Positions 1 to 64,000 of a stretch of DNA of 64,000 bases are shown here, piece by piece. A program made the position numbers and the translations under genes. How positions within the stretch are numbered: position 1 is the first letter of the stretch; each line of letters starts with the position of its first letter. A model generated the notes under the pieces. The model was given only the letters and a program-made list of their open reading frames with translations, ran no database searches and was not told the origin of the DNA. The DNA comes from Actinoallomurus spadix (GTDB taxonomy: Bacteria > Actinomycetota > Actinomycetes > Streptosporangiales > Streptosporangiaceae), in the NCBI RefSeq assembly GCF_024055725.1, contig NZ_JAMXMX010000028.1:1-64000 (forward strand), read 5' to 3'.

Positions 1-125
1 CCCCGTCGCAGGTCATCGCCGCTGCGGCTTGACATGGTCACTGAGATTCCTTTCGAGAGACCGGCGGGCGCGCGGCGTGTTCCGCGGGGGCGCTCGTGAC
101 TCGGTCGGTCACGCGGGGCGGCGCG

Positions 126-794
126 TCACCACTTGGTGGAGACCCGGCCCTTCAGGCCGCCGACGACGGGAGCCTGCGAGCCGGTCGGAGCGGGTGCGGG
201 GGCGGTGGTGGGCGGCGTCACGGGAGGCGTGGTGGGCGCCGAGGGGGTGGGGGTGGGGGTCGTCGGCACGACCTTCTGGAGGAAGCGCCACCCCACCACG
301 CCGATCCGGCCGTTGTCGGCGACGACCACGGCCGCGTGGGGCGGGACGACGAGGCGGACCGCGTGGTGTCCCGCCACGGCGACGACGGTGGTCGGGCGGC
401 GCACGGAGACGGTCGCGCCCCGCACCCGCCGGTCGGTGGCGCGCAGGACGCCGACGACGCGCCACCGGTGCCCGGCCCGGCGCAGGACCGCGACGGAGTG
501 TCCCGCCCGTACGTTCCGGACGGTGTAGCGGGTCGTGAGCGGCACGGTCACGGGTCCGGTCCGCCGCCGGGCGGACGCGGAGGAGCGGGCGGAGGCGGAG
601 GGGCGGGCGGAGGTCGAGGGGCGGGCGGCGGTGCGCTCGGTGTGGTCGGTCTGGTCGGAGGCGGTGTAGGCACGGTTCCGGCCGGCATCCCGGGCCACCG
701 TGGTGGACGGGCCGGTCCCGATCGCGGCGATCGCCACGCCGGCCGTGGTCAGCCCGGCCAGGGTGAGGCCGGTGACCTTCGTCGATGTCTTCAC
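126..794 (-). CDS. Secreted or membrane-anchored hypothetical protein
   Basis: I do not recognise this 222-residue protein. The GTG at 794 is chosen over a longer frame because AAGGAGC lies about 8 bases upstream and the N-terminus then reads as an export signal: basic KTSTK followed by about 20 Leu/Ala/Gly-rich residues. Next come a Ser/Ala/Arg-rich linker (about 45-75), a Val/Arg-rich middle of about 100 residues that looks like beta-strands, and a Pro/Thr-rich tail (about 175-210) like those of wall-spanning proteins. No catalytic or sortase motif is visible. It lies downstream of the kinase gene in the same direction, but 238 bases and a hairpin separate them, so it is probably its own unit. 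Export is inferred only from the signal. Confidence 0.6.
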   Translation of the reverse strand: MKTSTKVTGLTLAGLTTAGVAIAAIGTGPSTTVARDAGRNRAYTASDQTDHTERTAARPSTSARPSASARSSASARRRTGPVTVPLTTRYTVRNVRAGHSVAVLRRAGHRWRVVGVLRATDRRVRGATVSVRRPTTVVAVAGHHAVRLVVPPHAAVVVADNGRIGVVGWRFLQKVVPTTPTPTPSAPTTPPVTPPTTAPAPAPTGSQAPVVGGLKGRVSTKW

Positions 795-976
795 GGGGTC
801 GCTCCTTCGTCCGTCGTCCGCGGTCCCGTACGGGACCGTCTGGCGGGACTGCCGTGCGACGTCGCTCCCCGCCTGACTCGCGAGCGCGCACCGGTAGTGC
901 CGCTGAGGAATGTAGGGAGCGGCCACGGCCCGCAGGGCCCGTCGGCGGCCGTGTTCGAATCTCGTAATAATTCGCG

Positions 977-991
977 GCCGGCCGGGCCGGC
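977..991 (-). terminator. GC-rich hairpin after the kinase gene
   Basis: Perfect inverted repeat GCCGGC-cgg-GCCGGC about 40 bases beyond the stop of the histidine kinase gene. There is no T-run, so termination is only a possibility. The A/T-rich patch beside it (961-972) could instead belong to the promoter of the secreted hypothetical gene. Confidence 0.3.
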
Positions 992-1032
992 GGCGTCATT
1001 CCTACTGTGACCTGGGACGTCGCCGCGTGCGC

Positions 1033-2163
1033 TCACGCGCCGTACGGCGCCGTGGACAGCGGGAGCCGTACCTCGAACCGGCAGCCGTGGTCGGTGTTGC
1101 GCACCTCGACCGCGCCGGAGTGCGCCTCCACGATGCCGCGGACGATCGCCAGCCCCAGGCCCGCCCCGGAGTCGGGTTCGGGGGTACGCGCGGCGGTGCC
1201 GCGCCAGGCGACGTCGAAGACGCGGTCCAGGTCGCCGGGCGGGATGCCGCCGCACGCGTCGGACACCGCCAGGACGGCATGCTGGGAACGGCGGCCGGCC
1301 TCGACCAGGACCGAACCCGCCGACGGCGTGTGCCGGATCGCGTTGACCACCAGGTTGGTCAGCGCCCGTGACAGTTCCCGCACGTCCGCTCGTACGACGA
1401 CCGGGTCGCCGACCTCAGCGCCGAGCCGGACGCCCTGCGCCCGGGCGAGCGGGTTGGTCCCGGCGACCGCCTGGTCGACCAGGTCGGCCAGCGTGACCCA
1501 CTCCAGGGAGAGGGCGAGCGCGCCGGCGTGGATGCGGGAAAGCATGAACAGGTCGTCGACCATGCCGGACAGCCGGTCGACGGCGAGCCGCATCTGCGTG
1601 TGGTAGCGGGACGGCTCGGGGGCCACGCCGTCCTCCAGCGCCTCGACCATGGCCCGCAGCCCGGCGAGTGGCGTCCGCAGGTCGTGGGAGACCCAGGCGA
1701 CCAGTTCCCGGCGGGAGCGTTCGAGGCTGCGCTCCCGTTCCCGCGCCCGGGCGAGCCGCGCGCTGGTGAGGCTCAGCTCCCGGCTGAGCTCGCCCATCTC
1801 CGCCGTCGACAGGCTCCCGTCCGCCCCCGGCGCGGCCCCGTGCCCGAGGGCGCGTACGGCGCGGCGGAGCGTACGGCTGTCGGCGACCAGAGCGCGCGCC
1901 AGCAGCAGGGCCATCGCCGACGTGACGATCCCGGAGGCGATGCAGACGGTCAGGACGACGCCGAAGTCCTCCGGGGAGATGAACATCTCCTGCGCCGCGA
2001 CGACCGTGCCCGTCACCATGGCCAGCACGCTGGCGACCGCGAGCACGAACAGCGCGAGCCGCAGGGACCGTCCGCGCAGCGCCCGCATGACCGCCAGGCC
2101 GACGAGCCCGACCGCCGCCGCGGAGCCCCCGCCGATCACGACGACGCACAGGTCGTCACTCAT
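1033..2163 (-). CDS. Sensor histidine kinase (HAMP-HisKA-HATPase)
   Basis: 376-residue membrane kinase. Three hydrophobic helices (about 5-28, 34-57, 67-93) leave only a loop of about 10 residues outside, as in intramembrane-sensing kinases. A HAMP-like linker (94-150) leads to the HisKA dimerisation domain with the phospho-accepting His160 in AWVSHDLRTP. The ATPase domain shows an N box (NLVVNAIRHTP), a G1 box (DACGGIPPGD) and a G2 box (GAGLGLAIV). Its ATG lies 27 bases beyond the stop of the response-regulator gene, so the two form an operon with the regulator first. Stimulus unknown. The lipoprotein/MFS operon starting divergently upstream is a likely target. Confidence 0.93.
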   Translation of the reverse strand: MSDDLCVVVIGGGSAAAVGLVGLAVMRALRGRSLRLALFVLAVASVLAMVTGTVVAAQEMFISPEDFGVVLTVCIASGIVTSAMALLLARALVADSRTLRRAVRALGHGAAPGADGSLSTAEMGELSRELSLTSARLARARERERSLERSRRELVAWVSHDLRTPLAGLRAMVEALEDGVAPEPSRYHTQMRLAVDRLSGMVDDLFMLSRIHAGALALSLEWVTLADLVDQAVAGTNPLARAQGVRLGAEVGDPVVVRADVRELSRALTNLVVNAIRHTPSAGSVLVEAGRRSQHAVLAVSDACGGIPPGDLDRVFDVAWRGTAARTPEPDSGAGLGLAIVRGIVEAHSGAVEVRNTDHGCRFEVRLPLSTAPYGA

Positions 2164-2190
2164 GGAACGCCGCCTCGCCCCGGTCGTCGC

Positions 2191-2919
2191 TCATGGCGCC
2201 CCCGCGGTGTCCGGTCCCGGGTCGAAGCGGTAGCCGACGCCCCAGACGGTGACGATGAGGCGGGGCCGGTGCGGGTCGTCCTCGACCTTCTCGCGGAGCC
2301 GCCGGACGTGCACGGTGACGGTCGACTCGTCGCCGAACTCCCAGCCCCAGACGTGCTGGAGCAGTTCCGTCCTCGTGAAGACCTGCCCGGGATGGTCGGC
2401 GAAGAAGGCGAGCAGGTCGAACTCCCGGCTCGTCAGCGTCAGCGGCTCACCCGCCTTGACGGCGCGGCGGCCCGCGGCGTCGAGCGTCAGGTCGCCGATC
2501 GTCCGGGGCGCCGGGGCGGGCGGCGCCTCGGCCGGTTCCACCGGGACCGGGTACGCGCGGCGCAGCACCGACCGGGCGCGGAGCACGAGCTCCCGGGGGC
2601 TGAACGGCTTGGTCACGTAGTCGTCCGCGCCGAGCTCGAGCCCGCGTACGCGGTCGCCCTCCGTTCCGCGCGCGGTCAGCATGATGACCGGGACCGGCCC
2701 GAGTTCGCGGATCCGGCGGTACACCTCGAAGCCGTCCAGGCCGGGCAGCATCAGGTCCAGCACCACCAGGTCGGGAAGGTGCGCCTCGGCCGACGCCACC
2801 GCCGACGGGCCGTCGGCCGCGCGGCGTACCCGCAGGCCGGCGCGGGTGAGGTACGCGGTGACCACTTCGGCCACCATCGGATCGTCGTCGACGACCAGCA
2901 CCTCGGCGGGGGTGTCCAC
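2191..2919 (-). CDS. OmpR-family response regulator
   Basis: 242 residues. The receiver domain (about 6-120) has the acidic cluster VDDDP near residue 12, the phospho-acceptor Asp55 in VLDLMLPG, and the conserved Lys in YVTKPFSPRE. A winged-helix DNA-binding domain (about 140-235) ends in the usual VWGVGYRF. It is the first gene of an operon with the histidine kinase 27 bases downstream. Its start faces that of a lipoprotein gene across 111 bases holding a 15-bp palindrome (2953-2967), so autoregulation and control of the lipoprotein/MFS operon are plausible but unproven. Confidence 0.95.
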   Translation of the reverse strand: MDTPAEVLVVDDDPMVAEVVTAYLTRAGLRVRRAADGPSAVASAEAHLPDLVVLDLMLPGLDGFEVYRRIRELGPVPVIMLTARGTEGDRVRGLELGADDYVTKPFSPRELVLRARSVLRRAYPVPVEPAEAPPAPAPRTIGDLTLDAAGRRAVKAGEPLTLTSREFDLLAFFADHPGQVFTRTELLQHVWGWEFGDESTVTVHVRRLREKVEDDPHRPRLIVTVWGVGYRFDPGPDTAGAP

Positions 2920-2952
2920 GGTCGGGAGTGTAAGGACGAACCCCTCGAATGG

Positions 2953-2967
2953 CGGGCGATTCGCCCG
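2953..2967. promoter_or_regulatory. 15-bp palindrome in a divergent promoter
   Basis: CGGGCGATTCGCCCG is a perfect inverted repeat around one central base, lying between the response-regulator start (2919) and the lipoprotein start (3031). OmpR-type regulators usually bind direct repeats, so this could be an operator for another protein or a hairpin in the 5' leader. Confidence 0.35.
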
Positions 2968-3030
2968 ATTCGGTGGCGGACCCCCGGCGTGTGTCCCCTC
3001 CCCCGCCGCCGGGATCGATATCTTTCCCGT

Positions 3031-3723
3031 ATGTCATCACTCCGGGCGAAGCTCGCCTGCCTCGTCGCGCTGTCGTCCGCCCTGGCCACCGGATGCGGTG
3101 GCGGCGGCGGGTCCGGGAAGAACCCGCCCGGCGCCACGTTGATCCAGCAGGCGGCCACCGCGACGCGGGCCGTGACCAGCCTCGCCTTCGCGCTGCGCAC
3201 CTCGGGCCATCCCGACGTCCGGGTCGACAGCGCCGACGCGAAGCTGCTGCGCAACGGTAACGCCCAGGGGTCGGCCAAGACGACGCAGCTGGGCCTGTCG
3301 ATCCAGCTCGACTTCGTCGTCCTCGGCAAGACGGTGTACCTGCGCGGCCTGACCGGAGGATGGCAGCAGCAGCCGCTGTCGAAGGTCGCGGGGATCTACG
3401 ACCCGTCCGCCGTGCTCGACCCGGACCGCGGGCTCGTACCGCTGCTGTCCACCGCCAAGAACGCCGAGACGAAGGGCCGGCAGAAGGTCGCCGGGCAGGA
3501 CTGCTACCAGGTCGACGCGACGCTCGCCAAGGAGCCGCTGTCCCGGCTCGTCCCGGGGATCTCGGCCGACACGCCCGCGGTGCTGTCGATCGCCAAGGCG
3601 GACCACCGCGTGCTGAAGGCCGACGTGAAGGTGCCCGGCAAGAACGGCGGGAAGCCCGGCACGGCGACGGTCACCTTCACCGACTTCAACAAGCCGTTCT
3701 CGATCACGGCCCCGGCCCGGTGA
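3031..3723 (+). CDS. LppX/LprAFG-family lipoprotein (LprG-like)
   Basis: 230 residues. A signal peptide ends in the lipobox LATGC with Cys22 as lipidation site, followed by a glycine-rich linker and a domain of about 200 residues resembling the LppX/LprAFG fold. Family knowledge: these proteins shuttle lipids across the actinobacterial envelope, and mycobacterial LprG does so with the P55 exporter. Here too the next gene is a 14-helix MFS protein, its GTG overlapping this TGA, so coupled translation and joint function are likely. Cargo cannot be read from the sequence. The start is the ATG directly preceding a basic, hydrophobic signal; no strong SD is visible, so the transcript may be nearly leaderless. 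Confidence 0.85.
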   Translation: MSSLRAKLACLVALSSALATGCGGGGGSGKNPPGATLIQQAATATRAVTSLAFALRTSGHPDVRVDSADAKLLRNGNAQGSAKTTQLGLSIQLDFVVLGKTVYLRGLTGGWQQQPLSKVAGIYDPSAVLDPDRGLVPLLSTAKNAETKGRQKVAGQDCYQVDATLAKEPLSRLVPGISADTPAVLSIAKADHRVLKADVKVPGKNGGKPGTATVTFTDFNKPFSITAPAR

Positions 3724-5300
3724 CCTCTCCCCGGCCGGGCGGGTCCCGGCGGATCGCCCTCGGCGTCGGCGGCGTGGTCGTCCTGCTCGCCGCCATCGAC
3801 GCGTACGTCGTCGTGACCGTCCTGGTCACGATGGTCGGCGACCTCGGCGTCCCGGTGAACCACATCGAGCACGCGAGCCTGGTCGTCACCGCCTTCCTGC
3901 TCGGGTACGTCGCCGGCATGCCGCTGCTCGGCATGCTGTCCGACCGGTTCGGCCGGCAGGTGATGGTGCAGGCGTGCCTGGCCGGATTCGCCGCGGGCTC
4001 GGCCGTGACCGCGCTGGCCGGCTCACTGCCGGTGCTCATCGCCGGGCGCGGGCTCCAGGGGCTCGCCGGCGGGGCGCTGCTGCCGATCACGATGGCGCTG
4101 GCGGGCGACCTGTGGGACGAGCGCCGCCGGTCCTCGGTGCTCGGCGCGGTCGGCGCGTTGCAGGAGCTGGGCAGCGTCCTCGGCCCGCTGTACGGGGCCG
4201 GGGTGGCCGCGCTGGTCGGCTGGCGCGGCATCTTCTGGATCAACATCCCGATCACGCTGCTGGCCATGGCGGCGGTCTGGTGGGCCGTGCCACGGGGCCG
4301 CCCGTCCAGTCCCACGCGCGTCGACGTCGTCGGTGGCCTGCTGCTGGCCGCCGGGCTGGGCCTGCTCGTCGCCGGCCTGTACAACCCGGATCCGCAGCGG
4401 TCGGCGCTGCCCTCGTGGGGCGTGCCCTGCGTCGCCGCCGGCCTGGTGGTGATCGCCGCGTTCGCCGGCTGGGAGGCGCGGGCCCGGACCCGGCTGCTCG
4501 ACCTGCGCGGCGCCCGGCGCGGCGGCCTGTTCGCCGTCCTCGGCGTCAGCCTGCTCTCGGGCGCGGCGCTGATGATCACGCTGGTCGACGTGCAACTGAT
4601 CGCGCAGACGCTGTTCGGCCGGAACTCCACCGGCGGCGCGTTCCTGCTCGCCCGGTTCCTCATCCCCCTCGCCGTCGCCGCGCTGGCCGGAGGGCTGCTC
4701 GCCCGGCGGTGCCCCGAACGCTGGATCATCGCCGGCGGCATGCTGGTCGCCGCCATCGGCTACGCCCGGATCGCAGCCTGGCCCGTACGGGCCGAGGGCC
4801 TCCACTACGACGCGGGGTTGTTCGCCGTCTCCCGGGTCGGCGCGGACCTCGCCGTCGCCGGGCTCGGGCTGGGCCTCGTCATCGCGCCGCTGTCGTCGGT
4901 CGCGCTGCGCTCCGTCCCCGCCGTACGGCACGGGGTCGCCTCGGCCGCCGTCGTGGTCGCCCGGATGATGGGCATGCTGCTCGGCGTGGCGGGCCTGAGC
5001 GCCTGGGGGTTCTTCCGGTTCCACGCGCTGACCGCGCACCTCGTGACGCCGCTGCCGATCGGCGTGTCATCGAAAGAGTTCGCCCACCGCATGGCCGCCT
5101 ACCTGGCCGCGGTGAAGGCCGCCCTGCACACTGAGTACGCCGACGTGTTCTGGGCGACCGCCGGGGTGTGCGCCGTCGCCGCCGTCCTCGGCCTCGCGGT
5201 CGGCGGGTCCGCCCCGGCCCTCGTGGGCGAGGAGTCCGGCGGCGAGAAGCCCGCGGCGGACCCGTCCGTCCCCGTACGCGCCGAGCCGCCGTCCGCCTGA
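3720..5300 (+). CDS. MFS transporter, 14-helix P55/DHA2-like exporter
   Basis: 526 residues with about 14 hydrophobic helices. The GTG start overlaps the upstream stop (GTGA). The cytoplasmic MFS motif after helix 2 reads GMLSDRFGRQ. Near the C-terminus an extracytoplasmic stretch (about residues 435-470, rich in His and charged residues) separates two helices, as P55-type exporters have an external hairpin between late helices. Pairing with an LprG-like lipoprotein is the strongest clue: in mycobacteria this pair exports triacylglycerides and affects drug tolerance. Alternative: a general drug exporter that happens to share the operon. Confidence 0.9.
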   Translation: MTSPRPGGSRRIALGVGGVVVLLAAIDAYVVVTVLVTMVGDLGVPVNHIEHASLVVTAFLLGYVAGMPLLGMLSDRFGRQVMVQACLAGFAAGSAVTALAGSLPVLIAGRGLQGLAGGALLPITMALAGDLWDERRRSSVLGAVGALQELGSVLGPLYGAGVAALVGWRGIFWINIPITLLAMAAVWWAVPRGRPSSPTRVDVVGGLLLAAGLGLLVAGLYNPDPQRSALPSWGVPCVAAGLVVIAAFAGWEARARTRLLDLRGARRGGLFAVLGVSLLSGAALMITLVDVQLIAQTLFGRNSTGGAFLLARFLIPLAVAALAGGLLARRCPERWIIAGGMLVAAIGYARIAAWPVRAEGLHYDAGLFAVSRVGADLAVAGLGLGLVIAPLSSVALRSVPAVRHGVASAAVVVARMMGMLLGVAGLSAWGFFRFHALTAHLVTPLPIGVSSKEFAHRMAAYLAAVKAALHTEYADVFWATAGVCAVAAVLGLAVGGSAPALVGEESGGEKPAADPSVPVRAEPPSA

Positions 5301-5309
5301 CCGCGCGCC

Positions 5310-5356
5310 GCCCGGGTCACCCGGCGGGCCCGGGTCACCCGGCGGACCCGGGTCAC
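5310..5356. repeat. 18-bp palindromic tandem repeat between convergent genes
   Basis: About 2.6 copies of GCCCGGGTCACCCGGCGG. Each copy contains the 13-bp palindrome CCGGGTCACCCGG, so the array can fold as one or several hairpins. It fills the gap between the converging MFS and phospholipase-D-like genes and just overlaps the latter's stop. A bidirectional terminator is likely. Confidence 0.7.
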
Positions 5357-6606
5357 TCGACCGGCCCGGGCACGCTGTCGCCACCCTGGTCGTACACCGC
5401 CTCGGGCACGGAGTTCACGTCGGTGGCCTTGACCGCGTGTGCGCGGGCGAACACCGCGTCGAAGTTCGCGGCGTACCCGTCATCCAGCGCGCCGTCCGCC
5501 ATGGTGATCATCGCCTCGTCGTGGGAGTGGAAGCCCACGTCGGTGTAGTTGGGGCTGCCGGTGAGGACGATCTTCTGCCGGGTCCCCTGGTAGTCGCCGT
5601 CGATCAGCAGGTACTTCGAGTGCGCGTAGACGCGCGCGTTCTCCGACAGATAGCGGATCTCGGGGTTGCCGTGGCGGCCGCCCGGCTTCGTCAGGCGGCG
5701 CGCGGCCCGCCGGCCGACCTGGTCGAAGACGATCTGCACCCGGCAGCCCTCGTCGTCGAGTTTCCAGAGCCGTTTCGCGATCGGCGCCCACGTGAGGTGA
5801 CCCACGCTCAGGCGCAGGCGCGTGCCGCCCGCGCAGGACACCTTGTCGAGGGCGTCGCTGATCGGATCGCCCTTCGCCCAGGGGAAGAAGTCGATCCGGT
5901 ACGGCCCGGCCTGGACGGTGCGGTGGTAGTCACCGGTCCGGTGCTGGGCGGCGAGATCCTGGAAGTAGCGCAGGTAGGCGGCGTACACCCCGGCGTCGTG
6001 AATGGTGAGCGCGTCGTTCCACTGGGTGTCGCGCGCGCCGTCCGTGGCGTTGGCGGACGTCTGCAGCACGAGGTTCGCGGTGCCCCGCGTCGAGGAGAAG
6101 AGGAAGAACTTGTTGTGGTTGAAGCTCGGCCCGATGCAGCCGCGGTCACGGCCGCAGGTGACGACCCACGAGAGCTTCTGCGTGTCCGCGCCGAGGCCGG
6201 CCCGCAGCTTCTTGTACGCCGCGTAGGCCGCCGACTCGTGGTCGAGCACCACCTGGACGTGGACCTTGCGCCGGCTCGCGGCGATCAGCTGCCGGGCGGT
6301 GTCCAGGCTCGAGAAGTGGTACATCGCGACGGCGATCGTCCCTCCGGCCGGCGTTCCGGCGATCAGCCGGGCGACGTGACCGGAGATCGCCTCCCGCTTG
6401 GCGGAGCCGGCCTGGGGCGCGTTGAAGATCGACTGAACGGCCGAGTTCCCCGTCCCGCCCGCGCCGGGGCGTGCGGCGACCGGCCTGGGATCGCCCGCGG
6501 GGGGCCGGCCGGCGGCTGCGAGCGCCGCCGTCCCGGGCGGCAGTGTCCCGGCCGCCAGTCCGCACACGGCGAGCACCGCCAGCCTCGCCGTCCACCGCAT
6601 CGTCAC
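5353..6606 (-). CDS. Secreted phospholipase-D-superfamily protein
   Basis: 417 residues with a signal peptide (about 1-31, ending ALAAAG). Two HKD-type half-sites are present: His164-Asn-Lys166 in NHNKFFLFSS and His329-Ser-Lys331 with Asp336 in AHSKYLLIDGD, each followed by the family's S/T-N segment. The first half-site lacks the usual Asp six residues after Lys. Family members hydrolyse or transfer phosphodiester bonds (phospholipids or nucleic acids); the substrate cannot be told. The GTG at 6606 has AGGAG 5 bases upstream; an ATG at 6600 is the alternative. The gene is monocistronic. Confidence 0.85.
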   Translation of the reverse strand: MTMRWTARLAVLAVCGLAAGTLPPGTAALAAAGRPPAGDPRPVAARPGAGGTGNSAVQSIFNAPQAGSAKREAISGHVARLIAGTPAGGTIAVAMYHFSSLDTARQLIAASRRKVHVQVVLDHESAAYAAYKKLRAGLGADTQKLSWVVTCGRDRGCIGPSFNHNKFFLFSSTRGTANLVLQTSANATDGARDTQWNDALTIHDAGVYAAYLRYFQDLAAQHRTGDYHRTVQAGPYRIDFFPWAKGDPISDALDKVSCAGGTRLRLSVGHLTWAPIAKRLWKLDDEGCRVQIVFDQVGRRAARRLTKPGGRHGNPEIRYLSENARVYAHSKYLLIDGDYQGTRQKIVLTGSPNYTDVGFHSHDEAMITMADGALDDGYAANFDAVFARAHAVKATDVNSVPEAVYDQGGDSVPGPVE

Positions 6607-6964
6607 CAGCGCTCCTGTCTCGGGGGGACCGGGCGACGAAACCGCAGGTCAGCGCCCAAGTGCCGGGAATCGTACAGGAGTGGACATCCAGCAATCGAGG
6701 CTCCAAACAGGACAAAAAAGTAAAAACTGTCGGGGATGCTCCTTGGACGGAAAGATCCTTCGGCGACCCGGGAAAGAACTTCTCCGCCACCGTGTCGAGA
6801 AGCCTCCGGCGGCTCCGACTCCTCTGTGACCGCGCCGAGGGAGGTGCCGCGGTGCGACTCTGCCGGCCCTCGCGGCGGTCACCCACGAATGCCGTGGACC
6901 ATGACGGTGCGGGTAACAGTGTTCTGCCCTTGTCCGCGGCGGCCGGGGAGCGCACGCTCGGGGC
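6607..6964. other. Intergenic region with A/T-rich promoter patch
   Basis: About 360 bases between the phospholipase-D-like start and the cysteine-rich micropeptide. Positions 6700-6730 are unusually A/T-rich for this genome and probably hold the leftward promoter of the phospholipase-D-like gene. No reading frame with convincing codon bias was found in either direction. Confidence 0.5.
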
Positions 6965-7042
6965 ATGAGACGCGGATGTTCATGTGGCCATGGGTCCAGT
7001 TGCTCCTGCTCCAAGGGATGCTCCTGCGGCTGCAACGGCTGA
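6965..7042 (+). CDS. Cysteine-rich micropeptide (25 aa), metallothionein-like
   Basis: A 25-codon frame starting ATG and ending TGA has cysteines at residues 5, 7, 13, 15, 19, 21 and 23 plus a His at 9: three Cys-Ser-Cys pairs and a final Cys-Gly-Cys overlap, spaced by Gly, Ser and one Lys. Seven thiols in 25 residues is the composition of a small metallothionein. The stop is followed immediately by a 7-bp-stem hairpin. A purine-rich GGGGAG lies 14 bases upstream, farther than ideal; the transcript could be leaderless. I know no named family for it. It might also be a cysteine-sensing leader peptide, but the next plus-strand gene is 570 bases away with an opposite gene between, which argues against attenuation. 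Expression is unproven. Confidence 0.45.
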   Translation: MRRGCSCGHGSSCSCSKGCSCGCNG

Positions 7043-7061
7043 CCGGCGGCGTATCCGCCGG
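7043..7061 (+). terminator. Hairpin directly after the Cys-rich micropeptide
   Basis: CCGGCGG-cgtat-CCGCCGG, a perfect 7-bp stem beginning at the base after the TGA. The placement is what a terminator for the micropeptide gene would show; there is no T-run. Confidence 0.4.
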
Positions 7062-7158
7062 CGACCGGCGGCCGCGGTCCCGCGCCGGAGCCACACCGGC
7101 GATACGCCCGCTCGCGCGGGAGCGCTGATCGCCGGAAATCGCTGGGCCGGGCGCCCCG

Positions 7159-7497
7159 TCAGGCGATCCAGCCGTTCACGCGGGCGTGGCGGAGGGCCTG
7201 GCGGGCCTCGGCGCTGTCGAGCATCTCCAGGCCCCTGACCGCCCAGAACCGTAGCGACTCGTCGTCACTGTCGAGCTGGCCGGCCAGGACCGCGAGGGCA
7301 CCGGGAGACCGGGCCTCGGCGACGAGTTCGAGGAGCAGGCAGCGCAGTTCGTCGTCCCGCTCCTCGCCGAACGCGTCGGCGAGGTCGCCGACGTACGCGT
7401 CCGCGTGCTCGCGCAGGAAGTCGAAGCCCTGCGCCCGGATCGCCGGATCCGGGCTGCGCATCGACTCCAGGGCCCGTGCAACGCGCTGGTTGGCCAT
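7159..7497 (-). CDS. Small HEAT-repeat-like protein
   Basis: 112 residues, almost entirely amphipathic helices in HEAT-like order: alternating helices with motifs such as DPAIRAQGFDFLREH, DDELRCLLLELVAEA and DDESLRFWAVRGLEML. HEAT repeats are protein-binding scaffolds; no enzyme motif is present. The ATG at 7497 has GAGGA about 7 bases upstream. It converges with the micropeptide on one side and is divergent from the sirtuin on the other, so it stands alone. Partner unknown. Confidence 0.75.
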   Translation of the reverse strand: MANQRVARALESMRSPDPAIRAQGFDFLREHADAYVGDLADAFGEERDDELRCLLLELVAEARSPGALAVLAGQLDSDDESLRFWAVRGLEMLDSAEARQALRHARVNGWIA

Positions 7498-7611
7498 CAG
7501 TCATCCTCGGCACCGGGTGGTCATGGACGCATCGCATCGTAGAGGCACCCTCTGACGATCATCGTCTCCCCGGCGGTTCGGGCAGGGGCGGCCATCGAGG
7601 ATGATGGATGA

Positions 7612-8517
7612 GTGACTGGGGCGGCGAAGCGAGGCGGCCTGTCCGCCGACGGGCAGGGCGGAACGGTGCTTCTCGGAGCGGATGCCACGTTCGACACGGC
7701 CTTCGCGATGCTGGTCGACCTGGTCGCCGACGGTGACGTCGTGGTGCTGAGCGGAGCCGGCCTGTCCACCGAGTCCGGCATCCCGGATTACCGCGGCGAG
7801 ACCGGACGCCGCCGGCCGGCCGATCCGATGACGTACCAGACCTTCGTCGGCAGCGAGGCGGCCCGCCGCCGCTACTGGGCGCGCAGCCACCTCGGGTGGC
7901 GGCACGTCGCGCGGGCCGCACCGAACTCCGGCCACCGGGCAGTGGCCGAGCTGCAGCGCCGTGGTGTCGTCGCCGGGATCATCACCCAGAACGTCGACGG
8001 CCTGCACCAGGCCGCCGGCGCCCGCGACGTGATCGAACTGCACGGCAGTCTCGACCGAGTCCTCTGCCTCGGATGCGGCCGGCGTACGTCCCGTGAGACG
8101 CTCGACGAGCGGCTGCACGCGGCCAACCCCGGCTGGGAGGCCGAGGCCACCGTGATCAATCCGGACGGTGACGCGGCCCTCGACGACGACCGGATCGACT
8201 CCTTCACCACCGTTCCCTGTCTGGACTGCGGCGGCGTGCTGAAACCGGACGTCATCTTCTTCGGTGAGAACGTCCCGCGCCCGCGCGTCGACGACTGCTA
8301 CGCCCTCACCGAGCGCGCCGGGACGCTGCTCGTCCTCGGGTCCTCGCTGACGGTCATGTCGGGATACCGGTTCGTCCGCCGCGCCGCGGAGCGCTCGATC
8401 CCCGTCGCGATCGTCAACCACGGCCCCACCCGGGGCGACGCCGAGGCGCTGCTGACCCTGGACGCCCCGCTGGGCGCGACCCTCACCGCCCTCCTGCGCG
8501 AACTCGGCCCGCACTGA
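7612..8517 (+). CDS. NAD-dependent protein deacylase (sirtuin)
   Basis: 301 residues. The NAD-binding signature GAGLSTESGIPDYRG (48-62) is followed by TQNVDGLH, catalytic His144 in IELHGS, zinc ligands C152-x2-C155 and C203-x2-C206, and the late GSSLTV motif. The long insert between the zinc pairs and overall length resemble SIRT4-like (class II) members. Function: removal of acyl groups from lysine using NAD; targets unknown. The GTG start directly follows an in-frame TGA, so no longer frame exists; GAGG lies 11 bases upstream. Single-gene unit. Confidence 0.93.
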   Translation: MTGAAKRGGLSADGQGGTVLLGADATFDTAFAMLVDLVADGDVVVLSGAGLSTESGIPDYRGETGRRRPADPMTYQTFVGSEAARRRYWARSHLGWRHVARAAPNSGHRAVAELQRRGVVAGIITQNVDGLHQAAGARDVIELHGSLDRVLCLGCGRRTSRETLDERLHAANPGWEAEATVINPDGDAALDDDRIDSFTTVPCLDCGGVLKPDVIFFGENVPRPRVDDCYALTERAGTLLVLGSSLTVMSGYRFVRRAAERSIPVAIVNHGPTRGDAEALLTLDAPLGATLTALLRELGPH

Positions 8518-8596
8518 GGCCGTCGCACCGTATCCGCGAACCCGGGGCGTCCGCGCCGCGTCCTACTCAGGGGGATCGGCGACCCGGGAGGGCCGG

Positions 8597-8830
8597 ATGG
8601 ACCGAAGGTTCGACATCGTGTGGCGCGGTTACGACCGCCGCCAGGTCGACGCATATCTGCGGCGCCTGGCGCAGGAGCCCGCCGGCAGCCCGGATCCTCC
8701 CGTCTTCGACGTGGTGCTCCGCGGTTACGACCACCGCCAGGTGGAGCGGTATCTCGCGGAGTACGCGGCCCCGGCGAATCGCCCGGACGACGACGGCCGG
8801 GGGCTCCTCGACGAGTTCTTCGGCTCCTGA
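8597..8830 (+). CDS. 77-residue protein with two DivIVA-type motifs
   Basis: Two copies of a segment of about 20 residues, FDIVWRGYDRRQVDAYLRRL (5-24) and FDVVLRGYDHRQVERYLAEY (37-56), match the start of the DivIVA/Wag31 N-terminal domain (F-x-x-x-x-R-G-Y-D-x-x-Q-V-x-x-x-L). DivIVA uses this part to reach curved membrane at poles and septa, then oligomerises through a coiled coil; here no coiled coil follows. It may bind membranes or DivIVA without polymerising. The ATG is preceded by GGGAGGG. Monocistronic. Confidence 0.75.
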   Translation: MDRRFDIVWRGYDRRQVDAYLRRLAQEPAGSPDPPVFDVVLRGYDHRQVERYLAEYAAPANRPDDDGRGLLDEFFGS

Positions 8831-8854
8831 GCCGGTCCGGCGCGCGGCTCCCGG

Positions 8855-9229
8855 CTAGCTCACGCCCGGAGCGGAACCGTCCGCCGCGGAGGTGTGGTCC
8901 GCGCCGCCGAGGATGTTCTCGCGGCCCCACGCGCCGAGGGGGGCCAGCGCGGCGTTGAGCGACACGCCCAGACCGGTCAGCGAGTACTCCACCCGAGGCG
9001 GCACCTCGTCGTACGCCTCGCGGTGCACGATGCCGTCCTCTTCGAGCTCACGAAGGTGAGAGGCGAGGACCTTCTCGGTGACGCCGGGCAGGTGCCGGCG
9101 CAGCTCGCCGAACCGGCAGGGACGCTCTTTGAGCGCCCACAGGATCAGCACCTTCCACTTCCCGCCGATGACGTCCATCGCGGCGTCGATGCCGCAGACG
9201 TACGCCCCGGGCCGTCGCGCGGTCGTCAA
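8855..9229 (-). CDS. HxlR-family transcriptional regulator
   Basis: About 124 residues of winged helix: CGIDAAMDVIGGKWKVLILWAL, the FGELRRHLPGVTEKVLASHLRELEEDGIV recognition region and the VEYSLTGLG wing. I prefer the TTG at 9229, which has AGAGGAG 5 bases upstream; an ATG at 9274 would add 15 residues but would place a palindromic operator inside the coding region. HxlR proteins repress or activate an adjacent divergent gene in response to electrophiles or small aromatics. The neighbour here is an imine-reductase-like dehydrogenase starting 97 bases away. Confidence 0.9.
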   Translation of the reverse strand: MTTARRPGAYVCGIDAAMDVIGGKWKVLILWALKERPCRFGELRRHLPGVTEKVLASHLRELEEDGIVHREAYDEVPPRVEYSLTGLGVSLNAALAPLGAWGRENILGGADHTSAADGSAPGVS

Positions 9230-9271
9230 CCGCACTCCTCTCACCTGGTCGCTTACCACGAGGTGACCACC

Positions 9272-9290
9272 CACTTCGAAGTGCGTACTT
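9272..9290. promoter_or_regulatory. Likely HxlR operator
   Basis: CACTTCGAAGTG (9272-9283) is a perfect 12-bp palindrome overlapping a second repeat, AAGT-gcgt-ACTT (9279-9290). Paired ACTT/AAGT boxes are the usual shape of HxlR operators. The site lies in the divergent gap between the HxlR gene and the reductase it probably controls. Confidence 0.55.
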
Positions 9291-9325
9291 GATCACCTTC
9301 TGCTGTCCGCACCAGCCTAACCAGC

Positions 9326-10216
9326 ATGAACTCGAACAAGACCTCTCTCACCCTTCTCGGCCTGGGCGCGATGGGCACCGCGCTCGCCCACTCCTGGCTC
9401 GCCGCCGGACATCCGCTGACCGTCTGGAACCGGACCGCGGCCCGCGCCGAGCCGCTCGCCGCCAAGGGCGCGACGGTCACCGCGACCGCGGCCGAGGCCG
9501 TCGCCGCGAACGGCCTCGTCGTCGTCTGCCTGCTCGACGACGCGTCGACCGCCGAGGTCCTGGCCGGTACGGACCTGGCGGGCCGGGACCTGGTCGACCT
9601 CACCACCGGGACGCCTGCCGAGGCCCGCACGCGGGCCGAGTGGGCGCGGTCGCGCGGCGCGCGCTTCCTGAGCGGCGGGATCATGGCCGTCCCGCCGATG
9701 ATCGGAGCACCCGGCGCCGGAGCCTACGTCCTCTACAGCGGCTCCAGTGCGCTCTTCGACGCGCACCACGACACGCTGGCCGTGCCGGCCGGCACCGAGT
9801 ACGTCGGAGCGGACCCCGGATCGGCGGCCCTGCACGACGTCGCGCTGCTGAGCGCGATGTACGGGATGTTGGCGGGCGCCGCGCACGCGTTCGCGCTGAT
9901 CCGGGGGGAGGATGTCGAGCCGAAGAGGTTCGCGGGCCTGCTCGCGGGCTGGCTCACCGCCATGACGGCCTCGGTGCACGGCACGGCCGAACGCCTGGTG
10001 AGCGGCGACTACACGGGCAACGTCGTCTCCAACCTCGCCATGCAGGTGGCGGGCACGGCGACGCTGCTGCGCACGGCCGAGGAACAGGGAGTCAGTCCCG
10101 AACTGCTCCTTCCGTACGTCGGCCTCATGAAGCGCCGCCTCGCCGACGGGCACGGCGACGAGGACACCACGGGCGTCATCGATCTGCTCACCTCCCGCCG
10201 CCCGTCCGCCGGCTGA
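9326..10216 (+). CDS. NAD(P)-dependent imine-reductase-like dehydrogenase
   Basis: 296 residues. The N-terminal Rossmann fold has GLGAMGTALA at residues 12-21 and the NRT stretch that usually marks NADPH preference. The middle carries GGIMAVPPMIG, the signature of the imine reductase branch of the beta-hydroxyacid dehydrogenase superfamily, followed by the helical C-terminal dimerisation domain. These enzymes reduce cyclic imines or aminate ketones; the natural substrate is unknown. The conserved catalytic Lys of true hydroxyacid dehydrogenases is not evident, which favours the imine reductase reading. Divergent from the HxlR gene. Confidence 0.85.
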   Translation: MNSNKTSLTLLGLGAMGTALAHSWLAAGHPLTVWNRTAARAEPLAAKGATVTATAAEAVAANGLVVVCLLDDASTAEVLAGTDLAGRDLVDLTTGTPAEARTRAEWARSRGARFLSGGIMAVPPMIGAPGAGAYVLYSGSSALFDAHHDTLAVPAGTEYVGADPGSAALHDVALLSAMYGMLAGAAHAFALIRGEDVEPKRFAGLLAGWLTAMTASVHGTAERLVSGDYTGNVVSNLAMQVAGTATLLRTAEEQGVSPELLLPYVGLMKRRLADGHGDEDTTGVIDLLTSRRPSAG

Positions 10217-10274
10217 CGCCCACCGGGCGAGGAACCGCCGCCGATTGTCGGCGGGCGCCGATAGGTTCGAGCAT

Positions 10275-11366
10275 GTGATCGAACGGGTGGGGCGGGACCG
10301 CACGGACGACGCGCCCGGCCTCCGCACCGCCGGAGACGACCCGCCGGCGACCGCGACGGCGGCGCGGCGCGAGCGGCGGGTCGCCGCCGGGGTCGAAGAG
10401 CTCGACCGGTGGCTGTGCGACCAGGTCGCCCAGGGTCTCGCGCACACCCACCACGCGCCACCCTCCATGTGGGAGGACGTCGCCCGCCGTCTCGTCGACG
10501 CGCAGGCCGGCGCGCTGGCGTCGCGGGTGCGGGAGCTCGGCTCGCTGCCCGCCGACGGCCGGCCCGAGCGGCTGCTGGAGGAGTACGCCCTGCTACGGCT
10601 CCTCGTCACGGCGTTCCGGCGCCTCGACGAGCTGCCCGCGCCGCTGCGGGCCACCGTCCGGTCCCGTGTCGGCTTCACGGTGAGCCAGGAGGAGGTCCTG
10701 GCGGGTGACACGGTGCAAGACCACTGGTACGTCGCGGGATGCCGTGACGTGGAGCAGGACCGGCTCATCACCCGCCGTGTCTGGTTGCGCGGACGGGAGA
10801 CCGGGCGGTCCGCGCTCGTCCTGTCCTTCGCCGCTCCGCGGCGGACGCCGAGGCAGGCGCGGGGCGCACCGGGCCGGACGCCGGTTCCACCGGGCCGGGA
10901 ACCGGGCGCGCCGGGCCGGGAACCGGGCGCGCCGGAGGGGCCGGGGCGGGCGCTGGACTCGTCGCTCGTCGTAGGGGACACGGTCGACGCCGAGCTGGCC
11001 TTCTACCCCGGGGCGCTGCCGCTGCGCGCGCTCGTGGCCGCCCGCCACGCCGCGCCCGTACGCCGGCCGCCGCGCGGCACGACCGTGCCGGGGCTGCTCC
11101 GCGAGTACGCCGACGCGCTCGCCCTCGACCCCTGGCTGGAGCGGTGGCCGGCCGTGCTGTCCGGTGTCCGGCCCGCACGGGACGAGGCCGGCCGCCCCTG
11201 CCTGGTCGACGCGGACGGCGCCGCGCTGCCGCTCCGCGCGTCCGACGTCTGGCGGCTGTGGGCCGTCTCCGGCGGCCGGCCGCTGACCGTCTCCGGCGAG
11301 TGGTCGCCGCGCGGGCTGGTGCCGCTGTCCGCCTGGCAGGCCGAGGAGGGGGCCGTGGCACTGTGA
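10275..11366 (+). CDS. C-terminal part of a SWIM-zinc-finger-family protein, finger absent
   Basis: 363 residues from a GTG at 10275. The body (MWEDVARRLVDAQAGALASRVRELG, then an arginine-rich middle and a C-terminal RPLTVSGEWSPRGLVPLS stretch) resembles the C-terminal portion of actinobacterial 'SWIM zinc finger family' proteins that head SWIM/DUF5691/MoxR/DUF5682/VWA clusters. Those proteins begin with a CxC...CxH finger; here no cysteine pair precedes the conserved part and no remnant is seen in the 58 bases back to the reductase gene, so the finger is missing. A low-complexity Pro/Gly/Arg insert (about 200-235) includes a 21-bp duplication. The next gene overlaps this stop (GTGA). The family assignment is from memory of these clusters. 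Confidence 0.65.
   Translation: MIERVGRDRTDDAPGLRTAGDDPPATATAARRERRVAAGVEELDRWLCDQVAQGLAHTHHAPPSMWEDVARRLVDAQAGALASRVRELGSLPADGRPERLLEEYALLRLLVTAFRRLDELPAPLRATVRSRVGFTVSQEEVLAGDTVQDHWYVAGCRDVEQDRLITRRVWLRGRETGRSALVLSFAAPRRTPRQARGAPGRTPVPPGREPGAPGREPGAPEGPGRALDSSLVVGDTVDAELAFYPGALPLRALVAARHAAPVRRPPRGTTVPGLLREYADALALDPWLERWPAVLSGVRPARDEAGRPCLVDADGAALPLRASDVWRLWAVSGGRPLTVSGEWSPRGLVPLSAWQAEEGAVAL
10890..10931 (+). repeat. Two tandem copies of a 21-bp unit
   Basis: Two exact copies of a 21-base unit starting CCGGGCCGGGAACCGGG inside the SWIM-family gene. They encode a repeated Pro-Gly-Arg-Glu-Pro-Gly-Ala peptide in a low-complexity linker, so copy-number changes would stay in frame. Confidence 0.8.
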
Positions 11367-12844
11367 GCGCGTGGGGAGAGCACGTCACCGCCGCCCTACT
11401 GGGGACGCGGCGGCGGCCGGTGCCGCCGCTCGAGGAGATCCCGGACGGCCCGGCCGATCCGGCGGCCCGCCTGCTCGACCAGGCCGCGCTGCTGACGGTG
11501 CGCAGGCGGGCCGGATGGCGGCCGGTGGGCGCGGAGCCGACCGCCCCCGCGCCGGCGGAGACCGCGCCCCTCGTTCCGGACGCGGCGGCCGAGCGCCTGC
11601 GCCGGATCCTCGCGGGTGAGCACGCCCGCGTGCTGCCCGAGTGGCTGGAGGCGGCGGCCCGGAGCGGCCGCCGGGTTCCGCCGCACCTGCTCCCGGACCT
11701 GCTGCACAAGGGACGCGCGGACCGGGCGCTGCGTCCGTCGATCGCGCGGGCCGCCGGGCGGCGGGGCGTCTGGCTGGCCATGCAGCACGTCGACTGGGCG
11801 TATCTCGTCGTCACCGGCGGCGGTGCGGAGGTCGAGGATCCCGGGGTGTGGTCGACCGGCACCCGGGCCGAGCGTGAGGCGCACCTGCGGTGGTCACGGG
11901 CGGCCGACCCGGCCGCGGCCCGGGCGACGCTGTCGTCGACGTGGCCACGCGAGCCGGCGCCGGAGCGGGCACGGTTCCTCACGGCGTTCGAGCGCGGGCT
12001 CTCCCTCGCGGACGAGGAGTTCCTCGAGACGGCCCTGGACGACCGCGGCCTGGAGGTCCGGCGCATCGCGGCCGACCTGCTCGCCCGGCTGCCCGGCACG
12101 GCGTACGCCCGGCGCATGACCGAACGGGCGCGCGCCTGCCTGCGCGCCGAGACCGGCCCGGCGGGCGGCCCGGAGCGGCTCGTCGCCGCGCCGCCGGAGC
12201 GGCACGACGAGGGCATGCTGCGCGACGGCATCCCGTACCACGCGGCCGAGCGCGTCGGGAACCACGCCGGCTGGCTACGGGAGATCCTCGCCCGTACGCC
12301 GCTGTCCACCTGGACGGAACGATTCGGCCTGCCACCGGAGCACGTCGTCGCGCTGCCGGTCGGCACCGGCGCCCGGCTCGCGCCGGACGAGCACGCCAGG
12401 CGGGACGTCCACCTCGGCTGGGCGCGTGCCGCGGCGCGGCAGCGGGACGCCGCCTGGGCGCGGGCGCTGCTGGCCGGCGACGTCGTCCCCGGCGACGTCA
12501 GGACCCTCGCCGACCTCCTGGACGTCCTCCCCGGCGCGGAGCGCGAGGATCAGGCGGCCGAGGCGGTACGCCGAATCGAGGACCCCACCGGCCGGCTCAC
12601 CGTGCTCGATCGCGTCCCCGGGCCCTGGTCCGGCGCGCTGGCCGACGTCACGATCACGACCCTGGCGGATACCGCCGCCGGGCGGTTCCCCGCCGACCTG
12701 TGCCGCCTCGCCGGTGAGCGCCTCGCCCCGGCCACCGCGTCACGCCTGGACGAGCTCGCCCGGCGGCACCCCGGCCACCGGCCGCTCACCGAGCTCGCCG
12801 ACGTCCTGCGGTTCCGGCACGACATGCTCGAAGAGCTGCGGTGA
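11363..12844 (+). CDS. DUF5691-type protein of the MoxR/VWA cassette
   Basis: 493 residues, starting at a GTG that overlaps the previous stop. Mostly alpha-helical and Arg/Ala-rich, with repeated helical pairs from about residue 180 onward (for example FEDTALDDRGLEVRRIAADLLARLPG-like stretches) that read like HEAT-type repeats. By position and length it is the DUF5691 member of the cassette; its biochemical role is not known. Repeats of this kind usually act as scaffold or substrate adaptor, which would suit a chaperone-like MoxR ATPase, but that is inference. Confidence 0.75.
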   Translation: MSAWGEHVTAALLGTRRRPVPPLEEIPDGPADPAARLLDQAALLTVRRRAGWRPVGAEPTAPAPAETAPLVPDAAAERLRRILAGEHARVLPEWLEAAARSGRRVPPHLLPDLLHKGRADRALRPSIARAAGRRGVWLAMQHVDWAYLVVTGGGAEVEDPGVWSTGTRAEREAHLRWSRAADPAAARATLSSTWPREPAPERARFLTAFERGLSLADEEFLETALDDRGLEVRRIAADLLARLPGTAYARRMTERARACLRAETGPAGGPERLVAAPPERHDEGMLRDGIPYHAAERVGNHAGWLREILARTPLSTWTERFGLPPEHVVALPVGTGARLAPDEHARRDVHLGWARAAARQRDAAWARALLAGDVVPGDVRTLADLLDVLPGAEREDQAAEAVRRIEDPTGRLTVLDRVPGPWSGALADVTITTLADTAAGRFPADLCRLAGERLAPATASRLDELARRHPGHRPLTELADVLRFRHDMLEELR

Positions 12845-12925
12845 CACCGCCCGCGTGGCGAGCGCGGCCCGGGACGGACGGCGCGTCAGACCGATCGAAC
12901 GACCCCCGACGAAGGAGCCCTTCCG

Positions 12926-14008
12926 ATGACCGAGGCCGTGCTGCGCCCGCACGCCGAGCACCAGTTCGCCGATGAGCTGGCCCTCCTCGCCGAACGGGAC
13001 GACCGGCCGCGCCCGCCCGGCTGGCGGCTGTCGCCGTGGGCCGTCACCGTTTACCTCCTGGGCGGGACGCTGCCCGACGGCACGGTCGTCACGCCGAAGT
13101 ACGTCGGCCCGCGCCGCCTGATCGAGGTGGCCGTCGCCACGCTCGCCACGGACCGGGCGCTGCTGCTCCTCGGCGTGCCCGGCACCGCCAAGACCTGGGT
13201 GTCCGAGCACCTGGCGGCCGCGGTCAGCGGTGACTCGACGCTGCTGGTCCAGGGCACGGCCGGCACGGCGGAGGACACCATCCGGTACGGCTGGAACTAC
13301 GCGCGGCTGCTCGCCGAAGGGCCGTCGGAGCAGGCCCTGGTGCCGAGCCCGGTGATGCGGGCGATGCGGTCCGGGGCCGTCGCCCGGATCGAAGAGCTCA
13401 CCCGGATGCCGTCCGACGTCCAGGACTCCCTCATCACGATCCTCTCGGAGAAGGCCCTGCCCGTCCCGGAGCTGGGCACCGAGGTGCAGGCGCGCAAGGG
13501 CTTCACGGTCATCGCGACCGCCAACGACCGGGACCGCGGCGTGAACGACCTGTCCAGCGCACTGCGCCGGCGGTTCAACACCATCGTGCTGCCGCTGCCC
13601 GCGACGACCGAGGAGGAGGTCGACATCGTCGCCCGCAGGGTCGCCCAGATCGGCACGTCGCTGGAGCTGCCGGAGACCGTCGCCGGGATCGAGGAGATCC
13701 GCCGGGTCGTGACCGTCTTCCGCGAGCTGCGCTCCGGCCGCACCGCCGACGGCCGTACGCGCCTGAAGTCGCCCACCGGCACGCTGAGCACCGCGGAGGC
13801 GATCTCGGTGATCACGAGCGGCCGTGTCCTCGCGACCCACTTCGGCGACGGCGTGCTGCGCCCGGCGGACGTGGCGGGCGGCATCGTCGGCGCGGTCGTG
13901 CAGGACCCGGTGTCGGACCGCGTGGTGTGGCAGGAGTACCTCGAGACCGTCGTGCGCGAACGCCCCGAGTGGAGCGACTTCTACCGCGCCTGCCGCGAGG
14001 TCCTCTGA
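12926..14008 (+). CDS. MoxR-family AAA+ ATPase
   Basis: 360 residues. Walker A GVPGTAKT (about 83-90), a Walker B-like VARIEELTRMP in which the usual second acidic residue is present (EE), sensor 1 in TANDRDRG, and an arginine finger in SSALRRRFN. MoxR ATPases work with VWA-domain proteins to mature or remodel protein complexes. Here the VWA partner is two genes downstream and the DUF5682 gene starts 2 bases after this stop, so all are probably co-translated. ATG at 12926 with GAAGGAG upstream. Confidence 0.93.
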   Translation: MTEAVLRPHAEHQFADELALLAERDDRPRPPGWRLSPWAVTVYLLGGTLPDGTVVTPKYVGPRRLIEVAVATLATDRALLLLGVPGTAKTWVSEHLAAAVSGDSTLLVQGTAGTAEDTIRYGWNYARLLAEGPSEQALVPSPVMRAMRSGAVARIEELTRMPSDVQDSLITILSEKALPVPELGTEVQARKGFTVIATANDRDRGVNDLSSALRRRFNTIVLPLPATTEEEVDIVARRVAQIGTSLELPETVAGIEEIRRVVTVFRELRSGRTADGRTRLKSPTGTLSTAEAISVITSGRVLATHFGDGVLRPADVAGGIVGAVVQDPVSDRVVWQEYLETVVRERPEWSDFYRACREVL

Positions 14009-14010
14009 TC

Positions 14011-16611
14011 GTGGCCGCCCCCGCCCACGAGCGCGTCCGGATCTTCGGCATCCGGCACCACGGCCCGGGTTCGGCGCGGTCGCTCGTCCGCGCACTTGAG
14101 GACCTGCGGCCCGACGTCGTCCTGGTCGAGGGACCACCCGAGGCCGACGCCATCGTCGGCCTCGCCGCCGACCCGGGCATGGTTCCGCCGGTGGCGCTGC
14201 TGGCCCACGTGGTGGACGGCGGGGAGGGACGGTCCGCCGCGTTCTGGCCGTTCGCGGAGTTCAGCCCCGAATGGCAGGCGATCCGCCACGCTCTGCGGGC
14301 GGGGGTGCCCGTGCGCTTCTGCGACCTGCCCGCCGCCCACCACCTCGCCGAAGCGCCGGACCACGACTCGGTCGCGGAGCCGGACACCGGACCCGCCCCA
14401 GAGCCGGACGCAGAACCGGACGACCGGCCGAACGACCGGCCGGACGACGGGCCGGACGACGGGCCGGACAACGGGCCGGACGCGGCGGCGGCCGTACGGC
14501 TCGATCCGCTGGCCCGGCTGGCCGAGGCGGCGGGGTACGACGACGCCGAACGCTGGTGGGACGACGTCGTCGAGCACCGTGGCGGCGGCCCCGCGCCCTT
14601 CGACGCGGTCGCCGAGGCGATGGCCGCGCTCCGCGACCACGCGCCCGCCCCGCCGGCGGACCACGTACGGCGGGAGAAGCGGCGCGAGGCGTACATGCGC
14701 CGCACGGTACGCCGCGCGCTCAAGGACGGGTTCGAGCGGATCGCGGTGGTCTGCGGCGCCTGGCACGTGCCCGCGATCGCCGCCGCGCTCGGTCCCGCCC
14801 GCTCGCCCGGCGCGCCCACCGCCGCGGGTGACGACCGGACGCTCCGCGGGCTGCCGGCGGTGAGAGTCGCGCTGACCTGGGTGCCATGGTCGTACGGCCG
14901 GCTGGCGGCCCGCTCCGGGTACGGCGCCGGCGTCACGTCCCCGGGGTGGTACCACCACCTGTTCGCCGCGCCCGACCGCCCGATCGAGCGCTGGTTCACC
15001 GCGGTCGCGGCCGTACTGCGCGTCGAAGACCTGCCCGTGTCGTCCGCGCACGTCATCGAGGCCGTGCGCCTCGCCGACGCGCTCGCCGCCCTGCGCGGCC
15101 GGCCGCTCGCGGGGCTGGCCGAGGTCACCGACGCGACGCTCGCCGTCCTGTGCGAGGGCGCCGACCTCCCCCTGGAGCTGATCCAGCACCGCATGGTCGT
15201 CGGCGAACGCCTCGGCGCCGTACCGGACGGCACGCCGATGGTCCCGCTCCAGCGGGACCTGCGGGACGAGCAACGGCGGCTGCGCTTCCACCCGTCGGCC
15301 ACCGCGAAGGAACTCGACCTGGACCTGCGCAGGCCCGTCGACCTCGACCGCAGCCGGTTGCTGCACCGGCTCCGACTGCTCGGGGTCCCCTGGGGAGAGC
15401 CCGGCGGGTCCGGGCGCGGCAAGGGGACCTTCCGGGAGACCTGGACGCTGGCGTGGCGGCCCGAGTTCGACGTCCGGCTCGTCGAGTCCGGCGCCTGGGG
15501 CCTGACGGTACGCGACGCGGCGTCGGCGCGGGCACGGGCGCTGGCCGCCGAGGCCGGCGGTCTGACGGAGCTCACCGCGCTGGCCGAGCAGTGCCTGCCC
15601 GCCGACCTCGGTGACGCGCTGCCGGCCGTGATGGCCGCGCTCGCCGACCGGGCCGCGGCGGACACCGACGTCGCCCACCTGATGGGGGCGCTGCCCGCGC
15701 TGGTCCGCACCCTGCGCTACGGGGACGTGCGGGGCACGTCGGCCGAACCGCTCCGCACCGTGGTCGACGGTCTCGTCGTGCGCGTCTGCGTCGGTCTGCC
15801 CGCCGAGGTCATCGGGCTCGACGACGACGCGGCCCGCGCGCTGCTCGGCCGGGTGGACGACGTCCACGGCGCGCTGTCCCTTCTCGGCGACGCCGAGCAC
15901 ACCGCGCGCTGGCACGGGACCCTCACCACCCTGATCGACCGTCCGGGGCTGCACGGCCTGATCGAGGGACGGCTCACCCGGCTGCTGCTGGACGCCGGGC
16001 TGCTCGACGATGCCGGCGGCTCCCCGGGTGGAGACGACGGCCGCGCGGACGTCCCCGCCGACGGGGACGACGGCGCGGACCGGCCCGCGGGCGGGGACGA
16101 CGGCCGCGTGGGCGATTCCGCCGGCGGGAGCCGGCCGGACCGGTTCGCGGGTGGGATCGGCGACCGGATGGCGCGCGCCGTCTCGGCCGGCACGTCACCG
16201 GCCCACGCGGCCGCCTGGATCGAGGGATTCCTGTCCGGCGGCGGGCTGATCCTCGTTCACGACGACCGGCTGCTCCGCCTGGTGGACGCCTGGATCGCCG
16301 CCCTGCCGCCGGAGTCCTTCGCCGCGGTGCTGCCGCTGCTGCGCCGGACGTTCGGAACCTTCGAGGCACCGGAGCGCCGTGCCATCGGCGAGCGGGTGGC
16401 GCGGATCGGGACCGCGTCCGGCCGGGGCTCCGCCGCCGGCGAGTCCCTCGATCTCGAACGCGCCGCCCCGGCCGTACGCACGGTCATCGGCATCCTCGGC
16501 GGGCCGCACGGGGACTCCGGCCGTCCCCGCGCGCGTTCCGGCTCGGGAGACCGGTCGGAGCCGGTTCGCCGGGGGGATTCCCGGCGGGACGACGAGAGGG
16601 AGCGGACGTGA
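14011..16611 (+). CDS. DUF5682-family protein of the MoxR/VWA cassette
   Basis: 866 residues from a GTG 2 bases after the MoxR stop. The N-terminus (VRIFGIRHHGPGSARSL, then VLVEGPPEADAI) and a later VVCGAWHVPAI recall the His/Glu motifs of the TIKI/TraB/ChaN-like hydrolase clan, so a metal-dependent hydrolase or binding role is possible; this is inference. Two low-complexity Asp/Gly/Pro inserts (about 135-160 and 670-715) break the fold. The last codons overlap the GTG of the VWA gene. Compared with the family the length is normal. Confidence 0.8.
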   Translation: MAAPAHERVRIFGIRHHGPGSARSLVRALEDLRPDVVLVEGPPEADAIVGLAADPGMVPPVALLAHVVDGGEGRSAAFWPFAEFSPEWQAIRHALRAGVPVRFCDLPAAHHLAEAPDHDSVAEPDTGPAPEPDAEPDDRPNDRPDDGPDDGPDNGPDAAAAVRLDPLARLAEAAGYDDAERWWDDVVEHRGGGPAPFDAVAEAMAALRDHAPAPPADHVRREKRREAYMRRTVRRALKDGFERIAVVCGAWHVPAIAAALGPARSPGAPTAAGDDRTLRGLPAVRVALTWVPWSYGRLAARSGYGAGVTSPGWYHHLFAAPDRPIERWFTAVAAVLRVEDLPVSSAHVIEAVRLADALAALRGRPLAGLAEVTDATLAVLCEGADLPLELIQHRMVVGERLGAVPDGTPMVPLQRDLRDEQRRLRFHPSATAKELDLDLRRPVDLDRSRLLHRLRLLGVPWGEPGGSGRGKGTFRETWTLAWRPEFDVRLVESGAWGLTVRDAASARARALAAEAGGLTELTALAEQCLPADLGDALPAVMAALADRAAADTDVAHLMGALPALVRTLRYGDVRGTSAEPLRTVVDGLVVRVCVGLPAEVIGLDDDAARALLGRVDDVHGALSLLGDAEHTARWHGTLTTLIDRPGLHGLIEGRLTRLLLDAGLLDDAGGSPGGDDGRADVPADGDDGADRPAGGDDGRVGDSAGGSRPDRFAGGIGDRMARAVSAGTSPAHAAAWIEGFLSGGGLILVHDDRLLRLVDAWIAALPPESFAAVLPLLRRTFGTFEAPERRAIGERVARIGTASGRGSAAGESLDLERAAPAVRTVIGILGGPHGDSGRPRARSGSGDRSEPVRRGDSRRDDERERT
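14419..14478 (+). repeat. Five copies of a 12-bp repeat
   Basis: Five near-identical units (consensus GACGACGGGCCG) in tandem within the DUF5682 gene, encoding an Asp-Asp-Gly/Arg-Pro linker. Any change in copy number keeps frame. Not a CRISPR: there are no spacers. Confidence 0.85.
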
Positions 16612-17786
16612 CCGGCGGTGCGGAGGCGAACGAGGAACGACTGCGGCGCTGGCGGATGGTGCTCGGCGGCGAGGCGGCCGAGGCCACCGGCACGGACCTG
16701 AGCGGCGACGACGCGAGGATGGACGCCGCGCTCGACGCGGTGTACGGCTCGGGCGGACGGGGTGCCGGGCGGCGGGGACGCGGGGCCGGGCTCGGCGCGT
16801 CCGCGCCGCAGGTCGCCCGCTGGCTGGGCGACATCCGGGCGTTCTTCCCGTCGACGGTGGTTCAGATCATGCAGCGGGACGCCGTCGAGCGCCTCGACCT
16901 GACCCGTCTGCTCCTCGAACCCGAGATGCTCGACGCGGTCGAGCCGGACGTGCACCTGGTCGGCACCCTGCTGTCGCTGAATCAGGTGCTGCCGGAACGG
17001 GCCAGGGAGTCCGCGCGGGCCGTCGTCCGCGCCGTGGTCCGCCGGCTGGAGGACCGCCTCGCGCGGCGCCTGCGGTCGGCGGTCGACGGCGCCCTCGACC
17101 GGTCCGCCCGGCGACGCCGCCCCCGGCGTGTCTCCGAGGTCGACTGGGACCGCACCATCCGCCGGAACCTGCGCCACTACGCCCCGGCCCACCGGACCAT
17201 CGTCCCGGAGCATCTCGTCGGGTACGCGCGGCGGCGCAGGTCCGTCGAGCGCGACATCGTGCTGTGCGTCGATCAGAGCGGGTCCATGGCCGCGTCGGTG
17301 GTCCACGCGGGGGTGCTCGGCGCGGTCCTCGCCTCGATGCCCACGCTGCGCACCTCGCTGGTCGCGTTCGACACGTCGGTGGTGGACCTCACCGACCGGC
17401 TGCGGGACCCGGTCGAGCTGCTGTTCGGCACGCAGCTCGGCGGGGGCACCGACATCAACCGGGCGCTGGCCTACTGCGAGCGCCTGATCACCCGGCCGCG
17501 CGAGACCGTCCTCGTGCTGATCAGCGACCTGTACGAGGGCGGGGAGCGCGCCGAGATGATGAAGCGGGTGGCGGCCATGACCGCGGCGGGCACGCGGGTC
17601 GTGGCACTGACGGCCCTCTCGGACGAGGGCGCGCCGGCCTTCGACCACGCGAACGCCGCCGCGCTGACCTCTTTGGGCGTTCCCGTGTTCGCCTGCACGC
17701 CCGACGTGTTCCCCGACCTGATGGCCGCAGCGATCGAGGGCCGGGATCTGACCGAGTGGTCCCGGCGATCCGTTCCCGAGGTGTAG
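16608..17786 (+). CDS. VWA-domain protein, partner of the MoxR ATPase
   Basis: 392 residues; the GTG overlaps the previous stop. Helical N-terminal half, then a von Willebrand A domain from about 214 with an intact metal-ion-dependent adhesion site: D222-Q-S224-G-S226, a Thr in GGGTDIN (about 283), and a later Asp in LISDLYEGG. In the MoxR/VWA partnership the MIDAS domain binds metal and client. This is the last gene of the five-gene operon; the following gene faces it. Confidence 0.92.
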   Translation: MTGGAEANEERLRRWRMVLGGEAAEATGTDLSGDDARMDAALDAVYGSGGRGAGRRGRGAGLGASAPQVARWLGDIRAFFPSTVVQIMQRDAVERLDLTRLLLEPEMLDAVEPDVHLVGTLLSLNQVLPERARESARAVVRAVVRRLEDRLARRLRSAVDGALDRSARRRRPRRVSEVDWDRTIRRNLRHYAPAHRTIVPEHLVGYARRRRSVERDIVLCVDQSGSMAASVVHAGVLGAVLASMPTLRTSLVAFDTSVVDLTDRLRDPVELLFGTQLGGGTDINRALAYCERLITRPRETVLVLISDLYEGGERAEMMKRVAAMTAAGTRVVALTALSDEGAPAFDHANAAALTSLGVPVFACTPDVFPDLMAAAIEGRDLTEWSRRSVPEV

Positions 17787-17807
17787 CGGCGCGGCGCCGG
17801 CGACGCC

Positions 17808-18081
17808 TCAGCCGCGGGCGCTCCGGCGGCGCCGCAGCTCGTCGAGCCATTCGCGCACCTGGGCGTCGTCGTGCAGGTGGCCGCCGCACCGGTCCTGAGG
17901 GAGGTCGCTCCCGAAGTAGGAGGTTCAGCGCCCACCAGGCGACGTCGTCCCAGACCAGATCGTCGTCCATGACCCAGCGGGCGGCCCACCGATCGGCGGC
18001 GTCCCGGCTCAGCCGCCCTTCGGCGACGGCCACGAATCGCTCTTCGATCTCATCGAGACCCGGCTGCCGGCTCGCCTCCAC
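17808..18081 (-). pseudogene. Frameshifted small hypothetical gene
   Basis: The first frame gives about 52 residues (EIEERFVAVAEGRLSRDAADRW ... WWALN). It then loses sense, while the next frame continues exactly with YFGSDLPQD and HLHDDAQVREWLDELRRR to a TGA. Removing one G of the GG at 17919-17920 joins the two into a coherent protein of about 90 residues ending DELRRRRSARG. So either the gene is broken by a one-base insertion or the read contains an error. The protein resembles small actinobacterial hypothetical proteins of unknown role. It faces the VWA gene. Confidence 0.7.
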
Positions 18082-18130
18082 GCGCCGATCCTACGCATCC
18101 GGTCCCGACCGCCTGGATAGGGTGGGCCGC

Positions 18131-18805
18131 GTGAATCCCCTGTTCGCGGAGCCGCCCGTGACGGACGGCCATGCCGCGACGGTCCGGGCGCTGACCCGGG
18201 TCTCGGCTCCTCCCCTGGTTCCCGAGCTCTCCCTGCACCTCGCCGAGGAGCCGTTCGCGACCTGGGAGGCGACGCGGCACGGACGGGCGGCGTCGGAGGT
18301 GCCGCCGCCGTTCTGGGCGTTCGCATGGGCGGGCGGTCAGGCCCTCGCCCGGCACGTCCTCGACCATCCCGAGACGGTGGCCGGGCGACGCGTCCTGGAC
18401 CTGGCCAGCGGGTCCGGTCTCGTGGCGATCAGTGCGGCCCTGGCGGGCGCCCGATCCGTCACCGCCTGCGACATCGACCCCCTCGCCGTGACCGCCATCG
18501 GCCTGAACGCCGCGCTCAACGGCGTCCGCGTCGACGTCCTCTCCGAGGACGTCCTGGGACGGGACCTCGACGGCGTCGACCTGATCCTCGCCGGGGACGT
18601 CTGCTATGACGCGGACCTCGCCGGGGCCATGATGGCGTTCCTGCGCGCGCAGCGGCGGCGCGGCCGGGAGGTTCTGCTCGGGGATCCGCTGCGGCCCTAT
18701 CTGCCGGACGGTCTCACCGCCGTCGCCCGGTACGAGGTCGGCGGCACCGCCAACCTGGAGGAACGCGCGGTCACCGCGGCGGCGGTGTTCGCGATCCCCG
18801 GCTGA
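18131..18805 (+). CDS. Class I SAM-dependent methyltransferase (ETFB/Nnt1-like)
   Basis: 224 residues from GTG at 18131. Motif I VLDLASGSGLVAISAALAGA, motif II ACDIDPLAVTAIGLNAALNG and the DLILAGDVCYDADLA motif IV are all present. The FWAFAWAGGQALARHVL segment before motif I is characteristic of the lysine-methyltransferase branch that includes ETFB methyltransferase and L11 (PrmA)-like enzymes. Substrate is probably a protein lysine; certainty is low. Divergent from the frameshifted gene and convergent with the oxygenase gene. Confidence 0.88.
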   Translation: MNPLFAEPPVTDGHAATVRALTRVSAPPLVPELSLHLAEEPFATWEATRHGRAASEVPPPFWAFAWAGGQALARHVLDHPETVAGRRVLDLASGSGLVAISAALAGARSVTACDIDPLAVTAIGLNAALNGVRVDVLSEDVLGRDLDGVDLILAGDVCYDADLAGAMMAFLRAQRRRGREVLLGDPLRPYLPDGLTAVARYEVGGTANLEERAVTAAAVFAIPG

Positions 18806-18814
18806 GCGGCGGGG

Positions 18815-19543
18815 TCAGGCCGCGTCGTGGAAGACCAGGCCGAGGGCGCGGCGGTGGCCCGACCGTACGGTGCTGACGCCGTGGCGTACGGCGCCCGCCG
18901 ACCAGCCCCGTTTGCTCCGGACCGGCCGGTCGCGCGTGGTGAAGACGAGGCCGTGGCCCTGCCGCAGCACGGTGGTGGTCCCCCGTGACTGGGCGCGGGG
19001 CCGCTGTTCGACCAGCAGGAACTCGCCGCCGGTGTAGTCGGTGCCGTGCTCGTCGAGGCCGATGACGACCTGGAGGGGGAAGACCATGTCGCCGAACACG
19101 TCGCGGTGCAGGGCGTTCCAGTCGCCCTCCCGATAGCGCAGCAGGATCTGGGCCGACCGTGCCTGACCGGCGGCGTGGCAAATCGCGAGCCACTCGTCGA
19201 GGTCGTCGGGCCACGGCGCGGGCCGGCCGAGCCGGGCCGCCCAGTCGCGGGCGATCGGCAGCAACCGGGGGTAGAAGGCGCGGCGCAGCTCGGCGACCGG
19301 CTCGGGCAGGTCGTGCGTGAAGTAGCGGTATTCCCCCGAGCCGAACCGGTGCCGGGCCATGTCGACCGTCGTGCGGAACAGCTCGGCCCGCTCGTACAGC
19401 CCGGCGATGGCGTGGCACTCCTCCGGGGCCAGCAGCCGGGGCGTCAGCGCGCAGCCGTACTCGTCCAGCTCCCCGGCGACGGCGGCCCAGTCCGCGGCGT
19501 CGACGCGCCGCCTCACCCGCGAAACGGTGTCCTGTGAGGTCAT
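18815..19543 (-). CDS. 2-oxoglutarate/Fe(II)-dependent oxygenase
   Basis: 242 residues. The iron triad is readable: His146-x-Asp148 in NALHRDVFG and distal His221 in AVRHGVSTV, with Arg231/232 placed to bind 2-oxoglutarate. GLDEHGTDYTGGEFLLVEQRPRAQ matches prolyl-hydroxylase-like family members. The reaction is hydroxylation or demethylation coupled to 2-oxoglutarate decarboxylation; the substrate is unknown. It follows the KAS III gene in the same direction with a 70-base gap, so it may be a distal member of that operon. Confidence 0.88.
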   Translation of the reverse strand: MTSQDTVSRVRRRVDAADWAAVAGELDEYGCALTPRLLAPEECHAIAGLYERAELFRTTVDMARHRFGSGEYRYFTHDLPEPVAELRRAFYPRLLPIARDWAARLGRPAPWPDDLDEWLAICHAAGQARSAQILLRYREGDWNALHRDVFGDMVFPLQVVIGLDEHGTDYTGGEFLLVEQRPRAQSRGTTTVLRQGHGLVFTTRDRPVRSKRGWSAGAVRHGVSTVRSGHRRALGLVFHDAA

Positions 19544-19613
19544 GCCTCCACTCTGTCGCGGGTCCCCGCAACGAACTGGCGGGAATCCGACACGACGTTC
19601 GGCGGTCCGCCGG

Positions 19614-20609
19614 CTACCCGGTCCAGCGGAGTACGGCGGCGGCCCACGTGTAGCCGGTGCCGGCGGCCAGGAGGAGGACGTGATCGCCGGGCGTGAGACG
19701 ACCGGCCCGTGCCGCGCGGTCGAGGGCGAGGAGGGGGTCGACGCCGCTCATGTGGCCCGTGTCGTCGAGGTACTCCGCGCGGTCCGGCGGCAGGCCGAGC
19801 TCCTTGAGCAGGGCGTCGTGCAGGGACCGCTTGACGTGCAGCGCGCAGAGGAGGTCGGCGCGGTCCACGCCGGAGCGCGTCAGCGCGCCGGCCGCCGCCG
19901 CGACGAAGTTCGGCAGGCTGACCGGGTCGAGGCGCTCCTTCATCGACCCGGGGTCGGGCACGTCGAGGAAGTGCCGCCGCCCGCGTACCGTCTCGGCGTC
20001 GGCGGGGGCGACGCTGCCGCCCGCCGGGACCATGACGTCGCCGGAGAACGATCCGTCGGTGAGCATGTGGCAGCCGAGGACCTGCGCGCCCGCGTCCCGG
20101 GTGAACAGGGCGGCCACCGCGCCGTCGCCGAAGTCGTAGGCGAAGCGGGCGCGCGGGTTGGTGTAGTCGATCAGGTACGACTCGCGGGAGGCGCCGACCG
20201 CTAGCACGGTGGTGAGGTCCTCCTCGGCGCGCAGGAGGTTCCGGCAGAAGCGGACGGCGACCGGCGATCCGCAGGACACGTACGCCATCTCGAACACCGC
20301 CGCCCGGCGCAGGCCCAGCAGGTGGGCGACGCGCGGCGCGGCGTGCCAGACGGCGTAGTCCTTCCAGGTCGAGCCGAAGTAGACCAGGGCGTCGACGTCG
20401 TCCGGGCCGAGGTTCCGCTCGTCCATGAGGCGGCGGGCGGCCGTCGCCGCCATGTCGCTGACGTGCTCGTCCGGTGCGGCGATGTGCTTGCCGCGCAGGC
20501 CGAACCGCTCGACGAGGATCTCCTCGGGGATGCCGCTGAGCCCGGCGATCTCCGCGGCCGGCATCCAGCGGGACGGCAGGTACGACACCGTGGCGGCCAG
20601 GCCGATCAT
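19614..20609 (-). CDS. KAS III-family ketoacyl synthase, atypical active site
   Basis: 331 residues of FabH-like thiolase fold. The nucleophile is Cys113 in AYVSCGSP and a histidine sits at 258 (CALHVKRSLHD). The third residue, Asn in the usual YGNTS motif, is replaced by His286 in DDTGHMSGVDP. KAS III enzymes condense an acyl-CoA with malonyl-ACP, but relatives with altered triads (CerJ and DpsC are examples) transfer or condense other acyl groups. The acyl-CoA ligase gene ends 34 bases upstream, suggesting it supplies the acyl-CoA. Substrate unknown. Confidence 0.87.
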   Translation of the reverse strand: MIGLAATVSYLPSRWMPAAEIAGLSGIPEEILVERFGLRGKHIAAPDEHVSDMAATAARRLMDERNLGPDDVDALVYFGSTWKDYAVWHAAPRVAHLLGLRRAAVFEMAYVSCGSPVAVRFCRNLLRAEEDLTTVLAVGASRESYLIDYTNPRARFAYDFGDGAVAALFTRDAGAQVLGCHMLTDGSFSGDVMVPAGGSVAPADAETVRGRRHFLDVPDPGSMKERLDPVSLPNFVAAAAGALTRSGVDRADLLCALHVKRSLHDALLKELGLPPDRAEYLDDTGHMSGVDPLLALDRAARAGRLTPGDHVLLLAAGTGYTWAAAVLRWTG

Positions 20610-20643
20610 CCGCGCGCTCCGTCCTCATCCCTCGCGCTCGTCC

Positions 20644-22101
20644 TCATCCGCCGAACTCCGCGCGCAGCTCGTTCTTGAGCGTCTTGCCGACCGCCGAGCG
20701 CGGCAGCGCGGGTACCGAGCGCACGTACTTCGGCACCTTGAACGCCGCGAGGCGCTCCCGGCAGTGCGCGAGCAGCTCCTCGACCGGGACGTCCCCGGCG
20801 ACGTACGCGCAGCCGACCTCGCCCCAGCGCTCGTCGGGCACCCCGACGACCGCGACCTCGGCGACACCGGGGAACGCGGCGAGCACCGACTCGACCTCGG
20901 CGGGGTAGACGTTCTCGCCGCCGGAGACGTACATGTCCTTCACCCGGTCGCAGATCCGGTAGAAGCCCTCCGCGTCGCGCTCGGCGACGTCGCCGGTGCG
21001 CAGCCAGCCGTCCGGGACGGCCTCCCGCGTCGCGGCGGGGTTCCGCCAGTAGCCGGCGAAGACGTTCGGCCCGCGCACGATGAGTTCGCCGCGGCCCGGC
21101 CCGTCCAGGGGCCCGCCGGGGCCGAGGAGCGCGACGTCGACGTGCGGGTACGGCTTACCGGCCCAGCCGACGCGGCGCGCGACCTCCTCCGGCGGCAGGC
21201 ACAGGACGTTCGGGGCGGCCTCGGTGAGCCCGTAACCCTGGGTGATCCGCACGCCGCGGTCCAGCCAGGCGCGCAGCAGCGGCTCCGGCATCGGCGCGCC
21301 GCCGACGACCACGCACCGCAGCGACGACAGGTCGGCCGTCGCGAACTCCGGCCGCGCGGCCATGAACTGGTACGTCGCCGGGACGCCCATCATCGTGGTC
21401 ACCCGGCGCTCCGTGATGAGCCGCAGCGCGCGAGCGGGGTCGAAGGACGGCTCGAGCACCACGGTGGCGCCCTTCCACCAGGCGAGCAGCGGCTGGACGT
21501 TCCACCCGCCGACGTGGAACTGCGGGAGCACCTGCAGGACGACGTCGTCCTCGCGCAGCTCGCAGCCCCGGTCGAGCGACAGGTTGGTCCAGAAGCAGTT
21601 CGCGTGGGTGAGCAGCGCCCCTTTGGGCCGGCCGGTGGTGCCGGCGGTGTAGACGATCAGCAGCCCGGCGTCCGGTCCGGCGTCGCCGGGGAGGCCGCCC
21701 GCGGCCGGATCGGCCGCGACCGCGTCGAGGCCGTCCCGGGTGAGCTCGACGACCGGCCCGGTGAAGGGCGGCGCGGCGCGTCCGGGGCCGGTGCACAGCA
21801 TCGCCGGTCCGGCGTCGCCGACCTGGTAGGTCAGCTCCGGGAGGGTCAGCCGGACGTTCAGCGGGACGAGGATCAGGCCGGCCTTGGCGCACGCGAAGAA
21901 CAGTTCGGCGTGCTCCGGCCGGTTGTCCGTGAGGGTCGCGATCCGGTCCCCCGGCCGCAGGCCGCGCGCGAGCAGCCCGGCCGCCAGCCGCTCCGACCGG
22001 GCGTCCAGCTCGGCGTAGGTGATCTCCTCGTCGCCGAACACGATCGCGGTCCGGTGCGGCGTCGTACGCGCCCGGTCGCGGATCCAGCGGCCGAGGTTCA
22101 T
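20644..22101 (-). CDS. AMP-forming acyl-CoA synthetase
   Basis: 485 residues. The P-loop YTAGTTGRPKG, the GYGLTEAAP motif, the hinge GDVAERDAEGFYRICDRVKDMYVSGGENVYP and the C-terminal catalytic Lys in SAVGKTLKNELR are all intact. It activates a carboxylic acid with ATP and CoA; chain type cannot be read. The ATG overlaps the TetR stop (ATGA), so the two are translationally coupled. Its product is probably used by the KAS III enzyme encoded next. An ATG at 22188 would only add an out-of-family tail. Confidence 0.93.
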   Translation of the reverse strand: MNLGRWIRDRARTTPHRTAIVFGDEEITYAELDARSERLAAGLLARGLRPGDRIATLTDNRPEHAELFFACAKAGLILVPLNVRLTLPELTYQVGDAGPAMLCTGPGRAAPPFTGPVVELTRDGLDAVAADPAAGGLPGDAGPDAGLLIVYTAGTTGRPKGALLTHANCFWTNLSLDRGCELREDDVVLQVLPQFHVGGWNVQPLLAWWKGATVVLEPSFDPARALRLITERRVTTMMGVPATYQFMAARPEFATADLSSLRCVVVGGAPMPEPLLRAWLDRGVRITQGYGLTEAAPNVLCLPPEEVARRVGWAGKPYPHVDVALLGPGGPLDGPGRGELIVRGPNVFAGYWRNPAATREAVPDGWLRTGDVAERDAEGFYRICDRVKDMYVSGGENVYPAEVESVLAAFPGVAEVAVVGVPDERWGEVGCAYVAGDVPVEELLAHCRERLAAFKVPKYVRSVPALPRSAVGKTLKNELRAEFGG

Positions 22102-22736
22102 CGGGCACCGAGCCCGCGCCGGACGAAGGCGTACATCTCCTCGAACACGTGCTCCGGCACCTCGCCCGCCTCGGCGTCGTCCCGCCACAGGATCCAGCGC
22201 ATGCCGATCATCTCGCCGACGCCCATCAGCGCCCAGGCGACGACCTCCGGGTCGGCGGCGGCGATCTCCCCGTCGTCCATCGCGCCGCGCAGCCCGGAGA
22301 CGTACCCGTCGGCGATCGCCTGGTAGTGCCGGCGGAGCGCGTCCGGCGCGGCGAACTCCGCCTGCCGGATGATGCGGTACAGCGCCGGGTGCTCCGCGGT
22401 GAACCGGAAGAACCCGAGGAAGCCGAGCCGTTCGGCCTCCGTGCGGGTGTGGCCCTGCCGGGAGCCTTCGGACATCGCGCGGCGCACCCGCCGGTTCAGG
22501 TCGGCGACCAGCTCGTCGAAGATCTGCCGCTTGCTCTCGAAGTAGATGTAGAAGGTGCCCTGCGCGACCTCGGCCGCCTCGGTGATCTTCACGATCGACG
22601 CGTCCTGGTAGCCGAGCGCGCCGAAGACCTGCTCGGCGGCGTCCAGCAGGCCGCGCCTGGTCCGCTCCCCCTTCGCCGACAGCGGCCGCCCGCGGGTGCT
22701 GGTGGGCGGCGGCTCCTCCTCGATGCGCCAGGCCAT
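22098..22736 (-). CDS. TetR/AcrR-family regulator
   Basis: 212 residues. N-terminal helix-turn-helix (ILDAAEQVFGALGYQDASIVKITEAAEVAQGTFYIYFESK-like region, about 29-69) followed by a helical ligand-binding domain typical of fatty-acyl or lipid responsive members. It sits inside the operon it probably controls, 4 bases after the alpha/beta hydrolase stop and overlapping the ligase start. A 13-bp palindrome ahead of the operon (23770-23782) is a candidate binding site. Confidence 0.93.
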   Translation of the reverse strand: MAWRIEEEPPPTSTRGRPLSAKGERTRRGLLDAAEQVFGALGYQDASIVKITEAAEVAQGTFYIYFESKRQIFDELVADLNRRVRRAMSEGSRQGHTRTEAERLGFLGFFRFTAEHPALYRIIRQAEFAAPDALRRHYQAIADGYVSGLRGAMDDGEIAAADPEVVAWALMGVGEMIGMRWILWRDDAEAGEVPEHVFEEMYAFVRRGLGAR

Positions 22737-22740
22737 CGGC

Positions 22741-23718
22741 TCAGCCCGCCAGGTGCGCGTGGAACAGCGCCGCGAACTCCTCCGGCCGCTGCGCGTACGG
22801 GAAGTGCCCGGTGCCGGCCATGACCTCTTCCCGGTAGGCGCCGTAGCGGTCGAGCACCTGCCGGGTCTGGGCCTCCATGGGCTGGGCGGGGAAGGCGTCC
22901 TCGCCCGGCCAGCCGGGGACGTACCCGAGAGCCCCCAGGTGACCGAGGTCGCACATCGAGGTGTCGGAGACGACCGCGTCCTGGTCGCCGTGCACCCACA
23001 GCACCGGGGCCCGGCAGCCCGAGTCCGGGAAGCCGCTCCAGTCGAAGTACTTCGGCGACATGGTGTTGAGCACGCCGCGCGTGCCGGGGGCGGTGCCGGG
23101 CCAGTGCGGGGACCTGGTCGCGTCACCGGGGTAGTGGTCGTCGCCGACCCGGGTGCGCAGGATGCCGTCGAGCAGCTCCTCCTCGCTCCGTACGGCCTCG
23201 GCGCCCGGGAAGTAGAGCGTCCGCACGACGTTGCGCGGCGACACCGGGTACGCGTCGGCCCGGTCGCCCTCCCGCATGAGCTTGACCAGGTCCGGGTTGG
23301 CGGTGCCGCCGCCCGACCCGGCGAAGTCCGGCGTGCAGGGCGTGCCGTCGAGGCGGGTGCCGCCGAAGCCGTACGGGCTGACGGGCGCGACGAGCGTGAT
23401 GGTCCGCGCGCGCCCGGGGTGCCGGGCGGCCAGGTCCATGACGACGCCGCCGCCCATGGAGTGGCCGACGAGGTGGACCGACTCCAGGCCGAGCTCGTCG
23501 AGCAGCGCCACGAGGTCGTCGCGGAAGTCGCCGACGCCGCGCGTCGCGTCGATCGGCGCCGGGTCGCTGCGGCCGAAGCCGCGCAGGTCCGGGGCGATGC
23601 CCCGGTAGCCGGGCGGCAGCAGGCGGAGCTGCTCGTCCCAGGCCGAGCCGTCGGACAGGTTGCCGTGCACGAACAGCACCGGCTCGCCGTCGCCGGTCTC
23701 ACGGGTGTAGAGCGCCAT
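22741..23718 (-). CDS. Alpha/beta hydrolase
   Basis: 325 residues. Oxyanion motif FVHGNLSDGSAW, nucleophile elbow GHSMGG, acid in WVHGDQDAVV and catalytic His in TGHFPYAQRP. It likely cleaves an ester or thioester; a thioesterase or lactonase role in the KAS III/ligase pathway would fit. The ATG at 23718 has a strong GGGAGG 5 bases upstream. First gene of the operon hydrolase, TetR, acyl-CoA ligase, KAS III; its promoter region is shared with a divergent secreted lipase. Confidence 0.92.
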   Translation of the reverse strand: MALYTRETGDGEPVLFVHGNLSDGSAWDEQLRLLPPGYRGIAPDLRGFGRSDPAPIDATRGVGDFRDDLVALLDELGLESVHLVGHSMGGGVVMDLAARHPGRARTITLVAPVSPYGFGGTRLDGTPCTPDFAGSGGGTANPDLVKLMREGDRADAYPVSPRNVVRTLYFPGAEAVRSEEELLDGILRTRVGDDHYPGDATRSPHWPGTAPGTRGVLNTMSPKYFDWSGFPDSGCRAPVLWVHGDQDAVVSDTSMCDLGHLGALGYVPGWPGEDAFPAQPMEAQTRQVLDRYGAYREEVMAGTGHFPYAQRPEEFAALFHAHLAG

Positions 23719-23769
23719 GATTCCTCCCGACCGGCTCTTGACGGAGTACGCCGGTACCGCCAAATTAAC

Positions 23770-23782
23770 AGGTGAATCACCT
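23770..23782. promoter_or_regulatory. 13-bp palindrome, candidate TetR operator
   Basis: AGGTGAATCACCT is a perfect inverted repeat round one base, in the 83-base gap between the divergent alpha/beta hydrolase and lipase genes and next to a TTGACG box (23738-23743) that could be a -35. Its length and place suit the TetR regulator encoded in the hydrolase operon. Confidence 0.5.
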
Positions 23783-23801
23783 CTCATAAAAGGGGCGGCG
23801 G

Positions 23802-25028
23802 ATGCGCAGAATCCTGGTCACTCTGATCCTCCTGTTGATGTTCGCGTCGCCTCTCCCGGCGTACGCGACCTCCTCGGTCACGCTCGAGGCGACCTACACC
23901 AGCGGCTTGGAGAACGGCTGGGCCAAGGTCGAGCGGTACCGCGACACCTCCTCCGGGTTCGCCACCGAGGCGTACCCGCCGGGCGGCGTCGGCGACCAGA
24001 CCGGGCAGACACAGCGGCTGTTCGGCGGGGTGGCCGAGCCGCACTCGTCGCGGTTCCTGCTGTACCAGGCGCCGCACGCCCTCACCGGGTCGAAGCCGGT
24101 GCCGGTGCTGCTCGTCCACGGCGCGAACCAGACGGCCGACCAGGCGTGGGCGAACCCGAACGTCCTCGGCGCGAACGGCTGCGGCAGCGCGAGCTGCCCC
24201 TCCACCGGCCTCATGCAGTACCTCGACGGGCGCGGCTACAAGGTCTTCGCGATCGGCTTCCCGCACAAGACGGGTGACGGGTACTACTGGAGCGAGCAGA
24301 TCGGCGACGCGGTCAAGCGCATCAAGGCCGAGACCGGCGCGTCCCAGGTCGACGTCGTCGGCTGGTCGAAGGGCGCGTTCAACGCCCGCATGTACGTCTC
24401 GTCGCTGCGTAAGTCGTGGGGCACCGCGTACGCCGGCGACGTGCGCAAGCTGATCCTCGTCGGCGGGCCGAACAAGGGCTTCGACTGGGGCTTCCGGCAC
24501 GGCTGGAGCCATGACTTCGCGATCTACCCGGAGTGCGGCGGCGCCCTGAACGCGCCCGCGCCGCACACCGCGATGGTCTGCTACGGCCTCTGGTACGACG
24601 AGACGCAGCTCAGCTACGAAGGCACGGCGTTCCCCGGCGGGCGGCAGATGCTCTACCGCTGGGACGACGTCTACCCGCTGCCGACGACCGAGCAGGACTG
24701 GTACACCACCTACTACGGCGGTCAGGGCTTCTACACGAGCGGCCGCGGCATCCAGTACAGCATCGACCAGGGCTCCCTGGTCCAGCCGCTGATCGACGCC
24801 GGAGTCCCGGCGAGCGTCCCGGTGTACGAGCTGTGCGGGAACTCCCCCACCATGCCGCTGCTGCACAATGAGCACACCGGGCCGTCCGACGGCGCGGTGT
24901 TCGTCGCGAGCTGCGCGAACACCGCCGGGATCGCGAACCGCGCGGCCTCGGCCACCCTGGCCCTCAACCACCTGCAGCTCGGCTGGAACTCCGGCGCGGA
25001 GGCCCAGGTGGCCTCCTGGCTGGGCTGA
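23802..25028 (+). CDS. Secreted lipase/esterase, alpha/beta hydrolase fold
   Basis: 408 residues with a clear signal peptide (MRRILVTLILLLMFASPLPAYA, cleavage after residue 22). The hydrolase core has LLVHGANQTADQAW and the nucleophile elbow GWSKG with Ser189. Candidate late acid and His are in GPSDGAVF and LNHLQLGW. Four or more cysteines (CGSASC, ECGG, MVC, ELCGN, SCAN) suggest disulfides in the exported enzyme. Close to bacterial lipase families acting on extracellular esters; substrate unknown. Divergent from the hydrolase/TetR operon. Confidence 0.88.
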   Translation: MRRILVTLILLLMFASPLPAYATSSVTLEATYTSGLENGWAKVERYRDTSSGFATEAYPPGGVGDQTGQTQRLFGGVAEPHSSRFLLYQAPHALTGSKPVPVLLVHGANQTADQAWANPNVLGANGCGSASCPSTGLMQYLDGRGYKVFAIGFPHKTGDGYYWSEQIGDAVKRIKAETGASQVDVVGWSKGAFNARMYVSSLRKSWGTAYAGDVRKLILVGGPNKGFDWGFRHGWSHDFAIYPECGGALNAPAPHTAMVCYGLWYDETQLSYEGTAFPGGRQMLYRWDDVYPLPTTEQDWYTTYYGGQGFYTSGRGIQYSIDQGSLVQPLIDAGVPASVPVYELCGNSPTMPLLHNEHTGPSDGAVFVASCANTAGIANRAASATLALNHLQLGWNSGAEAQVASWLG

Positions 25029-25051
25029 TCGGAAGAGACGGGAGGACGGCG

Positions 25052-25831
25052 TTGACGACGGGCACCGTGACGGCGGCGGGCGTGCGGATCGCGTACGAGG
25101 AGGTGGGCGACGGCCCACCGCTGCTGCTGATCCACGGCCTCGGCTACCCCCGCTGGGGCTGGGCGCCCGTCGTCGAGCCGCTCGCGAAGACCTTCCGGGT
25201 CATCACCTTCGACAACCGCGGCATCGGCGGCAGCGACGCGCCGCCGGGGCCGTACGACACCGCGACCCTGGCCGCGGACGCGGTCGCGGTGCTGGACGCG
25301 GCCGGCGTGCGCCGGGCGCACGTCATGGGCGCGAGCCTCGGCGGGATGATCGCGCAGATGGTCGCCCTGGAGCACGCACACCGGGTCGACCGGCTGATCC
25401 TGGCCTGTACGACGCCGGGCGGTGCGGAGGCGTACCCACTTCCGGAGGCGACGCTCACCCTCATCCGGGAGGCGGCCGGCCTGCCGCCGGAGGAGGCGAC
25501 GCGGCGCCTGACCGCGAACGCGCTGGCGTCGCGCCACCCTCTGGAGGACCTTCTCGCCCGCCGGCTGGCCGACCCGCAGGACCCCACGGCGTGGCAGGCG
25601 CAGTCGGCCGCCTCGCTCGGCCACGACGCGTACGGGCGGCTCGGGGAGATCACGTCGCCGACGCTGGTCCTGCACGGCACCGCCGACCGTGTCGTCGATC
25701 CCCGCAACGCGCCCCTGCTGGCCGAGCACATCCCCGGCGCGCGGCTGGAGTGGCTGCCCGGCCAGGGGCACCTGTTCTTCTGGGAGGACCCCGACGGCAC
25801 GGTCGAACGGGTGCGGCGCTTCCTAGGCTGA
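25052..25831 (+). CDS. Alpha/beta hydrolase, enol-lactonase-like
   Basis: 259 residues from a TTG with GGAGG 7 bases upstream. LIHGLGYPRWGW, FDNRGIGGSD, nucleophile elbow GASLGG with Ser95, acid in LHGTADRVVDP and His in GQGHLFFWEDP. It resembles 3-oxoadipate enol-lactone hydrolase and related enzymes, but that group is broad. It follows the lipase by 23 bases and is probably co-transcribed. Confidence 0.9.
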   Translation: MTTGTVTAAGVRIAYEEVGDGPPLLLIHGLGYPRWGWAPVVEPLAKTFRVITFDNRGIGGSDAPPGPYDTATLAADAVAVLDAAGVRRAHVMGASLGGMIAQMVALEHAHRVDRLILACTTPGGAEAYPLPEATLTLIREAAGLPPEEATRRLTANALASRHPLEDLLARRLADPQDPTAWQAQSAASLGHDAYGRLGEITSPTLVLHGTADRVVDPRNAPLLAEHIPGARLEWLPGQGHLFFWEDPDGTVERVRRFLG

Positions 25832-25859
25832 GAGCGGGCCACCCCTCGGCCGGGCGGTC

Positions 25860-27506
25860 TTACTCCAGGCCGCGGTACTCGAACCAGTCGAAGTCGGCGA
25901 CGTTCGCGCTGTCCGCGCCGGTGCTGCTCGCGTACATCCCGAGGCAGGCCCCGATGAACCCACCGGCGACCTCGGTGCTCAGGACGCTGCCGTCCACCGG
26001 TCCGCCGAGCGGCCGCCACGGCGATCCCGGCATCGCGTACCGGAACGCGTACGCCTGGTCGTGCGCCTCGACCGCCAGCCGCACCCGGCCCTCGGGCAGG
26101 GGCTCCTCGGCGAGCGTCTCGTCCGCCCCGGCGGCCCTGCGGACGAGCCGGAGCACCCTCCCGCCGTCACCGAGAGTGACCACGCAGCGGATCTGGAAGT
26201 CGTCGTTCTGCAGGAGGACCAGGCCCGCGCACTCGTTCGGGCCCGCCGGGACGAAGTCCAGCGCGGTCTGGGCGGCGAAGTGCGCGTGGCGCTGCCGCCG
26301 GGCGATCAGGCTCGGGCAGACGTGTTCCGTCACGGTCTCCGGGCGCAGGCGCAGCCGCAGGTGGCCTGGGCGTTCGGTCAGGTTCCAGAATCGTTCGCGC
26401 GGCGTGCGGAGCTGGATCCATTCCGGGCCGAGCTCTGGATCCTCGAAGTTGTCGCAGGCCGGCTCGGCGGGCCAGCGGCACTCCGGCAGGTCCGGGCGGG
26501 GGCCGGTCGCCTCGACCCTGCCGGCGCCCGGGGCGATGACCGGCCAGCCCTCCTCCCACGTCACCGGGGCGAGGAAGGTCTCCCTGCCGAGGTTGCCGAG
26601 ATAGCCGCCGGACGGCCGGATGGCGAGCATCACCGCCCACCACTCCCCCGCGGCGGTCTCCACCAGGTCGGCGTGCCCGGTGGCGACGATGGGATGCGCG
26701 GTCCCGAGGTTACGGTGAGTCAGGATCGGGTTGCGCGGGTTCCCCTCGTACGGGCCGGTGATCTGGCGGGACCGCGCGACGGTGACGGCGTGGTCGAGTT
26801 CGGTGCCGCCCTCGGCGACCATCAGGTGATAGGAGTCCCCCACCCGGTACAGGTGCGGCCCCTCCGCCCACACGGCGCCGTCCAGCGCGCCATGCCACAG
26901 CACGTGCTCCGGCCCGGTCAGGGACAGCGTCGCCGGGTCGAACTCCCGCAGCCAGACCTCGGTGTGCCCGTCCTCGTCCACGGGCCGGGTGGCGTGGAAC
27001 CAGACCCGCCCGTCCTCGTCGAACAGCAGGGACGGGTCGAAGCTGTCCGGCTCGCCCAGCCAGTGGGGCTCGGACCACGGCCCGGCCGGGTCGGTCGCCG
27101 TCACGACGAAGTTGCCGGACGGCCCGGTCCCGTACATGAGGGTGCAGACGACGTAGAAGACCCCGTCGGCGTGGCGGATGGTCGGCGCGTACAGCCCTCC
27201 CGACGGCTGGACGCCGTCGAGCGGCAACTGCTCCGGCCGGTCCAGGACATGCCCGAGCAGTCGCCAGTTGACGAGGTCGCGGCTGTGGTGGACGGGCAGT
27301 CCGGGGAACCATTCGAACGTGGAGCTCACCAGGTAGTAGTCGTCCCCGACCCGGCAGATCGACGGATCGGGGTAGAAGCCCGGCAGGATCGGGTTACGGA
27401 ACGTACGCGGGGCCGGGGCGGAGTGAATCGTACGGCGGCCGGGCGCCGCGGCCGCGTCGGGCGGGGTGGTCGGAAGTGCGTCGGCCATGTCGAATCGGTC
27501 TCCCAT
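25860..27506 (-). CDS. GH43 beta-xylosidase/arabinofuranosidase-like
   Basis: 548 residues, no signal peptide, so cytoplasmic. Five-bladed propeller catalytic domain with base Asp in NPILPGFYPDPSICRVGD, the pKa-tuning Asp in DPSLLFDEDGRVWF and acid Glu in AVWAEGPHLYRVGD, followed from about residue 340 by the C-terminal beta-sandwich common in GH43 xylosidases. It would release xylose or arabinose from imported oligosaccharides. The next gene in the same direction upstream is a LacI regulator. An ATG at 27488 is a possible alternative start. Confidence 0.92.
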   Translation of the reverse strand: MGDRFDMADALPTTPPDAAAAPGRRTIHSAPAPRTFRNPILPGFYPDPSICRVGDDYYLVSSTFEWFPGLPVHHSRDLVNWRLLGHVLDRPEQLPLDGVQPSGGLYAPTIRHADGVFYVVCTLMYGTGPSGNFVVTATDPAGPWSEPHWLGEPDSFDPSLLFDEDGRVWFHATRPVDEDGHTEVWLREFDPATLSLTGPEHVLWHGALDGAVWAEGPHLYRVGDSYHLMVAEGGTELDHAVTVARSRQITGPYEGNPRNPILTHRNLGTAHPIVATGHADLVETAAGEWWAVMLAIRPSGGYLGNLGRETFLAPVTWEEGWPVIAPGAGRVEATGPRPDLPECRWPAEPACDNFEDPELGPEWIQLRTPRERFWNLTERPGHLRLRLRPETVTEHVCPSLIARRQRHAHFAAQTALDFVPAGPNECAGLVLLQNDDFQIRCVVTLGDGGRVLRLVRRAAGADETLAEEPLPEGRVRLAVEAHDQAYAFRYAMPGSPWRPLGGPVDGSVLSTEVAGGFIGACLGMYASSTGADSANVADFDWFEYRGLE

Positions 27507-27759
27507 CAGGCGGTCGCCGGAGAAGGCGCGGGACGTGCGGAGGCGGTCGGGCGCGAGCTGAACGGTCGGACGCGGTTGAGGGTGGTCAGCGGTCGGACGC
27601 GGACGGGGTGCCCCGTGGCCGGACCGGGATCCATGACGGTCGGATCTCGGGGCCGGGTCGGCCGGGTGCGGGCGGCGAGCGGGCTACGGCGAAAGGTGGC
27701 GGACGGTGTTCCGGCGGTCTCGGGCGGACGGCGGGGGCAGTGCTCCGGCGGGGAGTCGA

Positions 27760-28809
27760 TCAGGCGGCGGGCGGGGCGGTGGACAGCCGCACGCGCAGCT
27801 CGGTGGCGAGCTCGACGCGCGGCGAGACGAGCGTCTCCCCGTCGAGGAGCTGGAACAGCGTCCGGGCGGCGATCCGCCCCATCTCCTCCAGCGGCTGGCG
27901 CACGGTCGTCAGCGGCGGCGACAGCCACTGGCACAGCGGCAGGTCGTCGAAGCCGACGACGCTAAGGTCCCCCGGCACGGTGAGCCCCGCGTGACGCGCC
28001 GCCTCGTACACGCCCATCGCCTGCTGGTCGCTGCCCGCGAAGATCGCGGTGGGGCGGTCGGGCGACTCGAGCAGCTCGCGCGCCGCCTGGAACCCGCCCT
28101 CGTACTGGAAGTCGCCGTACCGGATGAGGGTGCGGTCCAGCTCGATGCCCGCGCGCTCCAGAGCGGCCCGGTATCCGTCGATGCGGGCCTGGGTGCAGAG
28201 CATCTCCTGCGGGCCGCCGATCGCGGCGATCCGCCGGTGCCCGAGGGAGATGAGGTGCTCGGTGGCCGAGAGACCGCCCGACCAGTTGGTCGCGCCGACG
28301 CTGACCAGATCGGTGTCGGGCAGGTCCACCGGGTCGATGACGACGAGCCCGACCCCCGCCCGCTCGATCTGCGCGCGCTGCGCCGCGGTGATCCGCGAGG
28401 TGACCAGGATCACGCCGTCGCTGTGGTGCTGCACGCTGAGCGAGGCCCAGCTCGGCGGCCGGGCGTCGTCCCCGCGCACGAGCGACACGACGGTGCCGGT
28501 GCCGCGCTCGGCGCACTCCGCCTCGACGCCGCGCAGGATCTCCACCGCCCAGGGACTGTCGAGCCCGCTGATCACCACGTCGACCAGCCCGGATCGGCGC
28601 GCCCGTCGCACGCCCGGCGGGAGGTAGCTGTGCGCCTTGAGCAGCCGGGTGACCCGCTCCCGGGTGGCCGCGGCGACGTCGGTCCGGCCGTTGAGCACCT
28701 TGGACACCGTCGCCGTGGAGACGCCGGCCTCCACGGCGATGTCGGCCAAGGTGGGCCGGGAGCGCCGACCGGTCGTCGGCTCCGATCCCGTTTCGGCTGG
28801 ACGTGCCAC
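27760..28809 (-). CDS. LacI-family regulator of the xylosidase/lactonase region
   Basis: 349 residues from a GTG at 28809 with GGAGG 5 bases upstream; an ATG at 28833 is the alternative. N-terminal HTH TLADIAVEAGVSTATVSKVLNG and hinge, then a periplasmic-binding-protein-like sensor domain with VVGFDDLPLCQWLSPPLTTVRQP. Located between the GH43 gene and a divergent sugar-acid-type operon, so likely a sugar-responsive repressor of both. Candidate operators with TTTCGA cores lie just upstream. Confidence 0.93.
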   Translation of the reverse strand: MARPAETGSEPTTGRRSRPTLADIAVEAGVSTATVSKVLNGRTDVAAATRERVTRLLKAHSYLPPGVRRARRSGLVDVVISGLDSPWAVEILRGVEAECAERGTGTVVSLVRGDDARPPSWASLSVQHHSDGVILVTSRITAAQRAQIERAGVGLVVIDPVDLPDTDLVSVGATNWSGGLSATEHLISLGHRRIAAIGGPQEMLCTQARIDGYRAALERAGIELDRTLIRYGDFQYEGGFQAARELLESPDRPTAIFAGSDQQAMGVYEAARHAGLTVPGDLSVVGFDDLPLCQWLSPPLTTVRQPLEEMGRIAARTLFQLLDGETLVSPRVELATELRVRLSTAPPAA

Positions 28810-28841
28810 GCACCCCTCCACATCGTCGACCATGCGTTTCG

Positions 28842-28858
28842 AAGATTAGCGCAATCTT
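28842..28858. promoter_or_regulatory. Inverted repeat, candidate LacI operator 1
   Basis: AAGATT-agcgc-AATCTT, flanked on both sides by TTTCGA-like sequence, 33 bases upstream of the LacI start. Autoregulation is plausible. Confidence 0.5.
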
Positions 28859-28959
28859 TCGACATCCTCCTAGGAGCAGGTCGCCGGGTCAACGCCGGGC
28901 AGTGTCGACGCGCCACGAGGCGAGCCGCGCCGACGACGCGCCCGCGAGCGAGCGCAATG

Positions 28960-28971
28960 GTTTTCGAAAAC
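28960..28971. promoter_or_regulatory. Palindrome, candidate LacI operator 2
   Basis: GTTTTCGAAAAC is a perfect 12-bp palindrome, extended to near-symmetry over 18 bp (AT on both ends), about 50 bases upstream of the amidohydrolase GTG. Even-length palindromes with central CG are the usual LacI-family operator form. Confidence 0.6.
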
Positions 28972-29021
28972 TATCGACCGCCCCTGTGCCCCACGCCCCG
29001 TCCTCTGCGAAGATAGCCGAC

Positions 29022-29795
29022 GTGACCAGCGATGAGCGGAGCCCGGGCCCCCGGCCGGTGTTCGACGCGCACCTCCACATCATCGACCCGCGGTACCCGC
29101 TCATCGAGAACAACGGCTACCTGCCGCCGGCCTTCACCGTCCCGGACTACCGCGCGCGTACGGAGCCGCTGGGCGTCGTGGGCGGCGCCGTCGTCTCCGG
29201 CTCCTTCCAGGGGTTCGACCAGACGTACCTGCTGGACGCCCTGCGGCGGCTGGGCCCGCGGTTCGTCGGCGTCACGCAGCTGCCCGCGTCGGTGACCGAT
29301 GAGGACATCACCCGGCTGGACTCCTGCGGCGTCCGGGCCGTGCGGTTCAACGTACGCCGCGGCGGCTCGGAGACCCTCGACCACCTCCGCACACTGGCCC
29401 ACCGCGTACACGAGATCGCCGGCTGGCACGTCGAGCTCTACATCGACGCGCGCGAGCTGCCCGAGCTGACGCCCGTCCTGCACACCCTGCCCGCGGTGAG
29501 CGTCGACCACCTCGGCCTGTCCGAAGAGGGGCTGCCGGCCCTGCTGTCCCTGGTCGAACGCGGCGCCCGGGTCAAGGCCACCGGGTTCGGCCGCGTCGAC
29601 CTCGACGTGGCCAAGGCGGTCCGCGCGGTGCTCGACGTGAACCCGCGCGCGCTCCTCTTCGGCACCGACCTGCCGTCCACGCGGGCCCGGCGGCCCTTCC
29701 AGGACGACGACCTGCGGCTCCTCGCCGACCTGGCCGGACCGGAGCACGTCGCGGCGGTGCTGCACGACAACGCCGCCGCCTTCTACCGGGTGTGA
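29022..29795 (+). CDS. Amidohydrolase-family lactonase-like protein
   Basis: 257 residues. TIM-barrel amidohydrolase of the PF04909 group: metal motif FDAHLHIID near the N-terminus, SVDHLGLSEEGLPALL and the late LFGTDLPSTR with the catalytic Asp. Relatives hydrolyse sugar lactones (fuconolactonase) or 2-pyrone-4,6-dicarboxylate. With the class II aldolase 58 bases downstream and a LacI regulator opposite, a sugar-acid/lactone role is favoured. The GTG at 29022 is chosen because the preceding frame lacks coding character. Confidence 0.85.
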   Translation: MTSDERSPGPRPVFDAHLHIIDPRYPLIENNGYLPPAFTVPDYRARTEPLGVVGGAVVSGSFQGFDQTYLLDALRRLGPRFVGVTQLPASVTDEDITRLDSCGVRAVRFNVRRGGSETLDHLRTLAHRVHEIAGWHVELYIDARELPELTPVLHTLPAVSVDHLGLSEEGLPALLSLVERGARVKATGFGRVDLDVAKAVRAVLDVNPRALLFGTDLPSTRARRPFQDDDLRLLADLAGPEHVAAVLHDNAAAFYRV

Positions 29796-29853
29796 CGCGC
29801 CGGCGGCCGCTGAGAGACCCTGAGACCGTCCGCCCCCTCAGGAGAGGAACGCC

Positions 29854-30495
29854 ATGCTGCTCGGCGAGGTCCGGGAAGAGATCGTCGACACCTGCCGGCG
29901 CCTGTCCGCGGCCGGTCTCCTGCCCGGCACGTCCGGCAACGTCAGCGTACGGGCCGGCGACCGCGTCGCGGTGACCCCGAGCGGCGTCGACTACTCCGAG
30001 CTGACCGCGGAGCTCGTCGGCGTGCACGCCCTGGACGGAACCCCGGTCGACGCTCCGCTGAAGCCCACGTCAGAGCTGCCACTGCACCTGGCCGTGTACG
30101 CGGCGAAGGAGACCGCGGCCATCGTCCACACGCACTCGACCGCCGCCACGGTGCTGTCGACCCTCGTCGACGAACTCCCGCCGATCCACTACATGATCGC
30201 CCTGTTCGGCGGCCGGGTCCCCGTGACCCCGTACGCGACGTACGGCACGCGGGAACTGGCCGACGCCACCGTCCGGGCGCTGCGCGAGTCCACGGCCTGC
30301 ATCCTCGGCAACCACGGCACGGTGGCGACCGGCCACGATCTGAGCACGGCCCGGACCGGCGCGGAGTACCTCGAATGGCTCAGCGAGCTCTACCTGCGCG
30401 CGACGAGCGCCGGCACGCCGCGCCTGCTCGACGCGGAGGAGATCGCGCGCGTGGCCGAGAAGCTCTCCGGCTACGGCCAGCGGCCGCCACGCTGA
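29854..30495 (+). CDS. Class II aldolase/adducin-family protein
   Basis: 213 residues. GTSGNVSVR phosphate-binding loop, catalytic Glu in KPTSELPLH, zinc histidines in IVHTHSTAA and a late His in ILGNHGTVATG. Length and motifs match L-fuculose-phosphate aldolase and the related 3-oxo-tetronate-phosphate decarboxylases. It cleaves or decarboxylates a sugar phosphate; the exact substrate is open. Good SD AGGAGAGG before the ATG. Middle gene of the lactonase, aldolase, SRPBCC run. Confidence 0.9.
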   Translation: MLLGEVREEIVDTCRRLSAAGLLPGTSGNVSVRAGDRVAVTPSGVDYSELTAELVGVHALDGTPVDAPLKPTSELPLHLAVYAAKETAAIVHTHSTAATVLSTLVDELPPIHYMIALFGGRVPVTPYATYGTRELADATVRALRESTACILGNHGTVATGHDLSTARTGAEYLEWLSELYLRATSAGTPRLLDAEEIARVAEKLSGYGQRPPR

Positions 30496-30616
30496 CCGCC
30501 TCGCCGGATGTGACGATCGCCGCAGGTCCCGGCCGGTGGTGTCGGCGCCTCCGGGACGGGTAGCCGACCGATCAGAGGCGGGCACAGCGCCGCCGCCCTG
30601 ACGGAAGGAGTACGCC

Positions 30617-31024
30617 ATGGCCGAGTACGAGCGGTCCCGCGCCTTCGCCGCACCCGCGGAGCTGGTGTTCGACGAGGCGTCCGACCCGGACACGATGGAC
30701 CAGTGGCTGCCCGGAGAGGTGCACCTTGAGTCGGCCGACCTGCACGAGGTCACGGTCGAGCACGGCTCCCAGCACGAACGCGCCCTGATGCGCACCGAAC
30801 CCGACCAGCTCCGGGTGGAGTGGGGCACCCGCGACACGGGTGAGTACGCCGGCTGGCTCCAGGTCACCGGCATCGATCCGGACCGCAGCGAGGCGGTCGT
30901 CCACCTGTCCTTCTTCGATGAGGAGCACGCGCCGCCCGGCTCCCGCATCGAGCAGGAACTCAGCGAGAGCCTGGACCGCCTGACCGAGAAGGTCCGGCAC
31001 CGCAGCGAGCACTCCGGCGGATAG
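30617..31024 (+). CDS. SRPBCC (START/Bet v1-like) protein
   Basis: 135 residues. Begins YERSRAFAAPAELVFDEASDPDTMDQWLPG, the usual N-terminal strand-helix of polyketide cyclase/START-type small-molecule binders, followed by antiparallel strands and the long C-terminal helix (RIEQELSESLDRLTEKV). No catalytic set is evident. GGAAGGAG precedes the ATG. It may be the last gene of the lactonase/aldolase unit, 121 bases after the aldolase; a perfect 12-bp-stem hairpin follows its stop. Confidence 0.85.
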   Translation: MAEYERSRAFAAPAELVFDEASDPDTMDQWLPGEVHLESADLHEVTVEHGSQHERALMRTEPDQLRVEWGTRDTGEYAGWLQVTGIDPDRSEAVVHLSFFDEEHAPPGSRIEQELSESLDRLTEKVRHRSEHSGG

Positions 31025-31033
31025 CCACCCCGC

Positions 31034-31065
31034 CCGGTGACCGGCCCGATCACGCCGGTCACCGG
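31034..31065 (+). terminator. Strong hairpin ending the aldolase/SRPBCC unit
   Basis: CCGGTGACCGGC-ccgatcac-GCCGGTCACCGG: perfect 12-bp arms with an 8-base loop, starting 9 bases after the SRPBCC stop. No T-run, as is common in actinobacteria. Confidence 0.7.
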
Positions 31066-31306
31066 CGGCCGGCCCGCGCTACGAGGGCTTCGAGCCCTGC
31101 GGCTGCGGCCAGGACCCGAAGTACCGGCCGCGTACGGGCCCGGAGGTCCGTGCCCGCCACCGAGCGGGTGCCCGCGCGGGCCTCACCGACGCCCAGTCCC
31201 TGTCCCTTCCCGACCTTCCGGACGCCCCCGCTCCACCATCGCCGAGCCGGCTGCCCCTTGCTCACTCACGTTCCGCCTCGTGAGCGGCTGTCCGGGCGTC
31301 GCGTGC

Positions 31307-31858
31307 TCAGCGGAGCAGCGCCGCCAGGCCGATGCCGGCCGCACCGAGGATCGCCAGTGACATGGACCACTGAAGAAAGACGTGCTTGCGCCACACGATC
31401 TTCGAGAGCGCCACGATCTGCGTGCTCATGACGAGAGGATCCCGTACGAGTCCGTTGGCTTGTACTACCGTGATGAGGTCATCCGGTGCCCACCATCTCA
31501 GGTGTCCGAAGTAGACGTAGTTGCTCCTCCAGTTCCTCCGTGCATCACGCCGGTTCAGCTGCGGGAAGACGGCCGCTCCGGCGAACAGGATCCCGCCGAT
31601 CAGGAGAGAGATCCCGAAGCGGTAGAACCAGACTTCGGAGCCATGGAGATGGCCGAGCGGCTTGCTCGCAGAGGAGAAGGCCAGGACCGCGCCGAACGCG
31701 GCGGTCTCCAGCGAGAGGACGACCGACGCCTTGGTGTCGACCTTCGCGGTCCACTCGTGCAGCGCCTGATGCACTTGGAGGCTGTACTGGTGGAAGTGAG
31801 TAGACGCGTCACCGGGTGTGGTGGGAACGCTGCGGAGTCTCTGCCGGCCACGCGACAC
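31307..31858 (-). CDS. Pycsar-type transmembrane effector (PycTM/DUF5706-like), orphan
   Basis: 183 residues. Helical N-terminus with EWTAKVDTKASVV (Asp41, Lys43), hydrophobic helix 44-64, second helix 76-99, a basic cytoplasmic part with NYVYFGHLRWW, a Q-x-x-x-L-S-K-I-x-x-x-K helix (about 147-158), and a C-terminal helix 160-182. This order fits the PycTM family: effectors that, on binding a cyclic nucleotide made by a phage-sensing cyclase, damage the inner membrane and abort infection. GTG at 31858 with GGGAGG 6 bases upstream. No cyclase or CD-NTase gene is present in the window. Base composition is visibly lower in GC than neighbours, hinting at transfer. Family call by sequence look only. 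Confidence 0.75.
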   Translation of the reverse strand: MSRGRQRLRSVPTTPGDASTHFHQYSLQVHQALHEWTAKVDTKASVVLSLETAAFGAVLAFSSASKPLGHLHGSEVWFYRFGISLLIGGILFAGAAVFPQLNRRDARRNWRSNYVYFGHLRWWAPDDLITVVQANGLVRDPLVMSTQIVALSKIVWRKHVFLQWSMSLAILGAAGIGLAALLR

Positions 31859-31925
31859 TTCTGCCTCCCTCGGTCAGGCCCGTCTTGAAGGTTCGACGCG
31901 TTACAGCGAGAGACGGTTGCCTACT

Positions 31926-31941
31926 GTCGGCAATTGCCGAC
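31926..31941. promoter_or_regulatory. 16-bp perfect palindrome upstream of the effector gene
   Basis: GTCGGCAATTGCCGAC, centred about 75 bases ahead of the effector GTG. A neighbouring TTGCCTAC (about 31917-31924) is a third copy of the half-site TTGCCGAC, giving three boxes. Looks like a dimeric-repressor operator; the regulator is not in the window. Confidence 0.55.
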
Positions 31942-32076
31942 GCCCTGAGGCCCGACCGATCGCCCGAGCGCCGTTCCCTGCCGCATCCCGCTCGCCTCAC
32001 TGCCGCCGCGAGGAGCCGGTCCCCCTTATGACGGCCGGGGTCGCGTCTGTGGACCCGAGGACGGTCGGCGGTGTTC

Positions 32077-33513
32077 CTACAGGTGGGCGACCAGGAGTTC
32101 TGGGTGTTCGACGCAGTCGGCGACGAAGCGGAGGAAGCCGCCGGCCACGCCGCCGTCGCAGACCCGGTGGTCGAAGGTGAAGGACAGCTGCGTCACCTTG
32201 CGCAGCCGGATCTCCCCCTCGAACCCCCAGGGCCGGTCGGCGATCCGGCCGACGCCGAGCATCGCGGCCTCCGGGTGGTTGATGATCGGGGTGGATCCGT
32301 CCACGCCGAACACGCCGTAGTTGTTCAGCGTGAACGTCCCACCGGTGAGGTCGCGCGGGTCGAGCCGGCCGGCGCGGGCGGCCTCGGTGCGCTCGCGGAT
32401 CCGGGCGGCGAGCTCGGCGAGCGTGAGCCGGTGCGCGTCGCGGATGACCGGCACGACGAGGCCGCGGTCGGTCTGCGCGGCAAAGCCGAGATGCACCTGC
32501 GGGACCTGGACGATCTCCTGGCGTTCGGTGTCGACGTAGGAGTTCAGCTCGGGGAATCTCCGCAGCCCGGCGACGCAGATCCGGGCGAACAGCGCGAGCA
32601 TCCCGATGCGGGCGTCGGGGAGCGTACGGGCGAGCCCCTCCTTGAGCTCGACCAGGGGCGTGGCGTCGGCGTCGACCCACGTGGTCGCGTCCGGGATCTC
32701 GCGCCTGCTGCGCGCGAGCTTCTCCGCGATCGTCCGCCGTACGCCACGGAGCGGGATCCGGACGGAGGCCTGGTCGTCCGTCGGCTCCACCGGCTCGGGG
32801 GCCACGGTGAGACCGGGGGCCGCCGCCCGAGCCGGGACGGCGGTCTCCGGCGCCTGGGCCGTGGCGGTTCCGGGCCGGGTGGCCGCGGCGATGGCGGCGT
32901 CGACGTCGCGGCGGAGGACGACGCCGCCGGGTCCGCTGGGGGTGAGGGCGGCCACCTCGATGGCGTGCGTGCGGGCGAGCTGGCGGACCACGGGCGAGAT
33001 GACGCGCGGGGCCTCGGCCCGTACGGCGGCCGTGGTGGCCGGAGCCGGGGCGGGGTCGCGGCGGGGCGGCATGGGGATGGTGCGCCCGGCGCGGCGGCGG
33101 CGCGCACGGTGGGCCGCGCCCGTGCCGTAGCCGACGAGAACGTTGCCCGATCCGGCGCGTTCCTCCTCGCGGTAGCGCTCGGCCGCGTGGCCGTCCTCGT
33201 CGACGGCCGGTGCGCCCTCCCCCGCCGCGTCGCCCGGTCCGGCCGCCACGGTGACCGCGATGAGGGGCTCGCCGACGGCGATGACGGAGCCGACCTCGCC
33301 GTACAGCCTCGCGACGGTTCCGGCCATGGGGATCGGAACGTCGACGGCGGCCTTGGCGGTCTCGACCTCGACGACGTTCTGGTCGACGGTGACGGTGTCC
33401 CCCGGGGAGACGCGCCACTCGGTGATCTCGGCCTCGGTCAGGCCCTCGCCGAGGTCGGGGAGGCGGAAGATCACTTCGGTCGCGGTCGCGGTCGCGGTCG
33501 CGGTCGCGGTCAT
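32077..33513 (-). CDS. E2 acyltransferase of a branched-chain 2-oxoacid dehydrogenase
   Basis: 478 residues. After a Thr-Ala repeat (2-12) comes a lipoyl domain with the lipoylated Lys in VEVETAKAAVDVP, a Pro/Ala/Arg-rich linker, a peripheral-subunit-binding domain (RVISPVVRQLARTHAIEV), a second linker and the catalytic domain ending in the DHRVCDGG active-site motif. It transfers the acyl group made by E1 to CoA. ATGA overlap with the E1beta stop. No E3 gene is near; E3 is normally shared. Confidence 0.93.
   Translation of the reverse strand: MTATATATATATEVIFRLPDLGEGLTEAEITEWRVSPGDTVTVDQNVVEVETAKAAVDVPIPMAGTVARLYGEVGSVIAVGEPLIAVTVAAGPGDAAGEGAPAVDEDGHAAERYREEERAGSGNVLVGYGTGAAHRARRRRAGRTIPMPPRRDPAPAPATTAAVRAEAPRVISPVVRQLARTHAIEVAALTPSGPGGVVLRRDVDAAIAAATRPGTATAQAPETAVPARAAAPGLTVAPEPVEPTDDQASVRIPLRGVRRTIAEKLARSRREIPDATTWVDADATPLVELKEGLARTLPDARIGMLALFARICVAGLRRFPELNSYVDTERQEIVQVPQVHLGFAAQTDRGLVVPVIRDAHRLTLAELAARIRERTEAARAGRLDPRDLTGGTFTLNNYGVFGVDGSTPIINHPEAAMLGVGRIADRPWGFEGEIRLRKVTQLSFTFDHRVCDGGVAGGFLRFVADCVEHPELLVAHL
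33481..33510 (+). repeat. Five perfect CGCGGT hexamers at the E2 start
   Basis: Five tandem CGCGGT units plus a partial one, immediately inside the E2 start codon (minus strand), encode the Thr-Ala run after Met1 and end on the E1beta stop codon. Slippage would change N-terminal length in steps of two residues without a frameshift. Confidence 0.85.
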
Positions 33514-34532
33514 GCCGCACCGCCCAGGGACAGGAAGCGCGGGTCGGGGCGGTCGTCGCGCTGGAGCCGGTCGAGGGCGTCGAGGATCCGGTCGACGTTC
33601 GGAAGGTGATGCTGTTCGAGCATCGGCGGCGGATACGGGATGTCGTAGCCGGTCACGCGGAGCACGGGGGCGTGCAGGCTGTGGAAGCAGCGTTCCTGGA
33701 CTCTGGCGGCGATCTCAGCACCGACTCCGGCGAAGCCGGCGGCCTCGCTGACGATCACGCACCGGCCCGTCCGGCGCACCGACGCGGTGACGGTCTCGTC
33801 GTCGAAGGGCACGAGGGTGCGCAGGTCGACGACCTCCAGGTCCCAGCCCTCCTCGACGGCGGCCTCGGCGGCCTCCAGGGCGACGGGCACGGTCGGGCCG
33901 TAGGCGACGAGCGTCGCGTCGGCGCCCCGCCGGCGGATCGCGGCGCGGCCGAACGGCTCGGTGCGCGCGGGCAGGGCGACCTGCGACTTCGACCAGTACA
34001 GCTTCTTGGGCTCCAGGAAGATCACCGGGTCCGGGTCCTCGATCGCCTCCCGCAGGAGCGAGTACGCGTCGCCGGCCGTGGCGGGCGTGACGACCTTCAG
34101 GCCCGGCGTGTGCGCGTAGTAGGCCTCGCTGGAGTCGCAGTGGTGCTCGACTCCCCCGATCCCGCCGGCGTACGGGATCCTGATGACCATCGGGAGGGCG
34201 ACGCGGCCCCGGGTGCGGTTGCGCATCTTCGCGACGTGCGAGGCGATCTGCTCGAACGCCGGGTAGGCGAAGGCGTCGAACTGCAGCTCGATGACGGGCC
34301 GGAAGCCGCCCATGGCCATCCCGACGGCGAATCCGACGATGCCGGCCTCGGCGAGCGGCGTGTCGAAGCAGCGGTCCTCGCCGAACTCCGCGGTGAGGCC
34401 GTCGGTGATGCGGAAGACGCCGCCGAGCCGGCCCACGTCCTCGCCGAACACCACGACGCGTTCGTCGTCGGCGAGGGCGTCGCGGAGCGCGGAGTTCAGG
34501 GCCTGCGCCATGGTGGTGGACGGAGTGGTCAC
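33510..34532 (-). CDS. E1 beta of a branched-chain 2-oxoacid dehydrogenase
   Basis: 340 residues from a GTG overlapping the E1alpha stop. Transketolase-like pyrimidine-binding domain with VVFGEDVGRLGGVFRITDGL (conserved Glu), PLAEAGIVGFAVGMA, QFDAFAYPAFEQI and IPYAGGIGGVEHHCDSSEAY, then the C-terminal domain with VDLRTLVPFD and the conserved TGYDIPYPP. Forms the alpha2beta2 thiamine-diphosphate E1 that decarboxylates branched 2-oxoacids. Middle gene of the E1alpha, E1beta, E2 operon. Confidence 0.95.
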   Translation of the reverse strand: MTTPSTTMAQALNSALRDALADDERVVVFGEDVGRLGGVFRITDGLTAEFGEDRCFDTPLAEAGIVGFAVGMAMGGFRPVIELQFDAFAYPAFEQIASHVAKMRNRTRGRVALPMVIRIPYAGGIGGVEHHCDSSEAYYAHTPGLKVVTPATAGDAYSLLREAIEDPDPVIFLEPKKLYWSKSQVALPARTEPFGRAAIRRRGADATLVAYGPTVPVALEAAEAAVEEGWDLEVVDLRTLVPFDDETVTASVRRTGRCVIVSEAAGFAGVGAEIAARVQERCFHSLHAPVLRVTGYDIPYPPPMLEQHHLPNVDRILDALDRLQRDDRPDPRFLSLGGAA

Positions 34533-35641
34533 GCCAGCGCCTCCTCGGCCTCGAGTTCGGAGCGGAGCGACGCCCGCTGTTCGTCCAGTTGCGGGGTCGG
34601 GACGTCGTAGACGTGGTCGAACATCCCGAGCGGGGCGAGCTCGGGGTCGGCGTTCATCGCGGTGCGCAGCCGGGCGGCGAAGTCCTCGGCGGCCGTCGCC
34701 GCCTCCGCGGTGTCCTCGTCGGTGAGGTGGCCGCGGCGGCGCAGGTACGCCTCCAGCCGGGCGATGGGGTCGCGGCGGCGCCACTCCTCGGCCTCCGCGT
34801 CGGTGCGGTAGCGGGTCGCGTCGTCGGCGTTGGTGTGCGACTCGAGGCGGTACGTGTGCGCCTCGATCAGGAACGGGCCGTGGCCGGAGCGGGCGTGCTC
34901 GGCGGCGGCGGTCAGGACCGCGAGCACGGCGACCGGGTCGTTCCCGTCGACGCGCTCGGAGCGGATGCCGTAGCCGACGCCCTTGTGCGCCAGGGAGGGC
35001 GCGGCGGTCTGCCGGTCCAGGGGGACCGAGATGGCGTACTGGTTGTTCTGCACCAGGAAGATCACGGGCGCCTTGAACACGGCGGCGAAGTTGAGCGCCT
35101 CGTGGAAGTCGCCCTCGCTGGTCGCGCCGTCGCCGACGCAGGCGAGGGCGATCCGGCCGCTGCCCTTGCGCCGTTCGGCGTAGGCGAGGCCGGCGGCGTG
35201 GACGGTCTGGGTCGCCAGCGGCGTGCACTGCGGCGCCACGTGGTGGCGGTGCGGGTCGTAGCCGCAGTGGGCGTCGCCGCGCAGCAGGGCGAGGACCTCC
35301 GTCGGCTCGATGCCGCGCGTCACCAGCGCCATGGACTCCCGGTACGTGGGGAAGAACCAGTCGCCGTCCTGGAGTGCGAGGACGGCCCCGACCTGGCAGG
35401 CCTCCTGGCCGTGGCTCGACGGGTAGACGGCGAGGCGTCCCTGCTTGGTCAGCGCCGTCGCCTGGGCGTCGAACCGGCGCCCCACGACCATCGCGCGGTA
35501 CGCCCGGCGGAGCAGCTCCGGGCTGGGCAGGGGGTAGCGGGACCGGCCCCGCACCGCCGCTCCGGTGTCGGTGAGGAAGCGGACCGGCCGCTCCGCGGGG
35601 AGCAGCTCCTCCGGGCCGCCGCCGTGCTGTCGATTCGCCAT
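34529..35641 (-). CDS. E1 alpha of a branched-chain 2-oxoacid dehydrogenase
   Basis: 370 residues. Thiamine-diphosphate motif GDGATSEGDFHEALNFAAVFKAPVIFLVQNNQ (the GDG...NN pattern) and the AISVPLDRQTAAPSLAHKGVGYGI region of E1alpha. The ATG at 35641, with GGAAGG about 10 bases upstream, is preferred to an upstream ATG at 35737 because the added residues are not family-like. First gene of the operon, divergent from a Lrp/AsnC regulator, which suggests regulation by branched-chain amino acids. Products feed branched fatty-acid primers or valine/leucine/isoleucine breakdown. Confidence 0.95.
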   Translation of the reverse strand: MANRQHGGGPEELLPAERPVRFLTDTGAAVRGRSRYPLPSPELLRRAYRAMVVGRRFDAQATALTKQGRLAVYPSSHGQEACQVGAVLALQDGDWFFPTYRESMALVTRGIEPTEVLALLRGDAHCGYDPHRHHVAPQCTPLATQTVHAAGLAYAERRKGSGRIALACVGDGATSEGDFHEALNFAAVFKAPVIFLVQNNQYAISVPLDRQTAAPSLAHKGVGYGIRSERVDGNDPVAVLAVLTAAAEHARSGHGPFLIEAHTYRLESHTNADDATRYRTDAEAEEWRRRDPIARLEAYLRRRGHLTDEDTAEAATAAEDFAARLRTAMNADPELAPLGMFDHVYDVPTPQLDEQRASLRSELEAEEALA

Positions 35642-35750
35642 CCGGCCCCGCCTTCCTTGCTCGACCAGTGCTAGGAATATCGGTGGAAACCGGCCAAAAG
35701 ACCAGTAGGCAGCCGGAAACGCGGACGAACTGCTCAACTAGGGGCGACTC

Positions 35751-36254
35751 ATGGATCATCTGTCCTTCGAGGCGGCGGCGCACCCTGCCTCCGCCGGACG
35801 ATCGGCGGCTCCACTCGACGACGTGGACCACGCGATCCTCCGCGAGCTGGAGAGTGACGGCCGCATGTCCATGCGCACCCTGGCCGAACGGGTGAACGTC
35901 TCCCGTTCGAACGTCTACGCGCGCGTGGAACGGCTGGTCGCCGACGGGGTCATCACCGGGTTCACCGCACGGATCGATCCCGTACGGACGGGGCTGGGCA
36001 CCGCGGCGTACGTGCTCCTCACGATCGAGCAGCACTCCTGGCGAGAGGTCACCGCGCGGCTGCGTGAGGTGCCGTACATCGAGCATCTGGCGTTCGTCGG
36101 CGGCGACGTGGACCTGGTGATGCTGGTGCGCACGCCCGACAACGTCACCCTGCGCGACGTCGTCCTCGCCCGGATCCACGCGCTCTCCGGCATCCGGTCG
36201 ACGCGCACCTGGCTCATCTTCGACGAGGCGGCCGGCAGCCGCCGCCTCCACTGA
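35751..36254 (+). CDS. Lrp/AsnC-family regulator (BkdR-like)
   Basis: 167 residues. HTH (DDVDHAILRELESDGRMSMRTLAERVNVSRSNVYARVERLVADGVI) followed by the RAM ligand-binding domain with FVGGDVDLVMLVRTPDN. Divergent from the 2-oxoacid dehydrogenase operon across 109 bases, the same arrangement as bkdR and the bkd operon of pseudomonads, so control by branched-chain amino acids or their oxoacids is likely. AGGGGC precedes the ATG. Confidence 0.93.
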   Translation: MDHLSFEAAAHPASAGRSAAPLDDVDHAILRELESDGRMSMRTLAERVNVSRSNVYARVERLVADGVITGFTARIDPVRTGLGTAAYVLLTIEQHSWREVTARLREVPYIEHLAFVGGDVDLVMLVRTPDNVTLRDVVLARIHALSGIRSTRTWLIFDEAAGSRRLH

Positions 36255-36256
36255 CC

Positions 36257-36288
36257 CGGCCAGGAGAGCGCCAGTATGGTCTCCTGGC
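36257..36288 (+). terminator. Hairpin after the Lrp/AsnC gene
   Basis: GGCCAGGAGA-gcgccagtatgg-TCTCCTGGCC, perfect 10-bp arms, starting 3 bases after the stop. Between here and 36486 nothing coding was recognised. Confidence 0.7.
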
Positions 36289-36486
36289 CGTCGACGTTGA
36301 CGACCGGATGCCCGGTTCGCCGAGCTCGTGACGTCGACACCGGCGTCACCGTGACAGATCGGCCCGCCTCGGCCTGGTCCAGGGTGCAGATGCCGGGCAC
36401 CCCGGCGGGCGATCCGGAGCGGACCGGAACGGCGGAGCGTTCTCCCGCTCCGCCGTGGCGGTCGAGCCCGATGTCGCCGGCGCCGC

Positions 36487-37566
36487 TCAGCTGCCCGCCC
36501 TCGTCACGGACTTGCACGAGAAGTGGCTGACGTCGCTGCCGGACGCCGCCCCGGGAATCGACTTCTTGTAGTAGCTGAGATAGGTCTTCTTGCCGTAGAA
36601 CTTGTTCCCCTTACCGCATTTTTTGGCACGGCTGAAGACCCAGTAGGTGAAGGTCCCGTAGTGGCCGGACCCCACGGTCTTCTTCTGGTAGCTCTTGCCG
36701 GTGGTGAAGGTGTTGTTCCGGGCGATGTTGTAGCTGCTGCCGTCGGCGGCCCGGATCGGGTCACCGGAGATCACGCTGAAGGTGTTCCCCTCGACGAGAT
36801 TGTGGTTGCTGCCGGCAGTGTCGTCATGGTCGTTGAAGGCGAAGTAGACACCGTGAATGGCACCCGGGTTCGAATCCTTGGATTTCGACCCTTTCTTTTT
36901 CTGCTTGTTCTCGAGGTTGCTGAACTTGTTGTTCTGGATCTTCGCGCCCTCCACGTAACCGAGGTGAAGAGCCGCGTATCCCTTGCCGTGCTTGATCCAG
37001 GCGTTGCCCATGTGGGTGAAGGTGATCCCCTTCACCACGAGTCCGCGGACCGGGCCGTCGCTCGCGTTCCCCACCGCCCTGATGCCGCCCGCGCCGTAGT
37101 ATTTGACGGTCATCGGCCCCTTGAAGACCAGCTTGGCCGACCTCGGCGTGACGATCGTCCAGTATCCGCTGTTCTTGATCTTCCGGCCGTCGAAGACGAC
37201 CTCGCCCGTTCCCGCCTGAGGGGCCACCGTGATCGTGTCGGCCGGGGTTCCCGCCGTCCAGCGCATGTCCGCGTCGTGGTACGTGCCGCCGTGCAGAAGG
37301 ACGGTGACGTTCTTCGCCCGCCTCGCCGCGATCACCGCCTGCGCGTCGGCCAGAGAGCCGACCGCCGTCTGCGCGGTGACGCCGAGACGGGTCGCCGAGT
37401 CGGCGCGCACCTGCGCCGAGCCGCCGGCGGCCGATGCTCCGCCCGGCCGTACGTAGACGGTGAGCGTGCCGCTTTCGGCGGCCACTTTCACCATCGGTGC
37501 CGGAGACGCGCACGCGGTGATGACGAGAAGGCCGGAGACGCCGATCACGAGAGGCGCTGTCCGCAT
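36487..37566 (-). CDS. Lipoprotein with a right-handed beta-helix domain
   Basis: 359 residues. Lipobox ITAC (Cys19) after a short signal, then a low-complexity N-terminal stretch and a right-handed parallel beta-helix (about 65-340) with repeated short strands such as KNSGYWTIVTP, GLVVKGITFTHM, AKIQNNKFSNLE and HNLVEGNTFSVI. This fold is shared by pectate lyases and other polysaccharide lyases or surface adhesins; the asparagine-rich turns are typical. A catalytic set cannot be assigned. Unusually lysine-rich and lower in GC than neighbours, suggesting acquisition. AAGGAG precedes the ATG. Confidence 0.8.
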   Translation of the reverse strand: MRTAPLVIGVSGLLVITACASPAPMVKVAAESGTLTVYVRPGGASAAGGSAQVRADSATRLGVTAQTAVGSLADAQAVIAARRAKNVTVLLHGGTYHDADMRWTAGTPADTITVAPQAGTGEVVFDGRKIKNSGYWTIVTPRSAKLVFKGPMTVKYYGAGGIRAVGNASDGPVRGLVVKGITFTHMGNAWIKHGKGYAALHLGYVEGAKIQNNKFSNLENKQKKKGSKSKDSNPGAIHGVYFAFNDHDDTAGSNHNLVEGNTFSVISGDPIRAADGSSYNIARNNTFTTGKSYQKKTVGSGHYGTFTYWVFSRAKKCGKGNKFYGKKTYLSYYKKSIPGAASGSDVSHFSCKSVTRAGS

Positions 37567-37936
37567 ACCACTCCTTATGCCTGCATGTGAATGTTTCGGT
37601 CAGGGGGTCATCGAAGCGCACCGGAAGACTCTCTCGCCGCGCTTTCGACCTGGTTCGAAAACCACCGCGCGCACCGAAAGGCCGATGCGGCATACCAGGC
37701 CGGCACCGCGGGGACGGCACGCCGGGGGAAGGCATTCGCCGACCGTTTCCCGGAGCGCGTCGAGGGCTCTCACGGAGCCCGCCCGGAGGATCCGCTCGGT
37801 GTGGGCGGTCGCGCGGCGACGCCCGGCCGGAGGAGCGCAGGTCTCGTGGACCGCCTCGGATGAGGTCTTGACGGGCCCGCGACAGCAGGGGCATCATCAC
37901 CCCCAATCTGAGAACGTTCTCACATTGGAGACCGCG
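37567..37936. other. Divergent intergenic region ahead of the fructoselysine operon
   Basis: About 370 bases between the beta-helix lipoprotein and the SIS deglycase. It holds a TTGACG box and a LacI-type palindrome close to the deglycase. The rest has no coding character that I trust. Confidence 0.5.
37868..37922 (+). promoter_or_regulatory. Promoter and LacI operator of the fructoselysine operon
   Basis: TTGACG (37868-37873) and CATCAT (37892-37897) form a -35/-10 pair with an 18-base spacer. TGAGAACGTTCTCA (37909-37922) is a perfect 14-bp palindrome just downstream, where a bound repressor would block initiation, and it ends 15 bases before the TTG start. It has the central CG and even symmetry of LacI operators, and a LacI gene closes this operon. 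Confidence 0.65.
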
Positions 37937-38968
37937 TTGAGCCTGGTGCGCCAGCCCGTCCGTCCGCTCGAACCGATTCCCGACACCCTCCGTGGTGATG
38001 TCGACGTCGCCGTGACGCCCGAGATCGAGGCCCAGGTGACCGCCTTCGTCGAGAAGGCCCTGAAACCGACGACCCGGGTCATCTACCTCGTAGGCTGCGG
38101 CGGCTCGCTGTTCATGTTCGGGGCGATGCGCTTCATCCTGGAACGCTCCCCCATCCCCGCGGTGGCGCTGAACGCGGACGAGTTCATGCTGCGCGGGCCG
38201 TCCGCCCTCGGTCCCGACTCGATCGTGATCGCCAGCAGCACGAACGGCGGCACCGCCGAGACGGCGCGGGCCGTACGGTTCGCCCGGGAGGCGGGCGCGC
38301 CGGTGCTGCTCGTCACCAAGGACCCGGAGAGCGTCGTCGCCAAGGAGGCGGCGGACATCGTCCTGCACCGCAGCGTCGAGGCCAAACAGGTTCTCCAGGG
38401 CCTCATCGCGTACGCCCTGCTCAGGGCGCAGGGCGTCGCCGAGGACTACGACGAGGCCGTGGCCGTCTTCCGCGGCTGCTCGGCGGCGTTCGAGACGTCC
38501 GTGCTGGAGCTGGACGATCACCTCCGCGACATCGCGGCGGCGTGCGTGGACGAGCCGTGCGTGTACGTCCTCGGCTCCGGCCCCCTGGAGGGCGCCGCCC
38601 AGACGTTCGCGGCCTGCTACCTGCAGGAGATGCAGACCAAGCACGCGGTCGCCACGGGCTCGGGCGAGTTCCTGCACGGCGCGTTCGAGGTCGTCGACGG
38701 CGAGGTGCCCGTGATCCTGCTGCTCGGCGAGGACTCCACGCGCCCGATGGGACAGCGGACGCTGACCTTCCTGGAGCGTTACAACCACCGCAACCACGTC
38801 ATCGACGGCGCGTCCCTGTCGCTGCCGGGCGTACCGGCGGACCTGCGCGCCACCGTCGGGGCGTTCGTCATGGCGAGCGCGGTCACGGCCCGGCTGGCGC
38901 AGCACTTCGAGGCGTTCTCGGGCCGCCCGCTGACCGACCGCCGCTACATGTGGAAGGTCGAGTACTGA
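37937..38968 (+). CDS. frlB: SIS-domain fructoselysine-6-phosphate deglycase (FrlB-like)
   Basis: 343 residues from a TTG with GGAGA 5 bases upstream. Two SIS domains; YLVGCGGSLFMFG and IASSTNGGTAETARAV in the first bind the sugar phosphate. The segment GSGEFLHGAFEVVDGEVPVILLLG and the ending DRRYMWKVEY closely follow the pattern of FrlB, which splits fructoselysine 6-phosphate into glucose 6-phosphate and lysine. The next gene, overlapping by one base, is a FrlD-like kinase, which supports the call. Alternative: deglycase for another fructosyl amino acid such as fructose-asparagine (FraB-like). Confidence 0.8.
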   Translation: MSLVRQPVRPLEPIPDTLRGDVDVAVTPEIEAQVTAFVEKALKPTTRVIYLVGCGGSLFMFGAMRFILERSPIPAVALNADEFMLRGPSALGPDSIVIASSTNGGTAETARAVRFAREAGAPVLLVTKDPESVVAKEAADIVLHRSVEAKQVLQGLIAYALLRAQGVAEDYDEAVAVFRGCSAAFETSVLELDDHLRDIAAACVDEPCVYVLGSGPLEGAAQTFAACYLQEMQTKHAVATGSGEFLHGAFEVVDGEVPVILLLGEDSTRPMGQRTLTFLERYNHRNHVIDGASLSLPGVPADLRATVGAFVMASAVTARLAQHFEAFSGRPLTDRRYMWKVEY

Positions 38969-39813
38969 TGCGGCTCGCCGCCGTCGGTGACAACATCATC
39001 GACTGCTATCCGGAGACCGGGCACATGTACCCCGGCGGCAACTGCGTGAACGTCGCCGTTCACGCGGCGCGCGCCGGCGCCCGGTCCTCCTACGTCGGTT
39101 CCGCCGGGCAGGACGAGCGGGGCGACCAGCTCGCCACCGCCCTGCGCGCCGAAGGGGTCGACGTCTCACGCCTGCGGCGGCCGGCCGGGCCGACCGGCTA
39201 CGCCACGGTGGTCAACGTCGGCGGCGAGCGCACCTTCGGGCCGTTCGACCGGGGCGTGGCGGGGTTCCGGCTCGACAAGGCGGACCTGGAGTTCATCGCG
39301 GGCCACGACCTGGCGCACTCCAGCTACTCGGCGCAGCTGGAGGACCAGTTGCCGGCCGTCGCGGAACGCGTGCCCCTGTCGTTCGACTTCGACGCGCACA
39401 CCGGCGACGGGTACGCCGCCGGGCTGCTCCCCCACGTCACGTACGCATTCTTCTCGGCCTCCCATCTCACCGAGACCGAGACCGGCGACCTGCTGCGCTG
39501 GGCCTGCGCCCAGGGCGCGCGCGTCGCCCTCGCCACCCGGGGAGCGGCGGGCGCGCAGCTCTTCGACGGCCACGAGCTCGTCGCGGAACCGGCCGCGCAG
39601 GTCGACGTGGTCGACACCCTGGGGGCCGGAGACACGTTCATCGCCCATATGCTGACCGGCCTGACCTCGGGTTTCGGGAAGCAGGAGACCCTGCGGCGGG
39701 CCTGCGCGCACGCCGCCCGGGTCTGTACGTCCCTCGGTGCCTTCGGGCACGCCAGACCGATCACCTCCGACCTGACACGGCACCTTTCCGCCACAGCAGC
39801 AAAGGAATCATGA
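38968..39813 (+). CDS. frlD: PfkB-family fructoselysine kinase (FrlD-like)
   Basis: 281 residues, ATG overlapping the deglycase TGA. The start VGDNIIDCYPETGHMYPGGNCVNVAV parallels FrlD, and the PfkB signature DTLGAGDTFIAHML gives the anion hole and catalytic Asp. Phosphorylates the imported fructosyl amino acid on C6, making the substrate of the preceding enzyme. Short for a PfkB kinase but normal for FrlD. Followed with overlap by the transport genes. Confidence 0.85.
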   Translation: MRLAAVGDNIIDCYPETGHMYPGGNCVNVAVHAARAGARSSYVGSAGQDERGDQLATALRAEGVDVSRLRRPAGPTGYATVVNVGGERTFGPFDRGVAGFRLDKADLEFIAGHDLAHSSYSAQLEDQLPAVAERVPLSFDFDAHTGDGYAAGLLPHVTYAFFSASHLTETETGDLLRWACAQGARVALATRGAAGAQLFDGHELVAEPAAQVDVVDTLGAGDTFIAHMLTGLTSGFGKQETLRRACAHAARVCTSLGAFGHARPITSDLTRHLSATAAKES

Positions 39814-40712
39814 TGACCGGTACCCGTGGTGGTCGCGCGAGCGCGGCCCTGGCCGCGCTCACGGCGTGCGCGGCGCTCGTCCTGTCCGCCTGCGGCGGCA
39901 ACGACGCGAAGAGCTCCTCAGGGGACGCCCCGGCCGAGCAGGCGGCGGACCCCGCCGTCGCCAAGCTCGTGCCGGCGAATCTCAAGAGCGCCAAGGTCGC
40001 CGTCTTCGGGGACTGGGCGCCGGAGGAGTACGTCGAGAACGGCCAGATCAAGGGCTGGAGCGTCGACCTGGCCAAGGCGATGGCGGCCAAGATGGGGATG
40101 ACCTTCACCTACCAGGCCACCGGCTTCGACGTCATCATCCCCGGCCTGAACAACGGCCGCTACGACGTGGCGGTCGCCTCCCTCGGCGTGACCCCCGACC
40201 GGCTGGCGAGCCTGGACTTCGTCCCCCTGCAGAAGGAGGGCACCGCCTTCGGCTGGAAGAAGGGCGCGAACCTCGACATCGCCAAGGTCGAGGACGTGTG
40301 CGGCAAGTCCGTCGCGGTGCTCACCGGGGCCTGGGAGTACAAGTACCTCACCGAGAACAACGCCAAGATCTGCGGCTCGAACCCGATGAGGATCGAGCAG
40401 TTCAAGGACCAGCCCTCCGCCGAACTGGCCGTCTCGTCGGGCCGCGTCCAGGTGGTCGCCGCCGGATCCGGCAAGCTGAAGTACAGCGCGAAGCAGAGCG
40501 GCCGGCTCGACACCTCCAACCTGCTCGTCAACGCCGTCTACAACGGCCTGGGCGTGAAGCAGGGCAGCCCTCTCGGGCCGGCGCTCAAGGCGGCCCTCCA
40601 GGCGGTCATCGCCGACGGAACGTACGCCAAGATCCGCTCCAAGTGGGGCGTCACCAGCCAGGGCGACCTCACGTCGGCCGTCCTCATCACCAAGGCCCAC
40701 CCCGAGGGCTGA
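39810..40712 (+). CDS. Polar amino-acid ABC transporter, substrate-binding lipoprotein
   Basis: 300 residues. Signal ending in lipobox LSAC (Cys28), a short Ser/Ala linker, then a family-3 solute-binding domain: DWAPEEYVENGQIKGWSVDLAKAMAAKMG, GRYDVAVASLGVTPDR and the late GSPLGPALKAALQAVIADGTYAKI. This family binds polar or basic amino acids and opines. In this operon a fructosyl-lysine ligand is the natural guess. The start overlaps the kinase stop. Confidence 0.9.
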   Translation: MMTGTRGGRASAALAALTACAALVLSACGGNDAKSSSGDAPAEQAADPAVAKLVPANLKSAKVAVFGDWAPEEYVENGQIKGWSVDLAKAMAAKMGMTFTYQATGFDVIIPGLNNGRYDVAVASLGVTPDRLASLDFVPLQKEGTAFGWKKGANLDIAKVEDVCGKSVAVLTGAWEYKYLTENNAKICGSNPMRIEQFKDQPSAELAVSSGRVQVVAAGSGKLKYSAKQSGRLDTSNLLVNAVYNGLGVKQGSPLGPALKAALQAVIADGTYAKIRSKWGVTSQGDLTSAVLITKAHPEG

Positions 40713-40746
40713 GCCGCCCGGGACCCCTCTGACCCCAAGGAGGTCG

Positions 40747-41691
40747 ATGATGACGATCGCGGGCAGCCCCGCCGACCAGGCCGCGCAGGACGGCGGGTTC
40801 CGCAGCGCCGAGGGCGTGCGGAAGGTGCCGCTCCGGCATCCGTGGTGGTGGGTCGGAGGGGCCCTGCTCATCCTGATCATCGGGATGTTCGCGCAGCTCC
40901 TCGTCACCAACCGGAACATGGACTGGTCGACGGTCCTGGAGTATCTCTTCAACGGTGAAATCCTCAAGGGGCTGCTGAGGACCCTGGAGCTGACCGTCCT
41001 GGCCATGGTGATCGGGCTGGCCCTCGGCATCCTGCTCGCGGTGATGCGGCTGTCGGCCAACCCGCTGTTCCGCGCGGTGAGCTGGCTGTGGCTGTGGTTC
41101 TTCCGCGGCGTCCCACCGCTGGTGCAGATGGTGTTCTGGTTCAACCTCGCGACGCTGCTCCCCAAGCTCAAGCTCGGCGTCCCGTACGGGCCCGTCTTCG
41201 CGTCGTGGGACACCAATACGGTCATCTCGGCGTTCACGGCGGCCATCCTCGGCCTCTCCCTGACCGAGAGCGCGTACGCCGCGGAGATGATCCGCGCCGG
41301 CATCCAGGCGGTGTCGAAGGGGCAGACCGAGGCGGCGCTGTCCATCGGGATGTCACGGTTCCAGGTGATGCGGCGGGTCGTGCTGCCCCAGGCCCTGCGC
41401 ATCGTCGTGCCGCCCATCGGCAACGACCTCATCTCGATGCTGAAGTTCACCTCGCTGGTGAGCGTCCTGGCCACCCCGGACCTGCTCTACAGCGCCCAGA
41501 TGATCTACTCCCGCAACTACAAGACCATCCCGCTGCTGCTCGTGGCCACCATCTGGTACCTCGTGCTGACCACGCTGCTCACCGTGGCCCAGCAGCAGGT
41601 CGAGAAGCGGCTGAAGACGACGCACCCCCAGACCGGCGCGATGAAGAACGTCAAGCGGCTGCGGTTCCTCCCCTCCTTCGGAAAGGCGTGA
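40747..41691 (+). CDS. Polar amino-acid ABC transporter permease
   Basis: 314 residues with about five membrane helices after an N-terminal cytoplasmic tail. The EAA loop [29 protein letters not shown] is intact, and [16 protein letters not shown] is the HisM/GlnP-type signature. A single permease gene implies a homodimer. AAGGAGG lies 4 bases before the ATG. Confidence 0.93.
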
Positions 41692-41698
41692 GCCGGTC

Positions 41699-42460
41699 AT
41701 GGTCCCTCTCCTGCGCGTCGAGAAGGTCAACAAGGCGTTCGGCACGAACCACGTGCTCCGCGACGTGTCGCTGGACGTCCACGCCGGCCAGGTCCAGTGC
41801 GTCATCGGCCCGTCCGGTTCCGGCAAGAGCACGCTGCTGCGCTGCGTCAACCGCCTCGAAGTCCCCGACAGCGGGCACGTCTACCTCGACGGGCAGCCGA
41901 TGGGCTACCGATGGAAGGGCGACACGCTCCGCGAGATGACCTCGTCCCAGCTCGCGGTGCAGCGCCGTCAGATGGGCATGGTCTTCCAGGGCTTCCACCT
42001 GTTCCCGCACCGCCGGGTCATCGAGAACGTCATCGAGGGCCCGGTCGTCGTGGGCGGCGTGGGCCGGGCGACCGCGCGCGAGCGGGCGATGGAGCTGCTG
42101 TCCAAGGTCGGCCTGGCCGACAAGGCCGAGGCGTACCCCGACTCGCTGTCGGGCGGGCAGCAGCAGCGCGTCGCGATCGCCCGTTCCCTGGCCATGCGGC
42201 CGAAGCTCATGCTGTTCGACGAGCCCACCTCCGCGCTCGACCCCGAACTCGTCGGTGACGTGCTCGCCGTCATGCGGGACCTCGCGGACGAGGGGATGAC
42301 GATGGTCGTGGTCACCCACGAGATGGGCTTCGCCCGCGACGTCGCCGACCACGTGGTCTTCATGGACGGCGGCTGCGTCGTGGAGGCCGGCCCGCCAGGA
42401 CACATATTCGGCGCCCCCGAGCACGAGCGCACCCGCTCGTTCCTGGCCCGGGTGCTCTGA
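41699..42460 (+). CDS. Polar amino-acid ABC transporter ATPase
   Basis: 253 residues. Walker [11 protein letters not shown]-loop [11 protein letters not shown], signature LSGGQQQR, Walker [13 protein letters not shown] and the switch His in VVTHEMGF are complete. Forms the importer with the preceding permease and lipoprotein; starts 7 bases after the permease stop. Confidence 0.95.
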
Positions 42461-42461
42461 C

Positions 42462-43442
42462 GTGGAGACCCTGATCCTGTCGGACGCGCAGATCCGGGCC
42501 GCCGTCGGCGCCGCCGACGTGGTGGACTCCCAGGACCGCGCCTTCGTCCTCGCCGCCGAGAACGACCGCGTACGGTCCGCGCAGACGCACTACACGACGT
42601 TCGCGCCGGACGGCATGGCGTTCGTGCACAGCGCCGCCGCCGACGGGGAGACTGGCGTCGTCTTCAAGACCGGCACACAGCACCCCCGCAACGGGGAGCG
42701 GGGGCTGCCGGCCGTGCACGCGACCGTGACCCTGCACGACCCGGACTCCGGCCGGACCGTCGCCGTGCTGAACGGCACGACGATCACCGCGCTGCGCACC
42801 GCGGGCGGCCTGGTCGCGGCGGCGCGGGCCCTCTCCATATCCCGGCCGCACACCGTCGGCGTGCTGGGCGCCGGCGCGCAGGCCACCGAGTTCGCCCTCC
42901 TGGCGCACGCGCTGCTCCCGGTCGACCGGTTCCTGATGTGGAGCCCCCGCCTGCGCACCCTCGGCCGGGCACACCTCGACCCGCGCCTGGCGGACCTCCC
43001 GGTCGAGGTCGCGGCCTCGCCCCGGGACCTGTGCGAACGCAGCCGTACGATCGCCGCCTGCACCCTCAGCCGTACGCCGGTGGTCGAGGGACCATGGCTC
43101 GGCGCGGGTACGACCGTCCTGACGATGGGCTCGTACGCCCCCGACCGGTGCGAGATCGACGTCGCCTGCTCCGCGAAGGCCGACCTGACCTTCACTGACC
43201 TGCCCGGGCAGGCCCTGCGCTCGACCGGGCCGGTCCTGGCGGCCGTACGGGCGGGCGTGCTGAAGGAGGAGGCGGTGCGCCCGCTCGCCGAGGTGCTGCG
43301 CGGTGATCATCCGGGACGCGCCGGCGAAGCGGAAACTGTAGTGTTCCACAGCAACGGCCTGGGGGTTCAGGACGCCGTGCTGGCGTGGCGCGCGTACGCC
43401 GCCGCCCGCGCGAACGGCATCGGCACCCGGGTCGACCTGTGA
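42462..43442 (+). CDS. Ornithine-cyclodeaminase/mu-crystallin-family reductase
   Basis: 326 residues from a GTG one base after the ATPase stop. Rossmann motif GVLGAGAQATEFAL; Lys69 (GVVFKTG) and Arg112 (ITALRTAG) sit exactly where the family has its carboxylate- and imine-contacting residues. True cyclodeaminases have a catalytic Asp in G-G-D-C-P-G-K; here the same place reads GSYAPDRCE, with Tyr225 instead. That favours a ketimine (delta1-piperideine-2-carboxylate) reductase or alanine-dehydrogenase-like activity over lysine cyclodeamination. In this cluster it could make L-pipecolate from the cyclic imine of lysine. Confidence 0.85.
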   Translation: METLILSDAQIRAAVGAADVVDSQDRAFVLAAENDRVRSAQTHYTTFAPDGMAFVHSAAADGETGVVFKTGTQHPRNGERGLPAVHATVTLHDPDSGRTVAVLNGTTITALRTAGGLVAAARALSISRPHTVGVLGAGAQATEFALLAHALLPVDRFLMWSPRLRTLGRAHLDPRLADLPVEVAASPRDLCERSRTIAACTLSRTPVVEGPWLGAGTTVLTMGSYAPDRCEIDVACSAKADLTFTDLPGQALRSTGPVLAAVRAGVLKEEAVRPLAEVLRGDHPGRAGEAETVVFHSNGLGVQDAVLAWRAYAAARANGIGTRVDL

Positions 43443-43478
43443 GCACGCCGCCTCCGCACGACACAGAAGGAACTCAAC

Positions 43479-44597
43479 GTGGCGACTGAACCCGGATCCC
43501 GGGAACGCCCCAAGCGGTCGCGGCCCAACATCAACGACGTCGCGAAACGCGCCGGCGTCTCACGGGCGACCGCCTCCCGCGTGCTCGGCGGGTACGGCTA
43601 CTCCAGCCAGGAGGTCATCGAGCGGGTGAATCAGGCGGTCCGCGAACTCGGCTACGAGCCGGACCGCATCGCCCGGACGATGCGCAGCGGCAAGTCCGAC
43701 GTCATCGGCTTCGTCTGCGCCGACATCTCCGACGCCTTCTTCTCCGCCGCCATGCGCGGCATCTGCGACGTGGCGCTGCGCGAGGGCTCCCAGGTCATCG
43801 TCATGAACACCGACGACCGGGGGAGCCAGGAACGGCAGGCCACGAAGGTCCTGCTGTCGCACAAGGTCGACGGCATCATCATCACGCCCGTCTCGGTGCG
43901 CGAGCACGGCCACATCGACGCCGTCACCCGCGCCGGAGTCCCCGTCGTCTCCCTCGACCGGCAGCTCAGCGACAGCGGCATCGACAGCGTCGTCGCCGAC
44001 AACGAGGCCGCGACGGCCGCCGCGATCGACCACCTCATCGGCCTCGGCCACCGCCGCGTCGCCTTCCTCGGCTCGGTCCAGCCCGAGGAGCCGCCCGCGC
44101 TGCGGATCGGCAAGGTACGGGCCAGCGTCGCCGGCCCGTCCCGGCCCTCCCACGACCGGGTACGGGGCTACCTGCGGGCGCTGTCCGCGGCGGGCCTCCA
44201 CCCCGACCGCGACCTCATCGCCCTCGTCCCGCACGACGAGCCGAAGCGCCGCATGCACGCCGTGCAGACGATGCTCGAACTCGAGGACCCGCCGACCGCG
44301 CTGTTCACCGCCGACAGCTACATGACCAAGAGCGCGTTCTCCCTGCTCTCCGAGCGGGGCATCGCCATCCCCGGCGACATCTCACTGCTCGGCTTCGACG
44401 ACCTGGAGTGGACCACCCTGGTCCGCCCCCGCATCTCGGTGGTGGTCCAGCCGTCGTACGAGATGGGCCGCGCCGCCGCCGAGCAGCTGTTCGCCCAGAT
44501 CGGCCGGAACGCCGCCCCGGACACCGACCCTCGCGGCCGCCGCACCGTCGTCCCCGCCCGCTTCCTGGAACGCGACAGCGTCGCCCCGTCCCCCTGA
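43479..44597 (+). CDS. LacI-family regulator of the fructoselysine operon
   Basis: 372 residues from GTG with AGAAGGAA upstream. HTH NINDVAKRAGVSRATASRVLGG and a sugar-binding-type sensor domain (DVIGFVCADISDAFFSAAMRGI ... LLGFDDLEWTTLVRPRISVV). Last gene of the operon it probably represses through the 37909-37922 palindrome; the ligand may be a fructosyl amino acid or its phosphate. A strong hairpin follows. Confidence 0.93.
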   Translation: MATEPGSRERPKRSRPNINDVAKRAGVSRATASRVLGGYGYSSQEVIERVNQAVRELGYEPDRIARTMRSGKSDVIGFVCADISDAFFSAAMRGICDVALREGSQVIVMNTDDRGSQERQATKVLLSHKVDGIIITPVSVREHGHIDAVTRAGVPVVSLDRQLSDSGIDSVVADNEAATAAAIDHLIGLGHRRVAFLGSVQPEEPPALRIGKVRASVAGPSRPSHDRVRGYLRALSAAGLHPDRDLIALVPHDEPKRRMHAVQTMLELEDPPTALFTADSYMTKSAFSLLSERGIAIPGDISLLGFDDLEWTTLVRPRISVVVQPSYEMGRAAAEQLFAQIGRNAAPDTDPRGRRTVVPARFLERDSVAPSP

Positions 44598-44642
44598 GAC
44601 CCGCCCCATCCGTGCCGCCGGCGTGGTCATGGTGCGGCCGTG

Positions 44643-44673
44643 GTCCGGCCCGCCGGGTCGCGGCGGGCCGGAC
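44643..44673. terminator. Bidirectional hairpin between LacI and ALDH7 genes
   Basis: GTCCGGCCCGCC-gggtcgc-GGCGGGCCGGAC, perfect 12-bp arms, between two converging genes (stops at 44597 and 44681). It would end both operons. Confidence 0.75.
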
Positions 44674-44680
44674 GAGCTCG

Positions 44681-46213
44681 TCAGACGGTGAACTCGACGC
44701 CCTGGGCCAAGGGGAGCTCGCCGGAGTAGTTGATGGTGTTCGTGGCGCGGCGCATGTAGCCGCGCCAGGCGTCGGAGCCGGACTCGCGGCCGCCGCCGGT
44801 CTCCTTCTCGCCGCCGAAGGCGCCGCCGATCTCGGCCCCGGACGTGCCGATGTTGACGTTGACGATGCCGCAGTCGGAGCCCTCGGGTGAGACGAACAGC
44901 TCCGCCTCGGCCTGGTCCCGGGTGAAGATGCTGGACGACAGGCCTTGGGGAACCGCGTTGTTGAGCGCGATCGCCTCCTCCAGGCTCTCGTACGGCATGA
45001 CGTACAGGATCGGGGCGAACGTCTCCTGGGTGACGATCTCGGTCTGCTCCGGCATTCGTACGAGCGCGGGCTCGGCGTAGTACGCGCCCGGCGCCTGGTC
45101 CTCGAACCGGCGCCCGCCGCCGGCCACCAGCGTGCCGCCCTGGGCGACGGCCGCGTCCAGCGCGCCGCGCATCGCCTCGTACGCGCGCTCGCCGATGAGC
45201 GGCCCGACCAGGGTGCCGGCCGTGAGCGGGTTGCCGATCGGGAGCCGGCCGTACGCGTCGGCGAGGCGGCGGACGAGCTCGCCGACGATGTCGGTGTGGG
45301 CGATGACGCGGCGCATGGTCGTGCAGCGCTGGCCCGCGGTGCCGGCGGCGGAGAACACGATGCCGCGCACGGTGAGGTCCAGGTCGGCCGACGGGCAGAC
45401 GACGGCCGCGTTGTTGCCGCCGAGTTCGAGCAGGGAGCGGCCGAAGCGCGCCGCGACGCGCGGGCCGACCGCGCGGCCCATGCGGGTCGAGCCGGTCGCG
45501 CTGACCAGGGCGATCCCCGGGTGGTCGACGAGGGCCTCGCCGACCTCGGGGCCGCCGATGAGGACCTGGCTCAGGTTCTCCGGAGCCCCCTCCTCGGCCG
45601 CGGCGCGGTCCAGGATCGCCGCGCACGCCAGGGCGGTGAGCGGGGCGAGCTCGGACGGCTTCCAGATGACCGGGTCGCCGCAGACGAGGGCGATCGCGGT
45701 GTTCCAGGACCAGACCGCCGCCGGGAAGTTGAACGCGCTGATCACGCCGACGACGCCGAGCGGGTGCCAGGTCTCCATGAGCCGGTGGCCCGGCCGCTCG
45801 GAGCCGATCGTGCGCCCGTACAGCTGGCGGGACAGGCCGAGCGCGTAGTCGCAGATGTCGATCATCTCCTGGACCTCGCCGAGCGCCTCGGAGGTGATCT
45901 TCCCGACCTCGAGGCTGATCAGGGTGGCGAGGTCCTCCTTGTGCTCGGTGAGCAGCCGGCCGAACCGCTTGACCAGCGCGCCCCGGACCGGCGCGGGGAC
46001 CCGGCGCCAGGCGAGGAACGCCTCCCGGGCCCGTGCGACGGCGTCGTCGACGGCGCCGGCGTCGACCCACCGGACGGCGGCCAGGCGCTCACCGTTGACC
46101 GGCGAGGTGGTCGTCACTCCGGTGCCGAGCGCGTCCACGTCCACACCGCAGCGCTTCGCGGTCTCTCGCGCCAGCGCGGCCAGCTCGTCGGCGCCGGGCA
46201 GCGTGGTCACCAT
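44681..46213 (-). CDS. ALDH7-type aminoadipate-semialdehyde dehydrogenase (AmaB-like)
   Basis: 510 residues. Aldehyde dehydrogenase with catalytic Glu in LELGGNNA and Cys in GTAGQRCTTMRR. The C-terminal part (VPQGLSSSIFTRD, GSDCGIVNVNIGTSGAEIGGAFGG, GSDAWRGYMRRATNTINYS) is the hallmark of the ALDH7/antiquitin group, which oxidises alpha-aminoadipate semialdehyde, in equilibrium with delta1-piperideine-6-carboxylate, to 2-aminoadipate. Together with HglS and the D-2-hydroxyglutarate dehydrogenase nearby this points to lysine breakdown. Confidence 0.93.
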   Translation of the reverse strand: MVTTLPGADELAALARETAKRCGVDVDALGTGVTTTSPVNGERLAAVRWVDAGAVDDAVARAREAFLAWRRVPAPVRGALVKRFGRLLTEHKEDLATLISLEVGKITSEALGEVQEMIDICDYALGLSRQLYGRTIGSERPGHRLMETWHPLGVVGVISAFNFPAAVWSWNTAIALVCGDPVIWKPSELAPLTALACAAILDRAAAEEGAPENLSQVLIGGPEVGEALVDHPGIALVSATGSTRMGRAVGPRVAARFGRSLLELGGNNAAVVCPSADLDLTVRGIVFSAAGTAGQRCTTMRRVIAHTDIVGELVRRLADAYGRLPIGNPLTAGTLVGPLIGERAYEAMRGALDAAVAQGGTLVAGGGRRFEDQAPGAYYAEPALVRMPEQTEIVTQETFAPILYVMPYESLEEAIALNNAVPQGLSSSIFTRDQAEAELFVSPEGSDCGIVNVNIGTSGAEIGGAFGGEKETGGGRESGSDAWRGYMRRATNTINYSGELPLAQGVEFTV

Positions 46214-46242
46214 CAGGGTTCTCCCTCGGGTAGTCGGTCATC

Positions 46243-47397
46243 TCAGACGATATTCAGCTCGGGGCGTGCCCCGGCCAGGTCGAAACGGCGGGCGTTGAAG
46301 CCGCTGACGTCGACGAACGGCGTACGGCCGAGGTAGAGGTCGCGGACGACCTCCCCGACGGCCGGGCTCATCAGGAAGCCGTGGCCGGAGAAGCCGGTGG
46401 CGTAGATGAACCGGTCGACGCCCTCCGCGGTCCCGATCAGCGCGTTGTGGTCGGGCGTCACCTCGTACAGGCCGGCCCAGCCGGTGCCGAACCCGACGTC
46501 CAGCAGGCCGGGCGCGCGGCGGGCCATGGCCTCGCCCAGGCGGGGCAGCCAGGCGTCGGACCGGTCCAGCTTGAAACCGGGCGTCTCCTCGGGGTCGGAC
46601 ATGCCGATCAGGAGTCCGCGGCCTTCCCGGTGGAAGTAGAACGAGGTGGCGAAGTCGATCGTGAACGCCGTCGGCGGCAGGTCGGGGATCGGCTCGGTGA
46701 CCAGGATCTGCCGGCGCAGCGGGGTGACCGGCAGGTCGACGCCGGCCCATGCGCCGACCTCCCGCGACCAGGCGCCGGCCGCGCAGATCACGGTGTCGGT
46801 CTCGATGCGGCCGCCCTCGGTCTCCACCGCGACGATGCGGCCGCCGGCCGTCTCGACGCCGGTCGCGGCACAGTTCGGGAGCAGCGTCGCGCCGTGCCGG
46901 CGGGCCGCGCCCGCGTAGCCGAGGACCACGGACTCGGGCGTGCAGTGGCCGTCGGTGGGCGAGTACGCCGCGGCGAGCAGCCCGTCGGTGTCGATCAGCG
47001 GGGACAGCTCCGCCGCCTCACGCGGGGTGATGATCCGGCTGGGCACGCCGAGGTCGTTCTGGACGGCGACGTTCCGCTCGAACTCCGCGACGGCCTCGGG
47101 CGTGTCGAGCAGGAAGAGGTACCCGGGACGGTGCAGGTCGATCTCCTGCCCGAACCGCTCGGCGAACGTCTCGAACGTCTGCAGGCTGCGGATGGCGAGC
47201 TCGATGTTGACGCGGTCGGAGAACTGCGCGCGCACTCCCCCGGCGGCCTTGGAGGTCGAACCGGAGCCGAGCGGCCCCTGGTCGATCAGGACCACGTCGG
47301 GCACGCCCGCCGCGGCCAGCTCGTACGCCGCGGCGACGCCCACGCAACCGCCACCGATGATGACCGCCGACGCGCGGGCGGGCAGCTGACGACTCAT
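46243..47397 (-). CDS. FAD-dependent amine oxidoreductase (DAO family)
   Basis: 384 residues. N-terminal FAD-binding VIIGGGCVGVAAAYEL, GSTSKAAGGVRAQFSD, and the C-terminal ATGFSGHGFLMSPAVGE ending seen in sarcosine-oxidase-beta-like enzymes. These oxidise secondary or cyclic amines. Next to an ALDH7 gene, L-pipecolate oxidation to delta1-piperideine-6-carboxylate (AmaA role) is the best guess. 12 bases from the amino-acid dehydrogenase stop, 29 from the ALDH start: one operon. Confidence 0.88.
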   Translation of the reverse strand: MSRQLPARASAVIIGGGCVGVAAAYELAAAGVPDVVLIDQGPLGSGSTSKAAGGVRAQFSDRVNIELAIRSLQTFETFAERFGQEIDLHRPGYLFLLDTPEAVAEFERNVAVQNDLGVPSRIITPREAAELSPLIDTDGLLAAAYSPTDGHCTPESVVLGYAGAARRHGATLLPNCAATGVETAGGRIVAVETEGGRIETDTVICAAGAWSREVGAWAGVDLPVTPLRRQILVTEPIPDLPPTAFTIDFATSFYFHREGRGLLIGMSDPEETPGFKLDRSDAWLPRLGEAMARRAPGLLDVGFGTGWAGLYEVTPDHNALIGTAEGVDRFIYATGFSGHGFLMSPAVGEVVRDLYLGRTPFVDVSGFNARRFDLAGARPELNIV

Positions 47398-47409
47398 CGA
47401 GGATTCCTC

Positions 47410-48558
47410 TCAGACGTGCTCGGGCACGCGCCGGCGCAGGACCATGGCCTCGCGGACGCGGCTCTGGGCCAGCGCGTACGCCGCCTCGTGGGGGGTGGTC
47501 TCGGCGCGGCGCGACTCCTGGAGCACGGCCACCGCGTTGGCGCGCAGCTTGGTGGAGATCATGGAGAAGACGTCGCCGGGGTCCACCTGGAACGGCGAGT
47601 AGCGGGCGTCCATCGAGTGCGCGGCGGCGACGATGCCGCCGGCGTTGGCGATGAAGTCGGGCACCACCGCGACTCCCCGCTTGTGGAGGATCGCGCGGGC
47701 GTCGGGGGTCGCCGGGAGGTTCGCGCCCTCGACCACCAGCTTCGCGGTGGTCGCTGCGGCGACGCCGGCGTCGATGACGTCCTCGCGGGCGGCGGGCACG
47801 AGGATGTCGGTCTCCACCGACAGGGCACGCTCGGGCGGCGCCGGCGGGCCGTACTCACGGACGCAGTCGTCGCCGAGCTCCGCGCTGAGCGCCAGGAGCC
47901 GGTCCACGTCGAGGCCGTCGGGGTCGTGCGCGCAGCCCGTCACCGTGGACGCGGCCACGATGACGGCGCCGAGCTCGGCCAGCCTGCGGACGGCGGCCCG
48001 GCCCACCGCGCCGAGTCCCTGGACGGCGACGCGGGCGCCGCGCAGCTCCAGGCCGAGCTCGGCGGCGGCCGCGTCGGCCGCCTCGGCGACGCCGTACCCG
48101 GTGACGCCGAGCTGGTCGTACGGGAAGCCGCCGAGGGCGCCGGGCAGGCCGACGGCCGCGCCGCGGTCGCCGAGCTCGTCGAGCAGGATCGCGGCGTCGT
48201 TCTCGGTCAAGCCCATGTCGAGGCCGAACACGTACTCCCTCGGCACCTCGTTCGCCAGCGCCCGGGCGAACGCGCGGAGGATCTCCTCCTTGTCCGGCGC
48301 GGCGGGATCGGCGACGATCCCGGCCTTGGCGCCGCCGTGGAACAGGTCGACGGCGGCCCATTTCCAGGTCATCGTGCGGGCGAGCCGCGCGATCTGCCCG
48401 ACGGTCACGCCGGGGCTCATCCGGGTGCCGCCCTTGCCCATGCCGCGCGCGGTGTTGTCCAGGACGAGGACACCCCGCATCCCGGTCCGGCGGTCGGACA
48501 CACAGACGACCTTCTCGGGTCCCCACTCGTCCATGAGTGCGAAGACGTCATCGCTCAC
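47410..48558 (-). CDS. Glu/Leu/Phe/Val-type amino-acid dehydrogenase
   Basis: 382 residues from a GTG at 48558 (an in-frame GTG 15 bases earlier is possible). Catalytic Lys in FHGGAKAGIVADP (usual form GGAKGG, here one Gly is Ala), GLDMGLTEND with the second catalytic Asp, and a Rossmann domain VAVQGLGAVGRAAVRRLAELGA. Oxidatively deaminates an amino acid with NAD(P). In this operon 2-aminoadipate, a one-carbon-longer glutamate, giving 2-oxoadipate is the attractive substrate; lysine alpha-deamination is another possibility. Confidence 0.88.
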   Translation of the reverse strand: MSDDVFALMDEWGPEKVVCVSDRRTGMRGVLVLDNTARGMGKGGTRMSPGVTVGQIARLARTMTWKWAAVDLFHGGAKAGIVADPAAPDKEEILRAFARALANEVPREYVFGLDMGLTENDAAILLDELGDRGAAVGLPGALGGFPYDQLGVTGYGVAEAADAAAAELGLELRGARVAVQGLGAVGRAAVRRLAELGAVIVAASTVTGCAHDPDGLDVDRLLALSAELGDDCVREYGPPAPPERALSVETDILVPAAREDVIDAGVAAATTAKLVVEGANLPATPDARAILHKRGVAVVPDFIANAGGIVAAAHSMDARYSPFQVDPGDVFSMISTKLRANAVAVLQESRRAETTPHEAAYALAQSRVREAMVLRRRVPEHV

Positions 48559-48659
48559 GACAGCGCTGCCCACCTCTCGGTTCGCTCGGTGGGTCCAGCA
48601 TCGGGGAGTGCGCGTCACCGGAGGAAGCGGCCGAGCCCCGCCATCTCTGGGCATGGCCG

Positions 48660-48670
48660 AAGAACTTCTT
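48660..48670. promoter_or_regulatory. AAGAA-c-TTCTT palindrome ahead of the amino-acid dehydrogenase
   Basis: An 11-bp inverted repeat in the 142-base gap upstream of the dehydrogenase start. Symmetric boxes like this can be LysR or GntR half-sites; a LysR gene lies next door. Confidence 0.3.
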
Positions 48671-48700
48671 ATGCTGCTCACGCAGCTCACGCTGCGCCGA

Positions 48701-49630
48701 TCACGCTGCGGCGACGGCGCCGGGCAGGTCGCCCGCGAGCCGGGCCGCGGCCTGGCGCAGGGTGTCCACCGCGCCGGTCACCGCCGGGTTCCCGGCGGCC
48801 GGGCGGTGCGCGGCGAGGACGTGCCTGCGGGCGGTCACGCCGTCGAGCCGGGTCGCGACGACGCCCTCGCCGGGCAGGTGCGCGAGGGCCGGCACGCGCG
48901 CGACGCCGAGGCCCGACCGCACGAAGCCGTGGATCACGCCGTAGTCGTTGCTGCGGTAGTCCAGCTGGGGTTCGAAGCCCGCCTCGGCGCAGAGCCGGCG
49001 CAGGCAGGACGCCCCGGCGGTGCCCTCGCGGGCGGCCACCCACGTCTCGTGTGCCAGGTCGCCGAGCGCGACCGGCCCGGCGATGGCGAGCGGGTGGCGT
49101 TCGGGGAGCAGGAGCAGCAGCTCCTCCGCCAGCAGCGGGGTCTCCTCCAGGTCGCCCGGCCAGGCCCGGGGCACCAGGTCGTACCGGTAGACGAGCGCCA
49201 GGTCGAGCTCCCCGGCCCGGACGAGCGGGATCAGCTCGTCCGGTTCGCCCTCGTCGAGGAGGATCTCCACCGACGGGTACGCACGGGCGTAGGAGGCCAG
49301 GCCGATGGGCAAGAGCCGCTGGCTGGCCGTGGGGAAGCTGCCGAGCCGGAGCCGCCCGATCCGCCCCTCCGCCATGCCGCGGGCGTCCTCTTCGAGGGCG
49401 TCCAGCGCGGACAGCGCGTCGGCGGCGCGCCGTACGAGGTAGAGCGCCGCCGGGGTGGGCCTGATCGCCTGGGCGCCGCGCTCGAACAGCGGCATCCGCA
49501 CCGCGCGCTCCAGCGCCGCGACCTGCTGGGAGACCGCCGAGGCGGTGTAGCCGAGCCGCCGCGCCGCGTCGGCGAACGACCCGGCGTCCACGACGGCGGT
49601 CAGTGTCCTCAGGTGAACCGGGTTGAGCAT
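48701..49630 (-). CDS. LysR-family regulator
   Basis: 309 residues. N-terminal HTH LRTLTAVVDAGSFADAARRLGYTASAVSQQVAALER and the two-lobed effector domain (RLRLGSFPTASQRLLPIGL...). Located inside the catabolic set, 7 bases after the D-2-hydroxyglutarate dehydrogenase stop, so it is co-transcribed with it. It may be a positive regulator responding to an intermediate. Start ATG at 49630. Confidence 0.93.
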   Translation of the reverse strand: MLNPVHLRTLTAVVDAGSFADAARRLGYTASAVSQQVAALERAVRMPLFERGAQAIRPTPAALYLVRRAADALSALDALEEDARGMAEGRIGRLRLGSFPTASQRLLPIGLASYARAYPSVEILLDEGEPDELIPLVRAGELDLALVYRYDLVPRAWPGDLEETPLLAEELLLLLPERHPLAIAGPVALGDLAHETWVAAREGTAGASCLRRLCAEAGFEPQLDYRSNDYGVIHGFVRSGLGVARVPALAHLPGEGVVATRLDGVTARRHVLAAHRPAAGNPAVTGAVDTLRQAAARLAGDLPGAVAAA

Positions 49631-49637
49631 TCGCGGG

Positions 49638-52472
49638 TCACGGGTCGAGGCGCTCGGCGAGGAACTGGGCCAGGTGGACGCCCTGGCGGGGCGACAGGTC
49701 GGCGATCTGGGTGCGGCAGGAGAACCCGTCGGCGAGGACGACGGTCTCCGCGTCCGCGTCGCGCAGCGCGGGCAGCAGCTGGTGCTCGGCGATGGCGACG
49801 GACACATCGTAGTGCCCCTTCTCCACGCCGAAGTTGCCCGCCAGGCCGCAGCAGCCGCCCAGTCGCCGGACGTCCGCGCCCGCCTCCTTGAGCATCTCGG
49901 CGTCCTTGCCCCAGCCCATGACGGCGTGGTGGTGGCAGTGCGGCTGGGCCACCACGGTCGTGCCGTCGAACGACGGCGGCCGCCAGTCCGGGGTGTCGGC
50001 GAGCAGCTCGGCGAGCGTGCGGGTCCGCTCGGCGACCGGCGCCGCGACCTCCTCGTCCAGCAGCTCCAGCGCGTCCGAGCGCAGGACGGCGGTGCAGGAC
50101 GGCTCCATGCCCACGATCGGGACGCCCGCCTCCGTGGCCTCGGCGAGCTCGGCGACCGTACGGCCGAGGATCTTCTTGGCGGCGTCGAGCTGGCCGGTGG
50201 AGATCCAGGTCAGCGCGCAGCACTGGCGGTTCTCGCTGATCTGCGGGCGGTAGCCCGCGGCCTCCAGCACCGCCACCGTCGCCCGGCCGACCTCGGGCGC
50301 GAAGTGGTCGGTGAAGGTGTCGACGAAGAGCATGACCGGCCGGCCCTCCGCCGGGCGCTCGTCGCGGGTCCGCTCGAACCACTCGCGGAACGTCCGCGGC
50401 GCGAACTCCGGAAGGTTCCGCCGCCGGTCCACGCCGGCGACCGCCAGCGCCGCCCGCCGTAGCCCCGGCACCCGCAGGGCCGCGTTGACGAGGCGCGGCA
50501 TGCGGCCGGCGAGCCGTGCCCACAGCGGCAGCCGGCCCAGCGAGTAGTGCGCGGCCGGGCGCAGCCGCCCGCGGTAGCTCTGGTGGAGCACCTCGGACTT
50601 GTACGCGGCCATGTCGATACCGGTCGGGCAGTCCGACGCGCAGCCCTTGCAGGACAGGCACAGGTCGAGGGCCTCGTGGACCTCGGGCGAGCGCCACCCG
50701 CCGGAGACGAGGGAGCCGTTCACCATCTCCTGCAGGACGCGGGCCCGCCCTCGGGTCGAGTCCTTCTCCTCGCGGGTCGCGAGGTAGGACGGGCACATCA
50801 CGCCGCCGGACGCGGTGTTGTCGGCGCGGCACTTGCCCACGCCGGTGCAGCGGTGCACCGACTGATTGAAGTCGCCGCCGTCGTGGCGGTACGCCAGCGC
50901 GAGGTTCTTCCGCACCGGCCGGGCGGCCGGGACCCGCAGGTCGGCGTCGACCGGCCGGGGCCGCACCAGCACGCCGGGGTTGAGCACGTCATTCGGGTCG
51001 AAGATGCCCTTGACCTGCTCGAACAGGCCGATCGCCGACTCGGAGTACATCCGCGGCAGCAGCTCGCTGCGGGCCCGGCCGTCGCCGTGCTCGCCGGACA
51101 GCGAGCCGCCGTACCCGGCGACCAGCGTGGCCGCGGACTCCAGGAAGCCGCGGAACCGCTCCGGCCCGCCGGGGCGGTCCAGCGGCCAGTCGATGCGGAT
51201 GTGCAGGCAGCCGTCGCCGAAGTGCCCGTACGGCAGGCCGGTCACGTCGAACTCGCCCATCAGCGCCTCGAAGTCGCGCAGGTAGCGGCCCAGCATCGCC
51301 GGGGGCACGGCGGCGTCCTCCCAGCCGCCGTGGGCGGGCAGCCCGGCGGGGCTGCGGCCGGCCAGGCCCGCGCCGTCCTCGCGGATGCGCCACAGCGACG
51401 CCGCCCGCGCCGGGTCGGTGACGATCAGCGCGTCCTCGCAGCCGGCGGCGACCCGCCGGGCCCGGTCGAGGACCTCGGTCTCGTCCTCCCCGGCGACCTC
51501 GACGAACAGCCACGCGGCCCCGCTCGGCAGCGGCGGCACCGCGTCCGGGCCCTTCCGCGTGCGCACGACGTCGACGATGCGCGCGTCGATGCCCTCGCAG
51601 GCGGTGGGCAGGTGCTCCAGCAGGGCGGGCGCGGCGTCCCCCGCCGCGGCGATGTCCTCGTAGCCGAGCACGATGAGGACCCGGTGTGCCGGGTCGGTGA
51701 CCAGGTTCACGGTCGCCTCGGTCAGCACCGCGAGGGTGCCCTCGCTGCCGACCAGCAGGCGGACGACGTCGAACCGGCGTTCCGGCAGCAGGTGCTCCAG
51801 CGCGTATCCGGACACCTGGCGGCCGAACCGGGCGAACTCCGTCCTGATCGTGGCGAGGTTCGCGGCGGCGAGCTCGTGCAGCGCGGTCACCTCGGCGGGG
51901 CCGCCGGACGCCGGCGCGCCCAGCGGGGACGTCAGGTCCAGCGCGGTGCCGTTGCCGGTGACGGCCTTGAGGCCGGCCACGTTGTCGCTGGTACGGCCAT
52001 AGCCGAGGGTCCGGGACCCGCACGCGTTGTTCCCGATCATGCCGCCGATCGTGCAGCGCGTGTGCGTGGAGGGATCGGGGCCGAACCTGAGCCCGTGCGG
52101 GGCCGCCGCCCGCTGCAGTTCGGCCTGGACGACGCCGGGCTGGACCACGGCGGTCCGGGTCCCGGGGTCGACGCTCAGGACCTTCCGCATGTGGCGGCTG
52201 AAGTCGAGGACGAGGCCGGGGCCGACCGCGTTGCCGGCGACGGACGTGCCGGCGCCGCGCGCGGTGAGCGGGATCTCGTGGCGCGCGCACAGCTCGACCG
52301 CGGTGGCCACGTCGTCGGCGGACCGGGGCCGCGCCACGAGGAGCGGCGGCACACGGTACAGGGAGGCGTCGGAGGAGAACAACGACCGCGACATCGAGTC
52401 GGTGAGCAGGTCGGTGACTCCGCGTCGGCGCAGGTCGTTGGCGAGGTCGGCAGCCCGGTCCATGAGTAGCAT
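49638..52472 (-). CDS. YdiJ-type D-2-hydroxyglutarate dehydrogenase (FAD + 4Fe-4S)
   Basis: 944 residues. FAD-binding type-4 domain (ARGAGTSVAGNAVG, PSTHTRCTIGGMIGNNACG), FAD-oxidase C-terminal domain with the GEHGDGRARSE motif, then ferredoxin-type clusters (CTGVGKC, CLSCKGCASDCP) and a CCG-type cysteine domain (RQCCAL, LGGCCGLAGNFG). Large FAD/Fe-S fusions of this build include YdiJ, which oxidises D-2-hydroxyglutarate to 2-oxoglutarate. The divergent neighbour encodes HglS, which makes that compound. An ATG 9 bases later is an alternative start. Confidence 0.9.
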   Translation of the reverse strand: MLLMDRAADLANDLRRRGVTDLLTDSMSRSLFSSDASLYRVPPLLVARPRSADDVATAVELCARHEIPLTARGAGTSVAGNAVGPGLVLDFSRHMRKVLSVDPGTRTAVVQPGVVQAELQRAAAPHGLRFGPDPSTHTRCTIGGMIGNNACGSRTLGYGRTSDNVAGLKAVTGNGTALDLTSPLGAPASGGPAEVTALHELAAANLATIRTEFARFGRQVSGYALEHLLPERRFDVVRLLVGSEGTLAVLTEATVNLVTDPAHRVLIVLGYEDIAAAGDAAPALLEHLPTACEGIDARIVDVVRTRKGPDAVPPLPSGAAWLFVEVAGEDETEVLDRARRVAAGCEDALIVTDPARAASLWRIREDGAGLAGRSPAGLPAHGGWEDAAVPPAMLGRYLRDFEALMGEFDVTGLPYGHFGDGCLHIRIDWPLDRPGGPERFRGFLESAATLVAGYGGSLSGEHGDGRARSELLPRMYSESAIGLFEQVKGIFDPNDVLNPGVLVRPRPVDADLRVPAARPVRKNLALAYRHDGGDFNQSVHRCTGVGKCRADNTASGGVMCPSYLATREEKDSTRGRARVLQEMVNGSLVSGGWRSPEVHEALDLCLSCKGCASDCPTGIDMAAYKSEVLHQSYRGRLRPAAHYSLGRLPLWARLAGRMPRLVNAALRVPGLRRAALAVAGVDRRRNLPEFAPRTFREWFERTRDERPAEGRPVMLFVDTFTDHFAPEVGRATVAVLEAAGYRPQISENRQCCALTWISTGQLDAAKKILGRTVAELAEATEAGVPIVGMEPSCTAVLRSDALELLDEEVAAPVAERTRTLAELLADTPDWRPPSFDGTTVVAQPHCHHHAVMGWGKDAEMLKEAGADVRRLGGCCGLAGNFGVEKGHYDVSVAIAEHQLLPALRDADAETVVLADGFSCRTQIADLSPRQGVHLAQFLAERLDP

Positions 52473-52481
52473 GTTACATGC
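52469..52481. promoter_or_regulatory. Palindrome at the D-2-hydroxyglutarate dehydrogenase start, candidate GntR site
   Basis: GCATGTTACATGC is a perfect inverted repeat round one base and overlaps the start codon of the dehydrogenase gene. GntR proteins of the FadR/FCD type bind ATGT-N-ACAT-like boxes. A related GTGGCATGCTAC overlaps the GntR gene's own start (54727-54739). Confidence 0.55.
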
Positions 52482-52558
52482 GACCCCTGGCGCTCCGCCC
52501 ACATTTTCCGTACCCTTCCGTGACACAAGCGACGAATCGGCAGCAAGGAGAGGGGCAG

Positions 52559-53977
52559 ATGGTCGACTCGACCGCACTCCGGGCGGCTTTCGCCCGACGG
52601 CTGTCAGCGATGTACGGCACGGAGGTGCCCGCGTACAACACGCTGGTCGACGTCGCGCAGGAGGTCAACCGCGAGGTGCTGGAGCGGATGGGCGCCGACG
52701 CCGAACGGCTCGGTTCCATCGACCGTGTCACCGCCGAGCGACACGGCGCGATCCGCGTCGGCACGCCCGCCGAGATGGCGCAGGTCGCCCGGATCTTCGG
52801 CGCGATGGGCATGTACCCCGTCGGCTACTACGACCTGCGCGAGGCCGCGAGCAGTTCGGTGCCGGTCGTCTCTACGGCCTTCCGCCCCGTCGACGAGGCG
52901 GAGCTGGCCGCCAACCCCTTCCGGGTCTTCACCTCGATGCTGGTGGCGGGCGACCGGCGGTTCTTCGACGAGGACCTGGAGCGCAGGCTCGGCGAGTTCC
53001 TCGGCGCGCGCCGGCTGTTCCCGCCGCGGCTGCTGGAGCTGGCCGACCGGGCCGAGGCCGAGGGCGGCCTGGACGACCAGGCGGCCGAGGAGTTCCTCAC
53101 CCTCGCGACGCGGGCGTTCGAGCTGTCCCGCGAGCCGGTCTCCCGCAGCTGGTACACCGAACTGGAGCGGATCTCCTCGGTCGCCGCCGACATCGGCGGG
53201 GTGCCGAGCACGCACGTCAACCACCTGACCCCGCGCGTCCTCGACATCGACGCCCTCTACACGCGGATGAGCGAGCGCGGCATCGCCATGATCGACGCCA
53301 TCCAGGGGCCGCCGCGCTGGAACGGTCCCGACCTGCTGCTGCGCCAGACCTCCTTCCGCGCACTGGCCGAGCCCCGGGTCTTCCGGGAGGACGACGGCCG
53401 CGTCGTGGAGGACGACCTGCGCGTACGGTTCGGCGAGGTCGAGGCCCGCGGCATCGCCGTGACACCGGCGGGCCGCGCGCTGTACGACGAACTGACCGCG
53501 GAACTGGACGCCGCGCTCGCCGGGCAGCGGGTCACCGCCGAGGAGCGCAACACCGTCGCGGCCGGGCTCTGGGAGGGCCGGGTGCCGTCCACCGAGGCCG
53601 AACTCGTGACCGGCGACCTCGCCTACTTCACCTTCCACACCACCGGCCACGGCACGGGCACGCGGCCCGCGTCCGCTCCCCCCGCCGACCTCGCCGCGCT
53701 CCTGGCGGAGGGCCGGGTCACGGCGCGGCCGATCGTCTACGAGGACTTCCTGCCCCGCTCCGCCGCCGGGATCTTCCAGTCGAACCTGACCTCCGACGGA
53801 TCCAAGGACGTCACCCGCGCCGGCGCGGAGTTCGGCCCCGAGGCCCTGGCCGGGGTGCTCGGCCGAACGCTGCACGACCCGTACGAGCTGTACGCCTCGA
53901 TCCGCGCCGCGTCGCTGGCCCGCGTGCGCGACGAGCTCGGCCTCGGCCGGGAGATCACCCTGCCCGCGGCCCGCTAG
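52559..53977 (+). CDS. hglS: 2-oxoadipate dioxygenase/decarboxylase HglS (DUF1338)
   Basis: 472 residues. DUF1338 markers: AERHGAIRVG with a His-x3-Arg (H62, R66), STHVNHLTPRVLDI with histidines 219 and 222, and YEDFLPRSAAGIFQSNL near the C-terminus. HglS/YdcJ enzymes convert 2-oxoadipate to D-2-hydroxyglutarate in lysine catabolism using Fe(II) and oxygen. The start ATG at 52559 follows AAGGAGAGGGG. Divergent from the D-2-hydroxyglutarate dehydrogenase that would use its product, and convergent with a GntR gene. Confidence 0.93.
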   Translation: MVDSTALRAAFARRLSAMYGTEVPAYNTLVDVAQEVNREVLERMGADAERLGSIDRVTAERHGAIRVGTPAEMAQVARIFGAMGMYPVGYYDLREAASSSVPVVSTAFRPVDEAELAANPFRVFTSMLVAGDRRFFDEDLERRLGEFLGARRLFPPRLLELADRAEAEGGLDDQAAEEFLTLATRAFELSREPVSRSWYTELERISSVAADIGGVPSTHVNHLTPRVLDIDALYTRMSERGIAMIDAIQGPPRWNGPDLLLRQTSFRALAEPRVFREDDGRVVEDDLRVRFGEVEARGIAVTPAGRALYDELTAELDAALAGQRVTAEERNTVAAGLWEGRVPSTEAELVTGDLAYFTFHTTGHGTGTRPASAPPADLAALLAEGRVTARPIVYEDFLPRSAAGIFQSNLTSDGSKDVTRAGAEFGPEALAGVLGRTLHDPYELYASIRAASLARVRDELGLGREITLPAAR

Positions 53978-53980
53978 GAC

Positions 53981-54727
53981 CTAACCCTCGGCGACGATGG
54001 ACGCCCACAGGGCGTCCACGTCGACCGGCTCGCCCTGGGCCCGCGCGGCCTGCCTCGCCAGGATCAGGCCGGTGTTGGTCAGGTGCGCCCGCATCGCCCG
54101 TACGGCGCCCTCGGCGTCCGCGGCGGCGACCGCGGCCACGATCGGCTCGTGCTCCTCGTGCACCTGCCGGAGGGTGCGGGACCGGTCGTCGGTCGACGTG
54201 CCGAGGATGCGCATGGTGTCACGCAGGCCGCCGACGATCGTCCGCGCCCGGCCGTTGCCCGCCGCGACCAGGATGTGGTCGTGCAGGGCCTGGTCCAGGT
54301 GGAAGAAGAGCGTCTCATCGCCGGCCTCGACCGCCGCCGCCATCTGCTCCATGGTCTCCCGCAGAGCCTCGCCCAGCTCGGTGGACTCCTCGTCGGCCAC
54401 GCGCCGTACGGCGGGGAGCTCCAGCGCCAGCCGCACGCCGAAGATCTCGACGATCTCCCTCGGGTGCGGCAACACGACGCGGAAGCCCCGGTTGCGCTCG
54501 ACCTGCACCAGGCCCGCGTCCGCGAGCCGCAGCAGCGCCTCACGCACCGGGCTGCGGGACACGTTGAGCTGCTCGGCCACCTGGTAGACCGAGTAGAGGC
54601 GGCCCGGGACCATCACGCCCGTGTGCACCGCCCGCCGCACCTCCGAGATCACCTGCTCGGCCAGCGACCGCGACGGGTGCGTCAGCGGCTGCAGCTTCAG
54701 CTCGGTGTCCTGGCGGGTGGGCGGCAT
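53981..54727 (-). CDS. GntR-family (FCD) regulator
   Basis: 248 residues. Winged helix (LAEQVISEVRRAVHTGVMVPGRLYSVYQVAEQLNVSRSPVREALLRLADAGLVQ) and an FCD effector domain with His/Asp metal ligands (DQALHDHILVAAGN, HEEHEPIVAAV). FCD regulators sense carboxylic acids; here 2-oxoadipate or 2-hydroxyglutarate is a reasonable ligand for the flanking HglS/dehydrogenase genes. No SD is visible; the ATG overlaps a GCATG-type box, so autoregulation is likely. Confidence 0.92.
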   Translation of the reverse strand: MPPTRQDTELKLQPLTHPSRSLAEQVISEVRRAVHTGVMVPGRLYSVYQVAEQLNVSRSPVREALLRLADAGLVQVERNRGFRVVLPHPREIVEIFGVRLALELPAVRRVADEESTELGEALRETMEQMAAAVEAGDETLFFHLDQALHDHILVAAGNGRARTIVGGLRDTMRILGTSTDDRSRTLRQVHEEHEPIVAAVAAADAEGAVRAMRAHLTNTGLILARQAARAQGEPVDVDALWASIVAEG

Positions 54728-54918
54728 GGTGGCATGCTACCCAGCCTCGCCGCCCGTCACGTGGGCTTCGTCGGCCGGGTGGCGGTGAGGGCGATCTGGG
54801 CCTTGAGCATCCGGCCGCCACCGACGGCGACACCGGCACCCGTTGCACCGACTCTCCAAAGCAGAGTACTTATCGTACCTTTTCACCGCGAAAGCCAGCA
54901 CCGTCTCGCAAAGTTTAG

Positions 54919-54933
54919 GGTACGGCGTGTACC
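54919..54933. promoter_or_regulatory. GGTAC inverted repeat ahead of the flavin monooxygenase
   Basis: GGTAC-ggcgt-GTACC, 36 bases upstream of the monooxygenase GTG, with a further CGTACC about 50 bases before it. Looks like a TetR- or MarR-type operator; no such regulator gene is adjacent, unless the GntR protein acts here. Confidence 0.45.
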
Positions 54934-54968
54934 GTAAGATCCACACACAAGGCGAACGAGGAGAACAC

Positions 54969-56531
54969 GTGATCACAGATGTCGTCATCGCCGGCGGCGG
55001 CCCGAACGGACTGATGCTGGCCTGCGAACTGAGCCTGGCAGGGGTCCGGCCGGTGGTGCTGGAGCGGCTACCGGAGCCAAGTGAGGAACCGAAGGCCAAC
55101 GGATTTCTCGGCCAGGTCGTGAAGATGCTCGACCACCGGGGGCTGTACGAACGTCTCAACGGCAGTCCGGAACCGCCGCAACCGAACTCCGGGTACTTCA
55201 TGTTCGGTGCGATGAGCCTGGATCTGAGCCTGCTGGAGGACAGCCCCGTCTACGCCCTGCCGGTGCCGCAGCGACGCCTGGTGCAGGTCCTGCAGGAGCG
55301 CGCCGTCGAGCTGGGCGTGGAGATCCGACGGGGACACGAGGTCGTCGGCCTGTCGCAGGACGACGACGCGGTCACGATCGACGTCGCAGGTCCGGGCGGA
55401 GCATACGATCTACGCGCTCGGTACCTCGTCGGCGCGGATGGAGCACACAGCACCACGCGGAAACTCTGCGGCATCGGATTCCCCGGCATCACCTATGACC
55501 GAATGACCGTCCGCACAGCGCACGCGACGGTCCCGGCCGACTGGGTCGATCCCGCGACCGGTGCGCTGAACGTGCCCGGCCACGGCGCTGTTCTGCCGTT
55601 CCTGCCCCACCGCACCGAGCGCGGCGGGTTCTCCTACGCGCCGATACCCGGCCACCCGCCGTTGGTCAGCGCCACAGAGTGGGACCGGCCCGGGACCGAC
55701 GCTCCGATGAGCCTTGACGAGTTGCGGGACGGCATCCGCCGCGTGCTGGGCGTCGACGTGCCACTCGGCCCGCCCGATGGCGAAGGGCCGCACGTGCTGC
55801 GCCGGCTTACGGGCGGTAACACCCGAGTCGCCGAACGGTTCTCCGACGGCCGAGTGTTCCTGATCGGTGATGCCGCCCATGTGTACGCCGCCACGGGGGG
55901 AGGACCCGGGCTCAACCTCGGCCTGCAGGATGCGGTCAATCTCGGCTGGAAACTCGCCCTCGTGATCCGCGGTGGCGCCCCGCCCGGGCTGCTGAACAGC
56001 TACGAGACGGAGCGGCGACCGGCCGCCCACCGCATGATAGTGAACGCGCAGGCACAGTCGGCCCTGATAGCCCCCGGTGACGACGTCACCGGACTGCGCG
56101 AGTTGTTCGCCGAACTGCTCCGCGACCGGAGCACCGTGCAGCGCCTCGCCGAACTCATCGCAGGCGCCGACGTCCACTACGACATGGGCGAACGCGAGGC
56201 GCACCCGCTGATCGGCCGGTTCGCCCCGGACCTGGAGGTGCACACGCCGACCGGGCCGGTTCGGCTCGCCGAGCTGACCAGAGCCGCACGTCCCCTGCTG
56301 CTCGACCTGACCGAAGACGCATCCCTGGCGGAGACGCTCGGCCTGCGGCACGACCAGGCCGATATCGTCACCGCGCGCCCTCAGCCCTCGGCGCCCACCG
56401 CCCTGCTCCTTCGACCGGACTGCTATGTGGCCTGGGCATCCGCGTCACCCCGACCGGATGCCGCGGAAACGGAAGAGCTCCGGGCGGCCGTGGAGCGGTG
56501 GTTCGGTGTGATCGAACCGGTCCGTCCCTGA
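54969..56531 (+). CDS. Class A flavin-dependent aromatic monooxygenase
   Basis: 520 residues from GTG with GAGGAG 6 bases upstream. FAD motif VVIAGGGPNGLMLACELSL, the DG motif in YLVGADGAHSTTRKL and the GD motif VFLIGDAAHVYAATGGGPGLNLGLQDAVNLGWKLA are all intact, with a thioredoxin-like C-terminal domain from about 400. It resembles aromatic polyketide hydroxylases and rifampicin monooxygenase (Rox). Substrate is unknown; it could be a biosynthetic or a detoxifying enzyme. Single gene. Confidence 0.9.
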   Translation: MITDVVIAGGGPNGLMLACELSLAGVRPVVLERLPEPSEEPKANGFLGQVVKMLDHRGLYERLNGSPEPPQPNSGYFMFGAMSLDLSLLEDSPVYALPVPQRRLVQVLQERAVELGVEIRRGHEVVGLSQDDDAVTIDVAGPGGAYDLRARYLVGADGAHSTTRKLCGIGFPGITYDRMTVRTAHATVPADWVDPATGALNVPGHGAVLPFLPHRTERGGFSYAPIPGHPPLVSATEWDRPGTDAPMSLDELRDGIRRVLGVDVPLGPPDGEGPHVLRRLTGGNTRVAERFSDGRVFLIGDAAHVYAATGGGPGLNLGLQDAVNLGWKLALVIRGGAPPGLLNSYETERRPAAHRMIVNAQAQSALIAPGDDVTGLRELFAELLRDRSTVQRLAELIAGADVHYDMGEREAHPLIGRFAPDLEVHTPTGPVRLAELTRAARPLLLDLTEDASLAETLGLRHDQADIVTARPQPSAPTALLLRPDCYVAWASASPRPDAAETEELRAAVERWFGVIEPVRP

Positions 56532-56635
56532 GAGGAACGGGCGGTACGGTCAACGACACCTCTCTGCGCCAAGCCGCTGCTCGCGGAGAGGTGCCGTCGA
56601 CCGGGTCCGAGCACTCGATGGACCGGCTCGTCGGG

Positions 56636-59600
56636 TCAGCCGTTCCAGACCTGGAGACCGGAGATCTGCCCGGCCGGCCAGCCGGTGTTCGCGGTGATGG
56701 TGACCCGGAAGTACCGCTGGGTGGTCGCGGTGATCGGGATGGTCACCGTGTTGCCGCTCGCGGGATCGAAGGTGTAGGCGGCGGACGACTTCAGGATGGT
56801 GAAGTCGCTCCCGTTCGTACTGCCGAGGACGGACAGCGTCTGGGTGCGCGCGCCCCAGGACGCCGGGAGCTGCAGGACGATCCGGCTCGCGCTCTGCGCG
56901 GAGCCGAGGTCGACCTGGACCCACTGCGGGAAGGCGTTGTTCGCGCTCTCCCAGTAGGTGTTCCGGTCGTTGTCGGTGACGTTGGCCGACGGGTAGACGT
57001 CGGTGTGGCTGGACTCGCCGGTCGGTTTGCCGGCGGCCAGGTCGACGGGCGTGCCGCCCGTGCCCGTGCCGGTCAGCGCGACGGTGGCCGGGCCGCCCGC
57101 CGCGTCGCTGTTGACGGTCAGCGTTCCGGTACGGGTGCCGGACGCCGTCGGCCGGAAGCTCACGGCCGCGGTGCAGGACGCGCCGGCCTGCAGCGAGCTG
57201 CCGCAGGTGTTCGTCATCGAGTAGTCGCCGGTGGCCACGATGGACGACAGGGTGGCCGCCGCGGAGCCGGTGTTGCTGATCGTCACGGTCTTCGCCGCGC
57301 TGGTCGTGCCGATCGCCTGGCCGCCGAAGCTCAGCGACGCCGGACTGGCGCTGAGGGCCGCGGAGCCCCCGCCGGACGAACCCCCGCTCGGGTAGACCTC
57401 GAACTCGGAGGCCTGCGCGGCGTTCCAGCCGGAGTTGGCGGTGACGTCGACGCGGACGTACCGCGCACCGGTGGCCGGCACCGGGATGTTCACCACGTTC
57501 GCCGGTGAGGTGAACGTGTACGTCGCCGAGCCGACGGCGGTGCCGAAGGTCGAGCCGTTCGTGCTGGTCCGCACCGACAGGGTCTGCGTGCGGGTGCCCC
57601 AGGCGGAGGATGGCGGCAGCCGCAGCGTCACCTTCCCGATGCTGTACACGGCGCCGAGGTCGACCTGCAGCCACTGCGGCCACGAGCCGTTCGCGCTCTC
57701 CCAGTAGGTGTTCGCGTCGCCGTCCGTCGCGGTGGAGGCGGTCTGCGTGCCGTTCACCTCACTGCTCGCCGTTGCGGTCCGGCCGCGGGCGAGGTTGGTG
57801 TCGGTGCCGATGCCACCGCCGGTCAGGGCGATCGTCGTCGGGCTGTTGTTGGCGTTGCTGGTGATCGTGACGCTGCCCGTGCGGGTGCCGGACGCGGACG
57901 GAGTGAACTTCACCGTCACGGTGCAGGACGCGCCGACCGCCAGGGTCGCGCAGGTGTTGGTCTGGCCGAAGTCGCCGCTCGCGCTGACGCCGGACACGGT
58001 GGCCGGCGTCGTGCCCGTGTTGGTGACCGTGACCGTCTGCGCCGCCGACGGCTGACCGACGAGCGTGCCGGGGAAGCTCAGGCTCGCCGGGTTCGGGCTG
58101 AGGATCGGTCCGGGCGCGACGCCCGTGCCGGACAGCGGGACGGTGTCGGTGATCCCGGACGCCGTGACGCTCAGGTTCCCGGTGCGCGAGCCGGTCGCGG
58201 TCGGGCTGAACCTCACGCTGACCGTGCACGACGCGCCGGCGGCGATCGAACCGCCGCAGGTGTTGGTCTGGGCGAAGTCGCCGCTCGCGGTGATCGAGCC
58301 GACCGGGGCGGCGGCGGTGCCGCTGTTGGAGACGGTCACGGTCTGCGCGGCACTCGTCGAGCCGGTCGCCACACTGCCGAAGCCGAGGGCGGTCGGGCTG
58401 ACCGAGATCAGCGAGCCGTTGTCCGGCAGGTACGGCGGGAAGGTGGGATTCGTGATGTTCTGGCAGGCCGTCGAGCCGAAGACGCCGGAGTTGCCGCCGC
58501 CATCGGTCAGCGTGAACCCGACGCCGCAGGTGTAGACGGGGGCGGGTGCCTGCGTTCCGGTGGCGGTGCTGTTGGTGATCTTCGCCGAGCCGCCGACCTG
58601 TTCCTGCACGACCCAGGTGCCGGTGTTCTGGATCCGCGCGTTGTCGATGGAGACGTTGGTGATGCTGGACCCCGAGACGAACTGGATCGCCTCGAACGGG
58701 CTCTGCTGGATCAGGATGTCGTCGACGTTGACCTGGCCGCTCATCGCCGCGTCCCGCGCGTCGAACCAGAGCGCGCCGACGCCGAAGTTCCAGTTCGGGT
58801 CGAGGCTGCCCGAGCGGATGATCGTGCTGCGCAGCACGTCGGTACGGCCCAGCGGCGTCGAGTTGAAGCGCTGCGCGACGTGGATTCCGCCGCCCTGGGT
58901 GAGACCGGCGTCGACGACCCGGTTGTCGGCGACGGTGTTGTCGTGGCCGCCGTAGATGGCGATGCCGTTTGCGAGGATCGGGTACTGCACGGTGTCGTGG
59001 TCGAAGGAGTCGTTCGCGTCGGCGTTGGTCTCCGACCAGGTCGCCAGGCCGTCGTCCCCGAGGTTGCGCAGGTCGCTGTTCGTGACCTTCGAGGCGGTGA
59101 CGCCGTTGTGGAAGTTGATGCCGTCCGCCGTCGTGTTCCGGATCCGCATGCCGCTGAAGACGAGACCCGTCATGGGCCCGTCCATCCAGGCGCCGACCTT
59201 CTCGTGCTCGATCCAGATACGGTCGACGGTGGAGTTGCTGAGCGCGCCGCCGATGCCGTTGACCTGGGCTCCGTCATTGCGCTCCTGGACGTCGCCGAAG
59301 ATGGCGAAGTCCGCGAGGTGGACGTTCGAGCCGCCGTTCGGCGCCCAGCCGCCGTAGAAGCCGGGGGCCGCGCCCACGATCGTGGAGCGCCACATCCCGG
59401 CGCCCTTGATCGTGACGTTGTTCAGGACCAGGTGACCCGGGATCTTGAAGGTGCCCTCGGGGATCCAGACGGTGCCGCCGGCGCCGGCCGCGGAGATCGC
59501 CGCGTTGAACGCCGCGGTGGAGTCCGCGTTGCCGCTCGGGTCGGCGCCCTTGCCGGTCACCGATACCGAGCCGGACGGCTGCGTCAGGGCGCCCGCGACG

Positions 59601-60193
59601 TTCTCGAAGTCGGCGAAGTCGATCGTGTAGGAGGAGGCGGTGTCCCCCGCGTCGACCTGCAGCCGGAACTTCGTGCCCGCCGGGTAGGTCGCCGAGAGGA
59701 GACGGTGGGCCTCGTCGTAGAAGTGGTGCGGGTTGCTCCCCGGAGTGTTCGTGAACGGGTAGCCGCCGTAGTACCAGCTGTACGCGTTGGTCAGCGTGAA
59801 GTCGCTCTGCTTGGAACCGTTGACGTAGAAGGACAGCGGGGCCGTGTAGACCGAGCCGTTCGAGCTGTCCGGGATGCTGTAGCGGAACACGATCGAGTTC
59901 GTGGCGACCGGGGTGGTGAACTCGACGTACCTGCCGCTGCCCTGCAGGGTCACGGCCTTGCGGTAGGAGGCCTCGGCGGGCAGCGTGTTGTAGGCGGCGC
60001 TGGGGCCGATGACCGTGCCGTTGGTCGTGGCGTTCTCCGCCTGGACCTCGACGTACGGCAGTGTCGCGCCGACACCGCCGCTCGTGGCCGCGCCGGCGGG
60101 CCCGGCCGGCAGCAGGACGAGACCGGCGGCGACGAGCAGGCAGCTGAGGAGAGCGCCGAGGCGGGTTCGGCGTCTCGCGTGCTGATCGGACAT
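56636..60193 (-). CDS. Secreted multidomain GH87-type alpha-1,3-glucanase
   Basis: 1185 residues. Signal peptide (1-36); a CBM35-like sandwich (about 37-180); a catalytic right-handed beta-helix (about 195-520) whose GTVWIPEGTFKIPGHLVLNN, RIWIEHEKVGAWMDG and NLGDDGLATWSE segments match mycodextranase/alpha-1,3-glucanases. Then come two 'choice-of-anchor' Ig-like repeats (TNTCGGSIAAGASCTVSVRF-type), a discoidin/CBM32 domain, a third Ig repeat and a second discoidin domain. It likely cuts alpha-1,3-glucan of fungal walls, the discoidin domains anchoring it. The GH87 call rests on motif likeness, not a search. ATG at 60193 preferred to one at 60229. Confidence 0.85.
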   Translation of the reverse strand: MSDQHARRRTRLGALLSCLLVAAGLVLLPAGPAGAATSGGVGATLPYVEVQAENATTNGTVIGPSAAYNTLPAEASYRKAVTLQGSGRYVEFTTPVATNSIVFRYSIPDSSNGSVYTAPLSFYVNGSKQSDFTLTNAYSWYYGGYPFTNTPGSNPHHFYDEAHRLLSATYPAGTKFRLQVDAGDTASSYTIDFADFENVAGALTQPSGSVSVTGKGADPSGNADSTAAFNAAISAAGAGGTVWIPEGTFKIPGHLVLNNVTIKGAGMWRSTIVGAAPGFYGGWAPNGGSNVHLADFAIFGDVQERNDGAQVNGIGGALSNSTVDRIWIEHEKVGAWMDGPMTGLVFSGMRIRNTTADGINFHNGVTASKVTNSDLRNLGDDGLATWSETNADANDSFDHDTVQYPILANGIAIYGGHDNTVADNRVVDAGLTQGGGIHVAQRFNSTPLGRTDVLRSTIIRSGSLDPNWNFGVGALWFDARDAAMSGQVNVDDILIQQSPFEAIQFVSGSSITNVSIDNARIQNTGTWVVQEQVGGSAKITNSTATGTQAPAPVYTCGVGFTLTDGGGNSGVFGSTACQNITNPTFPPYLPDNGSLISVSPTALGFGSVATGSTSAAQTVTVSNSGTAAAPVGSITASGDFAQTNTCGGSIAAGASCTVSVRFSPTATGSRTGNLSVTASGITDTVPLSGTGVAPGPILSPNPASLSFPGTLVGQPSAAQTVTVTNTGTTPATVSGVSASGDFGQTNTCATLAVGASCTVTVKFTPSASGTRTGSVTITSNANNSPTTIALTGGGIGTDTNLARGRTATASSEVNGTQTASTATDGDANTYWESANGSWPQWLQVDLGAVYSIGKVTLRLPPSSAWGTRTQTLSVRTSTNGSTFGTAVGSATYTFTSPANVVNIPVPATGARYVRVDVTANSGWNAAQASEFEVYPSGGSSGGGSAALSASPASLSFGGQAIGTTSAAKTVTISNTGSAAATLSSIVATGDYSMTNTCGSSLQAGASCTAAVSFRPTASGTRTGTLTVNSDAAGGPATVALTGTGTGGTPVDLAAGKPTGESSHTDVYPSANVTDNDRNTYWESANNAFPQWVQVDLGSAQSASRIVLQLPASWGARTQTLSVLGSTNGSDFTILKSSAAYTFDPASGNTVTIPITATTQRYFRVTITANTGWPAGQISGLQVWNG

Positions 60194-60570
60194 GTACTGC
60201 TCACTCTCGGTGAGGCCCCGGGAGGTCACGATCCCCGAGATCGCCGCGTACGCACGCGGGTGCGGGAGCCGGTGCGAAGGCCGCCCCGGGTACGTCGGCG
60301 GGCGGGGCGAGCCGGATCGAGGACCGTGACGGGGGGCGGGGCGGGGCGGGGGTTGAGCGCGTTGAGGGGACGGTAACTCTCACGACCGGCAGACGCAATA
60401 TCTCAACAGATCTTCGCATCTTTCCATCAGAAGAGTGAAAAATCTGGAGATGCTCGCGCGGATGGACCGTGGGTTGACGGCCGTCACCGGGGGTCACGAC
60501 GATGACCACGTCGCGTGTGCCGGCGCCGGCGGCCGGCCGCACGCCGCGTCCGCAGAGAGGGGATCTCCGT
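60194..60570. other. Divergent promoter region of the glucanase/LacI pair
   Basis: About 377 bases between the GH87 gene and the LacI gene. Holds A/T-rich promoter-like DNA at 60396-60455 and a half-site CTCTCA at 60377-60382 resembling half of the 63080-63095 palindrome. No further gene recognised. Confidence 0.5.
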
Positions 60571-61581
60571 ATGGGGCGGCCAGGGGGCGAGCGGCCGACG
60601 CTCGAGAGCGTCGCGGCCCGGGCGGGTGTGTCACGGGCGACGGTGTCCCGCGTGGTCAACGGCCTGTCCGTCACGCGGGCGAGCGAGGAGTCGGTGCGAC
60701 GGGCCATCGAGGAGCTGGGCTACGTTCCCAACCACGCGGCGCGGACCCTCGTCACCCGGCGCACGGATCTGTTCGCGCTCGTGGTGCCCGAGCCGACGAC
60801 GCGCGTCTTCTCCGCCGACCGGTTCTTCGCCGGTCTCGTGCAGGGGGTCGGCCAGGAGCTGGAGGCCGCCGACAAACAGCTGGTGCTCATGCTGGCCGGA
60901 TCGGCCGCGAGCCACGACCGGATCGAACGCTCGGTGGCCGCCCGCCACGTCGACGGCGTGATGCTCTCCTCCCTGCACGGCGCCGATCCGCTGCCGGAGG
61001 TGCTGACCCGGATCGGCATCCCGGTCGTGTGCAACGAACGCCCGCTCGGTCCCGTGTCCGTCCCGCACGTCGGCGTCGACAACCTCGGCGGCGCGGTCAC
61101 CGCCGTACGCCGCCTGCTCGGCTCGGGGCGGCGCCGGATCGCCACGATCGCCGGCCCGCCGGACATGGTCGCGGGGATCGACCGGCTGGCCGGCTACCGG
61201 GAGGCCCTGCGCGAGGAGGGGCGGCGGCCCGTCATCGAGGTCGGCGACTTCACGTCCGGCTCCGGCGCCGAGGCGATGTGGCGGCTGCTGGCGGCCGAAC
61301 CGGAGCTCGACGCGGTCTTCGCCGCGTCGGATCTGATGGCCGACGGCGCCCTCCGGACGTTGCGGCGGGCGGGCCGGCGGGTGCCGGACGACGTCGCGGT
61401 GATCGGCTTCGACGACATCGACCTCGCGCGGGACACCGACCCCCCGTTGACGACCGTCCGGCAGCCGATCACCGAGATCGGCCGCCGGATGGCGCGCCAG
61501 TTGCTGAAGCTGGTGGACGGGGCGGAGATCGAGCCGGTCGTCACCCTGCCCACCGAGCTGGTCGTCCGGGAGTCGGCCTAG
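60571..61581 (+). CDS. LacI-family regulator of the glucanase genes
   Basis: 336 residues from ATG at 60571 with GAGGGGA 7 bases upstream; an ATG at 60502 would add 23 residues without family character. HTH TLESVAARAGVSRATVSRVVNG, then a PBP-like sensor (DLFALVVPEPTTRVFSADRFF ... VIGFDDIDLARDTDPPLTTVRQP). It sits between the two glucanase genes, divergent from one and convergent with the other, so it probably controls both in response to a glucan fragment. Confidence 0.93.
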   Translation: MGRPGGERPTLESVAARAGVSRATVSRVVNGLSVTRASEESVRRAIEELGYVPNHAARTLVTRRTDLFALVVPEPTTRVFSADRFFAGLVQGVGQELEAADKQLVLMLAGSAASHDRIERSVAARHVDGVMLSSLHGADPLPEVLTRIGIPVVCNERPLGPVSVPHVGVDNLGGAVTAVRRLLGSGRRRIATIAGPPDMVAGIDRLAGYREALREEGRRPVIEVGDFTSGSGAEAMWRLLAAEPELDAVFAASDLMADGALRTLRRAGRRVPDDVAVIGFDDIDLARDTDPPLTTVRQPITEIGRRMARQLLKLVDGAEIEPVVTLPTELVVRESA

Positions 61582-61591
61582 GCCACGGGGC

Positions 61592-62956
61592 TCACCAGCC
61601 GACGGCGACGAGCAGGTACTGCGGGTCGCCGTGGGAGATGAACGAGGACTGGCCGGCGTAGTCGTCGTAGGGGAAGCCGTAGGCCAGGTGGCCGATGGCG
61701 TGGTCGTGCCAGAACTTGGCGTAGTAGTTGGCGGGAGCCGCCTTGTAGTACTGGGACGGGTCGGACCACTGCGACTGGGGCAGCTGCGCGACGTGGCGGT
61801 TCAGCGCCGCGCACATGCCGGCGTCGTTGGCCAGTGAGCCCGCGCAGCCGGTGATGTTCGAGGTGCTCTCGTTCACGCCGACCGACTGGGCGTAGCTCGT
61901 GAAGTAGTTCGCGTACTGGCCGCCGGCCCGGAACGCGCCGTCACTGCCCGGCGCGGGGATGTAGTAGGGGGCCTGGACCGTGGCCAGGTGCTTGAACTCG
62001 GTCGGCACCTCGTTCTGGAACCGCTGGAAGGTCGCCGCCCGGTCCTCGGCGAACGTCGCCTGGTCCTCGCCCACCTGCGTGTCGTACCCGTCCTTGGCGT
62101 GCAGGCGCAGCGCCAGCTTGAGGCCGAACCCGTCGACGCGCGTGGTGTTGCCGTTGAACACCGACGGGCCGATGGTGAACTCGATGAAGTCGCGGTACTG
62201 GCTGGTCGGCGAGCCGAGGTAGAAGTACATCCGGCCGGCCGAGTTGGCGGGCATGTCGATGTACGGCTGCTCGGCGATCGAGTGCGTCTGGCCGTTCCAG
62301 CTCCAGTAGACCTGGCTGTCGGGGTACTTGCCGTTGGTCCGGTTCAAGACCTTGAACATCAGGACGTTCCTGGCGGCGGGGATGCCGCTCGTGTCGCCCC
62401 AGAAGGAGTCCGGCGGCGTGGTCGTGCCGCCGGTGCCGTAGACGGCGAACTCCCACAGCGAGTAGCCGTACTGGGTACCGCGGGCCGTGCCGTACATCCG
62501 GATGTAGCGTCCGGTGCCGCTGACGCTCAGCGTCTGGGTGCCGCCGGTGCCGGTCGTGGTGCCGTAGATGGTGGTCCAGCCGCCGGCGGGGTCGTCGGAC
62601 ACCTGGATCTGGAACGCCTTCCCGTAGGCCGCCTCCCAGGTGAGCGTCACCTGGCAGATCTGCTGCGACGATCCGAGGTCGATCTGCAGCCACTGCGGGT
62701 CGCCGAAGGCGCTGGACCAGCGCGTGCCGGTGTTGCCGTCCACGGCGGCCGAGGCGGGGGTGCCGGAGTTCTCGGTGGACGAGGCGGTCGCCGGGCGGTT
62801 CAGCGCCACGTTGCCGCCACCACAGGCGGCCGCCGTGGCGGGCCGCTGGGTGGCCGCGAGGAGCCAGCCGGCGAGGAGCGCCAGCGCGGCGCACACGGTG
62901 ACCAGGACGCGCGGCGGCGTGTGGCGGCGCGCCGCCGAGCGGGGGGTGGGGTGCAT
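61592..62956 (-). CDS. Secreted GH64-type beta-1,3-glucanase with discoidin domain
   Basis: 454 residues. Signal peptide (about 1-43), a discoidin/CBM32 domain (about 48-170: GTRWSSAFGDPQWLQIDLGSS...YSLWEFAVYG) and a C-terminal thaumatin-like catalytic domain (NVLMFKVLNRTNGKYPDSQVYWSW, DFIEFTIGPSVFNGN, RVDGFGLKLALRLH, AYGFPYDDYAGQSSF) matching GH64 laminaripentaose-producing glucanases. It attacks beta-1,3-glucan of fungi. The start at 62956 has GGGAG upstream; the 63080-63095 palindrome lies in its promoter. Confidence 0.85.
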   Translation of the reverse strand: MHPTPRSAARRHTPPRVLVTVCAALALLAGWLLAATQRPATAAACGGGNVALNRPATASSTENSGTPASAAVDGNTGTRWSSAFGDPQWLQIDLGSSQQICQVTLTWEAAYGKAFQIQVSDDPAGGWTTIYGTTTGTGGTQTLSVSGTGRYIRMYGTARGTQYGYSLWEFAVYGTGGTTTPPDSFWGDTSGIPAARNVLMFKVLNRTNGKYPDSQVYWSWNGQTHSIAEQPYIDMPANSAGRMYFYLGSPTSQYRDFIEFTIGPSVFNGNTTRVDGFGLKLALRLHAKDGYDTQVGEDQATFAEDRAATFQRFQNEVPTEFKHLATVQAPYYIPAPGSDGAFRAGGQYANYFTSYAQSVGVNESTSNITGCAGSLANDAGMCAALNRHVAQLPQSQWSDPSQYYKAAPANYYAKFWHDHAIGHLAYGFPYDDYAGQSSFISHGDPQYLLVAVGW

Positions 62957-63344
62957 ACGGCTCCCTTTCGTGCGGAGGGAGATGAGACGCGGGACCGGCG
63001 GGGGCGGGCCCGGACGGTACCGCGTCAGGGCGGGGATGATGGCCCGCCGGACGCCGTCGGATACCGGCGGGAAACTTTACTGAGAGCGCTCTCAGAGAGA
63101 AGGTGGCCCCGTTTCCCACGCCAGTCAAGAGAGTCAAGATGTAACATTTCGGTAACAGCGACGAGCCTCGAGCGTCCGGCTCGCCGGACATACGCGCTGG
63201 CCAGGGGATTTGTTGCCCGCCCCACCATTGGACCCATGAAATTTCGGCGAAATCCCCCGCACCGGGGCGTGATCGCCGAAGCCACCGGGCCCTCGGACGG
63301 CCGGCACGAGAGCAGGACCGCCGCGATGGGAGGCGACTCCTCCG
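62957..63344. other. Intergenic region with the glucanase operator and opcA leader
   Basis: About 388 bases between the divergent GH64 and opcA genes. Holds the 16-bp palindrome, two TTGAC boxes reading leftward near 63125-63140, and no further gene that I recognise. Confidence 0.5.
63080..63095. promoter_or_regulatory. LacI-type operator of the GH64 gene
   Basis: CTGAGAGCGCTCTCAG is a perfect 16-bp palindrome. On the minus strand it fits between a possible -35 and a TAAAGT -10, where repressor binding blocks polymerase. It differs from the fructoselysine operator (37909-37922) only in the central bases. Confidence 0.65.
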
Positions 63345-64000
63345 ATGATCATCGAGCTTGCGAACACCGAGACCCGCAAGATCCAGGCCGCGCTCACCAC
63401 CACCCGGCACCGGATGGGCGGCGCGGCCACCGGGAAGGTCCTGACCCTGATCATCGTGACGACCGAGGCGGCCCAGTACGACGCGGTCCGCGCGTCGACC
63501 CAGGCGGCCCGGGAGCACCCGTCCCGCATCCTCGGCGTCATCCCGCGCGCCGTCGAGGAGGAGGCCCGGCTCGACGCCGAGGTACGCCTGGGCGAGACCG
63601 GCCCGGGCGAGACGGTGCTGCTGCGGTTGTACGGCGAGGTCGCCCAGCACGCCGGCGCGGTGGTCCTGCCCCTGCTCGTCCCGGACACGCCGGTCGTCAT
63701 CTGGTGGCCGGGCGCGCCACCGGAACGCCCGAGCGGCGACCCGCTCGGCGCCATGGCGCAGCGCCGGGTCACCGACGCGGCGGCCGGCACGGACCCGCTC
63801 GGCACGCTCAAGAGGCTCGCAACGGGGTACTCCCCCGGCGACACCGACCTCACCTGGACGCGCATCACACCGTGGCGGTCACTGCTGGCCTCCATCCTCG
63901 ACCGGCCGCCCGACACCGACATCACCGCCGCGGAGGTCGAGGCCGAGGCCGACGATCCGAGCGCGGAACTGCTCGGCGGCTGGCTCTCGGCACGCCTGTC
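63345..64000 (+). CDS. opcA: OpcA, glucose-6-phosphate dehydrogenase assembly protein (partial)
   Basis: 218 codons to the window edge, no stop reached. Begins MIIELANTETRKIQAALTT, with the typical RILGVIP and VVIWWPGAPP segments of OpcA, which assembles and activates glucose-6-phosphate dehydrogenase. GGGAGG precedes the ATG at 63345 by about 13 bases. In most actinobacteria opcA directly follows zwf; here the upstream neighbour is a divergent glucanase, so zwf is not adjacent on this side. Confidence 0.9.
   Translation, partial: MIIELANTETRKIQAALTTTRHRMGGAATGKVLTLIIVTTEAAQYDAVRASTQAAREHPSRILGVIPRAVEEEARLDAEVRLGETGPGETVLLRLYGEVAQHAGAVVLPLLVPDTPVVIWWPGAPPERPSGDPLGAMAQRRVTDAAAGTDPLGTLKRLATGYSPGDTDLTWTRITPWRSLLASILDRPPDTDITAAEVEAEADDPSAELLGGWLSARL

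Follow-up and report, generated by a model that had tools for sequence, protein, structure and literature searches.

Our analysis of an Actinoallomurus spadix locus suggests, with a probability of about 0.6, that it comprises two regulated catabolic units acting in series, in which an Amadori unit (operon A) would feed a pipecolate unit (block B). The window, by which we mean the whole stretch of DNA analyzed, covers positions 1-64,000 of the forward strand of contig NZ_JAMXMX010000028.1 (assembly GCF_024055725.1). Operon A (37937-44597, plus strand) is a run of seven genes with open frames, encoding an FrlB-like SIS deglycase, an FrlD-like kinase, a polar amino-acid ABC importer, an OCD/mu-crystallin protein (OCD), and a LacI regulator. 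Block B (44681-54727) encodes ALDH7, an FAD amine oxidase (DAO), a glutamate-dehydrogenase-like enzyme (GDH), LysR, an FAD/Fe-S dehydrogenase, HglS, and GntR. Five of its genes form a minus-strand run, transcribed in the order FAD/Fe-S dehydrogenase, LysR, GDH, DAO, and ALDH7, with gaps of 7, 142, 12, and 29 bp at the gene starts chosen here; HglS is divergent from this run, and the GntR gene is convergent to HglS. All of the gene types that an initial annotation had named within 37.9-54.7 kb are present as open frames of the stated families, and the gene runs of its two-operon layout are borne out. Its family names needed softening: the SIS, kinase, and YdiJ-type genes score below the FrlB, FrlD, and YdiJ model cut-offs and are called "-like" here, and ALDH7 and HglS pass theirs. 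Position 37868, which it had taken as a gene start, is the TTG of a −35 hexamer; translation most likely begins at TTG 37937.

The probable role of operon A is uptake of amino acids bound to a sugar, followed by removal of that sugar. Its SIS-domain sugar-amine 6-phosphate deglycase (37937..38968, plus strand; PF01380), whose TTG start aligns with ATG in four relatives, has as its best PDB match 3eua, which we take to be B. subtilis FrlB. The protein probably belongs to the wider fructosamine 6-phosphate deglycase family, with activity and substrate predicted: its GEFLHGAFE motif, of the GEYFHGPFE type that is presumably important in this family, aligns with both 3eua (E 3.8e-47) and 3fkj (E 1.9e-42). 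It is 31% identical to 3eua (174 bits), 34% to 3fkj (161 bits), and 25% to E. coli FrlB (82 bits), a score order shared by the 11 other SIS proteins compared; against the E. coli-type FrlB model NF008481 it scores 71 bits (cut-off 430). Since 3fkj is as close as 3eua, the deglycase comparison is a weak guide to alpha-glycation. Assigning a substrate class from an SIS tree was dropped, since its forks were open and E. coli FrlB sat on a long branch. The PfkB-family kinase (38968..39813, plus strand) reaches 196 bits with the fructoselysine 6-kinase model NF007321 (FrlD; cut-off 247). The importer, of polar amino acid type and also on the plus strand, consists of a substrate-binding protein (39813..40712; PF00497), a permease (40750..41691; TIGR01726 over cut-off), and an ATPase (41699..42460; PF00005, best NCBIfam match TcyN-type at 320 bits, below cut-off). 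In alignments, the substrate-binding protein has Gly where relatives carry an acidic residue, which we take to be the site for the free alpha-ammonium, and this lost Asp leans toward an alpha- over an epsilon-glycated substrate. Lysine as the released amino acid is picked out by no family or residue test, and fructosyl-lysine is a predicted input only.

The OCD/mu-crystallin family protein (42462..43442, plus strand; PF02423) looks like a ketimine reductase because it is without the Asp of its deaminating relative. Its closest PDB match is 6t3e, a pyrroline-2-carboxylate reductase. At the Asp of the GxD motif, presumably catalytic in cyclodeaminases and carried by the alanine dehydrogenase 1omo, OCD has Tyr, and 6t3e and 2i99 also lack the Asp, in an alignment without any cyclodeaminase sequence. 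A lysine cyclodeaminase at this position would fill the missing step of the route; OCD was ruled out for that role because the Asp is absent. It scores 126 bits against PRK06141 (cut-off 322) and 73 bits against LhpI (cut-off 400). No lysine alpha-deaminase was recognized within the block, and the gap conceded beforehand at the alpha-deamination of lysine is still there.

In block B, the identities of ALDH7 and HglS are established at the level of family tests. ALDH7, a piperideine-6-carboxylate dehydrogenase (44681..46213, minus strand), scores 799 bits with NF050084 (cut-off 730), and its best PDB match is the semialdehyde dehydrogenase Pcd, 6rtr (780 bits). HglS, a 2-oxoadipate dioxygenase/decarboxylase (52559..53977, plus strand), scores 714 bits with NF050083 (cut-off 600) and 407 bits with a second model, NF049974 (cut-off 550). 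It keeps the HHE metal triad, with the two His and the Glu being those we assume to form it, and the substrate Arg, in that ERHGAIRVGT, HVNHLTPR, and RFGEVEARG align with 6w1g; Arg stands at the Val402 position, and Ser403 is kept. The metal triad and Arg74 of HglS are named in an excerpt of PMC7286885. The DAO (46243..47397, minus strand; PF01266) is a predicted L-pipecolate oxidase that scores 50 bits with the AmaA pipecolate-oxidase model NF050086 (cut-off 600). Its best PDB match, 1y56_B (E 2.4e-68), was deposited as sarcosine oxidase and is, we assume, part of an L-proline dehydrogenase. The GDH (47410..48558, minus strand; PF00208), of the Glu/Leu/Phe/Val dehydrogenase family, is a predicted L-2-aminoadipate dehydrogenase. 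Its glutamate-dehydrogenase-type Lys (KGG[TM]R), which we take to be K89 of C. symbiosum, binding the side-chain carboxylate, is kept in 8/8 compared sequences, and alignment places Ala at the S380 position, presumably a known site of glutamate-type ELFV dehydrogenases. The FAD/Fe-S dehydrogenase (49638..52463, minus strand) reaches 439 bits with the YdiJ model NF049975 (cut-off 1350), and we infer its function, D-2-hydroxyglutarate dehydrogenase, from its place beside HglS.

The link between operon A and lysine genes is real in terms of gene order, through a conserved tie of operon A to DAO. A search for the same arrangement in other genomes, proposed beforehand, returned operon A with its order kept and a convergent DAO in 4 of 54 Nonomuraea genomes, which were all of the carriers found. 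In the window, ALDH7 sits between operon A and DAO; in one copy (L060), ∼1.25 kb separates OCD from LacI. A fifth Nonomuraea genome holds remnants of the two end genes of operon A flanking a TnpB gene, with ALDH7 adjacent. Every one of the five intact copies of operon A seen has OCD inside it; neither OCD nor DAO was found in the fetched stretches beside any of 11 examined loci, taken from 21 other SIS places. The tie does not generally extend to the whole route: in the two Nonomuraea genomes examined for it, the HglS, ALDH7, and FAD/Fe-S genes (54-69% identical to those of the window, with part of one HglS at 75%) sit either on a different contig from operon A or >1 Mb away from it.

The lysine-route genes themselves recur in varying sets in other genera (DAO, ALDH7, GDH, HglS, and the FAD/Fe-S gene). 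DAO recurs next to ALDH7 or HglS throughout the class, and GDH accompanies HglS or a 2-oxoacid dehydrogenase E1 in several genera. Among 150 genomes of the family, both DAO (identity 54% or more) and HglS occur in 6, HglS only in 9, DAO only in 4, and neither in 131 (Fisher p 6e-5, or 4e-4 without the own genome; kinship among the genomes makes these values too small). The sets for family, genus, and class are samples of such non-independent genomes. Neighbors were counted within fetched stretches of ≤21 kb, some of which stop at contig ends; of 41 other genomes with DAO, 20 spread over genera were taken, 5 of them from genus g85. In a separate set, matches at 39-44% identity (3 genomes and two further places in G100) were left out before counting. 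Near 17 other HglS loci we found ALDH in 13, the FAD/Fe-S gene in 11, GDH in 6, and DAO in 5. Near 33 other DAO loci we found ALDH in 19 (12 at 60% or more), HglS in 8, OCD in 9, and GDH in 4; in 14 of the 33 the fetched stretch lacked ALDH, and in another 7 the only ALDH was 35-40% identical. Ketimine-reductase-type OCD genes stood near DAO in 5 of the 29 loci without an intact operon A, against 0.18 expected from the OCD density of the own genome alone, a contrast whose p value is too small owing to kinship. One locus, L107, groups ALDH7, DAO, 2-oxoacid dehydrogenase E1, GDH, OCD, and a polar amino-acid ABC importer whose ATPase is 56% identical to that of operon A; no Amadori genes were found in it. 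A genome of the same genus has HglS, FAD/Fe-S, and ALDH7 and lacks both DAO and operon A. LAT is a common other source of piperideine-6-carboxylate; it is present in all four operon A carriers, and it was rejected as a source in the own genome, where no match exceeded the cut-off (best 137 versus 521 bits).

Two repressor circuits are likely, as two distinct conserved palindromes suggest at least two regulons. The operon A promoter (37868..37897, plus strand; TTGACG, 18 bp, CATCAT) is the sole match to a sigma70-like promoter between 37300 and 55200, where chance alone predicts 0.4, and both hexamers are kept in four relatives. It is followed by a perfect palindrome of LacI type, TGAGAACGTTCTCA (37909..37922, plus strand), and TGAGATCGATCTCA occurs at the equivalent place in L059, L060, L088, and L089 and at the SIS remnant in L039. 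Within the window alone the number of matches is not above chance: at ≤3 mismatches there are two (37909 and 63081; 0.91 expected). None lies before block B, and a LacI operator there was rejected at that stringency. The LacI-family repressor gene (43479..44597, plus strand; PF00356 and PF13377) closes operon A. A GntR-type operator, GTAGCATGTTAC, lies between the divergent genes of block B (52466..52477), with counterparts in L039, L040, and L090 at ≤1 mismatch; a second (54729..54740) precedes the GntR-family gene (53981..54727, minus strand; NCBIfam GntR-type models below cut-off), an arrangement shared, at 1 mismatch, by L039 and L040. The LysR gene (48701..49630, minus strand; NCBIfam LysR models displayed all below cut-off) has relatives of 75-76% adjoining DAO in L059, L060, and L089.

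In the series arrangement that we favor, the LacI-repressed operon A would import an Amadori compound, a sugar-bound and more likely alpha-glycated amino acid, phosphorylate its sugar part, and split it, releasing an amino acid of the lysine/pipecolate family together with glucose 6-phosphate. OCD would reduce the cyclic ketimine Delta1-piperideine-2-carboxylate to L-pipecolate. Block B, mainly under the GntR repressor, would then convert L-pipecolate to Delta1-piperideine-6-carboxylate (DAO), L-2-aminoadipate (ALDH7), 2-oxoadipate (GDH, as an aminoadipate dehydrogenase replacing the transaminase), D-2-hydroxyglutarate (HglS), and 2-oxoglutarate (the FAD/Fe-S dehydrogenase). Support for the path from pipecolate to 2-oxoglutarate is good: family tests back two of its enzymes, and conserved gene neighborhoods back the others, marking DAO, GDH, and the FAD/Fe-S gene as parts of the pipecolate route. 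Neighborhoods likewise tie OCD-type genes to DAO. Conserved operon A-DAO linkage and OCD-DAO linkage elsewhere support a role of operon A in feeding that route; the feeding itself, all substrates, and the conversion of lysine to the ketimine are what we infer. Thus, of the route from fructosyl-lysine to 2-oxoglutarate put forward initially, the part from pipecolate onward is well supported, and fructosyl-lysine is at most a candidate input, with importer residues leaning toward alpha rather than epsilon.

Operon A might instead serve general salvage of many alpha-glycated amino acids in the manner of B. subtilis, with lysine-gene proximity a loose advantage and OCD and DAO taking cyclic imino acids from elsewhere. 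This is unlikely, yet a serious contender: the deglycase scores higher with 3eua than with E. coli FrlB, but with 3fkj equally close; the importer has lost its acidic residue; the two units have separate operators (n = 2 types); and an excerpt of PMC12632257 describes Bacillus FrlB and FrlD as favoring alpha-glycated amino acids. It leaves unexplained the constant presence of OCD in intact copies and the convergent DAO in Nonomuraea, neither of which is seen at the other SIS loci examined. Narrowing the substrate in the opposite direction, operon A would belong to a dedicated aerobic salvage line for alpha-glycated lysine or pipecolate, in which a LacI-regulon Amadori importer, kinase, deglycase, and ketimine reductase join, via the conserved FAD oxidase, a pipecolate-HglS line with a hitherto undescribed L-2-aminoadipate dehydrogenase. 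We advance this version tentatively, as possible but doubtful; if it holds, this would be the first case of an Amadori system with demonstrated specificity for an amino acid that yields pipecolate.

Other alternatives turn on DAO. It could oxidize saccharopine or another N-epsilon-substituted lysine to piperideine-6-carboxylate, so that block B bypasses pipecolate, and a saccharopine-dehydrogenase-like pair does lie near DAO in three of five g85 loci examined, the other two having HglS and ALDH7. The recurrence of ketimine-reductase OCD genes with DAO makes pipecolate the natural shared intermediate, and we consider this bypass quite improbable. More improbable again is a glycated cyclic imino acid (fructosyl-pipecolate or fructosyl-proline) as the operon A substrate, with the deglycated product oxidized directly by DAO. 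The missing alpha-deamination would vanish, the importer lacks the residue presumed to hold a free alpha-ammonium, and 1y56_B would fit as a presumed proline dehydrogenase part; OCD, however, would be left without an obvious role. An amadoriase (fructosyl amino acid oxidase) role for DAO was rejected: at threshold, no SIS or kinase shows up at 29 of the 33 further DAO loci examined, even if one of these 29, L039, holds an SIS remnant.

If two units in series is the correct reading, soil actinobacteria own a nearly complete aerobic route from Maillard products to the citric acid cycle. It would also provide testable candidates for a DAO-type pipecolate oxidase, a glutamate-dehydrogenase-family aminoadipate dehydrogenase, and an OCD-type ketimine reductase, three steps for which no NCBIfam model reached its cut-off here. 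Annotation of lysine breakdown in actinobacteria could use the DAO/GDH/ALDH7/HglS neighborhood as a set of markers.

It is useful to compare this locus with known systems. The D-lysine route of Pseudomonas putida comprises AmaD, DpkA, AmaA, AmaB, HglS, and YdiJ; its intermediates from pipecolate to 2-oxoglutarate are those proposed here, and HglS and ALDH7 are shared by family test. In contrast, A. spadix has an OCD-type ketimine reductase, a DAO that is not AmaA by model, a GDH for the transaminase, a dehydrogenase below the YdiJ cut-off, and an attached Amadori operon. The mammalian pipecolate pathway (CRYM, PIPOX, and ALDH7A1) follows a like order of mu-crystallin-type ketimine reductase, FAD pipecolate oxidase, and ALDH7, but it ends in 2-oxoadipate dehydrogenase, not HglS. 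With the B. subtilis frlBONMD-frlP fructosamine operon, as given in an excerpt of PMC12632257, operon A has in common a kinase, an SIS deglycase, for which 3eua is the best-scoring solved relative, and an ABC importer; it differs in its polar amino-acid importer, LacI instead of FrlR, the internal OCD, and the nearby DAO. Amadori salvage and lysine breakdown also meet in the genome of Intestinimonas AF211, where excerpts of PMC4697335 place a fructoselysine cluster (AF_00949-00955) ∼20 locus tags from a lysine operon (AF_00976-00982), but as two separate clusters with other enzymes and lysine-to-butyrate chemistry. The initial claim that no described cluster joins Amadori salvage to a D-lysine-type route holds for the literature searched, in which nothing on actinobacterial deglycases or on fructoselysine with pipecolate fitted at the level of titles and abstract openings, with AF211, so far as those excerpts go, as a partial precedent of different chemistry.

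Operon A (37937–44597, + strand) and block B (44681–54727) contain the gene types named in the initial annotation, as judged from open frames and family scans. They lie in an 8.0-Mb genome of 71 contigs, and the GC content of the window is 67–78% in 2-kb steps. Operon A encodes, in order, an FrlB-like deglycase (SIS), a PfkB kinase, an SBP, permease and ATPase, OCD and a LacI regulator, with gaps of −1 to 37 bp between adjacent genes. In block B, a − strand run carries FAD/Fe-S dehydrogenase, LysR, GDH (glutamate-dehydrogenase-like), DAO (an FAD amine oxidase) and ALDH7, separated by 7, 142, 12 and 29 bp; HglS is divergent from this run, and GntR stands at the far end. Left of the block, 33510–36254 holds genes for a 2-oxoacid dehydrogenase, E1 alpha (which exceeds the TIGR03181 cut-off) and beta-like, and an Lrp/AsnC regulator gene divergent from them. 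At 56636–60229, the window encodes a big protein that resembles alpha-1,3-glucanase and has domains of the F5/8 type C and ASH types.

The proposed joining of Amadori salvage to a lysine route is supported as a coupling by conserved linkage, with glycated lysine a candidate input. A search of genome contigs gave at least two close SIS relatives (85–86%), both from Nonomuraea, of the same family (Streptosporangiaceae); a genus search found SIS in 4 of 54 Nonomuraea genomes, including these two, as matching record positions show. All four carriers keep the operon A order and have DAO (85–87%) convergent to LacI, and in three LysR comes next after DAO. The N. roseoviolacea copy has ∼1.25 kb between OCD and LacI, far above the others. 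In the two carriers checked, HglS, ALDH7 and FAD/Fe-S relatives are located away from operon A, and no DAO was found beside them in the fetched stretch. Two further genomes, G141 and G100, share the order GntR, HglS, FAD/Fe-S, DAO, ALDH7 at 81–89% identity. In G141, an 84-residue LacI remnant adjoins ALDH7 and, with a 50-residue SIS remnant that retains its operator, flanks a TnpB gene; thus, operon A once adjoined block B there. For four window proteins encoded outside the block, 11 stretches fetched from these relatives gave no match. A genome of the window's own genus (G091, locus L090) has HglS, FAD/Fe-S and ALDH7 at 90–92% identity, with no DAO (E 1e-60) and no match found to LAT, another source of piperideine-6-carboxylate.

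Of 394 genomes sampled across the class, 43 encode a relative of DAO with an E value no higher than 1e-110. Among 33 loci besides the window, DAO has an ALDH nearby in 19 (12 of these at 60% or more) and none in 14; other neighbors are OCD (9), HglS (8), GDH (4), Amadori genes (4) and a saccharopine-dehydrogenase-like pair (3). At one locus (L104), a 185-residue frame at 9693–10250, preceded by a GTP cyclohydrolase II gene and upstream of DAO and such a pair, has an OCD-like stretch (40% over 62 residues) without a Pfam match.

The evidence on the substrate of operon A comes from SIS, the SBP and the neighboring genes. SIS shares 31% identity with 3eua, which we take to be B. subtilis FrlB, at 174 bits; the values for 3fkj are 34% and 161 bits, and those for E. 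coli FrlB are 25% and 82 bits. This comparison can guide substrate assignment only weakly, because 11 other actinobacterial SIS proteins likewise score higher against 3eua than against the E. coli enzyme. B. subtilis FrlB and FrlD are described as preferring alpha-glycated amino acids to epsilon-glycated lysine (PMC12632257). In the SBP, the T-P-[DE]-R motif retains its Arg. At a position occupied by Asp in three aligned relatives, and by Glu or Asp in both domains of a fourth, all five copies have Gly, and the window's SBP has no acidic residue next to it. Because that Asp is presumably the partner of the alpha-ammonium, we infer a ligand without a free alpha-ammonium, which would fit alpha-glycation. 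The OCD and DAO links, the sole basis here, make lysine or pipecolate candidates for the released amino acid.

The best solved relative of OCD is pyrroline-2-carboxylate reductase. In place of the Asp of 1omo, a deaminating relative, the window's OCD has Tyr, and OCD genes close to DAO at L043, L045, L107 and L120 have Phe there in the same GS[FY] context (GSF at L044). These residues argue against a cyclodeaminase and for a ketimine reductase. Of 29 loci without intact operon A, 5 have an OCD gene in the vicinity of DAO versus 0.18 expected; the expectation uses only the OCD density of the window's genome, and the related genomes compared are not independent. Three Nonomuraea OCDs (L059, L060, L089) carry a variable low-complexity repeat insert missing from the window and L088. 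In the stretch 4103–6321 of L044, a DAO-HglS-ALDH7 locus, a D-amino-acid-dehydrogenase-like gene (201 bits versus a 383 cut-off) divergent from OCD is a candidate cyclic ketimine source.

When five upstream regions are aligned, the pair TTGACG-18-CATCAT proves conserved; downstream of it come TGAGANCGNTCTCA, GGAG and the start codon, which is ATG in four relatives and TTG (37937) in the window. Since this promoter is conserved and is the sole match within 37.3–55.2 kb (0.4 expected), 37868, the start given initially, is instead its −35 box. The palindrome TGAGANCGNTCTCA is likely a LacI site, a prediction that leans on conservation because the window holds no more copies than chance would give. 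A distinct palindrome, GTAGCATGYYAC, occurs at 52466 and 54729 (four matches counting both strands versus 0.24 expected; 0 of 100 shuffles reached four), recurs in three block B relatives when one mismatch is allowed, and is a likely GntR site. With two different palindromes, the block probably comprises at least two regulons.

The pathway from pipecolate downward is well supported, as initially proposed. ALDH7 (799 versus a 730 cut-off) and HglS (714 versus 600) pass curated equivalog models, and HglS keeps the HHE triad and substrate Arg described in PMC7286885. DAO, GDH and the FAD/Fe-S enzyme passed no equivalog model, and their putative roles rest on gene neighborhood. Near HglS, at 17 loci besides the window, were ALDH (13), FAD/Fe-S (11), LysR (9), GDH (6) and DAO (5). 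L107, from another family, groups ALDH7 (70%), DAO (61%) and GDH (66%) with E1 2-oxoacid dehydrogenase, acyl-CoA dehydrogenase, OCD and a polar amino-acid importer; L045 has GDH, DAO and E1. That GDH accompanies both HglS, which uses 2-oxoadipate, and E1, which may, supports aminoadipate as its substrate. GDH also keeps the Lys that we take to bind the side-chain carboxylate in glutamate dehydrogenases.

Finally, the combination of operon A with block B was not found in the literature searches or in passages of PMC4697335, PMC7286885, PMC8262997, PMC12462448 and PMC12632257. The nearest known system in this material comes from Intestinimonas AF211, in which ∼20 locus tags separate a fructoselysine cluster from a lysine operon and the fructoselysine genes are up to 25-fold higher on lysine (PMC4697335).
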